Shown one piece after another: positions 1 through 64,000 of a DNA stretch of 64,000 nucleotides. The position numbers and the translations under genes were made by a program. The stretch's first letter is position 1; each line of letters starts with the position of its first letter. A model generated the notes under the pieces. The model saw only the letters and a list, made by a program, of their open reading frames with translations, was not told the DNA's origin and searched no databases. The stretch is taken from the NCBI GenBank assembly GCA_963575745.1, contig CAUYUJ010019348.1, forward strand, positions 547,728 through 611,727, read 5' to 3'. The stretch is from Prorocentrum cordatum. Lineage: Eukaryota; Sar; Dinophyceae; Prorocentrales; Prorocentraceae.

Positions 1-2460
1 GGCGCTCTCAAGAGGCCCCCTCCTTCTCCTCCAACCGTTTTGCGCCCGAGCGTCTCGACCTGGAGGGGCAGATGCGGGCGTTTCGACCACCGGGCTTCAG
101 AATGGCCGCGGCGGTCAGAGCCAGATGTCAACCCGCTCTTTCCCCGCGACGGGCAACTGGAAGTGCGCGTCCTGCAATGCGCAGAATGGAGCAAAGTGCG
201 ATTTCTGCTGACGCGCTGGAAGCAGCGCGGCGGTCAGAATGCCCCGCGGCGCGACGGGCAATCCCGAGCCACCCCAATCCGACGCCGAGAAACAAGCCCA
301 CCTCGCGCAGCTCTGTGCTAGGTTGGGCGAGCTGCAACGCATCGCTGGGGGGCCCGCTGCTGGCTGGTGGGCTCAACGCGCAGGTGGCCGCCCGGGAGGG
401 ACAAGTCGCCTCGGCCCAGGCTGACCTTGAGATCGAGGCCCCGCGCAGCTTCGCGGAGTGTCGCGCGGTCAGGGGACAGGGCCGCGTGGCAGAGCAGGGA
501 GAAGAATGCAGGTGGAGCTGGCCAAGCAGCAGAGGGCGCCCGCCGACAAGCAGGCAGCGCGCGGGCGACTCGCCCAGAAGTTGGACTCGCTCAGCGCCGA
601 GATCGGCGTGCTGTCAGTCCCAGCGCCAGGAGAGGGCTGGACATCGGCAGTGGAGTTCCTGTAGCAGGCGGTCAAGTGCACGCGAGATAGCCAGCCCAGG
701 GGCCCGAAGCTGGAGGACGCGCTGGCCCGCGCACTGGCAAAGGCCAAGGACGAGGCAGAGCGGCAGGCGGCTGCCGAGAAGGCGGAGGCCGATGCGAAAG
801 CCAAGGCCGTGCAGGTTGACTCCGGCGGGACCGCGATCGGCCAGCACTCCGACGGCCGCGCCAAGCGCGGGGGGCTCCACAATGGAGCCATCGCCAAGGA
901 GGGCCTCCTGGAGTTCGCCGCGGGGGGCAGCGACGTCGCCATCAAGGGCGTCCTCCTCAATCGGGGGGGTCGCTCCTGAGCAGGCTGAAAGGGCTCGAGA
1001 GCGGCCGCGCCATCGGCATAAGCAAGCGACGGTGGACCCCGCGGTGCGGGTAACAGACTGCGGCCAAACAAATTACAGCGCGCCTATGCGGTGACTGCCA
1101 ACAAGGTGACCACCTTGGGGCGCATCATGAACGTCATCATGGCGAATGACCCCGCAAGGATCGTCTTTGCACAAGAGCTACAAGCGCACGCCGCCAGGCT
1201 CGACATCTTCAGCAGCCGCATGCACAGGCAGGGCTGGCGCATCGTACTGGTGGGCAGTATTAGGGCGAGAAGGAGATGGGGCGCGGCCGTGCTGGTCGCG
1301 GCGCCATATAGTCATGGGTTCGACTCTTCGAGGCGCGGCGTCGACTCCTGGTGTATCTCCCCGAAGGGCCCTGCAGGCCGCTCGGCTATTACATGGGTGG
1401 ACGCGGTGCCCCCGAAGGACTGGCTCCGCGGCGGCGGCGCCCACCTCTGGCACAGCGAAGGCATCGCCGCAAGTGGCCGGCAGATCCTGCTCAAGTGGGC
1501 GACCACCGTGGGGGCCGCGCACCAGGCGCGGGTCTTGGGCGGGGACTTCGCGGCGGGCCCTCTGCGCTGCGCGACTCGGAGCTGCTGGGCGGGATGAAGA
1601 GCGCCATCGCGCGCGACCAGCAGACGGGCTCCTGCGACGCAGGAGGAGGAGCGCGCGACGAGGGGGACTTGCGACGCGGCGCCCTGTCTACCCGTCGAGC
1701 CGGAGATCCCGAAGCAGGCCGCCCAGGACAGGGTGACCTACAAGCTGGTCAGTCCCGAGAAATGGCCCATCGCGCTGCCCGCGGGCTGCGCTGCGTCGCC
1801 CGCGAGCGAGCAGGCGGGCATGTGCGAGCCTCGAGAATTGGAATGCCGCGGGCCGGGCTCGCGAGAGCCGCCTGAACTGTTGCTGCAACTGCGAGGGCGT
1901 CGAGCTCGCCGAGCGCGCCGGTCGCTTCGAGTTGCCCGCGCGCAGGCGGCGGCGCATCGAGGTCCTCGCTGCCGCGGGGGCCGCTGCCGTGCATGCGCGG
2001 GCCGATGGCGCCGCTGAGTGACTGGCCCATGAGCGCAAGGACCTGCGCGCCGGCGCGTCGGCCTGGCTCGCCAAGGGCCGCGGTGGCGAAAACCTCGAGA
2101 ATATAATCGACGAGCGTGCCAAGGGCCTCTTCAAGCATGCCGTCGCGCCGCCCCCCTCGCCGAGCGCGCCCTCGATCGGGGGCCGAGGGCGACGGGGGGG
2201 GTGGCGCGGCGCTGCCGAGGGCGTCAGAAGGCAAAGCAAACGCTGACTTTTCGCGGGGGGCGGCGGAAGCGGTAGAGAGAGGGCCGCCCTGCGATAGTGG
2301 CGCCGCCCGCCCGCGGGCCCGAGGCTGTCAGTTGGAATGCCATATGGTGGCCTGACATGTTGAGCACGCTGGGTGGCGTCTCCGTCCGCGCGATCACCGA
2401 CGGCGAGCTCAACTTCATCACCTGCGTGATCAAGTTGCTGGAAATCGCCGGCCAGCATGG
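1..2460 (+). pseudogene. Decayed non-LTR (LINE-like) retroelement, 5' half
   Basis: No long intact frame runs through this stretch, but coding-like pieces follow each other in LINE order on the plus strand, separated by frameshifts and stops. A short Cys-rich peptide at 125-211 resembles the zinc-ribbon opening of dinoflagellate LINE ORF1. Ala/Glu/Lys-rich coiled-coil pieces follow at about 240-930. An endonuclease-like fragment at about 1091-1330 contains a GAAVLVAAPYSH-type string that resembles these elements. Basic/Ala-rich fragments continue to about 2250, and a last piece at 2357-2470 (LSTLGGVSV..LLEIAGQHGW) could be the region just before reverse transcriptase motifs. Family assignment is by eye. 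The copy is certainly non-functional. It ends where the 170-bp inverted repeat begins. Confidence 0.55.
125..211 (+). pseudogene. ORF1 N-terminal zinc-ribbon fragment of a decayed LINE
   Basis: An ATG opens a 28-residue peptide ending at a TGA. It contains WKCASC..NGAKCDFC, two CxxC pairs spaced as in a small zinc ribbon. Similar Trp/Cys ribbons open ORF1 of the other two SL-bearing LINEs in this window (near 44.2 kb and 47.3 kb). The frame is lost directly after it, and the coiled coil resumes in another frame. Confidence 0.45.
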
Positions 2461-2630
2461 CTGGCCCCAGCCCATCATTCCCCCTAAAAGGAAGAGTTTC
2501 CTTATTTTTTGGTGGGGAAACGATGCTCTCTTATTTTCCAGAAAACCTCTTAACTAATAAGATGGTATTCTTCCATAGGCGAAACCCATTAAAAACATTA
2601 TGTACCCTCGTATTTTATGGGATAGCAGAA
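2461..2630 (+). repeat. 170-bp inverted repeat, left copy (P)
   Basis: This segment, from CCAGCCCATCATTCC through GGTGGGGAAACGATGCTCTC and TTCCATAGGCGAAA to TACCCTCGTATT, matches the reverse complement of 33717-33883 with scattered differences. It is much richer in A/T than its flanks. Both copies keep the CCAGCCCATCATTCC end on the outside and the TACCCTC end on the inside, so they are arranged like terminal inverted repeats of a ~31.4-kb segment, although two independently inserted short elements would look the same. Confidence 0.8.
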
Positions 2631-2716
2631 TTTGCTTAATCCCAACTACACCTAATACGAAACGCTTGCTTTGGCCACGCCTGGTTCTGCCATGCGTGGT
2701 TCGGCAACGCACCGCC

Positions 2717-2718
<2 letters not shown>

Positions 2719-2795
<77 letters not shown>

Positions 2796-2811
2796 TATAT
2801 ATATATATATT
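2719..2811. repeat. T64-A13-(AT)n homopolymer block
   Basis: About 64 consecutive T are followed by 13 A and then a short AT run. The T/A junction is self-complementary. It could be a retroposon poly(A) tail on the minus strand, but no clear element body was seen next to it. Length is probably unreliable in sequencing. Confidence 0.9.
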
Positions 2812-2829
2812 AGAAGTTCATTGCAAGCG

Positions 2830-3010
2830 CAGCGCGATTGTCATAGCTGCGCCACCCATAGCAACCACTCATACGTTGCACCAATCATAGATTGCACCGC
2901 GTAGGCTACAACACTCATTGGTTGCGCCGCTCATAGCTTGCACCATTCATGGCTCACCACCCGTAGACTGCGCTTGTCTCCGCGTAGGCTACACCACTTA
3001 GGCTGCCAGC
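2830..3010. repeat. Degenerate ~18-20 bp tandem array
   Basis: Repeats of a loose unit built on TTGCACCA.TCATAG run from the end of the AT block to about 3010. Units differ by several substitutions. No gene is seen between 2640 and 3440; this array, a CT-rich tract and a TA run fill the space. Confidence 0.55.
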
Positions 3011-3169
3011 GTGTTGCACCACAAGCTTGCCCCACGCAGGTTCAGTTACGCCAGCGCGTGGTGCACAAGAGGCGAGTGGGATTCCTCCTTTTGGCCCCCA
3101 TTCTCCTCCGCGACCTTGCCGTCGCAGTCTCGTTCCCCTTTTCGTTCGTCCTCATCATGTTTATGTTTG

Positions 3170-3325
3170 TTTATTGTTTGTCTCCTCCTCTCTTCTGCTT
3201 GCCTTCCTTCCTCCTCTGCCTCTCCTCTGCTTCCCTCTTCCTCTCCTCTCCTTCATCCCTTCCTCCCTTCCTCCCCCCTCCTCCTCTCCTCCCCTCCTCC
3301 CTCCCTCCCCCCTCCCCCCCCCCCA
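3170..3325. repeat. CT-rich low-complexity tract
   Basis: Pyrimidine-rich sequence (CTCCTCT, CCCTTCC blocks) ending in a C run. Long Pro/Ser/Leu reading frames cross it but are products of composition. Confidence 0.85.
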
Positions 3326-3367
3326 AGTGTCCTGATCGTCGTTGCGGGCGTGGCGGAAGCCAACACA

Positions 3368-3393
3368 CACACATATATATATATATATATATC
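3368..3393. repeat. CA/TA microsatellite
   Basis: A short CA run followed by TA repeats lies about 50 bases beyond the 3' end of the transposase-like gene. Confidence 0.9.
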
Positions 3394-3442
3394 GATGGTG
3401 GCGATGGTGATATCACCACCAACAATTTTGTCAAGCCAGCGA

Positions 3443-5352
3443 TCAAAGCCGATACTTCTCAATAGCCGACCTGTGCATGTATTTGCAGTGCTGGCTAGAA
3501 TGCGAAACGGATTTCACGCAAACGCCGATCATATCTTCGTCCAGGTAGTTCCACGACTCGCGTGGGTTGCCATGAACCTCATAGTCCTCCTCCGCAAGGT
3601 GTATGAACAAGTGGTGCTTCGGGTATACCCGATATGCGACCCACTGGCGAGGACGTCCAAGGTGAAACGACAGCTCAACATACAGAGTCACGTGCTGTCG
3701 CGCCAGCCTGCCCAGCTTTGACGACATGAACTCTGGGCTCCCGCCGTCCTCCTTCGATCGTGGAAGCTCCTGGTAGAACAAATGTAGATACCGCACACAA
3801 TCAAGTCGCAGCCGCTGATAATCGTTCTCAGGAGGCATTATCTTGTCCAAAATGAAGTGCACAACAGCAACCATAAGCCGAGTATCAGACGCCTTTGTCG
3901 CCAAACGAGGTGCTGCTTGCTTTTTTCCTTTGAGCATTCCGATCGTAAGTTTGTTCACTGGTGGCTTACTGTATCCCAGCTGTTTGCTCGCAAGCTTGAT
4001 GAAAACCGTCAGCTCTGATAGTGTTTCTGCCGATTTGGACATGCTGCCGCCCATCTGCTTGAATAGATCCAGTAATATATTTCCCAGCAGGTATTGTGTG
4101 ATGCCAAGGTCACACACGTGCATCAGGTCCAGCACGATGTAGGATAGGACGAAGCCTGGAAGAGTCCAGAACTGAGAATAGTATTCGCCATTATGTATCA
4201 TATTTAGCATGTGCTGCTGGTGGGTCAGCGTCGTGCTTCTCCACTTTGCGAACTGGCTCGGGTCGGTAAATGGGCACTGTCCTGCTTTGTCGGCTCCGCA
4301 TCGAAAGCACATCCTTTTCAAAGGGCCATCGCCTTGCCAGCCTCTGAGGCCGATCACCTTCTTCAGCCAATCCCAATCGAATCTGCCTTGAATAACGCCT
4401 CCTTTTCGCTTGAGCGCCTGACCAGCTTTGGAGGCTCGATCGGCGTCACCACGACACTTGGAGTCTGCAAACCATGTTCCGTCGTGCCGTTTGGCAGGGT
4501 AGCGTCCTCCGAGGATCCGTGGGCCGAACACAAGACGATTCGAGGTTGCAAGGGAGGTGTGGGAGGAGCTCGGCCCAGGCCTCCTCCCCCACCAGCCTTC
4601 ATTCCTCGAATGGCATTGTATTTCTAGCATACGGGTCCTGTGAGCCAGGTTCTGAAGCTCCACGTGACCACCTTCCAGATTGAATCGTACGTGCATCGGC
4701 CTTTGCATCCGCAGTCGCAGTAGAGCGTGCCAGGGACAACACATATCCACCTACGACTGTGATCATCAAGAGTGCTGAGGCAATTCCAATGGAGCAAGAG
4801 CAGCTTGTCTTTGTTGGTAAAGGGGGCTTCGTCGCCCCAAACACCCACGGCCACCGTATTTTCAGGGTCTGACAATCCAACTCGGTTTGCCCAATCTGTC
4901 CTGGTTCGGTTGAGGGCCGTACCCTCTGGAAACGTAGTCCAAGCGTCAGGTTCATCTGCCAATGCCTCGAACACCTCGTAGGGCAGTAAGAAGTACGTTC
5001 TGCATTGCACCTTGGACTGCGAGTCGTAATCCCACATGTCGATCATTGCCTCGTAAACCTCAGGCATGCGACTGCGTTTTTTGAGTGAGCTGATCACGGC
5101 ACGGTGGGCGTTCTCTGGTAGCGAAGCAGAAGACCGACCCGACATGGACCTGAGCTCGTTCAGATCACTGGCCGAAAGTGCACCTCGTTTGAATTTCCTC
5201 GTAGCGAAATCTTCTACTCTGTCGGCGAGCTCATCGGCAGAGACTGTTGCTGAACGCTTAGCGGGCACTCTATCGAGCTGCAGTTGCTGCCTTATTCCGT
5301 TGCCACAACCAGGCATTGCGAAGAGAACAACTACGATTGCGATGAACGTCAT
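3443..5352 (-). CDS. Transposase-like protein (Plavaka/CACTA-type suspected), one frameshift
   Basis: Two overlapping minus-strand frames together read as one protein of roughly 620 residues. The N-terminal part (5352-4624) contains FAMPGCGNGIRQQLQL, a MWDYDSQSKVQC segment and CDCGCKGRCTYDSIW. The C-terminal part (about 4540-3443) contains MCFRCGADKAGQCPFTD, then LDLMHVCDLGITQYLLGNIL and a conserved tail. The D..H....G pattern resembles the core of Tnp2/Plavaka transposases, and this kind of gene is multicopy in dinoflagellates as I recall; that link is inference. The frame is lost between about 4640 and 4530, so the copy is either a pseudogene or has an intron or sequencing error there. ATG at 5352 gives a hydrophobic start (TFIAIVVVLFA); the Met at 5316 (MPGCGNG) is an equally good start. 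A relict spliced leader lies at 5385-5404. Confidence 0.5.
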
Positions 5353-5384
5353 CTCAAGAAACCGTAGGAGACAAATGTAGAACG

Positions 5385-5404
5385 TTTGAGCCAAAATTGG
5401 CTAC
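5385..5404 (-). other. Relict dinoflagellate spliced leader
   Basis: On the minus strand this reads GTAGCCAATTTTGGCTCAAA. That is the leader core GTAGCCATTTTGGCTCAA with one inserted A and a changed last base. It sits about 33 bases before the ATG at 5352. Such relicts mark genes re-inserted from trans-spliced mRNA. Confidence 0.75.
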
Positions 5405-5599
5405 ACGTGGTGATGGTGACGGTGGTGGTGACGATGACGATGCATTCGATGGTCGTGATGATATTCGTCATTATGGTATACTTTAGCGTCGTGTCATTTT
5501 CTTCATCATGTGCCGTGTCATTGTATGTCAGCATAATCCCACCCATTTCGGCGCACCCCTCACACGGTTCGTGTCGTGCTGTTTCACGTTGAATGTTTG

Positions 5600-5850
5600 A
5601 CATGTTTTGCGATCGGAGGGGGCGGCTTTCGGAGGAGCGGAATGGGGGGCAGCTTTCAGAGGAGCATATTGCGGGCTACACAGAGCAACGGGAATCAAAA
5701 TCTGGCGGGGCATTCCTCTACCAGTCCGCAGAGGACCCAGAGCTCTGGAACAACCCAGGTCTTGGGGGGGCAGCCTTCGGTGCGGTTTGTCTTTTGGGGG
5801 GCAGCTTCTGGAGGATCGGGAGGGCGACAGCTTCTGGGCACTTTGTCTTA
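5600..5850. repeat. Degenerate GGGGGGCAGCTTTCAGAGGAG repeats
   Basis: Four to five copies of a ~22-25 bp unit of the type GGGGGCAGCTTTCGGAGGAG occur at about 5618, 5643, 5767, 5796 and 5826. They lie between the transposase-like and coiled-coil genes. The rest of 5405-6036 holds no recognisable gene. Confidence 0.6.
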
Positions 5851-6036
5851 GGGAGGAGGCGGATTGGATGTCATGCAGATGCTTTTCACGCCAATGGCTC
5901 AACCTTGCTACTTTGAATCCCCATGTAGCAGTCAATGACTGCTCGTACCGTGAAGGAGTCCCCCGTGCCATTCGCCACGTCGGGATGATGCGGCACGCCT
6001 TACGCAGGCGATCGATCCTGCGACTCGACTGGTGAG

Positions 6037-7131
6037 TTACTTCTTGCGGAACTGCAGGAAGTCGGCAAGCACGTTCTTGCGGTAGATGGTGTACAACTCA
6101 TTCACGTTCTTCATGCTGTCGGAGAGCTCCTTCGCGCACGACTCGTACGCCTCCACGCTGTCCTGCTTCTCGATGTTCTTCATCTTGGCCCACAGCTTGA
6201 AGAGGTTATCGTTGTTCTCCTTCTGCTGCTGCGTCTGCTCCCTCAAGAAGGTCAGCGGCCCCTCGCCCCAGTGGCCCGACTTGGACGCGATGCGGTCCTC
6301 GATGGCGCCGACCTCCCCGAGCTCCTTGTTAACCTTGTCGTACTGGACCTTCGCCTTCTTCACGACGTCCTTGAGTCGCGACTGCGCCTCGGCGAGCTGC
6401 TTCTCAAGCTCCAACTTCGCCTTGTCCTCTGGGCTCAGGTCTGTGTGTTCTTCTGCATCTGCTTTGCTCGGAGTAGCTCCAGATCCCGATGGTGAGATGT
6501 CCTTGCGACGCCTCTTAGTATTCGGTAGAGTCGGGACTGTGATGGATCCGTGATTCTCCATCATGGCCCTGATGTCGTCGACGCTGTCCTCGGGCAAGTC
6601 GGTCTTGGTCTCGAGCGCTGCGCTCTCCGTCTTGGTCTTCGTGAAGGCGTCCTCGTGATTCAGCGGGCAGTAGTACTGCTTGACGCCCTCGTCTGCGAGA
6701 ATTGGCGACTCGTGAGGGCGCTCGAGGAACTCCTTGCCCTCGCACCTCTTCCTGGCGTGCTCCATCGAGTTGCAACCTCGTGGGCCCCCGAACTCCTCGA
6801 CCGTCATCCACGCCCAGCTGCCCCTCTCGATGCTGGCAACGGAGCGCTCCACCGTATTCGTCATCAACGACCCGCCAGACTTCGGATCTATGAGGAAAGC
6901 CGAAAGCCACTGGCGCTTTTCCTCGTCGAACTTCAGCTTGGCGAACTCCACGTACTTCTCCGCATTCGATGCCTTCAGCGCACTGTTGAGTGCGCTGAAA
7001 GCTCGCTGCCTCAGACCACGTTCGACTCCTGCAATCCCAGCTGCTGTGACGTCTCCTCCTTCTTTCACCAGAGCTGCACGAAGCTCCTCGCACGCTGCAG
7101 GCAACTGATCAGGTCGCCGCTTCGGCGGCAT
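6037..7131 (-). CDS. Intact intronless coiled-coil protein, unknown function
   Basis: An uninterrupted 364-residue frame starts MPPKRRPDQLPAAC and ends FLQFRKK. Residues 1-70 are helical and charged. Around 75-130 there is a Trp-rich stretch (SIERGSWAWMTVEEFGG). Near 190-200 a basic patch NTKRRRK could be a nuclear localisation signal. From about 225 to the end the protein is strongly helical (KAKLELEKQLAEAQSRLKDVVKKAKVQ), typical of a coiled coil. There is no signal peptide or membrane segment. I do not recognise the family. The frame is free of stops and non-repetitive, so it is very likely real. It belongs to a row of four minus-strand genes. A possible relict spliced leader lies 37 bases upstream. 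Confidence 0.8.
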   Translation of the reverse strand: MPPKRRPDQLPAACEELRAALVKEGGDVTAAGIAGVERGLRQRAFSALNSALKASNAEKYVEFAKLKFDEEKRQWLSAFLIDPKSGGSLMTNTVERSVASIERGSWAWMTVEEFGGPRGCNSMEHARKRCEGKEFLERPHESPILADEGVKQYYCPLNHEDAFTKTKTESAALETKTDLPEDSVDDIRAMMENHGSITVPTLPNTKRRRKDISPSGSGATPSKADAEEHTDLSPEDKAKLELEKQLAEAQSRLKDVVKKAKVQYDKVNKELGEVGAIEDRIASKSGHWGEGPLTFLREQTQQQKENNDNLFKLWAKMKNIEKQDSVEAYESCAKELSDSMKNVNELYTIYRKNVLADFLQFRKK

Positions 7132-7167
7132 CGCAGCGATAGACTTGCTGCTGTAGAAAATCCCAAG

Positions 7168-7182
7168 CTAGAGCCAAACGTG
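7168..7182 (-). other. Possible relict spliced leader upstream of coiled-coil gene
   Basis: The minus strand reads CACGTTTGGCTCTAG, which keeps TTTGGCTC and AG of the leader end CCATTTTGGCTCAAG (11 of 15 positions). The position, 37 bases before the ATG, suits a relict, but the match is weak alone. Confidence 0.4.
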
Positions 7183-7555
7183 CTCTAGATTGCGATGTTG
7201 ATGGCGATGGTGGGGCGCGTCTGGGCACGGGCCTCAGGCTGCAACCAATGGGGGAAGTCTACGATCCAGGGATCTCGGATGCTTCAGCTTATCTTTCTCG
7301 GATCTCGGTGTCTTGGATGCTTCAGAGGGGGAGAACGCAATGGATCCCGAGGACAGAGAAGGGATGGAGGAGGAGTGGTGAGATGGAGAGGCAGTGAAGC
7401 TGCAGGGAGGAAGGGGAGGAACGAGCTGAGCTGACGATGGAGAGAACGAGTTGGATGGAGGAAGGGGACGGCGAGCTGATGATTCTGCTCACATGGTTGC
7501 CGCATGCGCAGCTAAACGTTCCCTGCGCAGCCCTGAGCATGCATGGAGACTGTCA

Positions 7556-7610
7556 CATCTCCGGCACATATCCGGCACATCTCCGGCACATCTCCGGCAC
7601 ATCTCCGGCA
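7556..7610. repeat. 11-bp tandem array, left arm
   Basis: About five copies of an 11-bp unit, (C/A)TCCGGCACAT. The unit is the inverse, with transitions, of the 11-bp unit GCGCCAGATAT repeated at 7698-7760, so the two arrays form arms of a large imperfect palindrome. Confidence 0.85.
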
Positions 7611-7611
7611 C

Positions 7612-7640
7612 ATATCTGGCACCCCAGGGGTGCCAGATAT
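7612..7640. repeat. 29-bp perfect palindrome
   Basis: ATATCTGGCACCCC, a central A, then GGGGTGCCAGATAT: perfect 14-bp arms. It lies at the inner end of the left 11-bp array and shares the ATCTGGC core with both arrays. Confidence 0.95.
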
Positions 7641-7687
7641 AGAAATGATGAAAAACCTTGTGTTTTTTGATATTTTATATCTGCCAC

Positions 7688-7765
7688 ATGTCTGGCGCCA
7701 GATATGCGCCAGACATGCGCCAGATATGCGCCAGATATGCGCCAGATATGCGCCAGATGTGTGCA
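7688..7765. repeat. 11-bp tandem array, right arm
   Basis: Six copies of GCGCCAGATAT with few changes, ending about 30 bases from the stop codon of the RING-finger gene. Relative to the left array the unit is inverted. Between the arms lies an A/T-rich spacer of about 45 bases. Confidence 0.85.
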
Positions 7766-7795
7766 CGCCCCAAAAAGACAAGCGCAACGGTGAGA

Positions 7796-8611
7796 TTAAT
7801 CATCGCGAGCTGCGATGCCTGCAAGCTCCTCATACAGCTCGTAGGTGTCATTTGCGATGGCCTCCAAGATCGCCATGTCGGCGTCAGTATCTCTCCCATC
7901 GCTGTCATCCACGGTGACGGGGGACGGTGGCCTTGCGATGACGGGCTGTGGCGCGAAGAAAGGAGCCTGACAACCCAGGATGATTGGCACGTCGAAATCG
8001 GGGGAACTCGAGCAGCACGCAAGGGAGCATGGCCTAACCCAAGATGATGCCATCGACAGGTCGATGATCAAGGACTTGTTCCTGTTGTGGAACGAGCACC
8101 ACTGCGTCGCGTCAGAAATGTCCAAACTCCTGGGCTCCTGTAGCGTTGGATGATCTATGGAGTAGATGGTGCCGTGCTTGGTCATCCTGGCCCGGCATGA
8201 ATAGCATATCCATTCGGGCACTTCCAACAGCGAAGTCGTGTTTGATAACTGTGGAGCCCACCTCATGCGGCGATCGCCTTCCACGGTTGCGAAATTCCCC
8301 GACTCGAGGGTCACCATCCTCGCGCAGCACAGTGGCACCACGTCCAGTGGAGCATTCGGGGGAGCTGGACGATTAGGCTCCTGGTTGCTCTCATGAGCAA
8401 ACTCGACTACAGTCCCGAGATTGAGCAATGCGTCAGCAAGCGCGCCCCAATTACCTAGTGATGTCCTGCAGCATGGACAGACTGGATACGCAAAGTGCTC
8501 TGCGAGCTGCCCGATGCAATCTGCATGATTGGCGTGGCCGCACACTGCCGTGTACACGGCTCGAGACCCAAGGGGTTCGAAGCAAATGGAGCAAGTTGCT
8601 CCTTGTGACAT
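7796..8611 (-). CDS. RING-finger protein (likely E3 ubiquitin ligase)
   Basis: A 271-residue frame starts MSQGATCSICFEPLG. Residues 7-52 form a RING-type cross-brace: CSIC, then CGHANHADC, then CPCC. The His-containing core fits a RING-H2/HC domain, which typically recruits an E2 enzyme. After the RING is a second Cys-containing region (VVPLCCARMVTLES, WICYSCRARM, about 95-145) that may bind metal. The C-terminal ~60 residues are Pro/Asp-rich and acidic (VTVDDSDGRDTDADM), probably disordered. No membrane segment is evident. The chosen ATG overlaps the end of a relict spliced leader; the frame is open further upstream, but the leader position marks the transcript start. Substrate and pathway cannot be told. 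Confidence 0.8.
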   Translation of the reverse strand: MSQGATCSICFEPLGSRAVYTAVCGHANHADCIGQLAEHFAYPVCPCCRTSLGNWGALADALLNLGTVVEFAHESNQEPNRPAPPNAPLDVVPLCCARMVTLESGNFATVEGDRRMRWAPQLSNTTSLLEVPEWICYSCRARMTKHGTIYSIDHPTLQEPRSLDISDATQWCSFHNRNKSLIIDLSMASSWVRPCSLACCSSSPDFDVPIILGCQAPFFAPQPVIARPPSPVTVDDSDGRDTDADMAILEAIANDTYELYEELAGIAARDD

Positions 8612-8627
8612 TGTGCCAAAATGGCTA
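8611..8627 (-). other. Relict spliced leader fused to RING gene start codon
   Basis: The minus strand reads TAGCCATTTTGGCACAA. This matches the leader TAGCCATTTTGGCTCAA at 16 of 17 positions, and the final A is the first base of the ATG. The gene therefore keeps essentially no 5' UTR after the relict. Confidence 0.75.
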
Positions 8628-9009
8628 TCTACGCATGATGGTGATGTGCATGATGATGCGCATGGCGGTGTGGTTGTTTTGTTTGGTGTCTGTTGGTAAC
8701 GTTTATGCCTGCAATGCTTTTGCCGACGAGGATGTGATGTTGGCGATGCTGTTGCGGTTTTATGTTTGTTCATGTTTGGCATATCTGTTGACCGTTGTGT
8801 TTGTTAGTGTGCTTTTGGACGCGATGGGACTATTGTCATGCCGTACTTTGTGAGGCAGTCTCAAGCGAGAAAGCGATACTTCTAGATCAGAGCTCCTCTA
8901 GAGGTTGTTAGTTACAGAACGCATCACCACGCACCGTGACCATTTCAGCGCACCCCGCTGCGTGGCTAACCAGGAGCTTCTAGCCAGCTGGAAATGATTA
9001 ACTTTCGGG

Positions 9010-9245
9010 GGTTGTTGAGGCCTTTCGAGGATTGCTGAGGCCCTTCGGGGAGTGCTGAGGCCTTTGGGGCATTGCTGAGGCCTGTCGGGGAGAGCAGAGA
9101 CCCTTCGGGGAGTGCAGAGGCCTTTCGGGGATTGCTGAAGCCTTTTGGGGGAGTGCTGAGATCTTTCGGGATCTCATCTACTGAGGAATCGTGAGCTCCT
9201 CGGCAAGGGTGAGGCCTTTTGTGGATTGCTGAGGCCTTTCGGAGC
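9010..9245. repeat. ~21-bp tandem array (GAGGCCTTTCGGGGATTGCT)
   Basis: About eight to ten copies of a 20-24 bp unit of the form GAGGCCTTTCGGGGA(G/T)TGCT, interrupted at about 9170-9205. It lies between the RING gene and the 3' end of the acidic-protein gene. No gene is seen in 8640-9427 apart from this. Confidence 0.8.
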
Positions 9246-9427
9246 CTCACCTTAGAACTACTCTGCTGTTTTTTTTTTTCCAGATCAGGGCCCTGCTGCT
9301 GCAGGATCAGTGCAGTGCGAAACGGGCGCAAGCACGCACGTTGGCAAGAAGAGGGCCCAGAGGCCGCCTGCGCGCATAGGTCGAGAATATCACACAGCCA
9401 ACGTTCTTATAATGGACATCTCTGCAA

Positions 9428-10737
9428 TCATTCTTCGCATACAGCGTTGCATTTGCAAAGGCGCTTAACAATTTCCCCAAATTCTTTCACGCGCTCCTTA
9501 TCGCAATCAGCCCGCGTCAATTGCATGCCACATTTCTTATCTCTCGGATACTCATCTGGGAAATCTGGGGGCAACTTCCTGATGTTGGTCAGGTAAAACC
9601 TCCGATGGGCGAGCTTCCCCACAATCAATGTCGCTTGAATTTTTGATGCCGGTCTCCCTCCCAAGGAATCGTAATCCTCTTCGCTGTTCGGGTCGATAGT
9701 GTACGGCTTCTTGCCCTTCGTGAGCTCGATTTGAGACCGTGCGTCTTGAGGAAGCAAATCCCAGCCAGCCTTGGCCAAGTCATCGATGGAGGCATCCTCG
9801 TCCTCCTCCTCCGCAACCTCGTCCTCTGGCTCCCCCTGGTCATCCTCAGCGTCCTCTTCCTCAGGGTCCTCGTCGTCCGCGGCGGCTCCCGCCGCTGCTG
9901 GCCTCTTCCGTGGTGGCGATTTCGCGGCTGCGGCTGGGCGTTTCATTCCTGCCGCCATTGGTTTCCCTTTTGGTTTGGCAACCTTGGGTAAGCTCAAACT
10001 TTTCCCATCCTCCGAAACGCAAGAGTTGGGCACCTCCGTTTGCATCTCCACATCTCTGCCCTGGAAAATGAAGTACGACGTCGCAAACCCAGCCTCGCCC
10101 CGCGAGAAACGATATGCAGCGATTCGGTCTCCATTACTGGTGAGGGAATATGCCATCATCAACTTATTTGTATTATCTGGTTCGATGTATTTGAAATTTA
10201 TCTCGGCTGGTTCCTCATCGCCATCATTGATATCTGGATCGCCCTGGCCGTAGGCGGCGCGAAAAGCTGGTAAAGGGTGAGGCTTGGCTGGCCTCTGGAG
10301 GTCATCCTGCGGCTGGCAATCCTGCGTACTACTGTATATCGCCATGAGCCAAGCTGGGTGAGACTTCGAGGGTTTGGATCTGGACGTCTCGTTGAGATCC
10401 TTGTAATGTTTAGCTGTTTCTCGAATGTGTCCTAACATCACGCGTGCTTTGAAACTCATCAATCTTGTGCTGAACCGCCAATTGAACGACTTCGTCTGCT
10501 CTCTCGGCATACACCGACTCGAGGGCTGAATGAACATCACCCTGGCGCAAGAATCCGCCACGTGGACCAACTTCAATACAGCGTTTCAAGCAGTCTTTGA
10601 ACCGAGAGAGCCCATTCACATCGATGCCTGTTTTGAAATCCGTCCCAGAGTACGTTGGAAAGCCGCCCTTTTTGTCAAAACAAGTGGCAATCAACTCAGC
10701 TGCATCATCTCTTTGGAATTGTCTCGTACGTGTAGAC
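9428..10737 (-). CDS. Acidic/basic nuclear-type protein, unknown, one frameshift
   Basis: Two minus-strand frames appear to be parts of one ~430-residue protein. The first (10737 to about 10460) reads MSTRTRQFQRDDAAELIATC..GGFPTYSGTDFKTGID..VQLAVQHKID. The second (from about 10480 to 9428) continues with RLMSFKARVMLGHIRETAKHYKDL. It then has a basic Ala/Lys/Pro patch (MAAGMKRPAAAAKSPPRKRPAAAGAAA), a run of Asp/Glu (EDPEEEDAEDDQGEPED) and a conserved-looking tail rich in Lys and Cys. The mixed basic and acidic low-complexity block suggests a nuclear protein, but no domain is recognised. The frame switch near 10.46-10.50 kb may be a mutation, an intron or an error. A degenerate leader-like string (CCGTTTTGCTC on the minus strand, 10774-10784) lies just upstream. 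Confidence 0.6.
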
Positions 10738-10979
10738 ATGTTGCGCGCGCGTTGCAAACGAAAGGCCTGAGTCGAGCAAAACGGGTTGCGAGACGGCGCA
10801 ACGACCGTCAGGCGCGATGGCGAGGGGCCCAGGAGCGCACAGGCAGATACCCTAAACAGCAATGGCCACGATAACCATAAACACACGCGAACACTACACA
10901 CGCACACGCACGCACACGCAACTACTACTACTCGAAGTACCCTTATACAGACAAGCTGCTCATACTTATTCAGGGATGC

Positions 10980-11007
10980 GGGGAGGGGGGGGGTGGGGTG
11001 GGGGGGT

Positions 11008-11086
<79 letters not shown>

Positions 11087-11110
11087 GCGCAACCATCGAG
11101 GAGGGGGGGT

Positions 11111-11173
<63 letters not shown>

Positions 11174-11181
11174 GGGGGGGT

Positions 11182-11259
<78 letters not shown>

Positions 11260-11300
11260 GAGGGGGGGGGGGGGGGGGGGGGGGGAGGGGGGGGGGCAGA
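10980..11300. repeat. ~300-bp nearly pure G tract
   Basis: More than 280 of about 310 bases are G, with one short island at 11086-11113 (TGCGCAACCATCGAGGA) and isolated T or A. It lies about 250 bases upstream of the acidic-protein gene. Poly-Gly/poly-Pro frames across it are artefacts of composition. Length and purity may be affected by sequencing. Confidence 0.95.
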
Positions 11301-11439
11301 CCTTGGGGGGGGGTGAGTCTCTATCAAGCCCAGTATGGGCACGGTGACCCCCCCCATGAAGCCGCAAGAGCGTTCGAGAAGCCCCGAGACGCTCCCGGAA
11401 CGAAACGTAACGGCCATCCCCTTCCTTTCCTCTTTCTCC

Positions 11440-11600
11440 CCCCGCCCCCTCCTCCTCCCCCCCTCCTCATCCTCCTTCTGTTTGCCTCCTCCTCCTCCTC
11501 CTTCCCCTCGGCCCCTTTCCTCCTCCTCCCTTTTCCTTATCCTCCTCCTCTTCCTCCTCCTCCCTCCTCCTCCACCTCATCCTCCTCGGCCACCTCCACA
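11440..11600. repeat. CCT/TCC-rich tract
   Basis: Low-complexity pyrimidine sequence with (CCT)n blocks; no gene is seen between 10738 and 12645. Confidence 0.85.
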
Positions 11601-11820
11601 TTTCTCGCAATCGGCTTCTTCCTGCTACGTGGCGGCCAGCTCAAGGGCTGAGCCGAGGTGGCCCAGGGCGCATCGAAGCGATCGAAGCACCACGGGTGCC
11701 ACCAAGCTAACGAGGAGGAGGAGGAGGTTGACGAGGAGGGGGGGGATGATGAGGAGGAGGAGGACAGACTGACGGACGAAGCAGCGGCCCGTGTCTTCCA
11801 CTTTTGCCTCAGTGAGGAGG

Positions 11821-11879
11821 GCGAACAACCAGTTCCTCAATTTGGCAGTTCACTGCCAAATTGAGGAACGGGTTTTCGC
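11821..11879. repeat. 59-nt near-perfect palindrome
   Basis: The centre 11832-11869 has perfect 18-bp arms (GTTCCTCAATTTGGCAGT / ACTGCCAAATTGAGGAAC) around TC. Outside a single A/G mismatch, AACC pairs with GGTT, and GCGAA with TTCGC past a bulged C. No such order is expected by chance. A cruciform, an RNA hairpin or the core of a small inverted-repeat transposon are all possible. Confidence 0.9.
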
Positions 11880-11944
11880 GCCATCGGTGCGAAGGCTGAT
11901 GATAAATCGTCTCTGTGCTGCGCTGAAATGGGTGCGAGGACCTC

Positions 11945-12069
11945 GTCATCGGCCCCGTCCTCCTGCTCCTCCTCCTCCATCTCCTCCTCCTCCTCCTCCT
12001 CCTCCTCCTCCCTCCCCCCCTCTCTCCCTCCCTCCTCCCCCTCCTCTTCCTCCTCCTCTTCCCTCCTCC

Positions 12070-12106
<37 letters not shown>

Positions 12107-12407
12107 CTGCGGACCCTTTGCGAAAACAATGCCTCCGCCTCTGTTGGCTGGGCAAACGGTTTTTTTTTTTTTTTTTTTTTGGTTTTTTTTCTCTTTTTTT
12201 TTTTCCTTTCTTCTTCTTCTTCTTATTCACTTCTTCTTTCCCTCTCCTCTTTCTCCTTTCTTTCTCCTCTCCTCTTTCTCTCATCTCTCGCTCGCTCTCC
12301 TCTCCTCTCTCTCTCTCCTCGTCCCCTCTCTCTCTCGCTCTTCCTCCTCCTCTCCGCTCTCTCCCTGAAGAAGTCCCTCTCTGCAGCCCCTCCTCTCGCT
12401 CCCCGCT

Positions 12408-12441
<34 letters not shown>

Positions 12442-12490
12442 TCAGTCTCCTCCTCTCTCTCTCTCTCTCTCTCTCTCCCTCTCTCTCTAG
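11945..12490. repeat. Composite microsatellite: (TCC)n, (CTG)n, poly-T, (CT)n
   Basis: Successive simple repeats: TCC runs to about 12065, ten CTG units at 12072-12105, T runs at 12160-12205, then CT-rich sequence to 12488. A long open frame crosses this from 11791, but it is compositional; the retroelement ORF1 is taken from the first ATG after the repeats. Confidence 0.9.
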
Positions 12491-12645
12491 TCTCGGCTCG
12501 AGAGCGCCCTGCACTCAGACCGCAGCCGCGACGCGAAGCGCCCCGCCTCGGAGCCAGTCTCCCAGGCCTCGCGAGACCGGAGGGGTCCCAGCAGGACCCT
12601 ACTGATTCGCGTCACCTCTTCCCTCCCACCAGAGCGCCCGCCGCA

Positions 12646-15212
12646 ATGGCCCCCGCCAAGCCGGAGCGCCGTCGCTCTTCCAAGCAGCCGCCGAGCTCAC
12701 GTCCTGCAGCTGAAGGATCCCTCCTCCAACGCAAACATGACTGCATTGCAGCCTTCAAGCAAGCGGGGTCTGACCGCCCCACAGCCGCATACAACGGGCT
12801 CGCCGAGCTGAACGCGGACGAGCTGCAGGCCACGTACGACATGCACAAGACCAACGCCAAGAAGCTCGGCAGTGCCTTGATTCGCATGTGTGCCGCCAAC
12901 CAGATCAGCTACACGCTGGATCACCACCAGCGCAGCAAGCCTAAGCGCAATGGTGGTGACACTTCCTATCCACCAGCTGCGTCCGCACGTCTTCAGGCTG
13001 CGGACGCCAAATTTATTGCCTTGGACCCGGCCTTCTGGAAGGTCCCAGTCCTGGCCGAACCCACATCACTCGACGACGGCAAGACGTACAAGCCCAGCAT
13101 CAGCCTCCACAACTACGAGAGTGGCGAGCGGCTGCTGCAGCACCATCTCGAGCAGGGTAAGCGTACCACGGGTCAGCTCGCGATCGCTGTCATGGGCCCA
13201 AAAAACGACAACTACGTTGGCACCGAGCTCGCCGTCCCCGTGCTGAAGCGCCACCCCAAGGCGCCCAATGTGGTTCACACGCACGTCCCCGTGACCGTGT
13301 ACCAGCTGGGCACCAAGGAAGTCGCCTGCACGGAAAAAGTATCCGTCGCCACCATTGATCCTGCCGACCACGTATGCTGGATTCGGGTGACCATACATGA
13401 AACCGAAGCCATCGCCGCAGTCCCCTCCATGCATCAGGCCTTCGAGGATCAGTTTTCGGGAGGCGCCCCCGTGAACGGTGGTCCACGCGCCAAGGGTCCT
13501 TTCCGAGGGGATTCCGCTCCACAGGACAAGGCGCGCCAAAACCAAACGCACAGGGAGTCTAAGAAAGACGCTCGCCGCCAGGAGCTCGACAGTCAGCTGC
13601 AGGACACCTTCAAGGCCCTTTTCCACGGCAACTTTAAAGCCGTCACTATCCTCGAACCCTGCAAAAGTCTAGGCAGGTACGGATCTGGCGTCGGAAAAAG
13701 GTCCCTGGCTGCCACTTTCTGCGTCAGTCTTCAAGCAGTTGACAAGGTCTTGGCGGGTTCGGGGCAACTCGGCGCCACCTACGACCTCAGCAACGTAGGT
13801 GCGGACGAGCCCACGGCAGACAAGTCCCAGACCGTGTGGTTCCCCGAGGACCAGCCCATCACGATGGCAGAGGCGTTCCAGAAGTCGGTGGACTTCAAAG
13901 CCCTAGGAGTCGTCAGGCACGGCAAGACAGGCTTATTGGGGATCCGTGTTGCACGTGGGTCAGACGCCGCCAAGGCCGCTGCCGTCAGCATCCGTGGCTG
14001 CGAAGCCACTCTCGCCAAGACGCGATACCGCATCACGGGCATCGCGGCACGCCATGCCACGCTGACTCAGCTTGCCAAGACTCTCACGGGCCCGTCCGTC
14101 AAATGGACTGTGAGGTCTACCACACCGCCTGGGACCCAGCCACTTCGGCGCAGTTCGCCTTAGTGCGCGCTCATCGTCCCCCACCCACATATACGGTACA
14201 GGTCGCAGGGTGCCCCATCCCGTGGAGCATCACCGAGGCCCCGTTGGCTGAGGTCGTGCCGAAGAGGGACAACGTCACCATTGTCACCCCTACCACTATC
14301 ACAGAGCCTGTGACGCCGCCCGCCCGTGGTGGCGGCTTCAGCCCCGCCACGGGCACACTCCTAACCAAAGCGGCTCAGAGCCCCTACCTCCACGACCTCA
14401 TGACTGCCACGCCCAAAGGCAAGGGCGTCGCACCGCTCCCGATCCCTAAGGAGGAGCCTTTAGCCAAGCGCCACCGATCCTCCAGCGGGAAACGCGACGC
14501 CACGCCGCACGCAAGATCACACGGCGCTCCAGGCCGCAGCTCCTCTGCCCCCCCGCACGGCACGGATGGAGCTGCCGAGCAGACGGCCGTCCAAGGACCA
14601 GGTGGGGACGGGCATGACCCGCAACCTGGCACGGGGGCGGCCGAAGGTGGGGGCCACACGGAAGGGCACGCTGACGCAGCCGCCGAGGTACCAGGCGACG
14701 TAGAGATCCTCTCATCAGAGGATGAATTCAGCGTGGCATCGCGCGAACCGAACACCCTCGGCGAACGCTTCGCTACGGCCCCTAAACTGTCAGATGCCGC
14801 TACGACCCGCATCCAACACATGGAACAACAGCACGAGCTGCTTGCCAACACGGTGGACAACATGCAGGTCCAGCTTGCGGGCGTTCTCTCATCCCAGGCC
14901 ACACTCCCGGAGCACGTTACAGGCTTGGAACGAGGGCTTGCCACCGTCGTCACTCAGCAACAGACGGCAACTACCGAAGCTGCTGCACTGCGCGGCGACA
15001 TCCAGGCCCTCCTCGGGCACCTCACAGGAGGTACCATCCACCTGCCCCAGGTGGCCACCCTCGATACCAAAAAGGAGGAAGCTGCACCAGTTGCCGATCC
15101 CGTGGCTGTCTGCGGGTGTATCGACCAGCCAGGCCAGGTCACCCCAGGGACGGGGCCCCCAGGGGCTGACAAAGGCAAAGACAAAGGGCGGGCCACACAG
15201 GAACCCTATTGA
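12646..15212 (+). CDS. Retroelement ORF1 (copy A), one 1-base deletion
   Basis: The frame starts MAPAKPERRRSSKQPPSSRP after the CT-rich leader and reads 855 residues once a single missing base near 14107 is allowed for. Copy B has AAATGGGACTG where copy A has AAATGGACTG. A basic N-terminus suggests nucleic-acid binding. The middle (about 60-480) looks globular without a family I recognise; two stretches (around 400-440 and 450-540) have an alternating hydrophobic pattern that could be RRM-like, a guess. A disordered Ser/Pro/Gly stretch follows, then a coiled coil near 710-800 (IQHMEQQHELLANTVDNMQVQL). ORF1 proteins of LINEs typically bind the element RNA and multimerise. Two hairpins of the TTCA family lie inside it. 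Confidence 0.7.
12979..13007 (+). repeat. TTCA hairpin H1
   Basis: Perfect outer arms GCGTCCGCA / TGCGGACGC, unpaired C, inner arms GTC/GGC (one G-U), loop TTCA. Inside ORF1, translated as ARLQAAD. Confidence 0.9.
14322..14354 (+). repeat. TTCA hairpin H2 (also 18785-18817 in copy B)
   Basis: Outer arms GCCCGTGGTGG / CCGCCACGGGC (11 pairs, one G-U), unpaired C, inner arms GGC/GCC, loop TTCA. Read as RGGGFSPATG in ORF1. Confidence 0.9.
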
Positions 15213-15383
15213 AGGTGCCTCAGAGGGCCCGCCTCAGCCCTCCGAGGAAGCGCCTTCAGAGGCATCCTTTCTCACTTCTCGCCGTACCTCCTCCTTGCTA
15301 TATCATGTCATTTTTGGCAGCAGCACGAGCAAGCTACCTGGTGTAGGGACACCTGTCATCTTGCTGTGGGTGTGTTTGTTGCA

Positions 15384-17263
15384 ATGTACATGAGCATGCA
15401 GGGGTACCTAAAGAAGCGTGCTGACATGCAGCTTTTGGCTCATCGCTCGCGCCGCCTGCCAGGCCTCGCCATCATGTGGCGCTTTGCTTTCAGCCCGGCC
15501 CTCCCCTCGCTCGCTGGAGCACACCCGTCTTCAGGCGGTGCGCCCCATCATGGAGGTGGGTTTCTTCTGCAGCACGTCGAACGTGCGTCCCTTTTCTACC
15601 TCTACGATGACAGCATCTACAAGTACGATCACTGCACCATCTTGGACCCGATCGTCAACGGCTCCGCTGCCGCGAGTCCGTGCAGTATTGGCCAGGCACA
15701 CAGTGGCGGCTTCAGCCCCGCTGCTGTGCCCCGCTATTGCCCTACGGGTCCACCACTCCCATGCGAGATAGGGGCGAACCCGAGGAAGACCCTGCTTTCT
15801 GGCACCTGATGATGATCCGCGCCCGGCTCATACCGTGTGCTGCGGCGTGGGCACCAGGTGAGGATAACCAGGACATGTTCTGGGCATGGCTCGAGGACTG
15901 CGTCCCGTACATCCTGGCGACGCTCCAACTGCCACAGTACGATCACCTCTTCCTTGAGGCGTCCGAGGACACCACCGACGCCCTGCGTCATCGCACCGCG
16001 GTCGACATGTGCGAGGACATCTGGCACAGAGCGGGCCCCGACAGGCAGCGCATCAACCGCAACCTCACTCGGATCCAGAGCAGCCGCGAGTACGCCACCC
16101 GCAATTTCGGCCTCCTTCTGGAGTACCAGGGCGCTCGTGCCACGCTCGTTGGCCCTGAGGCTTTCATGGCACCTTTGCCGCCATACCTCTCACGGGCCCA
16201 TGCTCTGCTGCCAAGAGGTCTCCCTCCACCCGACCAGGACGCCATGGCGTACCTCGCTGATGTTATCCTGCACCAACCGCCAGACATGCTGCCGATCGTC
16301 GAGGCGGAGCTGGCTGCGGCGCCGACGGACGGCACCGATCAGGCCGCAGAAGATCCCGTATCATGGCTGCTCCAGCACACCGCGGCCAGCGATATCGGCA
16401 ATACATCCATGGACTCGTTCCACGCGTCGGAGGATAGCCAGGACGACATCGATATCCAGGATCGAGACGGCACGATACCATCAGGCGACTCGGCTCAGCG
16501 TGACCGCGACAGTGAGCCTCACTCTGGGCTCGCCCCGTGGCAACGCAGTGCGCCCCACACCTCAGATCAGGCCGACCCTTCTGCGCGGCCTAACGACGCT
16601 GAAGGCGTCACTGCCGCTGATGTGACTAGCCATCCCACTGCTTCGCCAGCTCATGCCAGGCCGTGCAGTGGCGGCTTCAGCCCCGCTGCACCCCTGGCTA
16701 GACCTGGACATCCCCAGACCGCAGGAGGTGACAACGTGACTGACTCCAACCCCAGTGCCATCGACCACTGGCAGGCCGACATCGACAACGACCCCATCGA
16801 TGATGAACACCCAGATGCCAGCGGTCCCCACGATCCCCAGCACAGCTCAGCGGCATCACGACATTGTGGCTGCCTCATCTGCCTCCTGGTGGCCACGTAC
16901 GCCATCGCGATAGCAATGCCGTACAAGGACCATATCGATGGATACTTGCCGACCCCGAGCCGAGACCCCAGCTACCGACAACGACGACGACGCCAAGCGA
17001 CCGCACCAGGCCCATCGGTGTCCACTATATTCCGACGCAAAACGACATACTATGTCACGTCCACATTGAGGGCCACTCTCAAATGGACCAGCGACAAACT
17101 CAGAGATGGTGTCTCGGGCGGAGCCCCTGCAGTCGGGAGCGGCTTCGGGGGCGTCCTTAAATGGGCCAGCGGCAAGCTAGGGGCCATAGCCACGGGTGGA
17201 GTTGTGTGTGTCTTCTACTCGTCGGTGCCAAACTCCTTGCCCAGGGAGCTGTCGGACACGTAG
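15384..17263 (+). CDS. Retroelement ORF2 (copy A), one 1-base deletion
   Basis: Starting at the ATG MYMSMQGYL, the frame gives about 626 residues if one missing C near 15750 is allowed for; copy B is intact there. Residues 40-110 include FLLQHVERASLFYLYDDSIYKYD. A region near 130-330 looks globular and helical (DPAFWHLMMIRARLIPCAAAW). A disordered acidic stretch follows. The C-terminal ~130 residues have a hydrophobic segment CLICLLVATYAIAIAM, which could span a membrane, then a basic stretch RQRRRRQA and VFYSSVPNS. I recognise no family. The last 103 bases overlap ORF3 in another frame. Three TTCA hairpins lie inside it. Confidence 0.6.
15519..15543 (+). repeat. TTCA hairpin H3 (also 19980-20004 in copy B)
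   Basis: Outer pairing CACC / GGTG, extended past one A/C mismatch by GC/GC; unpaired C, inner arms GTC/GGC (one G-U), loop TTCA. Confidence 0.75.
15696..15729 (+). repeat. TTCA hairpin H4 (also 20157-20190 in copy B)
   Basis: Outer arms GCACACAGTGG / CCGCTGCTGTGC with one bulged C and one G-U; unpaired C, inner arms GGC/GCC, loop TTCA. Read as SGGFSPAAV in ORF2. Confidence 0.85.
16663..16691 (+). repeat. TTCA hairpin H5 (also 21125-21153 in copy B)
   Basis: Outer arms GTGCAGTGG / CCGCTGCAC (9 pairs, one G-U), unpaired C, inner arms GGC/GCC, loop TTCA. Read as CSGGFSPAAP in ORF2. Confidence 0.9.
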
Positions 17264-18352
17264 GCGCCCGCATATGTGCGCGGGCCCTGGACTCATCCAC
17301 TGCCCACTGGTGCTTCCGCTGTTGCCAACCGAGCAGGAAGCCGAAGGACGAGGCCACACACAAAATGCCGTGCACGCTCGCCGACGAACACGACGACCAG
17401 CAGGTGCACGCACTCCGACATCCGCTGCTACAGGAACACTACGCCGCAGCTGTTGCCGCAGCAGTCGCCGACGTCACCACCGCCACCACCGCCGCCATCG
17501 CTGAAGTCACTGCCGCCGTATCGCGAACCTCGTCTATCACACCAAGATCGACCGGCCCGACGCCACGAGACGGCTCCAAGAACGGCACGACATTCGGTAA
17601 CCTACCGACCAACGAGGATGCCACAGCACACGGTAGCGACACCGAGCCAAGGGAAACGAGAGAACGCACCCATGGCAGCCCGTGGTCCATCTTCCGACAT
17701 GCTGACGCTCGTGGTTCCTCCCCCGACGCGGACACCCAACCACCACGACGGCGAGCACGCTATGCATCACTTGACAGGCCCCAGGCGCCTTCAGGCCCTG
17801 GTACGCCTTACACTGCCCTCAAGCCACCGACACGCAACCCACGCAACACCATCCAGCGTGACCCAGCGGTCCCCGAGCCGCCGAAGAGCATACTTAACGC
17901 ACTGTACCAAAACGGCTTCGCGCTAGGGAACAGTGGCGTGTCCACTGAGGACATCAAAGACGCTCTACGACTCCACGACCACCCTCGATTCACTCACGAC
18001 CCAACACTCCAAGTGCTGGGGCCGTGGACGGACATCATGCAGAGGCCACCGAACCGCCTCACTTGGGTGCTGGAAGACTCGGGCGGCAACTCGGGCGAGA
18101 CAATTTTCCCATACCTTACGTGGGACCTCCGTCAACCCACCACCGACGCGCCCACTGTTTTCTGGCATGGGACCCGCGGCGACCTTGCGGCCCGTCTTGC
18201 TGCCTGTGGAGGGCACCTCTTGCCAGGCCCCCGCCGTGAAACGAAGGGTCGAACTGGCACCAACGTTGGCCGCACGCACGTGAGCGTGCACCCTTCGCTG
18301 GCCGCGTGGTACGCGATACCGCCCCACCCGCCCAACAGTCTCGAAGACGACA
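17161..18352 (+). CDS. Retroelement ORF3 (copy A), cut off by assembly gap
   Basis: Same start (MGQRQARGHSHGW) and 397 residues nearly identical to ORF3 of copy B, then interrupted by the gap. At the codon matching Tyr373 of copy B this copy has CAC (His) at 18277-18279, so a suspected catalytic-type Tyr differs between copies. The 5' 103 bases overlap the end of ORF2. Confidence 0.75.
17781..17801 (+). repeat. TTCA hairpin H14 (also 22242-22262 in copy B)
   Basis: Outer arms CCAGG / CCTGG, unpaired C, inner arms GCC/GGC (swapped relative to most members), loop TTCA. Read as QAPSGPG in ORF3. Confidence 0.85.
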
Positions 18353-18452
18353 NNNNNNNNNNNNNNNNNNNNNNNNNNNNNNNNNNNNNNNNNNNNNNNN
18401 NNNNNNNNNNNNNNNNNNNNNNNNNNNNNNNNNNNNNNNNNNNNNNNNNNNN
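18353..18452. other. Assembly gap (100 N)
   Basis: Exactly 100 N, the usual placeholder for a gap of unknown size. Reading frames crossing it have no meaning. Confidence 0.99.
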
Positions 18453-19673
18453 TCCGTGGCTGCGAAGCCACCCTCGCCAAGACGCGATACCGCATCACTG
18501 GCATTGCGGCACGCCACGCCACGCTGACCCAGCTCGCTAAGACTCTCACGGGCCCGTCCGTCAAATGGGACTGCGAGGTCTACCACACCGCCTGGGACCC
18601 AGCCACTTCGGCTCAGTTTGCCTTAGTGCGCGCTCATCGTCCCCCACCCACATATACGGTACAGGTCGCAGGGTGCCCCATCCCGTGGAGCATCACCGAG
18701 GCCCCGTTGGCTGAGGTGGTGCCGAAGAGGGACAACGTCACCATTGTCACCCCTACCACTATCACAGAGCCTGTGACGCCGCCAGCCCGTGGTGGCGGCT
18801 TCAGCCCCGCCACGGGCACACTCCTCACCAAAGCGGCCCAGAGCCCTTACCTCCACGACCTCATGACTGCCACGCCCAAAGGCAAGGGCGTCGCACCGCT
18901 CCTGATCCACAAGGAGGAGCCTTTAGCCAAGCGCCACCGATCCTCCAGTGGGAAACGCGACGCCACGCCGCACGCAAGATCACACGGCGCCCCAGGCCGC
19001 AGCTCCTCTGCTCCCCCGCACGGCACGGATGGAGCTGCCGAGCAGACGGCCGTCCAAGGACCAGGTGGGGACGGGCATGGCCCGCAACCTGGCACGGGGG
19101 CGGCCGAAGGTGGGGGCCACACGGAAGGGCACGCTGACGCAGCCGCCAAGGTACCAGGCGACGTCGAGATCCTCTCATCAGAGGATGAATTCAGCGTGGC
19201 ATCGCGCGAACCGAACACCCTCGGCGAACGCTTCGCTACGGCCCCTAAACTGTCAGATGCTGCTACGACCCGCATCCAACACATGGAACAACAGCACGAG
19301 CTGCTTGCCAACACGGTGGACAACATGCAGGTCCAGCTTGCGGGCGTTCTCTCATCCCAGGCCACACTCACGGAGCACGTTGCAGGCTTGGAACGAGGGC
19401 TTGCCACCGTCGTCACTCAGCAACAGACGGCAACTACCGAAGCTGCTGCACTGCGCGGCGACATCCAGGCCCTCCTCGGGCACCTCACGGGGGGTACCAT
19501 CCACCTGCCCCAGGTGGCCATCCTCGATACCAAAGGAGGAAGCTGCACCAGTTGCCGATCCCGTGGCTGTCTGCGGGTGGATCGACCAGCCAGGCCAGGT
19601 CACCCCAGGGACGGGGCCCCCAGGGGCTGACAAAGGCAAAGACAAAGGGCGGGCCACACAGGAACCCTATTGA
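18453..19673 (+). CDS. Retroelement ORF1 C-terminal part (copy B), frameshifted
   Basis: The copy begins inside ORF1 at the end of the gap and reads through the position where copy A lost a base (VKWDCEVYHTAWDPATSAQFALV). It then has a 2-base deletion in an A run near 19537 (three A instead of five), which puts the last ~45 codons out of frame; the expected end KDKGRATQEPY lies at 19673. Together the two copies show one intact ORF1. Confidence 0.75.
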
Positions 19674-19844
19674 AGGTGCCTCAGAGGGCCCGCCTCAGCC
19701 CTCCGAGGAAGCGCCTTCAGAGGCATCCCTTCTCACTTCTCGTCGTACCTCCTCCGTGCTATATCATGTCATTTTTGGCAGCAGCACGAGCAAGCTACCT
19801 GGTGTAGGGACACCTGTCATCTTGCTGTGGGTGTGTTTGTTGCA

Positions 19845-21724
19845 ATGTACATGAGCATGCAGGGGTACCTAAAGATGCGTGCCGACATGCAGCTTTTGGC
19901 TCATCGCTCGCGCCGCCTGCCAGGCCTCGCCATCATGTGGCGCTTAGCTTTCAGCCTGGCCCTCCCCTCGCTCGCTGGAGCACACCCGTCTTCAGGCGGT
20001 GCGCCCCAGCATGGAGGTGGGTTTCTTCTGCAGCACGTCGAACGTGCGTCCCTTTTCTACCTCTACGATGACAGCATCTACAAGTACGATCACTGCACCA
20101 TTTTGGACCCGATCGTCAACGGCACCGTTGCCGCGAGTCCGTGCAGTATTGGCCAGGCACACAGTGGCGGCTTCAGCCCCGCTGCTGTGCCCCGCTATTG
20201 CCCTACGGGTCCCACCACTCCCATGCGAGATAGGGGCGAACCCGAGGAAGACCCTGCTTTCTGGCACCTGATGATGATCCGCGCCCGGCTCATACCGTGT
20301 GCTGCGGCGTGGGCACCAGGTGAGGAAAACCAGGACATGTTCTGGGCATGGCTCGAGGACTGCGGCCCGTACATCCTGGCGACGCTCCATCTGCCACAGT
20401 ACGATCACCTCTTCCTTGAGGCGTCCGAGGACACCACCGACGCCCTGCGTCATCGCACCGCGGTCGACATGTGCGAGGACATCTGGCACAGAGCGGGCCC
20501 CGACAGGCAGCGCATCACCCGCAACCTCACTCGGATCCAGAGCAGCCGCGAGTACGCCACCCGCTATTTCGGCCTCCTTCTGGAGTACCAGGGCGCTCGT
20601 GCCACGCTCGTTGGCCCTGAGGCTTTCATGGCACCTTTGCCGCCAGACCTCTCACGGGCCCATGCTCTGCTGCCAAGAGGTCTCCCTCCACCCGACCATG
20701 ACGCCATGGCGTACCTCGCTGATGTTATCCTGCACCAACCGCCAGACATGCTGCCGCTCGTCGAGGCGGAGCTCGCTGCGGCGCCGACGGACGGCACCGA
20801 TCAGGCCGCAGAAGATCCCGTATCATGGCTGCTCCAGCACATCGCGGCCAGCGATATCGGCAATACATCCATGGACTCGGTCCACGCGTCGGAGGATAGC
20901 CAGGACGACATCGATATCCAGGATCGAGACGGCACGATACCATCAGGCGACTCGGCTCAGCGTGACCGCGACAGCGAGCCTCACTCTGGGCTCGCCCCGT
21001 GGCAACGCAGTGCGCCCCACACCTCAGATCAGGCCGACCCTTCTGCGCGGCCTAACGACGCTGAAGGCGTCACTGCCGCTGATGTGTCTAGCCATTCCAC
21101 TGCTTCGCCAGCTCATGCCAGGCCGTGCAGTGGCGGCTTCAGCCCCGCTGCACCACTGGCTAGACCTGGACATCCCCAGACCGCAGGAGGTGACAACGTG
21201 ACTGACTCCAACCCCAGTGCCATCGACACTGGCAGGCCGACATCGACAACGACCCCATCGATGATGAACACCCAGATGCCAGCGGTCCCCACGAGCCCCA
21301 GCACAGCTCAGCGGCATCACGACATTGTGGCTGCCTCATCTGCCTCCTGGTGGCCACGTACGCAATCGCGATAGCAATGCCGTACAAGGACCAGATCGAT
21401 GGATACTTGCCGACCCCGAGCCGAGACCCCAGCTACCGACAACGACGACGACGCCAAGCGACCGCACCAGGCCCATCGGTGCCCACTATATTCCGACGCA
21501 AAACGACATACTATGTCACGTCCACATTGAGGGCCACTCTCAAATGGACCAGCGACAAACTCAGAGATGGTGTCTCGGGCGGAGCCTCTGCAGTCGGGAG
21601 CGGCTTCGGGGGCGTCCTTAAATGGGCCAGCGGCAAGCTAGGGGCCATAGCCACGGGTGGAGTTGTGTGTGTCTTCTACTCGTCGGTGCCAAACTCCTTG
21701 CCCAGGGAGCTGTCGGACACGTAG
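19845..21724 (+). CDS. Retroelement ORF2 (copy B), one 1-base deletion
   Basis: Same protein as copy A. This copy is intact across the site broken in copy A (CPTGPTTPMRDRGEPEEDPAFW) but lacks one C near 21229, after which the last part continues in another frame to RELSDT at 21724. Hydrophobic and basic C-terminal features are the same. Confidence 0.65.
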
Positions 21725-23844
21725 GCGCCCGCATATGTGCGCGGGCCCTGGACTCATCCACTGCCCACTGGTGCCTCCGCTGTTGCCAACCGAGCAGGAA
21801 GCCGAAGGACGAGGCCACACTCAAAATGCCGTGCACGCTCGCCGACGAACACGACGACCAGCAGGTGCACGCACTCCGACATCCGCTGCTACAGGAACAC
21901 TACGCCGCAGCTGTTGCCGCAGCAGTCGCCGACGTCACCACCGCCACCACCGCCGCCATCGCTGAAGTCACTGCCGCCGTATCGCGAACCTCGTCTATCA
22001 CACCAAGATCGACCGGCCCGACGCCACGAGACGGCTCCAAGAACGGCACGACATTCGGTAACCTACCGACCAACGAGGATGCCACAGCACACGGTAGCGA
22101 CACCGAGCCAAGGGAAACGAGAGAACGCACCCATGGCAGCCCGTGGTCCATATTCCGACATGCTGACGCTCGTGGTTCCTCCCCCGACGCGGACACCCAA
22201 CCACCACGACGGCGGGCACGCTATGCATCACCTGACAGGCCCCAGGCGCCTTCAGGCCCTGGTACGCCCTACACTGCCCTCAAGCCACCGACACGCAACT
22301 CACGCAACACCATCCAGCGTGACCCAGCGGTCCCCGAGCCGCCGAAGAGCATACTTAACGCCCTGTACCAAAACGGCTTCGCGTTAGGGAACAGTGGCGT
22401 GTCCACTGAGGACATCAAAGACGCTCTACGACTCCACGACCACCCTCGATTCACTCACGACCCAACACTCCAGGTGCTGGGGCCGTGGACGGACATCATG
22501 CAGAGGCCACCGAACCGCCTCACTTGGGTGCTGGAAGACTCGGGCGGCAACTCGGGCGAGACAATTTTCCCAGACCTCACGTGGGACCTCCGTCAACCCA
22601 CCACCGACGCGCCCACTGTTTTCTGGCATGGGACCCGCGGCGACCTTGCGGCCCGTCTTGCTGCCTGTGGAGGGCACCTCTTGCCAGGTCCCCGCCGTGA
22701 AACGAAGGGTCGAACTGGCACCAACGTTGGCCGCACGTACGTGAGCGTGCACCCTTCGCTGGCCGCGTGGTACGCGATACCGCCCCACCCGCCCTACAGT
22801 CTCGAAGACGACACCCTCGCGTGGGGACCCATCGCACTCTGGATGTGCAAGGCCACCCAACCACCGCGCGGGGAAAACAGGCACAACTACGTGAAAGGGG
22901 AGGCTCACGGAGCGCGCCTCATTTACCCTCGGGTCCTGAGCCTCCTCAACCGCATGGACTGGTGTGCCCCCACGGAAGCTGCTTCCAGGTGCCGTGCCCT
23001 TCCACACGCCTATGGCATGGGCGACTGCGCGCACGCCCTCCACATTGCTGGCTACGATCATCCAGATCTCCGTGAGGCGGCTGAAGCTCACGACCAGGAA
23101 GCTAGCACTAGGCGCAGATCAACCATCGCGGCAGCATGGCCACCACCGCAGGCGCTATACTCGCCAGAAGCGGCGCGAGCATGGGCCAAGCAGCACTACG
23201 ACACGGAAGCAGCCACCAGGGACGACCCTAATCAGCCTCGACCACGCGTCTCGCTCCACATACTCCAGCTGGACCCGAAACCACTCATCGACCTGGTGTA
23301 CACGGGCTTGCAAGCTGTCCCCGTGCGGGGGCAACCTGACGCACACGGGTCGCGCCCCAGCGGCTCCAGCCCTGGGGCCGCGTCGGACCCACCACGCACG
23401 CACAAGTCAGGCACTGCCTTAGCCCACAGCCCAGACCCCTCATCGACGTCATCTGGAGCCGACGAACGCCGTACGCCATCCCTCATCAGCGCGGCCGCCG
23501 CCCTCGCCCGAGGCCGCGCCCGTGCGCGACGATCTGCCTCTCGCTCGTCACGACAGAGCGACGGGAACTCCACCTCCGACAACAGCGGCATCGAGACGTG
23601 GGAGCACATTGTGACGGAGGAGGAGCCGACTGCCTACCACGTCCTCGCCTACCACGTGCGTGATGTGCGGTCCCGTGTCACCGCCCCTGGCATCGAGGTC
23701 TGGCTCGACCCTGGTGATCACCACGATGGCGCCTACTTACCGTGGGGGACGACAGTCATGGGCTACCGCGTCATTGACCCTACGGTGGACGGGCGTGACG
23801 GCTGGGTCATCCTCCATCATGATCACGGCGACACCACTACTTAG
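21622..23844 (+). CDS. Retroelement ORF3 (copy B), possible ADP-ribosyltransferase-like motif
   Basis: A 740-residue frame starts MGQRQARGHSHGWSC. Residues 80-130 are Ala/Thr-rich and helical; 130-260 look disordered. A globular region at about 260-480 contains VFWHGTRGDL (His336) and, 37 residues later, RTYVSVHPSLAAWYA (Tyr373). This H-G-T then Y-x-S..A..Y arrangement resembles the first two signatures of PARP/ADP-ribosyltransferase folds; I do not see the third, a catalytic Glu, so the call is tentative. The last 250 residues hold a basic Arg/Ser stretch and a conserved-looking end (VWLDPGDHHDGAYLPWG). It ends at a TAG that lies in the same frame as ORF4. Two hairpins are inside it. Confidence 0.65.
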   Translation: MGQRQARGHSHGWSCVCLLLVGAKLLAQGAVGHVGARICARALDSSTAHWCLRCCQPSRKPKDEATLKMPCTLADEHDDQQVHALRHPLLQEHYAAAVAAAVADVTTATTAAIAEVTAAVSRTSSITPRSTGPTPRDGSKNGTTFGNLPTNEDATAHGSDTEPRETRERTHGSPWSIFRHADARGSSPDADTQPPRRRARYASPDRPQAPSGPGTPYTALKPPTRNSRNTIQRDPAVPEPPKSILNALYQNGFALGNSGVSTEDIKDALRLHDHPRFTHDPTLQVLGPWTDIMQRPPNRLTWVLEDSGGNSGETIFPDLTWDLRQPTTDAPTVFWHGTRGDLAARLAACGGHLLPGPRRETKGRTGTNVGRTYVSVHPSLAAWYAIPPHPPYSLEDDTLAWGPIALWMCKATQPPRGENRHNYVKGEAHGARLIYPRVLSLLNRMDWCAPTEAASRCRALPHAYGMGDCAHALHIAGYDHPDLREAAEAHDQEASTRRRSTIAAAWPPPQALYSPEAARAWAKQHYDTEAATRDDPNQPRPRVSLHILQLDPKPLIDLVYTGLQAVPVRGQPDAHGSRPSGSSPGAASDPPRTHKSGTALAHSPDPSSTSSGADERRTPSLISAAAALARGRARARRSASRSSRQSDGNSTSDNSGIETWEHIVTEEEPTAYHVLAYHVRDVRSRVTAPGIEVWLDPGDHHDGAYLPWGTTVMGYRVIDPTVDGRDGWVILHHDHGDTTT
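23351..23382 (+). repeat. TCCA hairpin H6
   Basis: Outer arms GCCCCAG / CTGGGGC, extended past a bulged C by CGC/GCG; unpaired C, inner arms GGC/GCC, loop TCCA. Read as RPSGSSPGAA in ORF3. Confidence 0.85.
23842..23844 (+). other. Single in-frame TAG between ORF3 and ORF4
   Basis: ORF3 and ORF4 are in the same frame and only this TAG separates them. The 18 codons between it and the first ORF4 ATG (LWAPTQVHVKGDDSWRTV) look like ordinary coding sequence. Readthrough or a point mutation could explain it. Confidence 0.85.
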
Positions 23845-23898
23845 CTCTGGGCACCGACCCAAGTCCACGTTAAGGGGGACGACTCCTGGCGCACCGTC

Positions 23899-26800
23899 AT
23901 GGTACCAGCGGATATGGGGCCCCAGTGGATCAGGTGCCATGCCGAGGACGCACGCCTCCCCGCCGAGGTAGTCCGCAATACAGGCCAATCCTGGTTTGCC
24001 GACGTCTGGCCCTTGTGGGATCGCCCGAGACCCCACCCAGACGACCCAGGCACAAACGAGCATGCGCTACCGCCCTTACCAGGACGCTGGTCTTGCCTAC
24101 AGTGTCGATTCCAATGCTGCCAATATTGCGCGGCTCGCCGCAACACACAGCTTGGCCCCTCGGGCCAACCAACGTGCCCAGACTGCGGCCGCAGCGGACT
24201 GCGTACACTTATGGACTGGTCCACGGACTACTCGTGCAACAGTTGGACGTGTGCATACAGCACCAATAAGAGGGACTCCGACACATGCTGCCTGTCCAGC
24301 AGGTGCCCCCACCCCCCCAGGCCACACAACCAGCTCGACGTCCGTGCCACAGGGATGCCGCCGCACATCCTTGCCCGCCAATTCGGCAACGCGCCAGCCC
24401 TCCACGACCTCAAGGAACCCCCCCGAGCGCCTTCAGGCCCCGGGGGAGAACCTCCACAACCAGGGCAAGTAGGCTACCAGGGCCAATGGTACCTCCCACC
24501 ACAGCCGCGGCGCGTCCCCAGGCAGGGATTGCCTGACGGCACAACGCGGCCACCTGGATTCACAGGAACGGGGATGCCCGAAGAACCTTCCCCCGACCAA
24601 CCGCTTTGGAGGGAAGGCTATGTGCTCTTCAGCCCCCATCAGGCCCTCAAGGAGGAACTTACCTTCAACAAGACGGTCCGCCGACCCTTCTCCCTAGCCA
24701 TTACCAACATGTACAGGGATCGTGTCACGGCCAGGACCGTCTGCGAGTTGATCGCCGAGCGCACCCACATGACCCGCACCCGCTGGCGAGATGTGGTACT
24801 GTACTGGGACGCCGAGGGTGGTCCTGGGCCTCAAGCTCTCGACTACGATATGCGACTCTGTGACGCCATGGTGAGCCGTGCCACGACCGAAGCTGAGCTA
24901 AACCACGACCGCAGCAACCGTGGTAGTTTCTGCCTCTATGGACCAGCGCACCAGCGGGCCATCAACATTACGGCGATCTCAGAGCCGCAGAACATCGACT
25001 ACACGGAGCATGTGCGACGATACTCACCCGTAGGGGGGACCTACCCTGACCACGCCTTCGAGCACGTCTATCGGGGCTGGCAGCGGCCCGACGTGCCCAC
25101 CATCCTCCCCGACACCCGTCCCCTCTCGAGAGCCGACTGGCAGCGTCACCAACAGCACCAGCAGCGCATTCAGCAGCGGGACCAACGTGACGCAGGACAG
25201 CAGGGCACACCACGCTACCGCTCCCCTGCGCGAGTCCCGACAGGCGGTAACACGGCCTACGACGGGGTTGCCGCCTACCACCGTGGTCCCATAGGTGCCA
25301 TGCCTGCGGCTGCTGGAGCAGCCGCCTCCAGCTACGGCCAAGCCCCCAACGCCAGGGTTCACCCAGCGGCCATCGGCTACTCGCGTGCACCCCTACATGC
25401 CCTAAGGGCCACCTCGCCAGTGCCAGGGTCCACGCGCGCCTGGGGCCTTTACTCAGGCCGACATGAGGGCCCCTCCAGCAACCAGCCTGCAGTGATAACC
25501 CCTGCGGCTTCAGCCCAGGGGGCTGCAACAAACCGTGGCAGGGCTGGGCGCCCCGAAGGATGGCGCGATGCGAACGTGCGCGCTTGGCAACCGCGCCAGC
25601 ACACGCCCCCGCCAAACGTAGCTGCAGCACTGCGCCCGGCCCAGGCCAAACCTGCCCCACCTGCGCGGGAGAGGCAGCCGCTCACCCCGCTCGTCCTCAC
25701 GCGCATCCAGGCGCATCGCAGCGCCTCCCCGAGGCACAGCGAGGGAAGCGCCCACCACGTCAGCCCCCGCCCAGACGCGGCTGACCCCGACCAGGCCACA
25801 GCCACGGCGGAAGGCGGCACAAGCGCCTCTCGCCAGCCCAGCCCATCACCCTGCGCGGCGCCGATCCGATCCCCGAGCAGGGCGGATTCTGAGCGCGCTA
25901 ATGCCCAGGCGACTTCGCCACGCGACCGTCACACGGGCGGGCGCGTCCCGCGCAGCAGGACCTGCAGCCGCCACAGTTCACGCAAGGCCCCAGGGAGCTC
26001 CACGAGCTCGCCGCCTCGCGAGACTCAGGCCGATGGCCGACCCCCCGAAGTGGTGCCACGCTTCGGAGCCAGCGTCATCGACCCTAGCCAGGTCGACCTC
26101 GAGCCGACGCCGTCCACGGACCACGAGCCGCAGCTGCCCACCCGCGTGATCGTCCCCATCGACGAGGCGCCAACCTTCGACCCGTTCAAGAACAAGTACC
26201 GTGTCAAGAACCTTGTGGCGGGTTTTGGCGGGGGCTCACCGCTCTCACCTCAGAGTCGGGGCGGTGCCCCCGCCACCTCGGCTGCTGCCGCGGCAGCTGC
26301 GGCCCCGCGGGGAATCAGCCCTGTCCGCAACGTGGGCCTCACGGCAGCGGGCATGGACGAGGCCCAGCGTCAGGCCTCCGATCGTGCTGCTGGAGCCGTT
26401 CCACCAGATGCTGCTCATCAAGACACTGACGGGGCGGGCGTGTCACCGCAGAAGGGACCAGCGGTGGCGCGTGCGCAGTACATGCGCGTGCGTTGTGCCG
26501 CCGCCGCGCCTGGCCGCCGCCGCTGTCTCGCTTTTGTCTTTGTGTTCGGCAGGATGGATCGAGGAGTCGCCTCCCTCTCCCACTGCTGCCGTCTCACTTC
26601 TCCTCCCCTCGTCCCCTATAGTACAGGAGTGAGGAGGAATTTTCGTGACATTTTTACTAATATTTATGAACCCCCCCTGGCGCAGTGCCGACCGTGTCCC
26701 TCCTATATGGTTGGCCTGACGGCGGCTTCAGCCCCGATCAAGCTAGCCCATAGTAACGCCATGAGCTCCTACTGTGGCCAAGCCTCCTACTGGGGCGAGG

Positions 26801-29800
26801 GTCAAGCTGACCTTCACCGTGCGGGGCGCGCAAACCCCAGTTCCACCGATGGAGACGGGCCAGGTCGCTCCATACACCTCGTCAGCCTTAACATCACCAG
26901 TCTCTCAGCGAACTGGCCAACCATCACCGCCCTTGGTGTCGACCACAACGCCGCTGTCATAGCACTGCAGGAGACCCGACATGCCAAGCCGACTAGGCAA
27001 GCCATCGCTACCAGCGCCGCCAATCCTCTCCACGGTGGATACCACGCCAGTCTTGGGCCTGACCTTGATCTGGCGCGAGCCCAGCGCAGAGCTGCCCACG
27101 GCGGCACTGATCACACCGTTGTGGGCAACACTGGCGCCTCGGGAGGGGTCGCCATTCTCTCTAAGGATGCCATCGTCGACTCCACTGTCGACGACAATGC
27201 GCCCTGTATCGCCGCCCTCAAGGCCAAGAAAAGATGGCATGAGGTCTTTCTCCCACTCTGCACTCAACACCGCCGTAGGCGGCGACGAAATAACCATGGG
27301 CCCGCGGGGATCTACATAGCGAGCCTTTACGGGATTGCTGGAGGAGACAGCACAGCTCTCTTTCGGCTCGCTGACTGTGCCGCCGCTAGGGTCGGCTCAG
27401 CACCCTACTTCATCTGCATGGACGCCAACACGAACATTGACGACAATCCACACCTTCTGCACATGTTGCAGCACGGATGGTCCAACGTCGCTGAGGGCAC
27501 ACCAGACCACACCATGCACACCTATGGCAATATCCCTGATTGGGACCGCGTCACCAAGTGCCCCCGCACTTCGCGCATCGATTATATCATTGCCAACCAG
27601 GCGGCGCGATCCCTTGTCACCGACTTCTGCTACCTTCGCGACTTGCCTGCGAAGTCTCACGTTGGCCTGCAGGTCACGCTTGACCTCAGTCGCCTCGACC
27701 ATACGGCCCGACGTCTTCTTGCCCCTACGCCCTACCCGCCCGACGATGGAGTTCATGAGGGGCACGAGCTGCAAGCACTTGGGACCCTCATCGCTGGGCG
27801 GTACCAGGACCGCATGGAGCAGGCCGACGCACGAGACGACGTGGAGCGCATGTTCACCCTGGCTAACGAGGCCAGTCATGAGTACCATCTCACCCGTCTA
27901 CGCGATCTGCCACCTCCACCGCCCCACCCCCCAAAAAAGAAGCCCCCCACCATGCACGGGCTCACGCCTACGTTCGAGGATCGACCGGTTGTCCCCCGCG
28001 CGTTCCCCACCTACGGAGCTTCCACGATTCACATGAACCGACTGCGCAAGCTCCATCGGCAACTCTGCGAGCTCCGTTTCATCGGACAGCACCACCATCT
28101 AGATTGCCGTGCCATCCCGCCGTACCTCGCGCAGCGCATCGACTGCACGTGGGCCGCGGCCCGCCTCTTATGCCACAAGCTGCGCCCCACGGTTCTCCTG
28201 GAATTCCCTGAGGCCTGGGCCCCAGACGAGCCAGTGCCGCACGGGGAGCACCTTGACGCTTTGATCCAACATCTCGACTTAGAGCTGGCGCGACGCGCGA
28301 ACCGTGCCAAGGCGGAACGCATCAGGATATGGGCCGAGGGCGTCCGTGAGCCAAGCGGGCGAAAGGCGGCCATATACGCACGAGCTGCTGATAGCTCGCC
28401 CACGGCGTATCTCCGCACGCCTACCACTCCTGACGATACGCAACTCCACTGCGACACCAACGCCTTCAAACCTGACGAAGCTTGCACGGACGACAGCGAC
28501 GCTGACACCGAAGCTGGCGGCTTCAGCCCCGGCGACGGTAGTTCGCCCGACACGGACAGCGACGAAGACCACACCCGTGAACCACCACCTGCGCAAGTCC
28601 CCGACATCCTCCCTGCCAACGCCATTGTTGCTAACATCAAGGACATGCTGAAGCTCATGGTCGACACCTGGGAGCCCATCTTGGGCAGGTACCGTGCACG
28701 TGCGGGACATGATGCCGAAGCCATGCCGACGTGGGCCGACTTCTACGACGAGTACCGACAGGAGCTGCCTACGCCATCACCAGCTACCCCTTTCCACCTC
28801 ACCGACGACCAACTCATCCACTTCATTCGCACCCGTTCACCGAGACGCGCGGGGGGTCTGGACGGTTGGACTACTAAGGAGGCAAAGGAGCTTCCCGACG
28901 ACATTCTTCGCCTCTTCGCCAGCGTTCTACGAGCTATGCAACGCACTGGCACCATCCCAGAACCCCTCCTCCACGTCCCAAACCCGTGCCTCCGAAAAGG
29001 CCGAGGCGAACTCCCAACGGACCAACGACTTCTCTCGGTGCTTTCCGTTTGGATGTACGCGTGGGAAGCACCAGCTTACCGCAGCCTCACGGACTGGCGG
29101 AAAGGATGGACCCACGCCACGAGTTTTGGCGCTGTCCCCAAAGCTACCATTGGGGACGTCAGCACTTCTCTCGCCCTTCGCATCGAACACGCCAGAGCCC
29201 TTCTCCTTCCCTTGGCTGGAGCTGCCCTGGACCGTCAGAAGTGTTTCGACTATCTCATCACGGACATATGCCTTAACCTCGCGCTTCACGCGGGGTGTCC
29301 CCAAGACATCGTTACTGTCCGCAGAAACTTCTACAGGCGCCACAAACGTTACATCCGCATGAACGGTGCGTACTCTAAGGAACTGGCCAGGACAAACGGT
29401 CACCTCCAGGGAAGCTCTTGGTCCCTGGACGACATTAAGCTGCTCATGTGCGTCTGGACCAAGAGACAGCATCGTTACGTGCCGCGGTCACTCAGCACTA
29501 CTTTTGTTGACGACAGCAACTCCACTACCCACACCGCGCCCGAGTTGCAGAAATCTCTTGATGAAACCGCCAAGTTTGATCGATTTTCTGGTCAACGCAT
29601 TCATCCTGGAAAAGTGGCGGGGTGGGCGCTTACTGACGAGCTTCACACCGCCGTTACCCAGCTCACCTTGGCGGAACGGCCCTTACGCGTGGTCGACTCC
29701 TTCAAGCTCGTCGGAAGTTACATCAACGCCGAGGCAGCGCCGGCTCCAGCCGCGCTCAACCTCACGGCCACCGCTGACGCCCGTGTTCGCAGGGCGACTA

Positions 29801-32589
29801 GTCGCCTGCCGCGTATTGGCAAGCTCCCATCTCCGATGCGTATTAAGGCGCGGCACGCCCGCTCCCTTGCTGCCAGCGTCTGTACCACGGGCACTGACAT
29901 CCAAGCCCCATCAGGCCCCGTCAAAACTGCCTACAACCATGCCCTTAAGGCGGCTATCCGCCCCAAGGGAAACAGGTGGGTCGAGTTTTGGACTCTCATG
30001 GCCGTGTGCGTCCCAGGGCACGCCCTGGAGATTGACGCCATTATGCAGCGTGAAGTCTTCCTGTGCCTGCGGCGACAGGTCAACCGCGACGCCACTCTCT
30101 GCGGCCTCGTCAGGGATCTCCAACACCATGTCCAGACCCTTTTTGGCGGAGGACCTGTTGGACGACTTGTTCAGACGCTTCAGCAGCTCCGTTGGACTTG
30201 GCCCACATTTGGCACCATGTACGACGACTGGGGCTGTCAGATCAGTTGGCTGAACCTTCCCCAAAACGCCTTCCTTCACATGCTGCGCGCCTCGCAACGC
30301 AGAGCCTTTCTGAGAAAAATCAAGCCACGGCGTCATGACCTTGGACACCTAGCTTCGGTCAGACAGGGCCTCGACCTTTTCGCCAGCACGTGGCTCGCCC
30401 GCACCAAAGGAGCTGCCAAATGCAACGCATGGCAGCTGGCGCTCCTCTTAAACTACCTGTCGGGCGGGGACCACACCCAACAGCGACGTTCTCGATCAAA
30501 TACGTCCGCTGATCCCAGCCCTATTTGCCGTTACTGTGATGAGGAAGAGGAAACTCAGGAGCACACTGTGCGTGACTGCAAGTGCTGGGCCCGTGAAAGA
30601 GTCCCTCTCACCACCCTCATCAGTGACGAGCAGTGGGCCCGTCTTCCTCCGCACACAAGACATTGCGGGCTCTTCGATGAGGACCCAGCCCTCCTCGATC
30701 TGCAAGCCGACCTCGCGAGGGACCCGCTACCTCAACCCATACCGCGGCCCCCGCCTGAGGGAGATCCTGCGGCTTCAGCCCAGGACTCCTACACCACTTA
30801 CCTTGACCACGACACTGGTTGGACATGGGTCTACGCTGCCACGGACGGTGCATGCACCAACCAAGCCATCCCTTTGCTTGCAAGAGCGGGCTACGGCGTC
30901 TACTACGGCATCGACCACCGCATGAACTACAGTGCGCGCGTTCACGGCATCACGCAGAACGCACAGCTTGCGGAGACCCTCGCCATTGTCCACCTCACGG
31001 CATGTGCTGAACGGCCCGTACACGTCTTCGTGGACAACCAGGCGGTGGTCGACGGCTTCCAAAGGATCATCGACGGACACTCACCTCCGCAGGGCACGCA
31101 CGTGGAGTTCTGGGAAAAGGTCCACCGATGTGTCATGGCCAAGCCAAACATGTTCCGCGTAGAGAAAGTCGCTAGCCACCAGGGCGACACGGGCATCGAC
31201 CTCGGACTCATCGGGCCCATCGCGGAGGAGTTCAATCGTCAGGCTGACGCCCTCGCCACAGCGGCGACACGTACTCATAACCTTCCAGACGACATCGTTG
31301 AAGCTGCCAAAGCACGACACCGCCAAGCGACCGTGCTCCATGGAGTCGCCGTTGCCATCTACGAGCGGAGACATCGTACACTTCCTCTCCCACACCGCAG
31401 GGCTGGGTTCACTGCTGCAGAACTAAACAAAATGGAACCAAATCCCCTGCTGTCTGACCAGGCTCCACCCGCGGCTGGACCAGACATCCCACAAAACCCC
31501 GACGAGCTCTGGGCCGAGGCCCAACGGGTGTTATTCGACGAACAGGAGGACGACCCGTTCGGCTTTGGTGGAGGTTTGGACTTCCTGGGCGACGAGTCAG
31601 CCAGCGCCAACCCTGCCCCGGCGGGCACCCGCACGGCGCCCCCGACTCCGCCATTGAGTGCGTCAGCCCACCCACATGACAACGCCGTTCCTTTTCAAGA
31701 CGCTGATGAGCAGGACGATGACCTTTTCAGCCTCGGTGGGGGATCGGACGCTTTGGACGACGGACCAGCCAACGAAAACCCCGCCCCGTCGGGAAACCTC
31801 GCAAACCCTACTGCGACGCCGTCCCCAAGAGCGTTAACGCCCACATACGACGATATCGGTCACCGCCAAGACGCCGACCACGACCCGAGTGCCCCCCGAG
31901 GATTGGGTGGCATTGAGGACGCACCGCCGACACCACACGCTGCCGACCATGCCGCCCCACCGAGTCACCAACCCTCTACGCGACCGACCTCAGCGGCCTT
32001 GCACGGCATCACGACTGGTCCCACCGCGCATACCACTCCGCCTCCCCATCGTCAGCGACCCGCGGGGGCGGCTTCAGCCCCCCCGCAGGGTACTAAACCA
32101 GACAGGCCCTCGTGCCCCACCCACGCTTCCTCCGTTGCTGAGCGAGAGGAAGCGGCTCCCCTGACCTCTCGGGGCGCGGCCCTAGCGGCTCCAGCCCTGG
32201 GGTCGCGCCGGCCCCTCCAGTCACCTTTTAAGGGTGACGGACGTCAGCGTTCAGGGTCCCGCACGCCGCTAGCCCACCTGGACAGGCGTACCGAGGACCT
32301 CGCCTCTGTCTCGAGATCCTCGGCGGATGTCACTGAGCAGCCACCTCTCACCGACCGTGAAACCGAGCTGTCACAGGCTATGGCTGCCCTTCAGCAGAGG
32401 TGCTTAGCTCTCGCCGCGGACCTCGCCGCTGCCCAAGCTCGTCAAGGTCCTCTACTCCAGCGCCTCCACAGCGCTGGGCGAGCCTTCGCCGAGCTGCTCA
32501 CGACCTCGCCCGATGGTGTCGTGCCGTCACTCAACATCCAAGCTATGTTGTCATCGTTCCGCGGCGCTCCACCTGGTGCCCCGCGCTAA
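23899..32589 (+). CDS. Retroelement ORF4: endonuclease - reverse transcriptase - zinc knuckle - RNase H polyprotein
   Basis: A single 2,896-residue frame. Residues 60-130 are Cys-rich (WSCLQCRFQCCQYCAARR..CPDCGRS), probably zinc-binding. About 130-980 is mostly disordered. The AP-type endonuclease spans about 985-1265: Glu1025 in LQETRH, Asp1175/Asn1177 in MDANTN, Asp1228 in RIDYI, His1254 in SHVGL. Reverse transcriptase, about 1640-1940: motif A Asp1778 (ALDRQKCFD), QGSSW, and FVDD with Asp1871/1872. Zinc knuckle from Cys2210 (CRYC..H..C). RNase H, about 2305-2460: Asp2316, Glu2359, Asp2379, Asp2450. The tail has a duplicated acidic motif and a coiled coil near 2820-2870. All catalytic residues are present, so the copy could be active. 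The enzyme would nick DNA and reverse-transcribe element RNA at the nick. Seven hairpins lie inside. Confidence 0.92.
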   Translation: MVPADMGPQWIRCHAEDARLPAEVVRNTGQSWFADVWPLWDRPRPHPDDPGTNEHALPPLPGRWSCLQCRFQCCQYCAARRNTQLGPSGQPTCPDCGRSGLRTLMDWSTDYSCNSWTCAYSTNKRDSDTCCLSSRCPHPPRPHNQLDVRATGMPPHILARQFGNAPALHDLKEPPRAPSGPGGEPPQPGQVGYQGQWYLPPQPRRVPRQGLPDGTTRPPGFTGTGMPEEPSPDQPLWREGYVLFSPHQALKEELTFNKTVRRPFSLAITNMYRDRVTARTVCELIAERTHMTRTRWRDVVLYWDAEGGPGPQALDYDMRLCDAMVSRATTEAELNHDRSNRGSFCLYGPAHQRAINITAISEPQNIDYTEHVRRYSPVGGTYPDHAFEHVYRGWQRPDVPTILPDTRPLSRADWQRHQQHQQRIQQRDQRDAGQQGTPRYRSPARVPTGGNTAYDGVAAYHRGPIGAMPAAAGAAASSYGQAPNARVHPAAIGYSRAPLHALRATSPVPGSTRAWGLYSGRHEGPSSNQPAVITPAASAQGAATNRGRAGRPEGWRDANVRAWQPRQHTPPPNVAAALRPAQAKPAPPARERQPLTPLVLTRIQAHRSASPRHSEGSAHHVSPRPDAADPDQATATAEGGTSASRQPSPSPCAAPIRSPSRADSERANAQATSPRDRHTGGRVPRSRTCSRHSSRKAPGSSTSSPPRETQADGRPPEVVPRFGASVIDPSQVDLEPTPSTDHEPQLPTRVIVPIDEAPTFDPFKNKYRVKNLVAGFGGGSPLSPQSRGGAPATSAAAAAAAAPRGISPVRNVGLTAAGMDEAQRQASDRAAGAVPPDAAHQDTDGAGVSPQKGPAVARAQYMRVRCAAAAPGRRRCLAFVFVFGRMDRGVASLSHCCRLTSPPLVPYSTGVRRNFRDIFTNIYEPPLAQCRPCPSYMVGLTAASAPIKLAHSNAMSSYCGQASYWGEGQADLHRAGRANPSSTDGDGPGRSIHLVSLNITSLSANWPTITALGVDHNAAVIALQETRHAKPTRQAIATSAANPLHGGYHASLGPDLDLARAQRRAAHGGTDHTVVGNTGASGGVAILSKDAIVDSTVDDNAPCIAALKAKKRWHEVFLPLCTQHRRRRRRNNHGPAGIYIASLYGIAGGDSTALFRLADCAAARVGSAPYFICMDANTNIDDNPHLLHMLQHGWSNVAEGTPDHTMHTYGNIPDWDRVTKCPRTSRIDYIIANQAARSLVTDFCYLRDLPAKSHVGLQVTLDLSRLDHTARRLLAPTPYPPDDGVHEGHELQALGTLIAGRYQDRMEQADARDDVERMFTLANEASHEYHLTRLRDLPPPPPHPPKKKPPTMHGLTPTFEDRPVVPRAFPTYGASTIHMNRLRKLHRQLCELRFIGQHHHLDCRAIPPYLAQRIDCTWAAARLLCHKLRPTVLLEFPEAWAPDEPVPHGEHLDALIQHLDLELARRANRAKAERIRIWAEGVREPSGRKAAIYARAADSSPTAYLRTPTTPDDTQLHCDTNAFKPDEACTDDSDADTEAGGFSPGDGSSPDTDSDEDHTREPPPAQVPDILPANAIVANIKDMLKLMVDTWEPILGRYRARAGHDAEAMPTWADFYDEYRQELPTPSPATPFHLTDDQLIHFIRTRSPRRAGGLDGWTTKEAKELPDDILRLFASVLRAMQRTGTIPEPLLHVPNPCLRKGRGELPTDQRLLSVLSVWMYAWEAPAYRSLTDWRKGWTHATSFGAVPKATIGDVSTSLALRIEHARALLLPLAGAALDRQKCFDYLITDICLNLALHAGCPQDIVTVRRNFYRRHKRYIRMNGAYSKELARTNGHLQGSSWSLDDIKLLMCVWTKRQHRYVPRSLSTTFVDDSNSTTHTAPELQKSLDETAKFDRFSGQRIHPGKVAGWALTDELHTAVTQLTLAERPLRVVDSFKLVGSYINAEAAPAPAALNLTATADARVRRATSRLPRIGKLPSPMRIKARHARSLAASVCTTGTDIQAPSGPVKTAYNHALKAAIRPKGNRWVEFWTLMAVCVPGHALEIDAIMQREVFLCLRRQVNRDATLCGLVRDLQHHVQTLFGGGPVGRLVQTLQQLRWTWPTFGTMYDDWGCQISWLNLPQNAFLHMLRASQRRAFLRKIKPRRHDLGHLASVRQGLDLFASTWLARTKGAAKCNAWQLALLLNYLSGGDHTQQRRSRSNTSADPSPICRYCDEEEETQEHTVRDCKCWARERVPLTTLISDEQWARLPPHTRHCGLFDEDPALLDLQADLARDPLPQPIPRPPPEGDPAASAQDSYTTYLDHDTGWTWVYAATDGACTNQAIPLLARAGYGVYYGIDHRMNYSARVHGITQNAQLAETLAIVHLTACAERPVHVFVDNQAVVDGFQRIIDGHSPPQGTHVEFWEKVHRCVMAKPNMFRVEKVASHQGDTGIDLGLIGPIAEEFNRQADALATAATRTHNLPDDIVEAAKARHRQATVLHGVAVAIYERRHRTLPLPHRRAGFTAAELNKMEPNPLLSDQAPPAAGPDIPQNPDELWAEAQRVLFDEQEDDPFGFGGGLDFLGDESASANPAPAGTRTAPPTPPLSASAHPHDNAVPFQDADEQDDDLFSLGGGSDALDDGPANENPAPSGNLANPTATPSPRALTPTYDDIGHRQDADHDPSAPRGLGGIEDAPPTPHAADHAAPPSHQPSTRPTSAALHGITTGPTAHTTPPPHRQRPAGAASAPPQGTKPDRPSCPTHASSVAEREEAAPLTSRGAALAAPALGSRRPLQSPFKGDGRQRSGSRTPLAHLDRRTEDLASVSRSSADVTEQPPLTDRETELSQAMAALQQRCLALAADLAAAQARQGPLLQRLHSAGRAFAELLTTSPDGVVPSLNIQAMLSSFRGAPPGAPR
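24420..24446 (+). repeat. TTCA hairpin H7
   Basis: Outer arms CCCCCGAG / CCCGGGGG with one A/C mismatch, unpaired C, inner arms GCC/GGC (swapped), loop TTCA. Read as RAPSGPGG in ORF4. Confidence 0.8.
25499..25521 (+). repeat. TTCA hairpin H8
   Basis: Outer arms CCCCTG / CAGGGG (perfect), unpaired C, inner arms GGC/GCC, loop TTCA. Read as TPAASAQG in ORF4. Confidence 0.9.
26615..26690 (+). other. A/T-rich in-frame segment inside ORF4
   Basis: This stretch (CCTATAGTACAGGAG..TTTTTACTAATATTTATGAA) is much richer in A/T than the rest of ORF4 and translates to an atypical peptide (RRNFRDIFTNIYEP). It lies between the disordered region and the endonuclease, where many LINEs have an ORF boundary. 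It may be a former inter-ORF junction that is now open. Confidence 0.5.
26717..26740 (+). repeat. TTCA hairpin H9
   Basis: Outer arms TGACGG / CCGATCA with one bulged A, unpaired C, inner arms GGC/GCC, loop TTCA. Read as LTAASAPI in ORF4; the weakest outer stem of the set. Confidence 0.7.
28507..28539 (+). repeat. TTCA hairpin H10
   Basis: Outer arms ACCGAAGCTGG / CCGGCGACGGT with a two-base internal mismatch and one G-U; unpaired C, inner arms GGC/GCC, loop TTCA. Read as EAGGFSPGDG in ORF4, between endonuclease and RT. Confidence 0.85.
30765..30785 (+). repeat. TTCA hairpin H11
   Basis: Outer arms TCCTG / CAGGA (perfect), unpaired C, inner arms GGC/GCC, loop TTCA. Read as DPAASAQDS, in the linker between zinc knuckle and RNase H. 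Confidence 0.85.
31545..31800 (+). repeat. Duplicated acidic motif in ORF4 tail
   Basis: Two copies of a DD.F.(F/L)GGG.D.L.D...A..NPAP.G pattern, about 165 bases apart, follow RNase H. They look like short linear interaction motifs in a disordered tail. Confidence 0.7.
32058..32091 (+). repeat. TTCA hairpin H12
   Basis: Outer arms ACCCGCGGGGG / CCCCCGCAGGGT with one bulged A, unpaired C, inner arms GGC/GCC, loop TTCA. Read as PAGAASAPPQG in ORF4. Confidence 0.9.
32173..32209 (+). repeat. TCCA hairpin H13
   Basis: Longest member: outer arms GGCGCGGCCCTAG / CTGGGGTCGCGCC, 13 pairs with two G-U; unpaired C, inner arms GGC/GCC, loop TCCA. Read as RGAALAAPALGSR in ORF4. Confidence 0.9.
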
Positions 32590-32953
32590 TCTCCTCCTTT
32601 CTGCCTGCCCGTGTGTACGTGTGGCTCCGCGTCCACGGTGTCAGGGCGTGGGGGCGGGGGGTGCCCCGTCACTGCGCGCCGCTTAGCGGCCAAGCGCCCA
32701 ACTGGCGGTCCGCCAAGCCGCCTAGCCACGTGCCAGCACGTCGCCTTTCTTGTTGGGGCCTTTTACCTCACGCGGTCTGTCAGGTGAGATCTTCATCGTC
32801 TGTCCGCCGTCTGTAGCGTCAGTCGCACTGCGCCGGGGGAGGGGGTTTTGTAGCCCGCCCTCGTATCTTAAGGCTGCACCGCCGCAAATAGTGCTTGCGA
32901 GTTGTCGCACCGCAGTGCGCCTCGCGGACGGACCCTGGTCCGCCTACTTGTCC

Positions 32954-32956
<3 letters not shown>
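32590..32956 (+). other. Probable retroelement 3' untranslated region
   Basis: Non-coding GC-rich sequence after the ORF4 stop contains two further small palindromes: GCCGC TTA GCGGC at 32678-32690 and TGGCGG T CCGCCA at 32703-32715. It ends at a ~250-bp CT repeat. The true 3' end of the element is not marked by a poly(A). Confidence 0.5.
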
Positions 32957-33207
<251 letters not shown>

Positions 33208-33279
33208 TGCTGCCCTGTCTCCTGATCTGAGCTTCTGCTAAGTCTCCGAGAACTTCTGCCATGCAGCCTTCAGAAGGCG

Positions 33280-33450
33280 GGGGGGGGGGAGGAGGATGAA
33301 GAGGAAGATGAGAAGGAGGAGGAGGATGAGGGAGGCAGAGGAAGAGGAGGAGGAGGAGGAGGAGGAGGAAGAGATGGGGGCGGAGGAGGAGGATAAGGAG
33401 AAGGAGGGGGAGGAGGAAGAGGGAGCAGCGGCGACGGCGGCGGCGGAGGA
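33280..33450. repeat. GGA/GAG-rich tract
   Basis: Purine-rich low-complexity sequence giving poly-Glu frames. 33460-33716 holds nothing recognised. Confidence 0.9.
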
Positions 33451-33716
33451 TGAAGCTGTAGATCCGCGGTGTCCTCAGTGGTTTCCCCGTGGCATCCCGT
33501 TGTTCACCGACTGCGCGTTCTGATCGCGGCGGATATCATAACGACGGCGTGGCGCTTCGAGAACGGCGGTTGCTGTCAGTGGCGAACGCGTTTGTGGTTA
33601 GATGTTGCGCGCGTGGGCGTCGCGGTTGGTTTCTCGGGTACGCATGCGTGCTAGGCGTTGAAGGCCGCCGCGCAAGTTGCGTACTCGGTATACTGTGCAT
33701 CAAGGAGTTTTTGCAC

Positions 33717-33883
33717 TTGCATTCCATAAGAGGGTACCTAATTGTTTAAGTGGATTTCGCCTATGGAAGAAAACCCTCTTTTTTAAAAAGGTTTTCTGGA
33801 AAATAAGAGAGTATCGTTTCCCCACAAAAAAATAAGGAAACTCTCTTCCTTTTAGGAGGAATGATGGGCTGGGGCTGGCAGTG
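33717..33883 (-). repeat. 170-bp inverted repeat, right copy (Q)
   Basis: Reverse complement matches 2461-2630: shared strings include TTCCATAGGCGAAA, GGAAAATAAGAGAG (plus strand) and CCTAAAAGGAAGAG. The outer end abuts a decayed LINE, as does the left copy. Confidence 0.8.
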
Positions 33884-36574
33884 CATCGCGCCTCGGCAGC
33901 TGGCCGGGGGCGATGGCTGCGCGCGCGTGGACAGAGAGGGGCCGGGGCTGTCCTCCGTTGGGCCAAGCCCGCCAACCCGCGGAAGCCGCAGACCACCGCG
34001 GGCCACGCGCAGAACCTAAAGGACCACGAGCTCGCGCACCCTCAGGCCGCGGCAGGCGCGGCGCTGGAAAGCTGGGAGATCGTCTGGGGCGACGCGCTGA
34101 ACGAGCGGGGCCCCCGGCTGCAGGCCCCCGCCGACCCAGGGATGGCAGAGCATCGGCCGCCGCCCATCGCCCCGAAGCAGGTCGTGGAATGCCGCGGTCG
34201 ATTCCGCCCCAAGACGGGCTCGGGCCGGGCCGACTGGCACCCGCGACGGTGGCAGCTGGGCGGCTTCGCAAGAATGGCGCGCATTGCAAGCGTGCTGAAT
34301 GCCGTGGAGGCAAGAGCTTGCCGGCCCGCGGCACAGACCACCATCCTGTTCTAATTGCTGGCCAAACCGGACGGCGGCGACCGCGTCCTCGGGCGGGCCC
34401 CAGAGCTGGCGCGAGGCCGTGGGAGACCATCCGCGCGCCGTGTGCGCGGAAATAGGGGGCCATAAACAGGCGCGACAACGCTCGGGCGGCCCGAGGCAGA
34501 GTCCAGCGAAAAAAAGGCGTGGATGCAGGCCTTGTTCTGCGTGTCCGCAGTCGCGCTGGACCTCGACTGCGCCGTCGCGCACTTCGACCTGGTCAAGTGC
34601 TTCGAGTTCGTGGCCCACGCCGAGGTGTGTGAGGCAGGGCTGCGCTGGGGCTTCAACTGCATCATCCTGCTGATGGCCCTGGGGATCTACTCCATGGCGC
34701 GGGGGATCGCCCTGGCGGGCTGCTTCGCGGAGGGGCGCCGGTGGGCGCGAGGCGTCGTCGCGGGCAGCCGCTTCGCGCCCTTCTGCCGGAAGACGGCGGT
34801 CTCCGCCGAGCTGGGCGGGGTCGCGCAGGCCATCCCGCGGGCGGACGCGTGGCTCGTTTTCGACGCACTTGCGGTGGCCACCCACAGGCCGAAGCAATTC
34901 GTAAACTACTGGCACGCCGCGCTGGTGCACTCGTTGTCGCGCGCGTTCGAGATGACCTTGGACGCGGGAGTCTCCGAGGGGCGGCCGGGGGGGGGCGTCG
35001 CCGCGGCCTCGGCCCCTGCTCTTCAACTCACCCTCGTCAAGCGCATCAGGCCGCTGCGCGTGCGCATGGCGACCTCCGGGATCCGCCTGGGCGCCGCCGC
35101 GGCAGCGGGCCAGCGTCGGCAATTCGCCGCCCTCTCCAAGAGGGCAGGAAAGTCTGCCGCGAGACGAGAGCGCATGGCCAGGATCAGTTGCGCAGGCGAC
35201 CAGCAGACAAAACAATGCGACAAGCCAAACTTCATTCACTCATGTACGGGCGCAGGTCATGGACGCGTCGAAGACCAAGATCGGGGAGCTGCGCCAGAGC
35301 ATCGCAGCCTCCTACATCGGGAACGCCAAGGGGCGCTCCTCTCACCTGGTGCTCCTGGCCGAGGATGCGGGCCCAGGTGCGAGGGCCAACGAGGCGCCCA
35401 TCCTGGCCTGGGCGCAGGCCTGGCACGAGGTGGATCGCCAGCTGCCCCTCGTAGGCCACCTGCAGGCCGCCTGGAAACGCTGGGTGCTCAGGGTGGCGCG
35501 CGCCAAGTTGCACTGGCAGATTGCCCGAGGGCCCGCTGGCGCCCTCATTGCTACCGCGCAGCGGCTGGGCTGGCAGACCCAGGCGGCGCACTCCATCGCC
35601 ATCGGCGTCGACGTGCTCGATCTGGTTCGCCAAGTGGGAGGGCGCGTTGAAGCTGGATTTGCTGCTCGTGGAGCCAATGCGGGCGCTGCTCATGCGATCC
35701 ACCAAGGGCAGGTGGACGCGGAACGCCAAACCCGCGTGCGCACGCTGTGGCGCGGGGGCACACGGCCACAGGAGCGGTTCCATCAGAACGGCGCCGTGGT
35801 CGACCCCATCTGCAAGGCATGCAACGTGGATATCGGCACAGACCGTCACCGCACCTTCAAGGTGTGCCGCCAGAGTAGGGCACCGCCGCGCTGTAGGCGG
35901 ACTGCATATCATCCACCGCGGAGCTCGACCTTGGCCAGGAGCCGAACAACTCTGGGGCAGAGGCATCCCGAGCGACCCTGCAGTGGAGCTGGGGCTGGAG
36001 GCGCTGTGATCTTCCAGCGAGATCTTCGTGCACGGCGACTACGACTGCCACGGGCGACGTGTGGACAGGTGGCAGCCTCCTCTACGGCGAATGCGCGGCA
36101 CTGAGGAGGGGAGGATGGTCATCCGTGCGGATGACGGAGACCAATGAGTTGAAGTTCGCGGTCTACGGGCCGCCCCCAGGCGCACAATGGGACCAGAGCG
36201 TCTGCAAGAGCGAGCTCATGGCTGTCTTGCGCGTCCTCCAAATGGCCTGCGCGCCTGTCCGCATCTGGTCTGGCTGCCAGGCCATCCTGGACGGCTTCGC
36301 CCGCGGCCCCGCCTGGGCCGGGGAATCGGCCACCCTGCACTGTCAACTCTGGCATGAGTGTTGGGCCTTGATAGAACGGTGGAGTAGGGCCGACATGCAT
36401 CAGTTTCATCGGGTGAAAGCGCACGCCACTAGACAGCGGAGGTCAGACATGGGCCCCCTTCGCTGTACTGGCAATAATCACGTCGACGAATATGCTAAGC
36501 CTGGAGCCAAGCAGTGCAGCACGCACCCTGGCGCAGAACAACATCCAGTTTCAAACTCGTGTCACACGTGTTAA
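33884..36574 (+). pseudogene. Decayed LINE: reverse transcriptase and RNase H remnants
   Basis: Plus-strand fragments in order. WHPRRWQLGGFARMARI and LLAKPDGGDRVLG at 34220-34400 are the start of RT in this family as I know it. AHFDLVKCFEFV at about 34575-34615 is motif A. RGVVAGSRFAPF near 34750-34785 is motif B. DAWLVFDALAV near 34845-34880 stands where a Y/FxDD box should be, and the DD pair is lost. A post-RT region (SSHLVLLAEDAG..AWAQAWHEVD) lies at 35259-35600. An RNase H frame at 36059-36574 has SELMAVL and NNHVDEYAKPGAK, but IWSGCQAI lacks the middle Asp. Several frameshifts occur. Non-functional. Confidence 0.75.
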
Positions 36575-37100
36575 AGTTCGCAACCTACGTAGCACAGCTT
36601 GGGTCAGGGCTCGTTGACGCCTCCGAAGGTTCGGAACCTCCCACCGGGGTTCCGAGCCATCCCAGGCCCCCCCCGACCCCGAGCCTAGCGGGGAAGTGGA
36701 GGAGACTGTGGGACCTGTACCTCTGACGCCTGGTCCCAACCCTTCCCCCTGAGGAGTTGCTGGACGGGGACGGAGGCAGGATCGAACGGGCCCGCGCCAG
36801 AGGCCACCAAGTGGTGCGCCTCCCTCCCTCGAGTAGTATTCTGTCGGGTGTGTGCTAGGTGCGCCGTGGACCGATATATCAATATTTTAGCCAAGTGTCC
36901 CAGGGGATACCCGCGGAAAATCTCTGGACGTCTTATCCGTTTGTGGCAAAGTAAACACCCCACCACGAACAGGTCATTTTGATTTGAACCCCCCAATACC
37001 GCACGGAATAATAGGCCTGGGGTGAGGGAAGCGCTCTCCTCTCGGCTAGGTTGGGTCCCCGCGGCGGTCCATCTTCACCTTGCTGCGCTAATCCTCGCAA
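36575..37100. other. No gene seen; one 8-bp stem-loop
   Basis: Unique-looking sequence without a convincing frame. A hairpin TCGGAACC..GGTTCCGA occurs at about 36630-36655. Confidence 0.5.
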
Positions 37101-37259
37101 GTCCTCGTCCTCCTCCTCCTCCTCCTCCTCCTCCTTCTCGTCCTCACTCTCCTCCTTGTCCTCCCTCGGCGGTGTTTCGCCGCCCCCTGTTCCTTACCAC
37201 GTGGGTGCACGGCGTGCTAAACTTCAGTCCAGAACATTTCTAGTTGGGTCTCGGCCGAT

Positions 37260-37870
37260 CGCGCCGGCCACCCAGAAAGATCTGGAACGCCGCCCAACAT
37301 GAGGGACGCGAGGCCCCAGATGCCTCCAAAACGGCCCAAGATGGCCTCCAAGATGCCTCCAAAATGGCGACGATGGCCTCCAGAGAGGCCGAGATGGCCC
37401 CAAGATGGCTCCGAGTGCTTAAGATGTATTCAAGTGGGCCCAGGGTATCCTCCAGACGACCCAAGGGGCCCCCAAGACGCCCCAACAAGGCTCCGAGAGG
37501 ACCTCCAGGGAGACCAAAACCATGTGTTCCGTAGCTTTTTAATATTCTTAGCCTTCGGGCTTCCGACTCTCCAAAACGGATCGCCCCAAGGCACAAGAGG
37601 TCCTTAAGAGGGCCGCAAGACGGCCCAAGAGGGCCCCAAAACGGGCGGCCCTATAGACCCCCAAGACTGCCCTAAAGCGCCCAGGGAGGAACCCACGACT
37701 GCCCGAAACAGGTCCCAAGACGGCCTCCGATGGCCAAGAGGTCCTTTAGAGGTCCCCGGAAGTCCGCCCCAGGAGGCCCCCAAGAGGCGCCAAGAGGCCC
37801 CCAAGAGGCCCCAGGAACCCCTAAGAGGCTCCCAGGAAGCCCCCAGGAGGCCCCAAGAGCCTTAAGAGGC
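37260..37870 (-). repeat. Degenerate CCAAGA(T/G)GGCC repeat array with core
   Basis: Loose ~12-bp units (CCAAGAGGCCC, GCCCCAAGATGG) fill this block. On the minus strand they translate into GPSWGLLGASWG-type peptides. An A/T-richer core at 37515-37600 resembles, in reverse, the cores at 59757-59822 and 62298-62370. Common as a dispersed family in dinoflagellates; I do not consider it a gene. Confidence 0.65.
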
Positions 37871-37990
37871 CTCCTATCATTCTTCTTATTTTTCTTCTTT
37901 TTCTCCTTCTCCTTCTCCTTCTCCTCCTTCTTCTCCTCCTCCTCCTCCTTCGCCGTCTCCTCCCTCTTCTCCTCTTTTCTCTTCCTCCTC

Positions 37991-38122
37991 TCCAAAGTGT
38001 GCCCCCGAGGGCGTCCACAACGGCTAAGGGAGCACGTAGTCCAACAGCCTGGCCAGACTTCGGCCCAACGGTTGGCCGCATGGGCGCTGCCAGAGGCAGG
38101 GTTGCGGCGGTGGTTCGCCGTA
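37991..38122 (+). repeat. ~130-bp direct repeat, copy 1
   Basis: Contains TCCACAACGGCT and GGCGGTGGTTCGCC in the same order as 38636-38768. Both copies follow a CT-rich segment and CCAAGAGG repeats, so a ~650-bp unit was duplicated. Confidence 0.8.
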
Positions 38123-38289
38123 TGCGTCTTCGATCCTCCGCCCCATGTGCTTACCACAGGGGCAGACGACGTCCTGAGTCGTCGTGATGCTGTTCAATCC
38201 CCATGGCCCCTGGCGCGGCCCACCTTTGTGTCCGACACGACCAGGATCTGCACAACGCCCGCCTCCAAAACAAGAGTGTCGCATATGAT

Positions 38290-38600
38290 GTTCTGACAAA
38301 ATTGCCAAGATGGCTTCAATACTGCATCCTCAGCGTCCAAGATGGCCCCAAGTGAGCCACAAATGCCTCCAAGAACCCCCAAGATGGACTCACGATGGTC
38401 GCAAGACGCCCCAAGAGCCAAGAGGTCTCCAAGAGGAACTTCAGGAGATATCATTGATTCCACTTAGGTGTTTCAGTAGTTTTCGCGTTCGCAGCCGAAG
38501 ATGGCCCCATAGGCCTCCAAGATAGTCTCAGAAAACTCCCAAGAGACCGCCGAGACGCCCTCAGAGGCCCCCAAGATGCCCCAAGGATGCTCGAAGAGGC
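38290..38600 (-). repeat. CCAAGATGGC repeat array, second block
   Basis: Same loose 12-bp units as 37260-37870, leading into copy 2 of the 130-bp direct repeat. Confidence 0.6.
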
Positions 38601-38635
38601 CCCCCAGAGGCCTCCTGTTCCTCCTCCTCTTTTCC

Positions 38636-38768
38636 TCCACCAAATATTCCCCAAGGGTTTCCACAACGGCTGGGGCGACACGTGGTCCACTATCTTGGCA
38701 AGTCTTTGGCCCAACGTTTGGCCACATGGGCTCTTCCAAAAGGCAGGGGGCGGCGGTGGTTCGCCATA
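38636..38768 (+). repeat. ~130-bp direct repeat, copy 2
   Basis: Second copy of the unit at 37991-38122, roughly 75-80% similar by eye. Confidence 0.8.
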
Positions 38769-38779
38769 ATTCGGAGTCG

Positions 38780-40600
38780 AGGGGATGACGTCGAATACGA
38801 TGTACACCAACCATCACACGCGCACATATACACACATACTGAAGCGGCGGCCGCTTCCGGACTCTCGATAACGGGTCGGGCCATTGGAGAAGCTTGAAAG
38901 ACATTAAATTGCGGCCTGGCGTGGCCCGGCTGAGCGCAACTGGGCTGCCACGGTCGCAGAGGAAAACGTTCGGGAGTATATCCGTCGGCCGCGCTCGCCG
39001 GGAGCGACGCAACGGATGAGATGCTCGGCTCCGTAGCTGCAGCCATCAGCGTGTGTGAAGGCCCTCTGGTAGATTCTCAAAGCAAGTGCTTTGCCACTTG
39101 CGAAGCAATGGTCTGCCCTCACCCCACAGAACTGTCGCCGGCACGCTACCTGTTGCATTGAATACGAAGAGAAGCGCTACTCGCTCGCCACGGCTTCGGG
39201 GGGGGAAATTCCAATCCGTCAACCAGGGGTCTCAAACTGGGCCCCCCGGACCTGGCCATGCCCAAGCCCACGACGGCCTCACGCTGCCTGGCCAAGACTG
39301 GTCTCGGAAAGGACAACTTGGAACTAAGATCGTCCATTGTCCTTTGCAGGATATCCAATACCTGCCCTGACAGCACCACGACTCGGGCCCCAAGCAGCTC
39401 CCCAGGTGGTGTTAAGCAGGCCCCTGGAGGCCAACCAGCGGGATAACGCTGGATTCCTAAACTTTTCTTGCTGTGCCTGCCAAAGGACGGGCATAATGTC
39501 ATGATCGGATTGCCTCAGGATGCGTTTCAGGATTTCCAGAGCAGCTAGCGGCCTTTGTTTCTGCAACTCCTGTGGAACATCAGGAAATCTAAGAAGCCCT
39601 GGAAGGAACGCATTCTCAGGACCTCTTGCTCCTCTGATACCTGGTATTGACCAAGAAAGTATCTGGTGGACCTTCGGACGGACCGTCTTCTCGAGCTGGC
39701 CCAGGCCGCGCTCACTTCTTCGAGGCCCCGCCCAGGAAAGCCCCCAGATGGCCCCAACGACGCTCCAACATGACAGGACGACACCTCAAGACGGGCCATG
39801 GTTTTGCTAAAGATCCCCAAGACAGGCGCAGCACATCCAGAGACACCCCCAGACGGTCCCAGGACCCCGACAATCCTCCCAAGAGACCACGAAGCTCCAT
39901 CAACATACAAGGCCACTGCCATCCCAAAGTGCAACATTATTGCGCGGATTCCCAAGCGCCGTTGAAGATACATGCGGCACCGCAACTGGGCAGCATACTA
40001 TGGGAGGGGCGAGGGTGAGGAAATGGTGGGGAGGGGACGGATCAGTATGCGCGGCAGCGTAACCAGATAGTCTGCAGGACTCAGTACCGATGAGTGCAAT
40101 GGCAGTTGTTTGTCCCTGATGCACGGCGCGCGAGGCCTATCACGTGGAATCGTGCAGTCAAGAGGAGAAGGAGGACGACGACGAGGAGGAATAGGAAGCG
40201 GGGAGGCGAAAGAGAGGAACTACTTGGGGCGTGGATGTCCTGCTCCCTACCCACCCAGTACCTTTGCTAGAGAGGGTGCTGAAGACGCCACCTCCATATC
40301 CGAATGCTGACTACCCGCTGGACACGCTTAGCTGCAGATGGTTATTATTCTTCTCCTCTTCCTCTCCCTCGATGCTCACCCTTGTCATTTCGATCCTGGC
40401 ACTCGATATCCTTTGCTGACGCCGCCTCCTCGCTCCCCTGGTCCACCCCGCTTGAGCGATGCTCGCACCATCAGGCGCACACGAGCTGCAAGCTGCAAGG
40501 CTCCCATCCCTGCCGGGATCATGATCCTGGCGAAGAATCCGGCCATATGCAGCTGCGAGTATGCCGCAAGACAGGTGAGGTGGAGAATGGGAGCGGCACC
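38780..40600. other. No convincing gene
   Basis: Mixed sequence with weak CCCAGACGG-type repeats at about 39690-39860. Only short overlapping frames occur on both strands. Nothing could be recognised. Confidence 0.45.
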
Positions 40601-40609
40601 GCATGCGAC

Positions 40610-40949
40610 GGTTACCACCGGGTCCTTCGGTGATGGGGGACACGACGCGTGTGAGGGGCGTGCTGGCATGGGCGGAGGGACGCATGAGGAGGACCCTGGC
40701 AGTGGGGCCTTCGGTGGAGCTCCCCTATGGGGCCTCGGAGCGTGTGAGAGGTGTGCCCAGATGGGCGTGGGCACGCATGCGGGCGCTGCGCTGCCACTTG
40801 GGCCTTCGGTCAAGCTCCCCGAGAGGTCAAGAAACGTGTGAGGGGTTGTCGAATTTGGCACGGCACGCCTGCCCACTTTGCCACTGGGGCCTTCGGTGGA
40901 ACCCGCTTATGGGGCCACGAAGCGTGTGTGTGTGTGTGTGTTGTGTGTG

Positions 40950-41029
<80 letters not shown>

Positions 41030-41700
41030 GGGCAATGGGCGTGGGCACGCATGTGAACTTTGCCACTGACATCTTCGGTGGGGCCCCCTCTATGGGACCA
41101 CGACACGTTTGAGTGGTGTGCCGAAATTGGCGCGGGCAAGCGTGCGGGCGCTGCCACGGGCTCTCGGTGGAGCTTTCTGTGAAGCTACGAAACGTGTGAT
41201 GGGTGTGCCGAAATGGACGCGAACACGCATGCGGGCAGTGCCACAAGGGTCTTCTATGGAAGTCCTCTATTGGGCCACGGAACGTGTGGGGGGCGTGCCG
41301 ACATGGCTGTGGAGACACATGCGGAGCCTGCCGCTGGAGACGTGTGAGGGGTGCGCCGAATTGAGCAGGGGGGCGCATGCCGCTGCTACTGGGGCATTCG
41401 GTGGAGATCCTGGTGGGGCCACGACGCGTGTGAAGGGCATGCCGAATCGGCGCGGGCACGCATACGGGTGCTGCAACTGGGGCTCTCGGTGGAGCTCCCT
41501 ATGCGGCCACGACGCGTGTGAGGGGCGTGCTGGCATGGGCGGAGGGACGCATGAGGACCCTGCTAGTGGGGCCTTCGGTGGAGCTCCCCTATGGGGCCGC
41601 GACAAGTGTGAGGGGGCGTGGCGAAAAGAGCGCGGGCACGCATTCGAACTTTGCCATTGAAGCCTTGGGTGGAGCTCCCTCTGCGGCCACGAAGGGCGCG
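40610..41700. repeat. ~90-bp tandem repeat array with inserted microsatellites
   Basis: About eleven copies of a unit of about 86-95 bp, anchored on GGGGCCTTCGGTGGAGCTCCC, GGGGCCACGAAACGTGTGAGG and GGCGCGGGCACGCATG. Both strands stay partly open because the unit is close to 30 codons; minus-strand peptides repeat RHAPHTFRGPIE-like strings. A further two copies lie at 42430-42600. Confidence 0.8.
40924..41030. repeat. (TG)n(TCTG)n(TG)n microsatellite
   Basis: Starts inside the ACGAAGCGTGTG part of a 90-bp unit; the TCTG block is at 40951-40988. Confidence 0.95.
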
Positions 41701-41701
41701 C

Positions 41702-41712
41702 CTGTGTGGTGC

Positions 41713-41779
<67 letters not shown>

Positions 41780-41821
41780 TCACATGTGTGTGCGTGTGTG
41801 TGTGTGTGCGTGTGTGTGTGT
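41702..41821. repeat. (GC)n(TG)n microsatellite
   Basis: Begins just after the last 90-bp unit (GGCCACGAAGGGCGCG), then GC and TG runs. Confidence 0.95.
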
Positions 41822-41949
41822 TCATCGTCGAACTCTTCGGCGTCTGAGCATCCCTTCTTCCTCTCGGCCGTCCCGGCCAATTCGCTAGTTAGTGCCCCTA
41901 TGTAGCTTCTCGCTGGAACGGAGTTCGCCGCCTCGCCGCTGACGAAAAA

Positions 41950-41955
41950 AATGCG

Positions 41956-42023
<68 letters not shown>
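41950..42023. repeat. (TG)n microsatellite
   Basis: A run of over 30 TG units. Confidence 0.95.
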
Positions 42024-42026
<3 letters not shown>

Positions 42027-42372
42027 CCGGCTTCCCCGGCTTTCGCGGCTTCTTCAGCCTGCGACTTTACGCGACCCGCCGCCTGCTGCTATAGCTCTCA
42101 CTGTCGCTCCTTGCTCTCTTCTTGTCGGTCCACTCTGCTTATTCGCTCTCCTCGCCTTCAAGTCCCGGTTGGCTTGTGGCACCCTCCACCTCACCGTAGT
42201 TCCATTTGCTCACCGCCCTCTCCCCGCCAGCCATGCCTGGATGGATATGGCTGCTGGCGCCTGCGAGGCCTTAAATGGTCTCTGAATGCTCGGGCTGGCG
42301 TAGACGCGCGCGCTTCACTATTCTCCGCCCTTCTACGCCCTGTCGCCACGCGCAGGGTCGCGACGCCAAAAA

Positions 42373-42428
42373 GTGTGTGTGTGTGTGTGTGAGTGAGTGA
42401 GTGAGTGAGTGAGTGAGTGTGTCTGTGT
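42373..42428. repeat. (TG)n(AGTG)n microsatellite
   Basis: TG run becoming GAGT repeats, directly before two further 90-bp units at 42430-42600. Confidence 0.9.
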
Positions 42429-42429
42429 T

Positions 42430-42600
42430 AGGCGCGCGGGTACACGTGCGAGCTTTGCCACTGGGGCCTGCAATGGATTTTCCTCTGGAGCCACGAAACG
42501 TGTGAGGGGCGTGCCGAAGTGGGCGCAGGCATGCATGAGGGCGCTGCCGCTGGGGCCCTGGGTGGGGCTCCCTATGGGGCCACGAGCCGCGTTAAGGGTG
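42430..42600. repeat. Outlying copies of the 90-bp repeat
   Basis: Two units with GCCACTGGGGCC, CCACGAAACGTGTGAGG and GGGGCTCCCTATGGGGCC, separated from the main array by microsatellites and ~400 bp of unique sequence. Confidence 0.8.
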
Positions 42601-42768
42601 CGAGAGGCAAGGAGGTAAGGAGGGCGCGGGAAGAGGGGGAGGAGAAGGAGGAGGAGGAAGAGGAGGAGGATTTTTTTTTATTATGTTCTTCCCCCCAGTC
42701 TCAAGCCGGCCAGGATTTGCCCCGACAATTTTTGCCAAAGCCGTGCTCGGGGGCAAAACCAGCGTTGT

Positions 42769-44381
42769 TTAACCGAAGAGGGAAGAAGCAGCCTCATCCT
42801 CATCCTTGCTCTCCCGGCTCCCTGGCCGCCACGCGGCGTCGCATGGCCTCCAGCGCTGGGATGAGCTCGCCCTGCTGCGCAGGGAGATGCACGGCACGAC
42901 GCTTCGGCTGCTGAGTCTGCAGCAGCCGCAGTCGATCAACATCTGAAAAGGATGTAGAGGACCACCCCTGGCGCACGATTGGACTGGGGGTGGAGGCCTC
43001 GAAGCATTCTGCCTAACCGACAACGCGTAGCAGAGGATAACAGTCGACCTGGACATTCGTTCTCGAGTCGACGACTGAGGCGATCAGTACTGTAAGCACC
43101 ACACCGTCGACAGAAAACCAAAGAGGGCCCCCCCGCTCATGGGGGTAACCAGCAGAAGCCCTCTCAGCCTTCGCAGGAAGCCTCCCTGGGGATAACATTG
43201 GTGATCCAGTGGAGGCCGAAGAGGGAAGCCCAGCAAATCGCCGAAGGTCGTCGGGAACCAGAAGTCCTCTGGCGCTTGATCCCCAAAGCCTGCAACAGCT
43301 CCTCAAACTGCCGCTTGTCCCGTGCAGCCGTGAAGAGCTTGTCCACCGTACTGAGGCATGGGCGCATCAGCAGCACCCGACTGACCTTCAGGCGGAGCAC
43401 CGCAAGGAGCCCCAGCGGCTGCCTCAGCCGCAGGTGGAGCAGGCGGCGCTGCCTCCTTGAGCAGCTGCTGGTACTTAGCGAAGAGCGGATTCTGCAGGAA
43501 GTCCTCGACGTCAACATTCGCATCCAAGACTTCCTGTGAGAGAGTGGGGCCAGGCACAAGCTCCGCCGCAACGGGCATCGTCCTGCGCAGCTCCACAGCG
43601 AGTGCATCAACCTCGCGCTGCATGGAGTTCTCCTTCTCGACCAGCTCAGCGAGGGAAGATTGGACCTTCGTGATTAGCTCGTGCTGAGCCACCACGGCAA
43701 CCTTGGCCTTCTCGAACTTCTTTTGTGCTGGCTGAAGTCGAAGGCAGGATTTGTATGTTGTTGAAGAGGTGGCTTGCTGCTGCGCTGAGCAGCACGGGCC
43801 TCGTGCAGCTGATCTTGCAAACACGTCTTCGCTGGATCTGACCCGTCGACCTGCTCCATTTGCTTGAGGGCATTCTCCAAGGACTCGATCCTGCTCGCTC
43901 GCACGCCGTCAGAAGCATCTGAGCGAGGAGCAGAGTGACCGTTAGCAGCGCCACCGTTTGCCGCCGAGTCCTTCTGCACCCCCACAGCCTTGAGGCGCTG
44001 GTCGAGACGCTTATCCAGGGCCTGAGTGATCTGCTGGATGAGGTCTGGAGGAGGGCCCGCCGCCCAGCGCCCACCTGGCCCACGCGGGGCATTGGTAGGC
44101 GGCGACTTCTCCCACTCCTTGGCGTTCTTCTTTGCTGCCTGCACCACACGCTGAGGAGCAGCAACACCACATAGACACTTGACACGGCAAGCCCAATTCG
44201 CAGTGAAAGTGCAGTGCGAACAAGCCCAGAGAGGCATCCAAGGGCCTCTGAGCACGGAACCATCGCCAGACATGCCGCGGCTGCTGTGGCGACGGCTGGA
44301 AGACTGAAAGTTTTTGGCCCAGCGACGCAGGCCGGTCTGAGGTTCGCGTTGGCACGCTCAGAACTCTCTGAGCCAGAACGG
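42769..44381 (-). pseudogene. Decayed LINE ORF1 with zinc ribbon and coiled coil, SL-headed
   Basis: ATG at 44273 starts MSGDGSVLRGPWMPLWACSHCTFTANWACRVKCLCG, a Cys-rich ribbon (CSHC..CRVKCLCG) like the start of other dinoflagellate LINE ORF1s. Helical, charged sequence follows (ITQALDKRLDQRLKAVGV, RIESLENALKQMEQVD). The frame stops at 43674 and continues in another frame (43800-43303) with QHELITKVQSSLAELVEKENSMQREVD, a coiled coil, then Ala/Pro-rich sequence to about 43303. Beyond that only scattered fragments remain. The transcript start is marked by a spliced leader, so the copy was likely reverse-transcribed from a trans-spliced mRNA. Confidence 0.65.
44366..44381 (-). other. Relict spliced leader directly downstream of a full one
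   Basis: Minus strand reads CCGTTCTGGCTCAGAG, a worn copy of CCATTTTGGCTCAAG. It follows the intact leader without a gap, which shows at least two rounds of trans-splicing and re-integration. Confidence 0.8.
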
Positions 44382-44403
44382 CTTGAGCCAAAATGGCTAC
44401 GGA
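44382..44403 (-). other. Dinoflagellate spliced leader, full 22 nt
   Basis: The minus strand matches the leader at all positions (T at the variable first base, then CCGTAGCCATTTTGGCTCAA, then G). The next bases are CCGTT rather than a GT donor, so this is a leader captured in a cDNA copy, not an SL RNA gene. Confidence 0.95.
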
Positions 44404-45900
44404 GGAGGGGGAGGAGGGGGAGGAGGAAGGAAGGCACGAATGACGGAATCAGGAAGGATGCGGGGCGTTGCGGATTCAAAAAGAAGACCTAACATCGCAG
44501 AACGGTTGGGAACCAGCTGATATCCAACACAGCCAAGCCTTGTGGCCCAAACTTAGACAGGAGGGATGGGAAGGATTGAGGGAGTAGAGAAGACGATCGG
44601 ACGACGATGACGAGAAGGAACAAACAGGTCCCTCCCTCCTGGCTTCAGGCCTGGCTAGAAGACGATGCCCACCAAGAACTGTGCACGAGTCGATCCCGTG
44701 GGAAGATGATGCTGGTGCCTGGTCGTGAGCAGACATCTCGAGCGGCCGAATTTGGGAAAGGCTGCGCATTCGACCCCACATTGAAGAATTGACTGACCCT
44801 TTGGAGGTATCCTGAAGCCTGCCCTCCGCGTCTGCGCACCTGGCCGCGTGCTCGCTCGTCCGCGCCACGAACACACCTTGCCGCCAATGGTGCGGGAGAG
44901 CGGCGGTTGTCCACACGCGTCCAAGCCATGCTTCCGTGCTTGACCAAGGACCTACGCCTCCTGCCCGCGCGCCGTGCCACGGGCACACTCACAGCTGTGC
45001 CCGCGAATTCGAGTAGGCCCTAGGCCCTGAGGGTCTAAAAGTCGGCCCTCTAGCTTTTGAAATCGACAAGAGAACCGCGCTCCTGTGAGACGGGGGCATC
45101 GCGACCGGGGGCAGTTGGCGGATCCAGGCGAGCAGAGCAAAGAATTTGGAATGGTTTGGCCCCCCCTCCCGACTTCCCCTCCCCCTCCCCCTCCTCCCGA
45201 CTTCCGTGGCTCATCTCCTCCTCCTCCTCCTCCTCCTCCTCCTCCTCCTCCTCCTCGTGGCTCGTGGCTCGTAGCCATCGTTGTTAGGGAGAGTGCCAAC
45301 GTCCCTTTCGGTCGATATGTCCCCGTCCCCCCGCCCCCCCCGACATCCGACGCTGTGAACAAGCCCCGGCGCCGCAGAGCAGGTACGACGGGAACCCCCT
45401 GGAGACGCCCCCTCCGTGCCCGACTCTCCGGGCCGCACCGATCTGCGAGGGCCCCCGGTGCTCGAACACCGGGCCAGAAGAAGGCGAGACAATGAAGCCC
45501 CCCCTCCCTGGAACGTTTGGGGGGAACGCCGAGCCGGAATCGGCGGGGTGGGCTACATCAGGTCCCCGTCGGCGGCGCATGGATAGGGGGGTCGATGCGT
45601 CCACCGCCTCCCCCCGCTGAGCCTCCTCCCCCCCCCCGCAGGTCGCGAGACTTCGTGCCCCCCGCGTTCCGCGGTCGCCTCTGCGCCCTGGCGCGCCGCC
45701 CCGCTCTAGAAGAGAGCGGGGGCCCTCTGGCCTGCGGCTGCACCCCGGCCGCCTCCTCCGCCCCCTCTGCGGGCCCCTTCCCCGCCCTCGTGCAGGTGGC
45801 GACATCCAAACCCTACCCGCCGCCAACCAGTGATCCTTCCGCATCGATGGGAGGCGGGGTTGAGGCTTGGATTTCGCCACGAGTTTGACGAATTCTGAGC
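44404..45900. other. Spacer between divergent LINEs, no convincing gene
   Basis: Contains GGA/TCC low-complexity blocks (44405-44440, 45175-45260). 45790-45890 and 45900-45985 look like a diverged direct repeat (GGATTTCGCCACGAG versus CAGATTTCGCCACCG). Frames on both strands overlap without support. Confidence 0.5.
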
Positions 45901-46009
45901 CCTACTCCCCCGCCGCCCATCCAGTTGCCTGACCCATTGATGGGCGAGGGTAGGGTCCAGATTTCGCCACCGCCCCCTTGACCACTGGAGGCCTCCAGAG
46001 CAGATGGTG

Positions 46010-46160
46010 TCGGAGGATCGCGCCGCATCGACGATACGTCGGCGGCCTCGGCGATGCATCGGAGCCGTCGGCGTAGAGACAATCGAGCTCCACATCGAGC
46101 CGCATCGGCGATTCGGCGCGACCCTCCGACCCCATCTACTTCAGAGCCCCATCTGGGAGA
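46010..46160. repeat. GATGCATCG palindromic repeat family, copy 1
   Basis: Repeated CATCGNCGATGCATCGGCG-like strings beside CTCCGACCCCATCT. Same family at 46600-46730, 54730-54850 and 55340-55500. Confidence 0.7.
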
Positions 46161-46554
46161 CCTAGCTCCCCCACCCTCTTGATCACGGCGCCTGACGTCG
46201 GGGGCCCCCGGGGCCTCTCGGCAGAGGAAGCGGACCCTGAGGTCCCACGCTGCGACAACATCTGCCAGCTGCAACACCGCGAAGATCACGACGGGAGCCC
46301 TGGACCTCGTCTTTCTGCGGCACCCCTCGGGCCGCCTCGAGCTGTGGTGGCCCTGGGGCCCGTAGCCGGGGGAAGCAACGCCCCTGTGCGAGCAAGAACG
46401 TCGCAGCGCCCGGACCTCAGGGGATGACGCTGGCGCAGGCCCCTCGCCCGCGCCAGCCCGCGCGTCCGAGCGCTCGGCCTCGAGCCTGGGAGGCGGCGGC
46501 CTCGGGGGCCCGCGGCTCCGTGACGCGGGGGGCCGCGAGGGGGCCCAGACATCT

Positions 46555-46760
46555 GGCCGCTCCAATCTTTTCGATGCGTGGGCGGAGGGGAGAGGACGGA
46601 AGCCGTCGCCGATGCATCGCCGATGCATCGGCGATGCGGCGCGATCCTCAGACCCCACCTGCTCGGACCCCATCTGGGAGGCCTTTACCCCCGCCGCCCA
46701 CCCAGACATCCGGCCGCTCCGATTCTTTCGATGCGTGGGCCCGGGAGGTCCGCACCACCT
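46555..46760. repeat. GATGCATCG palindromic repeat family, copy 2
   Basis: GATGCATCGCC and GATGCATCGGC in tandem at 46610-46640, then CAGACCCCACCTGC. Flanked by a duplicated string (CGCTCCAATCTTTTCGATGCG at 46559 and CGCTCCGATTCTTTCGATGCG at 46713). Confidence 0.75.
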
Positions 46761-46914
46761 CCTGCAGGGCCGGTTCTTTGTCCTGCGTCGCTCTTGGACG
46801 GTCCAGAGGCCGTGCGAGGGCCCCTGGAGGTCGCAAACGGTACACACCCGGCGCTCAATTTTTTTTGGAGCATCGGATCTCTGGGGCTGCCCGTGCAGCG
46901 CGGCCCACGCTGAC

Positions 46915-47060
46915 CCCCCCCCCGTCCCCCCTCCCCCCGTCCCCCCTCCCCCCCCCCCCCCCCCCCCTCCCTCCCCTTCCCTCCTGTGTCTCCCCCCCTC
47001 CCTTCCCCCCCCCCCCCCCTTCCAAGCCCTCCCCCTTCCCAGCCCTCCCCGCCCCCTTCC
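46915..47060. repeat. C-rich tract upstream of LINE
   Basis: Runs of C with TCCC and CTTCC immediately before the spliced leader; probably low complexity only. Confidence 0.85.
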
Positions 47061-47066
47061 CAGCCC

Positions 47067-47087
47067 CCGTAGCCATTTTGGCTCAAG
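47067..47087 (+). other. Dinoflagellate spliced leader, 21 of 22 nt
   Basis: Reads CCGTAGCCATTTTGGCTCAA then G. The next bases are TTCGAA, so no splice donor follows and this is a captured leader rather than an SL RNA gene. It heads the LINE running to about 52480. Confidence 0.95.
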
Positions 47088-47244
47088 TTCGAAACCTCGC
47101 CGCGAGGCTTCGAGCTTGTCCGCAGCTGTGCGGCAGGCTCGAGTCGCTGGCTGCAGCCACAGGGGATTTTGCAAACCCGGCACTCCTGCAAGAGGTGCGT
47201 CTGCTTTTCTCGTTCTTCCAATTGTGTGCGCTCCCGCCGGTGCG

Positions 47245-48373
47245 ATGTCGTGGCGCCAGCGCGCCCCCTGGCGTGGTGGCGGGCGTCGCAAGAACTCACG
47301 GGGCCAGGGCCCGTATGATGTCTGCGGGGATTGCGGCCATTGGGAGTACACGTCCTTCGGCAACTTCTGCTGCTCGAAGTGCGGGGGGGAGTATCTCACG
47401 GCGAGCGGGGCCCGCGGCTCAGGGGCTGCAGGGCGTGGGCATGGAGGCCGCGGTGTTGGTGCAGCACCCGCATGCGCCAATGATGACAATGCTGAACTAC
47501 GTGCCGCCGCCGCCCCTCTACTCGCTGCGAAGCCCGAACTTCGAGACGGACTTGCTCAACTTGTTCAAGATGAAAGCCCCAGTTCAGCCTGAATGGTCTG
47601 TGGCACGCTTGCAAGATGCAGCCAGTGCTGAACGCACCCGCCTCACCCGAGTTGTTGAAGATGCGGCGAAGGCAGCGCGCTTGGCCTCTCAAGATGTACA
47701 TCATCGCAAGAGGAAGGTGCAGAAACTTGAGGAACAGCTGCTCGAGGCGACGGAGTTCCTGGCCACGGACACGGCTGCCCATGATAAGGTGGCACAATGC
47801 AAACGCGACGCTGGTGAGGCGCTCCAGAACTTCAGCGAGGAGGTTTGGATGGAGGAGAAGCGCAAGGATCAACGTCGCGCTCGTGAAGAAGCTGAAGCTG
47901 CTCGAAGGCCTCCACAGGGAACTGAAGTACATGGAGGGGGTTGTGAAAGTCCTGGTGGTCGTGAACAGCCTTCTCCTGCTGGCGCTCGTGTGGATCCTGA
48001 GAGCATTCCCAACCTGGGCGACATGGACGAGGCCGCCATCCGTGCATATGCCGTGGAGAAGGGCCTCCCTCTGGAACTCCTACTACAGTTCCAGAATATG
48101 TCCAAGAAGCTTGCCCAGGACGTCGAGATGGATGCTGAAAGTGATGTTGGTGATCTCGGTCAGCCTGAAGTTGATGAACTACGACAGCTTCGCAAGCGAG
48201 CTTGCCAAGCCGCCTTGGGCGCTGACGACCTGGCCAGGATGGAGGCCCTCATGTCCAAGAAGTCCAAGGCTCGCCAGCCCAAACACATCAGGACCGCCGC
48301 CGCCGCAGCGTCGGCAGATGTTGCCAACCTTGTCCGCGACACGGTCTCCAGGTTGCCGACGCGGAGTTCCTGA
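47245..48373 (+). pseudogene. LINE ORF1: zinc ribbon plus coiled coil, frameshifted
   Basis: ATG at 47245 starts MSWRQRAPWRGGG, an Arg/Gly-rich basic start. A zinc ribbon follows (DVCGDCGHWEYTSFGNFCCSKCG), with four Cys in CxxC pairs. After about 60 residues the meaningful frame shifts by one and continues (GMEAAVLVQHPHAPMMTMLNYV). A coiled coil then runs from about 47600 to 47880 (HHRKRKVQKLEEQLLEATEFLA) and a helical C-terminus ends RLPTRSS at 48373. RNA binding and multimerisation would be its role in a live element. Confidence 0.7.
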
Positions 48374-48429
48374 CGTCCCTGTGCAGTGCAGTTCTGAAGT
48401 GAATGAGGGCACCGCCTTCCTTTTTGCAA

Positions 48430-49110
48430 CATTACGCAATGGAGTGCGCTTGTGCGTAGCTTCATCACTGACCTCCATCGCAAGGCTGACGCCTTCTTCT
48501 TTGCTGAACACCGCCTGCTTCCCCCCAAATTGAAAGCTGCGAAACGGGAGTGCGCCACGATGAAATGGCGACCGCATTTTATCCCTGCGCAGGGGGGCCC
48601 TGGAAAGGGGGCTCGCATGGAGGAGCGGGGGCTTTTGTTCATAAGGGTTTGTATGTTAAGCGATTTCTTTCTCACGATGCGAGTGTGGAAAAGGTGGGTG
48701 CTGGAAATGGGTTGATGTTGCTGGAGCTTCGTACTCAGCAGTCTGTCGTTGGTGTCGGCGTTGTGTGCATGGTAGCTGGACTGGGGGTCGCTGGTGAAAA
48801 TATTCGTAAGATGTTGGAGATTACTGCGTTTGTGCAGACGCTGGCTATCCCCTGGCTTTTGATGGGGGACTCGAACTTTGACATTGCGCTGATGCAGCTC
48901 TGCGGGTTCATGAAGGTGACGCATGCTCGTGCCATCCCTCCAGAGGACGTTTCTTTCACCTGTTCGCAAAGTCAAGGCGCGCTTATTGACTATGCTGTTG
49001 CATCGGAGACCCTCGCGCCGTTCCTGCGCGTCCCGCGGCGCCCCGATTCGCCTTTCAAGACCCACGCGTGCCTGCGAGTGCATTTACCACATGAGGCGTT
49101 GCTCCGATAG
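48430..49110 (+). pseudogene. LINE endonuclease remnant
   Basis: Two frames give AP-endonuclease-like pieces: DAFFFAEHRL (position of the catalytic Glu), IPWLLMGDSNFD (GDxN motif), GALIDYAVAS (DY motif) and PFKTHACLRVHL (final His region). A frameshift lies near 48600 and a stop ends the frame at 49110. Confidence 0.65.
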
Positions 49111-49799
49111 ATGGCCAAGCGACGAAAACCTCTGGTTTTCCCTGGCGCCTTGGGACCTGAGCTTCCGTGGATCCGGCATGTTGAAATGGTGTATCGGGAT
49201 TGGGCCCCCTGTCAGGAATCCCGATGTGAAGTTGGCTTCCCATGATCAGGATAATCTTCCGGAAGCTTTAACTAACGCGCACTTGCTGTGGCCTCGTGCG
49301 TCGGAGAGCCTCGTTTGGGAACTTGTGTGGATTATGAGCATGATGCGGTACAATGTATGGGTCGAGGGGATTTCATGAGCACGAGGGTCACTACGCTGGG
49401 TGGTAATAGTGGGAATAATGCCTATTCCGATCCTATGCTGTGCTGTTGGTCGCATCTCTAAGAAACTGTACGAACTACGGGTTGCTCTGGCGCGCAACCA
49501 TGGTCAGATGGCCGCGACCTTGCTCGGCGAGTCCCCTTTTTGGGGCAGCATGTGGAGATGTATTCGTCGCGCCCCCCTGCCTCGCAGACCCCCCGGGCGC
49601 GGCGGGCTCAGCTGCCCCCGATGGAGTCTGAAAGTTCGGCGCTCAGCCCCGATCTATGCGATTTTCTGGTCTTCGAATGCTCGGCTGCGCTCGGTCAGGC
49701 CCGGTCTGCTGCTCGTGCTGAGACTGCTACGGCGATTAAAGACTGGCAGATTAAATCACTTCCACGAGGAGCGAAGAGAGCTCGCCAATGGCTTCGACA

Positions 49800-50640
49800 G
49801 GAGGAAGGGGGCCCGCTGTTTTTTTTTTCGGCCCCCTAGCGGGGTTCTCCAGCAGCCTGGTGAGATGATGGCCTATCGGGCCCAGCTTTGGGGGGGGGAT
49901 TGGACCTCGGGGCCCGATCAAAACAAGGAACTTGGAGTTGCCATGAGTAAGCTTCGTCGGCGTGCTAAGGGAGCTCCGCCCGCGCCCCCCCCCGACATCG
50001 AGTGTAGAGATGTCTTTGCTGCCGGCGGGATTTTCTCCGAGGGCGCGGCCGTGCGGGTTGACCACTGGCGGCCGCGGGGCCTGATGGGGTCTCAGCCTGG
50101 CGCCCTCGAAGCCCTTGTCCGACTTTGCAAATCATGTGAGGAGGCCCTCATGTGGCCCGAGCAGACTCTGCTCAGAGTTATTGCCCTACTCCCCAAAAGC
50201 AAGACCGACGAGCGGCCTGTTTGTCAATGCCCTACCCGGTGCCGGGTTTATACCAAAATCCGCGGGGCCTTCTCGGATGTTCGGGGCAGAGATCACGCGG
50301 CGTTTTGGGGCACCGCGATCAGGGGGATCTCGGCTTTGCAAGCTGCTTTGCGGCGCGAGGTGTCTCATGGGCTGGCGGCCTTTGAAGGCCAACTTTCTGT
50401 CGGCGTTCACTGGGGCCTGCGCAAGTTTTTTTGACACTGTCTCCCCCGTTCTGCTGGTCAGGCCCTGGTGCACACTGCAGGCCCCTCCTCACCTCATGCA
50501 CGTAGGTTTACTTATTCATGTTTCGCCCAGGGTGCCGTTCTCAGAGGATTGAGTCAGGAGCTGGTGTTCTTCCAGGATGTTCCCAGAGTATACCATGGAC
50601 TAAAGCGTATTATATCTGACGCTGGCCGATATTCATAATA
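49800..50640 (+). pseudogene. LINE reverse transcriptase remnant
   Basis: The frame ending at 50434 contains LLRVIALLPKSKTDERPVCQ (an early RT motif). It also contains HWGLRKFFDTV-like sequence at about 50409-50440, where a catalytic Asp of motif A is replaced by Gly (GGG C codons) and a frameshift follows. No YxDD-like box was found. Confidence 0.65.
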
Positions 50641-51979
50641 GGTGCCCCCCTTCTGTCGTCATTCAGGGGCGTGTTGACGACCTCTCCCAGGCCTCTCATG
50701 GCAGCGCCGATGAAGTCGTCAGCGCTAGGCGTTCCAGCAGCTCTGCGCCATGCGCATGGAGTTGATTGTCTGCGGCTGACGCTGTCGGCAAGTCGGCGAT
50801 TGTCGGCAGTAGGCGTGCAGTCAGTCTCCGCATTGCCCACCAGCTTCGGGCTGTTGGCGTTCGCTTGCGTGTGCAAGATACTGTTCGTGACCTTGGAGTT
50901 GCTACTTCTGCTGGCAGACGGAGGTCTGCCATGATTCTTAAGGTGAGGAATGCTAAGGCCAGCCGTAGGGCAAAGAAGGTGAAGTATTTGACAGAGATTT
51001 TTACAGGGGCCTCGCAACTGCACAGTCCTGGTGCGCTGTCTGTTTCGTCTCGGGGTCATTCGGTCCTGGGGCCGTCTCCGCATCGGGTTCGGTTGGCCCG
51101 AGGGCAGGCAGCCAAACGTCCGGGATGGTGGAGTCCTGGGTCCTGTAAAACTACGCTGCTGTCTGCGGTTAAGGCCGAGTCCGCGGATCCCGCATGTAGG
51201 CTTCGCCGGGAACAGCTTCTTGGGTTCCAGCAGTTGTGGCTCGATGCGGGGCCAAGGCTCAGATGCGCGCCGCTCAGTTATGGAAGGCTCGTGTTCAAGA
51301 ATTTGCTTGTCTTGCGCCAGGGCGCGTTTGGCGCCGTGTCCGTGGGCTTGTTGCTGCTACTGTCGCGGTCTTGGTTGACCTCGGTTGGCAGCCGTTGTCG
51401 CCGACGAAGTGGATTGTGCCCGGCGGCTCCGCCTTGCGCGCTGACTCCCCTGATTTCCCTGCCCAGCGGTGGAAGCAGCTTAAGGTTACTTTGCGTGAGG
51501 AAGCGTGGGGAACTGCTGCCCAACATTATCTCGGGGGCGGACTTGAGGATGGCGCGGCTTTCAAGAGTGCACATTCCCTGTTATCTACAGCGGGGAAGGA
51601 TGTCGACAATGAGGGGCAAGGTATCTTGAGGAATACTCTGGTGTGGGGGTTCTAAACCGAATCTCGTTCGCATGAACATGGATATGGCGCGGAATCCCAA
51701 GGACTTTGTCCGCGATTTGACCTGGAAGTTGAAACCCCTCTCCACCGCTTCTGGCAGTGCCCGTGCAATTCTGATATTCCCTCTGCATCTGTTCTCAGTA
51801 CCCAGCCACTCTGTGCTCGAGCGCTTGAAGAGGCTGATGCATGTCCTTCCGTGTAGTGTCGATCGGTCGTTTGTCCCCGCCGACCGACCAAGTCTGGCCC
51901 TGGGGATCTCTCGGCGAGGGTCGCGCCCTTGGAGGTGTGTTCGGGGTCGAGGGGTCGGGGGGGCGTCGCACTAAGGACT

Positions 51980-52480
51980 GGGTACTGAGGCGGTGCGGAT
52001 GGGCATGCGCCCGCTTCGGCCACTCCCTCGCCGGCGTGGATGGCTTTCCTCGGTGGCGCCCGCCCTGGTGAGTTTCAGAGCTCTCAGAGGGCTGAGCTGC
52101 TGGCGCTGGTCATGTTGCTTCGTCGTGCTGAGGGGGGTGCTCATATTATCTGATTACCTACCTGTCGAGCAAGTTTTTCGTAAAGCACCGATATTGTTAC
52201 AGAAATCGGATATGTTAGACATCTGGGTGGAGACTTGGGATATCCTGGAGGGGAGGGGGGGGGGGACTTAGGTGGGCTAAATCGCGCCCGACGGTGCGAG
52301 AGTTTGCTGCGCTCGGATTGACCAGGATTGAACAGCTCTTGAACTCGGTGGCCGACGGACTTGCGAACGGGGCGGCAGCCCGCGGCAGTGCCCCAGTCTC
52401 CCACATCGAACGCACCCGCCGAGAGGGCTACCTCCATCGTGACAGTTTAAGTAGGTTGGTTGCCATTCAGCGAGAAGTGT
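51980..52480 (+). pseudogene. LINE RNase H C-terminal remnant
   Basis: Ends with EFAALGLTRIEQLLNSVADGLANGAAARG, matching the last RNase H signature (an Asp in N..AD.LA). The N-terminal half is not readable. After the stop codon near 52.5 kb no element sequence is recognised. Confidence 0.55.
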
Positions 52481-52997
52481 TCATGACTTGTACCCGTGAG
52501 CGCACGCGCGCCGGGCATGAGCGCGCGCGGGCTCGCGGGCCCGGGACTGGCATGCGCGCGCGCGTGGAGCGGGCGCGCGAGCAACAGCGCAGCACCGTGG
52601 CCCTCCGAACTTCGATCAAGCGTCGTATTTGTTCCTTGACATTTTCTCTGACAGGCCCCCTTCCTGTTTCAGGCCAGGGCCGTGCCTCGGGCCCAAGCAT
52701 GTACACTTGGCCGAGCCTGCAAGTGATGGGGGGGCGCAGCTGGGGGAAGGGGCGGACGGGGCCCTCGTCCCACCGTCTCGCCTCCATCTCCCATCCCTCG
52801 CATGCCCTTCGTTTACTGAATGGAGTGTTGTTCTGCAAGGAGTGCGGGGCCTTCGGAGTGGTGAGTGCCCGCAACTTGAAGGGGGGATATCCCCCCACGG
52901 GCCCCACTGCTAAAGGTAGGGGGGGCCCTTGGGAGGCTCCGCCGTGGGCTTCCCCCAGAAGCAGGAATTGTTTTCCCACGGGACTAAGTCCCCTGTC

Positions 52998-53900
52998 GCA
53001 CGGCCGCGGGGTGTCTCGCGATGACCGTTGCTCAGGGGTCGTGTCCCTGCCAGTGGCGTGGTTTGGGCTCACGTGGCAGGTGCGATCTGGGGTTAGCGGT
53101 GTCCTGCTCGGCGGTGCTGGTTTCGCTGCCAACCCTTGAACTCGGGCCTTGGAATTCCGTCGCGCAGGCGTTGCTGGCCGTCTTTTTCACTGCCTCGTGC
53201 TGCTCATGCCCTCTGGTGCACGGCCGTGGGGCGATGTCTCCCCCGCGGTGACCGCTGCTCAGGGGGCCGCCCCAGACATGTGAGCGCGTTGGGGCACGGG
53301 GGAGGCGCCGCCTCCCTGGCCGATGCCCTCTGGCGTGCTGGATTTGCTATGGCGTGGCGTGAGATGGGCTCGCGTGGCAAGTTCGATCTGGGGTTTTGCT
53401 GCGTTCTGCTCGGCGGTGCTGGCTACGCAACCAGCCATAGAACTCGGGTTTGGGAGTTCCGTCGGGCTGGCGCCGCTAGCCGTCCTTTTCACTGCCCCGT
53501 GCTGTCCTCGCCCCTGTCGCACGGCCGTGGGGTGATGTCTCCCCCGCGGTGACCGCTGCTCAGGGGGCCGCCCCAGACATGTGAGCGCGTTGGGGCACGG
53601 GGGAGGCAAACGTCCTCCCTGACCGCGTGCTGATGATTTGCATATGGTTTTGGCGTGAGATGGGCTCACGCGGCAAGTTCGATCTGGGGTTTTGCCGCGT
53701 CCTGCTCGGCGGTGCTGGTTACGCAGCCAGCCCTGGAATTCGGGCATTGGAATTCCGTCGGGCAGGCGTTGCTGGTCGTCCTTTTCACCGCCCCGTTGTG
53801 TCCTCGTCCCCCTGTCGCACGGCCGTGGGGTGATGTCTCCCCCACGGTGACCGATGCTCAGGGGGCCTCCACCGTTAGTATAGGTTGCGCGGCAGGCACG
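52998..53900. repeat. ~300-bp tandem repeat, three to four units
   Basis: CACGGCCGTGGGG(C/T)GATGTC recurs at 53219, 53520 and 53818 (spacing 301 and 298) and in a shorter first unit at 52998. Units encode a repeated peptide (MGSRGKFDLGFC.VLLGGAGY) broken by stops between units. The array begins ~500 bp after the LINE end. Confidence 0.85.
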
Positions 53901-54002
53901 GGGGAGGAGTTTGCCCTCCCCGACCGTATGCCCTGTTGCGGCGCAGGACTGTTTTTCTCTTGCATTTGTCCCTGGCCAGGGACATGCAGGCCAGGGTGTG
54001 AT

Positions 54003-54075
54003 GGTGGCACCCCACTCGTGGGTGCTGCGTGCGGCCAGGCGCTTGTGGCACCCCGCTCGTGGGTGGCACCTGGAG
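54003..54075. repeat. Small tandem repeat GTGGCACCCC(A/G)CTCGTGGGTG
   Basis: Two and a half copies of an approximately 20-bp unit with internal complementarity (GGTGGCACC, CACTCGTG). Confidence 0.7.
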
Positions 54076-54274
54076 GCCGCCAGTGCTGCTTCATGCTTCA
54101 TGCCCCTTCCCAGCCCTCCCCCTCCCCCTCCCCTCCTCCTGGGCCGCCCACCCCGCCCCTCGGTCTGTCGGCGCCACACGCTGCCAAGGCCGCCGATCTG
54201 TGAACCCTGGCCGGCCGGCCGGCCACCTTCGCCTCAGCGTCCGCTGGTCCCCCGCCCGCGCGGGGACGTCCGAG

Positions 54275-54560
54275 CGGGCGAGGAGGAGGGGAGGGGAGGA
54301 GGGGAGGAGGGGAGGAGGGAGGGGAGGAGGGGAGGAGGCAGGGGAGGGGGGGAAGAGAGGAGGAAGGACGGCAGGCAGGAAGGACGGAAAGACGAAAGGA
54401 AGGAAGGAAGGAGTGGTGGAAGGGGAGCGGGAGGAGAAGAGGAGGAGCACTACGGGAGAACTGATGAGGGTGGGAGGAGCAGGAGGATGTGGAGGAGGAG
54501 GTGGTGAAGGAGGAGGAGGAGGAGGAGGAGGAGGAGGAGGAGGGGCAACAACAGAAGGGT
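54275..54560. repeat. GGA/GAG purine-rich tract
   Basis: Low complexity; long Arg/Glu/Gly frames here are not genes. Confidence 0.9.
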
Positions 54561-54729
54561 GAGGGAGGAGAAGGGAGGCGGATGATGATAAGGGGTGAGG
54601 TAGGAGGCAACGGAGGATGAGGATGAGGACAATGAGTGAATGAGGAGAGAGGAAGGAGGAAGATCAGGCGAAGGAGGGAGGAGAAAGGAAGAATGAGTAG
54701 AACGAAGGACGACGAACAGGAGGAGGATG

Positions 54730-54850
54730 AGGAGCCAATGGGGCCGGATGATCGTACCACGTCTTCGACACTCTGGCGATGCATCGGCGACATTAGGGCG
54801 GAGCAGCCCTGACTCCGGATCGCGCCGCATCGCCACGCCAATGCATCGGG
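54730..54850. repeat. GATGCATCG palindromic repeat family, copy 3
   Basis: Contains GATGCATCGGCGACAT and CCGCATCGCCACGCCAATGC in the same arrangement as the other three copies. Confidence 0.65.
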
Positions 54851-55194
54851 GGCGGGAGGGAGGGAGGGAACGGCGGCATCTCTCCTTGCCCGGGCCTGCC
54901 TCATCAGAAGGAAGGTTAGCATGCCCGAAATGAGTGCGGAACAAACGTGGGTACGATACCCAACAGCACATGTTGCCCAAGACCGACAGCGGCCGCTGCT
55001 GCGCAGGCGCCCTCCTGCTTAGAGCGGACACCGCCCGCGGCGACACCGACCGCGCGCCCTGCTCGGAGTGGATAGGAACTGCTGGGTCGTGCCCACTTCT
55101 GCCGTACCCATCGGTCGGAAGAAGTGGGTAGAATCATGCAGTAGGACGGCGTCGGAGGCAGATTGGACCTCCCCCCGCCACCTGATGACAAAGG

Positions 55195-55230
55195 AGGAGG
55201 TGAAACCACACTCGATCCTTGAAATCGATC
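55195..55230. repeat. Tandem 16-mer duplication
   Basis: CGATCCTTGAAATCGATCCT: the 15-16 bp unit GATCCTTGAAATCG is present twice. Confidence 0.9.
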
Positions 55231-55339
55231 CTTGAAATCGGAGAGAGCCGACAGTATATTGGACTCTGGGGATTCCCAAATACCTACTTTCAATGACCGA
55301 TGTGTCCTCCCAAGTGGGGTCCGAGTAGACGGGGTCCAG

Positions 55340-55500
55340 GGTCAGAGAACCGCGCCGCATCGCCGTTGCATCGCCGATGCATTGGCGATACATCGCGAGG
55401 CCTGCGTGGACCACGTCGAGCCGCATCGCTGATGCACCGGCGGTAGGTCGCGATCCTCCGACCCCATCTGCTCCAGCCCCACTGGGGAGGCACGGATGAA
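55340..55500. repeat. GATGCATCG palindromic repeat family, copy 4
   Basis: CATCGCCGATGCATTGGCGAT, then CCGCATCGCTGATGCACCGG and CCTCCGACCCCATCTGCTCC. Confidence 0.7.
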
Positions 55501-55974
55501 TACCTACTTCCACTGACCGATGGGTACCCATCTCGATCGTGCCGAACGGGGGGCGGGGGCGCGCGGCACTGTGCGCTCGGGGTCTGGCTAAGAAAACCAA
55601 GAGATATCGATACCGCTACTCCCTGGACCTCTCCCGGGGCCTATCCTGACCAGAATTTCAAGGTGTATCCAGCGGTGGCGACGAGGGCCTCCCAGGAGGC
55701 CAGGGCGAAAACGAGGACAGGGTAGTGGCAGCGGTACTTTCTCCTCCTGAGATCGGCTGCATGCGAGAGTGACCCTTGGCAAGAGTGACCTCCCGTGCCG
55801 ATCCTGGCGTGCGATGCGGCAACAACGGCCCGCGTGCTTATGCCTCGCCGCCCCGCGCCCCCTCACAGCCGCGCACCAGAGATCACTCCGGCGAAGGGCC
55901 AGCCTTACGTACAACCGATCCGAGGCGGGGCCACGCGGCACTGCGCGCCCGCGGGCGCGGCGCGCGGCGGTCGT

Positions 55975-56001
55975 CGTCGTCGTCGTCGTCGTTGTCGTCG
56001 C

Positions 56002-56051
<50 letters not shown>

Positions 56052-56060
56052 CCGTCGTCG

Positions 56061-56125
<65 letters not shown>

Positions 56126-56135
56126 GTCGCCGTCG
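55975..56135. repeat. (GTC)n(GCC) trinucleotide tract
   Basis: GTC repeats with regular GCC variants. Val, Arg/Ser or Asp runs in the frames are compositional. Confidence 0.95.
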
Positions 56136-56654
56136 TCTTCGGCGTCGTCGCGGGCGCTCTCGCTACCTTCTCCTTCTCCTTCTTCTCTGCTTCTCCCTCT
56201 GCTTCTTCGTCTGCTTCTTCTTCCCTCTGCTGCTCCCCTTTCCTCCTTCCTGCTTCTCCCTCCTGCGCCCTGGGCGGCGGCGGCGGCGGCGCGCGACCAG
56301 CTGCCGCCCACGCCGCTCTCGGCGGGCGCCCGCTCACGCCAGCTCGAACGGGGGCAGGACCTCTGCAAGCGGGCGCGCGGGGGGGGGGCGGCCGTCGGGC
56401 CAGCCTTCCGCGCCAGCATGGGGCAACCGGGACGATTGGCGGCGAACGAGGGGGGGAAGTGAGAATGGGCGTGCCTCCTCGAAAGGCTCGGAGGCCGAAG
56501 GCGTTGCTCACAATTTGTCTGAGGATGGAGCTTCTGAGGGCCCTCGTGGGGCCTGAACTTCAGCAATCCTTCTGAGGATAGAATTTCCGAGAATCGAGTT
56601 TCTGCGATGGGATTTTTCGTGAGAGCGCTCCTGCGCTCCTGCGGCAGAAGTAAT

Positions 56655-56710
56655 AGTCGTCGTAGTCGTAATCGTAATCGCAATCGTAGTCGTAGCTGTC
56701 GTCGGCGTTG
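56655..56710. repeat. (TCGTAA/TCGTAG)n short repeat
   Basis: Six to eight degenerate hexamers between a Cys/Arg-poor region and the following direct repeat. Confidence 0.7.
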
Positions 56711-56727
56711 TTGCGCGGCGGGTGCCG

Positions 56728-56825
56728 CGGAACAACATAATTAGTTACCCCCTGTTGTTGGGACCCCCGTCCGTGAAGAAGGCCGCCGAACAATTAATTC
56801 ATTACCCCCTGTTGCGGGGGGGTTT
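56728..56825. repeat. ~55-bp direct repeat with TTACCCCCTGTTG
   Basis: CGGAACAACATAATTAGTTACCCCCTGTTGTTG and CGAACAATTAATTCATTACCCCCTGTTGCGG are diverged direct copies (split here as GGAACAACATAATTAG and GAACAATTAATTCA followed by TTACCCCCTGTTG). Confidence 0.75.
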
Positions 56826-56829
56826 TGCA

Positions 56830-58180
56830 AAGACCCTTCGGGGTTATAGATCCCGTCGCCCTACCAAAAGGCGCGGCCAGGCCGAGGCTCCCTTCGAGAG
56901 CCTCGGTCTAAGACGAAACCAGGACGCGGATAACATCGGGTGAGGATCGATCAAGAATCTCTGGGGTCTGGCGGCGGCACTGCGGCCTTCTCAGAGCGTT
57001 CTGGAGCGCACTGAGAGCGTTCTGGAACGCTCTGGAACAGAGTTATCCTCGTCCTAACGTCCGACTCGGTCGCCCCCCAAATCCACCTCCAATCGAATCG
57101 GAAACTCGGGATCGGATCGGCCAGACATCGGATCGGAAAGCGAGGGAGAAGCGCGCGCCTGGCCAGACCGGAATGAGAAGCCCGACGTGCCCTCGAATCG
57201 GAGTCGGAATCGGAGGGGGGTGGGGGGGGGCCCTCGCCAATAGCAGAGCAGTTCAAAAGCAACTCGCGGAAGCTCCTGGCCGACCCCGTGGCGCCAAACA
57301 GCGCGTCCAGTGGCGCGCACAACGGTTGCCATTTGGCGCCACTTGGGGGCTATTCGGCGCAATTTGGCGTTATTATTGGGTAATATTGGGCGCTACTCGC
57401 TGATATACACGTCGGTCGGAAGAAGTAGGTAGAAACATGAAGGCGGATAAAAAAGATTGGGCGCGGGCCCGAAAAAAACACAGAACACGGCAATAGCAGA
57501 TCGACTCTTGAAGCAGGAGGGCGCTTGAAGCAGATTGGGGTCTGGGAATCCAGTAACACCTGCTTTCCACGACTGGCGTGTATATTCGGCGGTGGACAAA
57601 CCTCCCTTTTAGTAAAACTCCCTTCAATGGAAACGGCCTAGGACCGAAACCGATTGACCTGGACCCGCAAAAATGACGGCCGCGACGCTCTCTCGCGAAC
57701 GGAAAACGGCCAACTCGCCACTCGACGTGTAAAGATAGGAGGTCTATCCACCCCCGATATGTGCCCCATGCAAGACGGGCGGAAGCTGCCGTGACTGACT
57801 GCCGGACGCCTGGGCCCCCTCTGGAGGGTCAGCAAGCAGCCCGCGTCCCGTACCGGCACGTCGGCCGCGCTCGGAGTTGCGCCTGCAGGCTCCCTGGGGG
57901 AGGGCTCGTCTTGGCCGCGTGTCTTACTATACTATTCCCATCGCACTTCAGGACCACATCCCAGAAACAGTCTCGAGCACCCAGACGAGTATCGAAACAG
58001 CGCCCGCCCGACACGCTAGCGACGTGTCGGACGAGCATCGCTTCCCAGGGCCCGACACGTGAAAACCTCCCAATGTTGGTGCTTTCTCGGTGCTCGAAGC
58101 TCTCTCTGGTGAACAAGGCTGAAGTAGGTCGGGACATCATAACGCTTGTGGGGGCCTGTCACGCAGGTCGGCGGGTGGGC
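56830..58180. other. No convincing gene
   Basis: Mixed sequence. It includes an 18-bp perfect palindrome GAGCGTTCTGGAACGCTC at 57015-57032. Only short frames overlap on both strands. Confidence 0.5.
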
Positions 58181-58189
58181 CGCGGTCCT

Positions 58190-58250
58190 CCTCACTCACT
58201 CACTCGCTCACTCGCTCACTCGCTCACTCACTCACTCACCAACTCACGAC
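58190..58250. repeat. (CTCA/CTCG)n tetranucleotide repeat
   Basis: About 13 units of CTCA with some CTCG. Confidence 0.95.
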
Positions 58251-58449
58251 ACACAGGGACGCGAGGAATTCGGAATAGGGGAGGGGGACAGAACGAGCAG
58301 TGCAGGAGGAGGAGGATTGACATCAGGGGTCTACGAGGTGGCATCAGGAGGCTTCCCCTTCCTCCTCCTCCTCCTCCTCCTCGTTCGCCTTCTGCTTCTT
58401 CTCGGCATCATGGCAAATGATCGGAGCCACTCGTGAGACAAAGACGAGA

Positions 58450-58496
58450 AAGAGAGAGAGAGAGAAAGAGAGAGGGACAGAGAGAGAGGGAGGGAA

Positions 58497-58532
<36 letters not shown>

Positions 58533-58555
58533 GGAGGGGAAGAGGGAGAGATAAA
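58450..58555. repeat. (GA)n microsatellite
   Basis: GA-rich run with GGGA interruptions. Confidence 0.95.
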
Positions 58556-58643
58556 GATGAACGATAAGGATATATGGTGTATACGTATGCATATTTATAT
58601 GTGTACACATACACACATACATACATACATATACATATATATA

Positions 58644-58684
58644 CTAGAACCATCGCGCGCGCTTCGCGCGCGCTCAAGTTCTAG
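58644..58684. repeat. 41-nt two-tier hairpin at the start of a TCA tract, copy 1
   Basis: Outer arms CTAGAAC / GTTCTAG, internal loop CATC / TCAA, inner arms GCGCGCGC / GCGCGCGC, loop TTC. It lies between TA/CA-rich sequence and the (TCA/TCG)n tract. Copy 2 is at 60129-60169. Confidence 0.9.
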
Positions 58685-58689
58685 CCAGG

Positions 58690-58907
58690 ATCCTCACCAT
58701 CGTCATCATCGCAATCATTACCATCGTAGTCATCGTCATGGTCGTGTTCACCATTACCATCACCAGCACAACCATCATCATCACCACCATCATCGTCAGC
58801 ATCGTCAGCACCATCTTCATCATCGTCGTCGTCATCGTTGTCCTCACTATCATCGTCGTCGTCATCATCATCAGCATCATCATCGTCAGCATCAGCATCA
58901 GCATCAG

Positions 58908-58950
<43 letters not shown>

Positions 58951-59015
58951 TTCGTCGGCGCCGTCGTTGTGCTCGTCATCCTCATCATCAGCGTCGTCGC
59001 CGTCATCATCATCGG
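58690..59015. repeat. (TCA/TCG/TCC)n trinucleotide tract, copy 1
   Basis: Over 300 bp of CATCATCATC-type sequence, ending with TCATCGGTCTACTCCAGTCC. His, Ile or Met/Asp runs in the frames are compositional. Confidence 0.95.
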
Positions 59016-59479
59016 TCTACTCCAGTCCCCTCCCCCTCCTCCTCATTTCCGTTCTATCTCTCCCCATCATCCTATCCTCTTGCTCCTCCTCCTCCTCTTT
59101 CTTCTCCTCGATGCCGTCTCCCTGAAGTGGATCCCTGTTCATTCACCTCCTCCTCCTCCTCCCTGTCCTCCCCGCTCTCTTCAATCTGTCCCTCCTTGTG
59201 TTCCTTCACCTCCTTCACCTCCTTCCTCCCCCCAGAACTCCACGAACGGTGCCAGGGACAGAAAAGCACGGCGTCCCTCCGCCTATCGCACACCTTTCAC
59301 ACGGCTCTGTTGGGAGAATTCGCCCAGCGTCTCCCCGCGTATTTCGACTCGCTCCGCACACAGCTTGTGCCCCGAAGGAAGCTGTTCCGACGGCCCCGGA
59401 AACAAGGGTCGCATCCTGCCGCTCCGCCCATGTCGGCACACCCCTGACATGGATCGTGAAGTAGGGGCGTCTTGGAGGC

Positions 59480-60045
59480 CTCTCAGGACGTGATTCCCAA
59501 TGGTCTCTTGAAGTCTCTGCAAGGCCTCTTGGGGGCCTCTCGGCGTCTCTTGGGTGCCGCGGGAGCTGCTGGGGGCTTCTTGGGAGCGTCCTTTGGGGGA
59601 CCGTCTTGGGGCTCCCTGCGCCGGCGACGCAGGGAATGAAACTTGGTGGCCTCTTAAGCGGTCCCGGGGCGCTCTTGGGCCGTCTTGGGGCCGTCTTGGT
59701 GGCCTCTTGGGCCGTCTTGGGGCGATCTTGGGTGCCTCTTGGCCGTCTTGGAGCGCCAGGGAGCCCAAAAGGAGAGAAAGCCAAAAACATCGAAAAACAC
59801 AATGGAAAATCAACGATTCGAGCCTCTTGGGGCCCTCTTGGAGAGCCTCTTGGAGGCCTCTTGGGGCGTCTTGGAGGCCCCTTGGGCCGTCTTGGGACCA
59901 TCTTGGGCGTCTTGGAGCGATCTGGGACCGCCTCGGGGCCCTCTTGGACCATCCTGGGGGCCTCCTGGGGCCGTCTTGGAGGCCTCTTGGGTCGTCTGGA
60001 AGCTCCTTGGAGGCTCCTTGGAGGCCCCGGGGAGGGGGTATTAAA
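59480..60045 (+). repeat. CTTGGGGGCC repeat array with A/T-rich core
   Basis: Degenerate ~12-bp units (GGCCTCTTGGGCCGTCTTGG) on the plus strand, encoding WGPLGASWRPLG-type peptides. The core at 59757-59822 (GGAGCGCCAGGGAGCCCAAA, then an A-rich segment ending AAAATCAACGATTC) is shared with 62298-62370. Confidence 0.75.
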
Positions 60046-60128
60046 AAGCGTTCCCCGATGGTTGCGGAGTGGGCGGCCCCGCCGGGGGGGGGGGGGGCCT
60101 ATTTGTTTATATTATATAAATCTATATA

Positions 60129-60169
60129 CTAAAACCATCGCGCGCGCTTCGCGCGCGCTCAAGTTCTAG
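60129..60169. repeat. 41-nt two-tier hairpin, copy 2
   Basis: Identical to 58644-58684 apart from one base in the outer arm (CTAAAAC), which leaves one A/C mismatch. Again it directly precedes a (TCA)n tract. Confidence 0.9.
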
Positions 60170-60179
60170 CTGGGATAAT

Positions 60180-60632
60180 CGTCATTGTCATAATCGCCAT
60201 CCTCATCACCATCATATCCGGCGTCATCGTCAGCGGCATCGTCATCATCACCATGACCATCACCATCATCACGATCGTCACCATCACCACCATCAGCAGC
60301 AACATCGTCATCACCATCGTCATCATCGCCATCGTCGTCATCATCGTCAGTCTCGTCACCTGAATTATCAACATAATCATCCTCATCATCACCATCGTCA
60401 TCATTGTCGTCGTCGTCGTGATCGTCGTCTCCGTTATCGTCATCATCATAGTCATCATCTTCATCATCCGCCCACTCCTGCATCACAAGCACCATAAACA
60501 GCATCGCCACCATTATTATCAGCATCGGCGTTATCATCCTGACCATCACCAGCATCATCAGAATGATCATCAGCATCACCATCCTCAACGGCATCACCGT
60601 CATCGTCATCAAGATCGTCAGCATCACTTCCG

Positions 60633-60671
<39 letters not shown>

Positions 60672-60752
60672 GCATCATCACCATCACCCACATCACGATC
60701 AGCATCATCATCATTCCCACTGTCAACATCAGCATCATCATCATCTTCTTCC

Positions 60753-60793
<41 letters not shown>

Positions 60794-60855
60794 GTCGTCG
60801 TCGTCAACTTCATGATAGTCGTCATCATCGTCATCATGTTCGTCACCGTCGTCTC
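60180..60855. repeat. (TCA/TCG)n trinucleotide tract, copy 2
   Basis: About 670 bp of CATCATCACCATC-type repeats. Confidence 0.95.
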
Positions 60856-60949
60856 CGAAGCTCCCCCGCCGAACTCGAGGATATATCCGCAGCGTCTTGC
60901 ATGCCGCGTGAGCAGTGTTGGGGATTTGGAGTGGGCCTGAGGCCGCCCT

Positions 60950-61123
60950 GCATAATCATCATTGTCATTATCACCAGCACAGTCATCACCAACACCACCG
61001 TCACCATCGTTATCGCCATCGCCTTCCTCATCGTCACTGCCACCGCAACCGTCGTCTTTACCATCCGCATCCTCATCGCCATCATCATCGGTATCATCGT
61101 CATCATCATCATCATCATCATCT

Positions 61124-61164
<41 letters not shown>

Positions 61165-61260
61165 ATCAGCATCAACATGACAATCATCAACATCATCACC
61201 ACCAACAAAACATCATCATCGTCATTTGCATCATCCTCACCATGTTCTTCATCGGTCTAC
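60950..61260. repeat. (TCA/TCG)n trinucleotide tract, copy 3
   Basis: Ends with TTCATCGGTCTACTCTGGTT, nearly the same junction as copy 1, followed by a similar CT-rich segment and a shared GATCCCTGTTC string (59131 and 61381). No hairpin precedes this copy. Confidence 0.95.
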
Positions 61261-61432
61261 TCTGGTTCCCTTTTCGTCCTCCTTCTCGTCCTCCTCGTCA
61301 TCTTGTCTTCCCGTTCGATATCTCCTGTCGACCTCCCCTCCTCCACCTCCTCACCCTTCTCTTCGACGCTGTCTATTCGAAGATCCCTGTTCGTCCTTGT
61401 CGTCCTCGTCCCCCTGTTCCTCCCGTCTGTTG

Positions 61433-61465
<33 letters not shown>

Positions 61466-61679
61466 CTCCCAATATCACCCTCTTTCTCTTCCTTGAGCTT
61501 CTGCTCCTCCGCCCCCCTCTGCTGGCCGGGAATGCGAGAGACCATCAATAACTCAAGGGCACAGATAGACTCTGGTTCTCCCCCGCCTCCGCCTCATCCT
61601 CCTCCTCCTCTTCCCCCTCCTCCTTCTCCTTCTCCTCCTCGGTGAAGATGATTTGGGTCGACTTCTGAGGCCCTTACGA

Positions 61680-62530
61680 GCCGGGGACTTGGGCCTCGGA
61701 CGTCGTGGTCTCTTCGGTGCGGAGGTCGGTCACCGGCGTCGGTGTCCTCTGGAGACCGCTCCCGCTTCCTGGGACCATGAAGAAAACGATCCTCCAGGAG
61801 GGGCGCGTCGAGGTTCGACCCTCTGGTTCGTTCGGAGGGTTGTGCGGCTCCTGCGGGAGCTGTCCGGGGGACTTGGGTTGTGCGCCTGAGGCCAGCATGC
61901 CTGGGTGATGGGGCAGTGTCCTGCTGGATGCCTGTTGGGATGTGTGAAAACTTTCGGGGGCATCCTGTAAAGCTCTCGAAAACCTCTTGGGTACTTCGTG
62001 GCTGCCTCTTGGGGCTTGGTGGAAGTCTCTTGGGAGCCTTGCGGGGCCCTTTCGGCGCCTTTTGGAGGCCTCTTGGAGCTTCCTGGGGGCCTCTCGAGGC
62101 CTCTTGCGGACTCCTGGGGGCCTCTTGGGAGCTTCTGGTGGGCGAGGGCTCGACATGTCAGTTCGTGTTCCCCATCTGGGCCGTCTTGGAAGCTTCCTGG
62201 GCCGTCTTGGGGCCCTCTCGGGCTGTCTCGGTGGTCTCTTGGGGGCCTCTTGGCTCGTCTTGAGGCGATCTTTCGGGCCTCTTGGGCCGTCTTGGAGCGT
62301 CTGGAAGCCGAACTGGGGAGAACGCCCAAACCCTTCAAAATCCAGTAAAAATCAATGACAATTCCCTCTTGGGCCCCTCCCGGGAGTGCTGTCGGAGACC
62401 TGCTGGGACGCTTTGGCAGCTTTTTAACCGTCTTGGAGTGCTCCCGGGCCGCTTCGGACCTCTCTTGGGCTGTCCTGAGGGTGTCCAGGAGCCATTTTAG
62501 AGGGTCCTGGGAGCGTCCTGGCGTCTCTGG
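61680..62530 (+). repeat. CTTGGGGGCC repeat array with A/T-rich core, second locus
   Basis: Same units as 59480-60045 with a core at 62298-62370 (GGAGCGTCTGGAAGCCGAAC, then AAAAATCAATGACAATTCC). Confidence 0.75.
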
Positions 62531-62594
62531 CGGGGGGGTGACCACAGCCACTGGGCAAAGTGAGGCCCCCCCCTGGTCCAGGACACCCTCCCCA

Positions 62595-62597
<3 letters not shown>

Positions 62598-62646
<49 letters not shown>

Positions 62647-62649
62647 GTA

Positions 62650-62688
<39 letters not shown>

Positions 62689-62702
62689 GTGCATGTATAT
62701 AA
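62598..62702. repeat. (TA)n/(GTAT)n microsatellite
   Basis: TA repeats with GTAT interruptions. Confidence 0.95.
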
Positions 62703-63139
62703 GCAGATACACATCCAGAAGCAACAGCAACACGACATAGCAAGACGTGAATGGACTCCACCTCCTCCTCCACACAACCTTCGGGACCCCCCCTCGTCGC
62801 CACGGCTGCGCGTGGCTCGGGGAGGGGTCGGGCCGATACGCCCGGGCGTCGTGAAACGTCGCGACGCGCCACTTCTGGGGGAACAAGCAATCAAATAAAC
62901 CTAAAAACTTGACGGTCCGCGCGGATTCCTCGGATCGGCTCTGGAGTTGGGCGCCGCATGAGAAGGGGGCGATACATCGGGGGGCAGCGAGGGCTGCAGG
63001 AAAGGGGCCCTTTAGGGCCCATAATGGGGGCCTTCAGGGCCCGAGAAGTGTATCTTTCTCCCCCCGCCCATGTATCGCCCCCCCCATTCAGCGACGCCCA
63101 GTGGAGCCCCTTGGCGGCGCCTCTGGCGCCGCGCGCTCC

Positions 63140-64000
63140 GCGCGCCTAGGAGGGGGGACCTGGCGCGGATCCGAGAAACCGCCGACCTCTTATGATTATG
63201 TCATTCTCCGTTCCCCGAATTTCGCCCCGTCCTGGGTCCCGACAACCCTCGCCCAGCGATCTGGTCCGAAGCATGGGGCACGAAGCTGGGGTCAACATAT
63301 TCAGCCATGCGCCATGCATTCTGTTCGCAACGTTGTGTTCTCTTCCGAGGCGTCGGATGCCGGGGGCGCTGCCGATCACCGCGCCCGCCGCAGCGATCGC
63401 GTGCCGAGCACTGTGGTCGCGATCGCGCGGTCGCCGGGACCGATTGCCGACCGCGAAGGACACTGGGGGCAAGACGTCGAGGGAAGACATCTTCGGAGCG
63501 TACATGGGCGAAAGAAGCTTCGGCCTCGGCTGGCGGACACCGCGCCCGGGGGGGGAATGTGTGGCTATGGAGGCGGTGGCGCCGATTATGGAGATGGTGA
63601 TGAGGACGATCCACAATTTCTGGGAACGTCGAAGGCACGGGGTTGCCCAAACCACGAGCCCCACAACAGCTGTTGCTGCCGCTGCTGCTGCTGACGAGGA
63701 ATCGCTCGTCGCCGCGGTGACCAAACAAGCCTGAACCCAAGAAACAGAAGAAGAACCTCCTACCCAAAACTCCGCTTGACCCTGGAGCCGTGTGGAGAAA
63801 AGAGCCTGCACAGGCCTGGTGCGCCCCACCAATGCGCCACACCTCGTGCGAGTCCGAACGCCCTGCCCACGAAACGCACAATCCGCCATCGATTTCCATA
63901 GAGTTGGAGGCGGGCGAGTCAACTACATCAATGCATCCCAAAACACGCACGCATTTACCCGATGATGGCCTTACCCCGGAACCAGGCGCACTGCGCATTC
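63140..64000. other. Unassigned open region
   Basis: Both strands have frames of 180-265 codons here. On the plus strand the 3' part (about 63440-63734) reads TSREDIFGAYMGERSFGLGWRTPRPGGECVAMEAVAPIMEMVM..AAAAAADEES, which looks protein-like, but the minus strand is equally open. I do not recognise a family and would not call a gene. Confidence 0.25.

Follow-up and report, generated by a model that had tools for sequence, protein, structure and literature searches.

The window, by which we mean the whole 64,000-nt stretch of Prorocentrum cordatum DNA that was analysed, carries a large element that, judged from its sequence, is an APE-type LINE, i.e., a non-LTR retrotransposon, and it is this element that bears the hairpins described below. 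Its features are as follows.

12489–32954, + strand: whole LINE as assembled (20,466 nt), with 5' terminus AGTCTCGGCTCGAGAG and 3' terminus CCTACTTGTCCG, flanked by (CT)n tracts
12646–15209, + strand: ORF1, in the window copy two overlapping frames (12646–14160 and 13743–15209)
18353–18452, no strand: assembly gap, a run of 100 N; the downstream sequence repeats sequence from 13991 on
23845–32586, + strand: giant second frame, final 2914 codons, with predicted AP-type endonuclease, reverse transcriptase and RNase H
26872–27708, + strand: AP-type endonuclease region (P0001 residues 992–1270, alignment to P0003)
28789–29673, + strand: reverse transcriptase region (P0001 residues 1631–1925, FVDD, alignment to P0003)
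30826–30984, + strand: RNase H-like stretch, weakly matching ribonuclease H1 chains (E 0.26)
32594–32954, + strand: 3' end common to the LINE and a non-autonomous element, about 87–88% alike

The assignment to the LINEs draws on a reverse transcriptase, an AP-type endonuclease upstream of it and the presence of many dispersed copies, and no LTRs were found among the repeats listed in the window, the ends of the element being (CT)n tracts. The LINE's own reverse transcriptase matches RVT_1 weakly (E 0.34); along the endonuclease and reverse transcriptase it is 23–26% identical to the protein P0003, which matches RVT_1 at E 2.3e-21 and Exo_endo_phos at E 4.4e-9. When the genome (4.13 Gb, 21,875 contigs) was searched with the reverse transcriptase region, 86 of 7209 candidate matches were scored, and all those shown were at 100%. 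The 16-nt 5' terminus, which the LINE has in common with the non-autonomous element, occurs in 1141 exact genome copies vs 2 for a reversed control. ORF1 is open in copy L010, where it encodes 856 aa; sequence searches of Pfam, PHROGs and the PDB returned nothing credible for it and no recognised RNA-binding domain, and an AlphaFold2 model made with six close copies was unusable (mean pLDDT 31). Phage protein families gave no match for the three LINE proteins scanned (best PHROG E 0.061, unknown function), and scans of IMG/VR with the reverse transcriptase region, ORF1 and P0003 found no relatives.

The initial annotation had described a giant element with a duplication, a picture that is partly an effect of the assembly. 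In four other copies, both of whose ends are visible, the length is 16.0–16.4 kb; the window copy is longer because a 4.46-kb stretch occurs twice in it (period 4461–4463), and with it five hairpins again. This repeat adjoins the 100-N run, which lies exactly between both halves, and is absent from the four copies with both ends in view, therefore its five hairpins are not treated as separate evidence. The repeat is probably an artefact of contig joining, and the two sides of the gap may come from different copies of the element.

The hairpins consist of an outer stem, a single unpaired C, an inner stem of the form GNC/GNC and a loop of UUCA or UCCA, giving the core consensus CGNC-UYCA-GNC, and the outer stems of different hairpins are unrelated in sequence, yet paired. 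The strict scan required a C bulge, a 3-bp inner stem (G-U allowed), a TTCA or TCCA loop and at least four uninterrupted outer pairs. The places found are listed here.

12979–13007, + strand: hairpin 1, GTC/GGC inner stem, TTCA loop
14322–14354, + strand: hairpin 2, strict scan
15519–15543, + strand: hairpin 3, without mismatch over 15522–15540
15701–15723, + strand: hairpin 4, 181 nt after hairpin 3
16663–16691, + strand: hairpin 5, strict scan
17781–17801, + strand: hairpin 6, GCC/GGC inner stem
18785–18817, + strand: hairpin 2, copy in the repeated stretch, strict scan
19983–20001, + strand: hairpin 3, copy in the repeated stretch, strict scan
20162–20184, + strand: hairpin 4, copy in the repeated stretch, strict scan
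21125–21153, + strand: hairpin 5, copy in the repeated stretch, strict scan
22242–22262, + strand: hairpin 6, copy in the repeated stretch, strict scan
23354–23378, + strand: hairpin 7, TCCA loop
24420–24446, + strand: hairpin 8, GCC/GGC inner stem, one outer-stem mismatch, looser scan
25499–25521, + strand: hairpin 9, strict scan
26720–26736, + strand: hairpin 10, three uninterrupted outer pairs, lowest folding probability predicted in long context
28513–28533, + strand: hairpin 11, a U-G pair that is U-A in 8 of 9 differing copy rows and broken in 1 of 9
29736–29756, + strand: hairpin 12, TCCA loop, one inner pair broken in two copies
30765–30785, + strand: hairpin 13, strict scan
32062–32086, + strand: hairpin 14, strict scan
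32173–32209, + strand: hairpin 15, outer stem of 13 pairs, TCCA loop, 117 nt downstream of hairpin 14

The strict scan of the 64-kb window returned 18 hairpins, all on the + strand and all within 12979–32209, of which 13 are distinct sites and five lie in the repeated stretch; it returned none on the − strand and none in the remainder of the window, in agreement with the earlier statements that all are in the sense orientation and that none lies elsewhere in the window. A looser scan adds 24420–24446 (one mismatch) and 26720–26736 (three uninterrupted outer pairs), bringing the totals to 15 distinct hairpins at 20 places. The initial annotation had the architecture right, and its counts (14 loci, 19 copies) fall between the strict and the looser ones. 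It had reported the TCCA loop twice, which is corrected here to three distinct sites (23361, 29741 and 32186), and the variation that it saw in the inner stem (GGC/GCC, GCC/GGC, GTC/GGC) is present, with GTC/GGC pairing by way of a U-G wobble.

These numbers are far above those from randomised sequence, the control by which the initial annotation had proposed that its reading be judged. Across 500 dinucleotide shuffles of 12501–32700 the mean was 0.018 hairpins and the maximum 1, against 18 strict hairpins observed, and when synonymous codons were shuffled 500 times in eight coding segments, the repeat among them, the mean was 0.228 and the maximum 3, against 17. Thermodynamic folding, also proposed there, likewise agreed: with 810 nt of context, ViennaRNA predicted a mean pair probability of at least 0.89 for 13 of the 15 hairpins, the exceptions being the sites at 15526 (0.55) and 26723 (0.31). 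In a tally of hairpins with a 5' bulge across the window and the fetched copies, the class with a C bulge, a 3-bp stem and a TTCA loop was commonest (23 distinct forms vs 11 in the next class); when only the element is counted, it is level with an alternative reading of these hairpins, a six-base loop on a 2-bp stem. Rfam 15, searched with 11000–34500 of the window, gave no family above the gathering cut-off and one sub-threshold match, which lies outside the hairpins.

Pairing was also scored over 21 instances (19 distinct), with 92.6% of cells paired vs 61.8% when shuffled, but since the instances had been chosen for pairing, for the bulge (C) and for the loop (TYCA), the shuffled control is not independent here. 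The same selection of instances underlies the covariation score (0.745 vs 0.167 in shuffles), which compares different hairpins among themselves. That the first inner pair is always G-C and the third always C-G in the 21 instances was not imposed by their selection. The independent evidence for an RNA element is the chance count together with the element copies, not the pair statistics.

A feature absent from the initial annotation is that the hairpins are near-regularly placed, ~1.1 kb apart. With the repeat collapsed and pairs less than 300 nt apart merged, there are 12 gaps of 1029–1795 nt (CV 0.168), and none of 200,000 random placements was as even, also when a 300-nt exclusion was applied; unmerged, the evenness has P 0.000275. 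Hairpin gaps range from 37 to 3017 in the divergent copies on contigs C93 and C123 and from 114 to 2078 in the small non-autonomous element. The C93 and C123 copies tolerate insertions between hairpins, therefore the spacing is a tendency and not a ruler.

Copies of the element from eight contigs, all of one species and 77–99% identical over the stretches compared, allowed the hairpins to be followed through divergence. Excluding stretches that were >99.5% identical or <300 nt for the divergence and codon comparisons, divergence was 0.020 in hairpin columns vs 0.078 outside. Within the frame 23899–32586, synonymous change affected 13 of 582 cells in hairpin codons (0.022) vs 3013 of 25916 in other codons (0.116), a suppression of about five-fold (permutation P 0.0001), while non-synonymous change was not significantly reduced (0.040 in hairpin vs 0.061 in other codons, P 0.24). 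Synonymous change being suppressed, and non-synonymous change not significantly so, selection acts on the RNA rather than on the peptide, and a conserved RNA structure under selection is well supported. The earlier argument that this is not a peptide repeat is thereby supported. To the alternative that the hairpins are chance products of GC-rich coding sequence, or a peptide repeat, we assign practically no probability: both kinds of shuffle give too few hairpins, the selection just described falls on synonymous sites and not significantly on the peptide, and the hairpins are translated in three phases.

For the counts by position, one row of the 141 was removed because of an indel (site 17786, copy C21, which has a deletion in that hairpin) and non-standard pairs of the window copy were left out. 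The bulge was identical in 140 of 140 instances, the loop altered in 5 of 560 cells and the inner pairs altered in 2 of 420. Because the copies share ancestry, changes are counted as cells and not as events; among 20 changed pair cells, 13 keep pairing (eight of them at one site, 28518) and seven break it (four of them in the two outermost pairs). In hairpin 2, one outer C-G pair has become G-C, a compensated change, in two divergent copies, and a one-sided mismatch stands there in two others. In the copies, conservation is clear and compensation only weak. Five hairpins (15707, 17786, 26723, 28518 and 29741) are only in the 27th–40th percentile of divergence among 25-nt windows. Three copies (L012, L014 and L020) have, at one and the same place, a strict-form match with four outer pairs on the antisense strand. 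The alignment of related copies for insertion edges, put forward in the initial annotation, was carried out for one hairpin, intact in two copies and degenerate in four; the intact and degenerate forms align without insertion or deletion, and insertion of a mobile mini-hairpin was rejected for this site.

The hairpins also occur in a second element. A repeat of 6,902 nt on contig C2 opens with the same 16 nt as the LINE and closes with the LINE's 360-nt 3' end (about 87–88% alike), and the only other DNA likeness between the two lies in two hairpin stretches of 32–35 nt. With tblastn it gave no match to P0001–P0005 at 1e-3, and it has no recognisable LINE protein. A 301-nt piece of its interior had 40 scored genome matches at 97–100%, of 309 candidates. 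Having termini in common with the LINE, being without a reverse transcriptase and being repeated, this 6.9-kb repeat is a non-autonomous partner of the LINE, and it seems to hitch-hike on it. It holds six hairpins, at 1025, 1154, 2056, 4134, 4248 and 5892 from its 5' end; in two of them the bulged base is A, and the outer stems of these two have nine and six pairs. Two tandem repeats inside the partner are 77–84% alike and their hairpins, 129 and 114 nt apart, are identical. In the 1.4 kb read of two further partner copies, 3 of 3 hairpins are intact, one of them within flanks that are only ~76% alike. The partner's longest frame, of 986 codons, leaves out four of the six hairpins, but each of the six is covered by one or another stop-free frame of 100 codons or more.

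Searches beyond these two elements addressed specificity. In five 5-kb loci of other LINE families in the same genome, the hairpin model matched nothing at E ≤ 2, and the best core in them had three outer pairs. The model matched 166 places in 257 kb, partly by construction, on the strand of the element copies. Across the genome the core CGGCTTCAGCC occurs 15,054 times vs 7,418 for its reversed control. Isolated core matches (12 stretches, 11 sites) comprised L001–L005 and L028, six stretches in which the strict scan found no hairpin, and L148–L153, where the best model match reached 18.0 bits (E 0.063). Scanning IMG/VR for GGCGGCTTCAGCCCC turned up 115 stretches, 80 of the 115 being among the matches listed; these stretches (1.01 Mb) held 17 hairpins with at least five outer pairs (C or A bulge), never two per locus, and form a biased background because the loci were chosen for containing the core. 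Among the matches listed in searches of the open-licence literature, there was no report of such a hairpin array in a LINE.

LINE-1 and other APE-type LINEs encode an ORF1 together with an endonuclease and a reverse transcriptase, and some SINEs are non-autonomous partners that share a LINE's 3' end. The Prorocentrum element is similar in having ORF1, endonuclease, reverse transcriptase and RNase H, and a partner with its 3' end, but unlike LINE-1-type elements it measures ~16 kb, has a giant second frame and an internal hairpin array, and its 6.9-kb partner also has hairpins. Dinoflagellate LINEs with additional coding parts have been described as SymbioLINE-Dnmt in Symbiodinium, in a paper whose main text contains neither “hairpin” nor “stem-loop” (PMC5890265). 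The element studied here resembles them in being a dinoflagellate LINE with additional coding parts, and differs in that the frames scanned gave no methyltransferase match.

Among RNA hairpins, the iron-responsive element has an unpaired C on its 5' side, 5 bp above that C and a six-base CAGUGN loop. The LINE hairpins have the unpaired 5' C too, but 3 bp above it, a four-base UYCA loop and no Rfam match. The MS2 operator likewise combines an unpaired 5' base with a loop of four bases; in the MS2/R17 coat operator these are a bulged A and an ANYA loop, on a 2-bp upper stem, whereas the hairpins of the LINE and its partner have a C bulge (A twice), a 3-bp upper stem and a UYCA loop. In MS2 and other positive-strand RNA viruses, packaging signals are dispersed along the RNA, and one account treats them as degenerate and hard to detect by sequence (PMC4751978). 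Such signals are the nearest known mode of action: many similar stem-loops run through one sense RNA, overlap coding sequence and are under RNA-level selection. The LINE hairpins differ from them in their nearly invariant bulge and loop, in having a LINE as host element and in that no coat protein was seen.

Of the three functions offered in the initial annotation, packaging or protein binding has the strongest support; translation control is less likely and a miniature element unlikely. The sense strand, the repetition along the RNA and the presence in an element that shares only the ends together point to recognition of a class of RNA by one machinery. We give about even odds to what is the likeliest reading, that the hairpins of this giant dinoflagellate LINE are an array of about 15 RNA operators for protein binding and ribonucleoprotein assembly. 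The invariant part (the unpaired base, the closing pairs and the U, C and A of the loop) would then be what a protein reads, with the differing stems as support, and each hairpin would be bound by one protein, for which the LINE's ORF1 product is a candidate and probably the partner. Many sites on one ~16-kb sense RNA could allow cooperative assembly of an RNA-specific ribonucleoprotein, and the non-autonomous element, by keeping the sites, may have its RNA taken up by the same machinery. Such a mode would resemble the dispersed packaging signals of some RNA viruses, but in a retrotransposon.

The main rival to the ORF1 product is a host protein that would bind the hairpins and help long transcripts, by promoting their nuclear export, by shielding them from decay, premature polyadenylation or splicing, or by letting them evade silencing, the even spacing then giving coverage of the whole transcript. 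The same RNA-level selection and sense orientation would be expected of it, as would hairpins in an unrelated transcript with the same ends and their roughly even spacing; however, the lack of matches in the five other-LINE loci and in the rest of the window means that a general host pathway would serve this family alone among those sampled, and we regard this alternative as rather unlikely, if the most serious one. Control of translation of the giant frame, by ribosome pausing between domains or as an aid to reinitiation, would suit the 14 of 15 LINE sites that fall within the coding segments covered, at a density of about one per 370 codons, and the stop-free frames around all six partner hairpins, but relative to the element's frames the hairpins occupy all three codon phases, most of those in the partner sit outside its longest frame in an element without a recognisable LINE protein, and pausing alone does not need an invariant bulge and loop, so that we hold it to be improbable.

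Slightly more improbable still is that the structure acts as folded single-stranded DNA, e.g., in cDNA synthesis or recombination. A strict bias to one strand is what a single DNA strand would show as well, and copies lie head to tail, yet the ends of the element do not coincide with hairpins, and in target-primed LINE copying the opposite strand is made first. As for the hairpins each being a copy of a miniature element spread by RNA copying, the same core does occur many times and hairpins with their flanks have been duplicated in local tandem in the partner, but outer stems that are unrelated yet paired speak against it, and we judge it very improbable. Protein binding by the LINE's own machinery is the reading that we favour, and in its fullest form we advance it only tentatively, with somewhat less assurance than the operator array itself: a multi-site RNA code of one protein-binding hairpin per ~1.1 kb would pack the giant LINE RNA into a specific particle, much as in a virus, and a second element would have retained this code, on stems of its own and in part with another bulge base, to be carried along.

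What makes the array tractable is that it combines a nearly invariant recognition core with stems that differ freely, in an element whose many copies can be compared, and that the hitch-hiking partner is a natural control. How a retrotransposon picks its own RNA thus becomes directly testable, and if the partner protein is found, core and protein would make a new RNA–protein tag.

Head-to-tail elements separated by a short (CT)n tract alone were found at the borders of the giant retrotransposon (LINE) in the window (12200-12490 and 32955-33210) and on contigs C2, C21 and C102, the separator on C102 being ~43 nt long. A genome search with the exact 5' terminus placed several adjacent termini ~16.1-16.4 kb apart, and taken together these arrangements look as if (CT)n tracts were the elements' insertion target. 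The following features were recorded:

Genome G000, contig C2, 406709-413610 (stretches L010 and L011), minus strand: partner element of 6.9 kb, representing a non-autonomous repeat family that shares its termini with the LINE.
Window 13991-22914: 4.46-kb repeat, halves 94-99% identical.
Window 18353-18452: 100-N gap exactly between these halves.
Window 15210-15212: TGA stop between ORF1, the first LINE frame, and the next open frame.

The C2 copy of the partner element contains a 986-codon frame, and the family carries six hairpins, in two of which the bulged base is A. The 4.46-kb repeat in the window is likely an assembly artefact.

In both the window and the C2 copy of the LINE (L010), ORF1 and the next open frame share one reading frame with a single stop between them, and this lone in-frame stop may point to readthrough or reinitiation. 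Further downstream, protein P0002 (window 21622-23841) is, around FWHGTRGD...GRTYVSVHPSLAAWYA, reminiscent of ADP-ribosyltransferases, and a Pfam search of P0002 returned no match. Upstream in the LINE copy on C2, membrane-like hydrophobic segments were seen by eye.

Genome-wide, all 86 scored reverse transcriptase matches (of 7209 candidates) showed 100% identity, and 1141 exact 5' termini were counted, this terminus being common to LINE and partner element. Judged from these sequence matches, part of the LINE family has therefore been amplified very recently.
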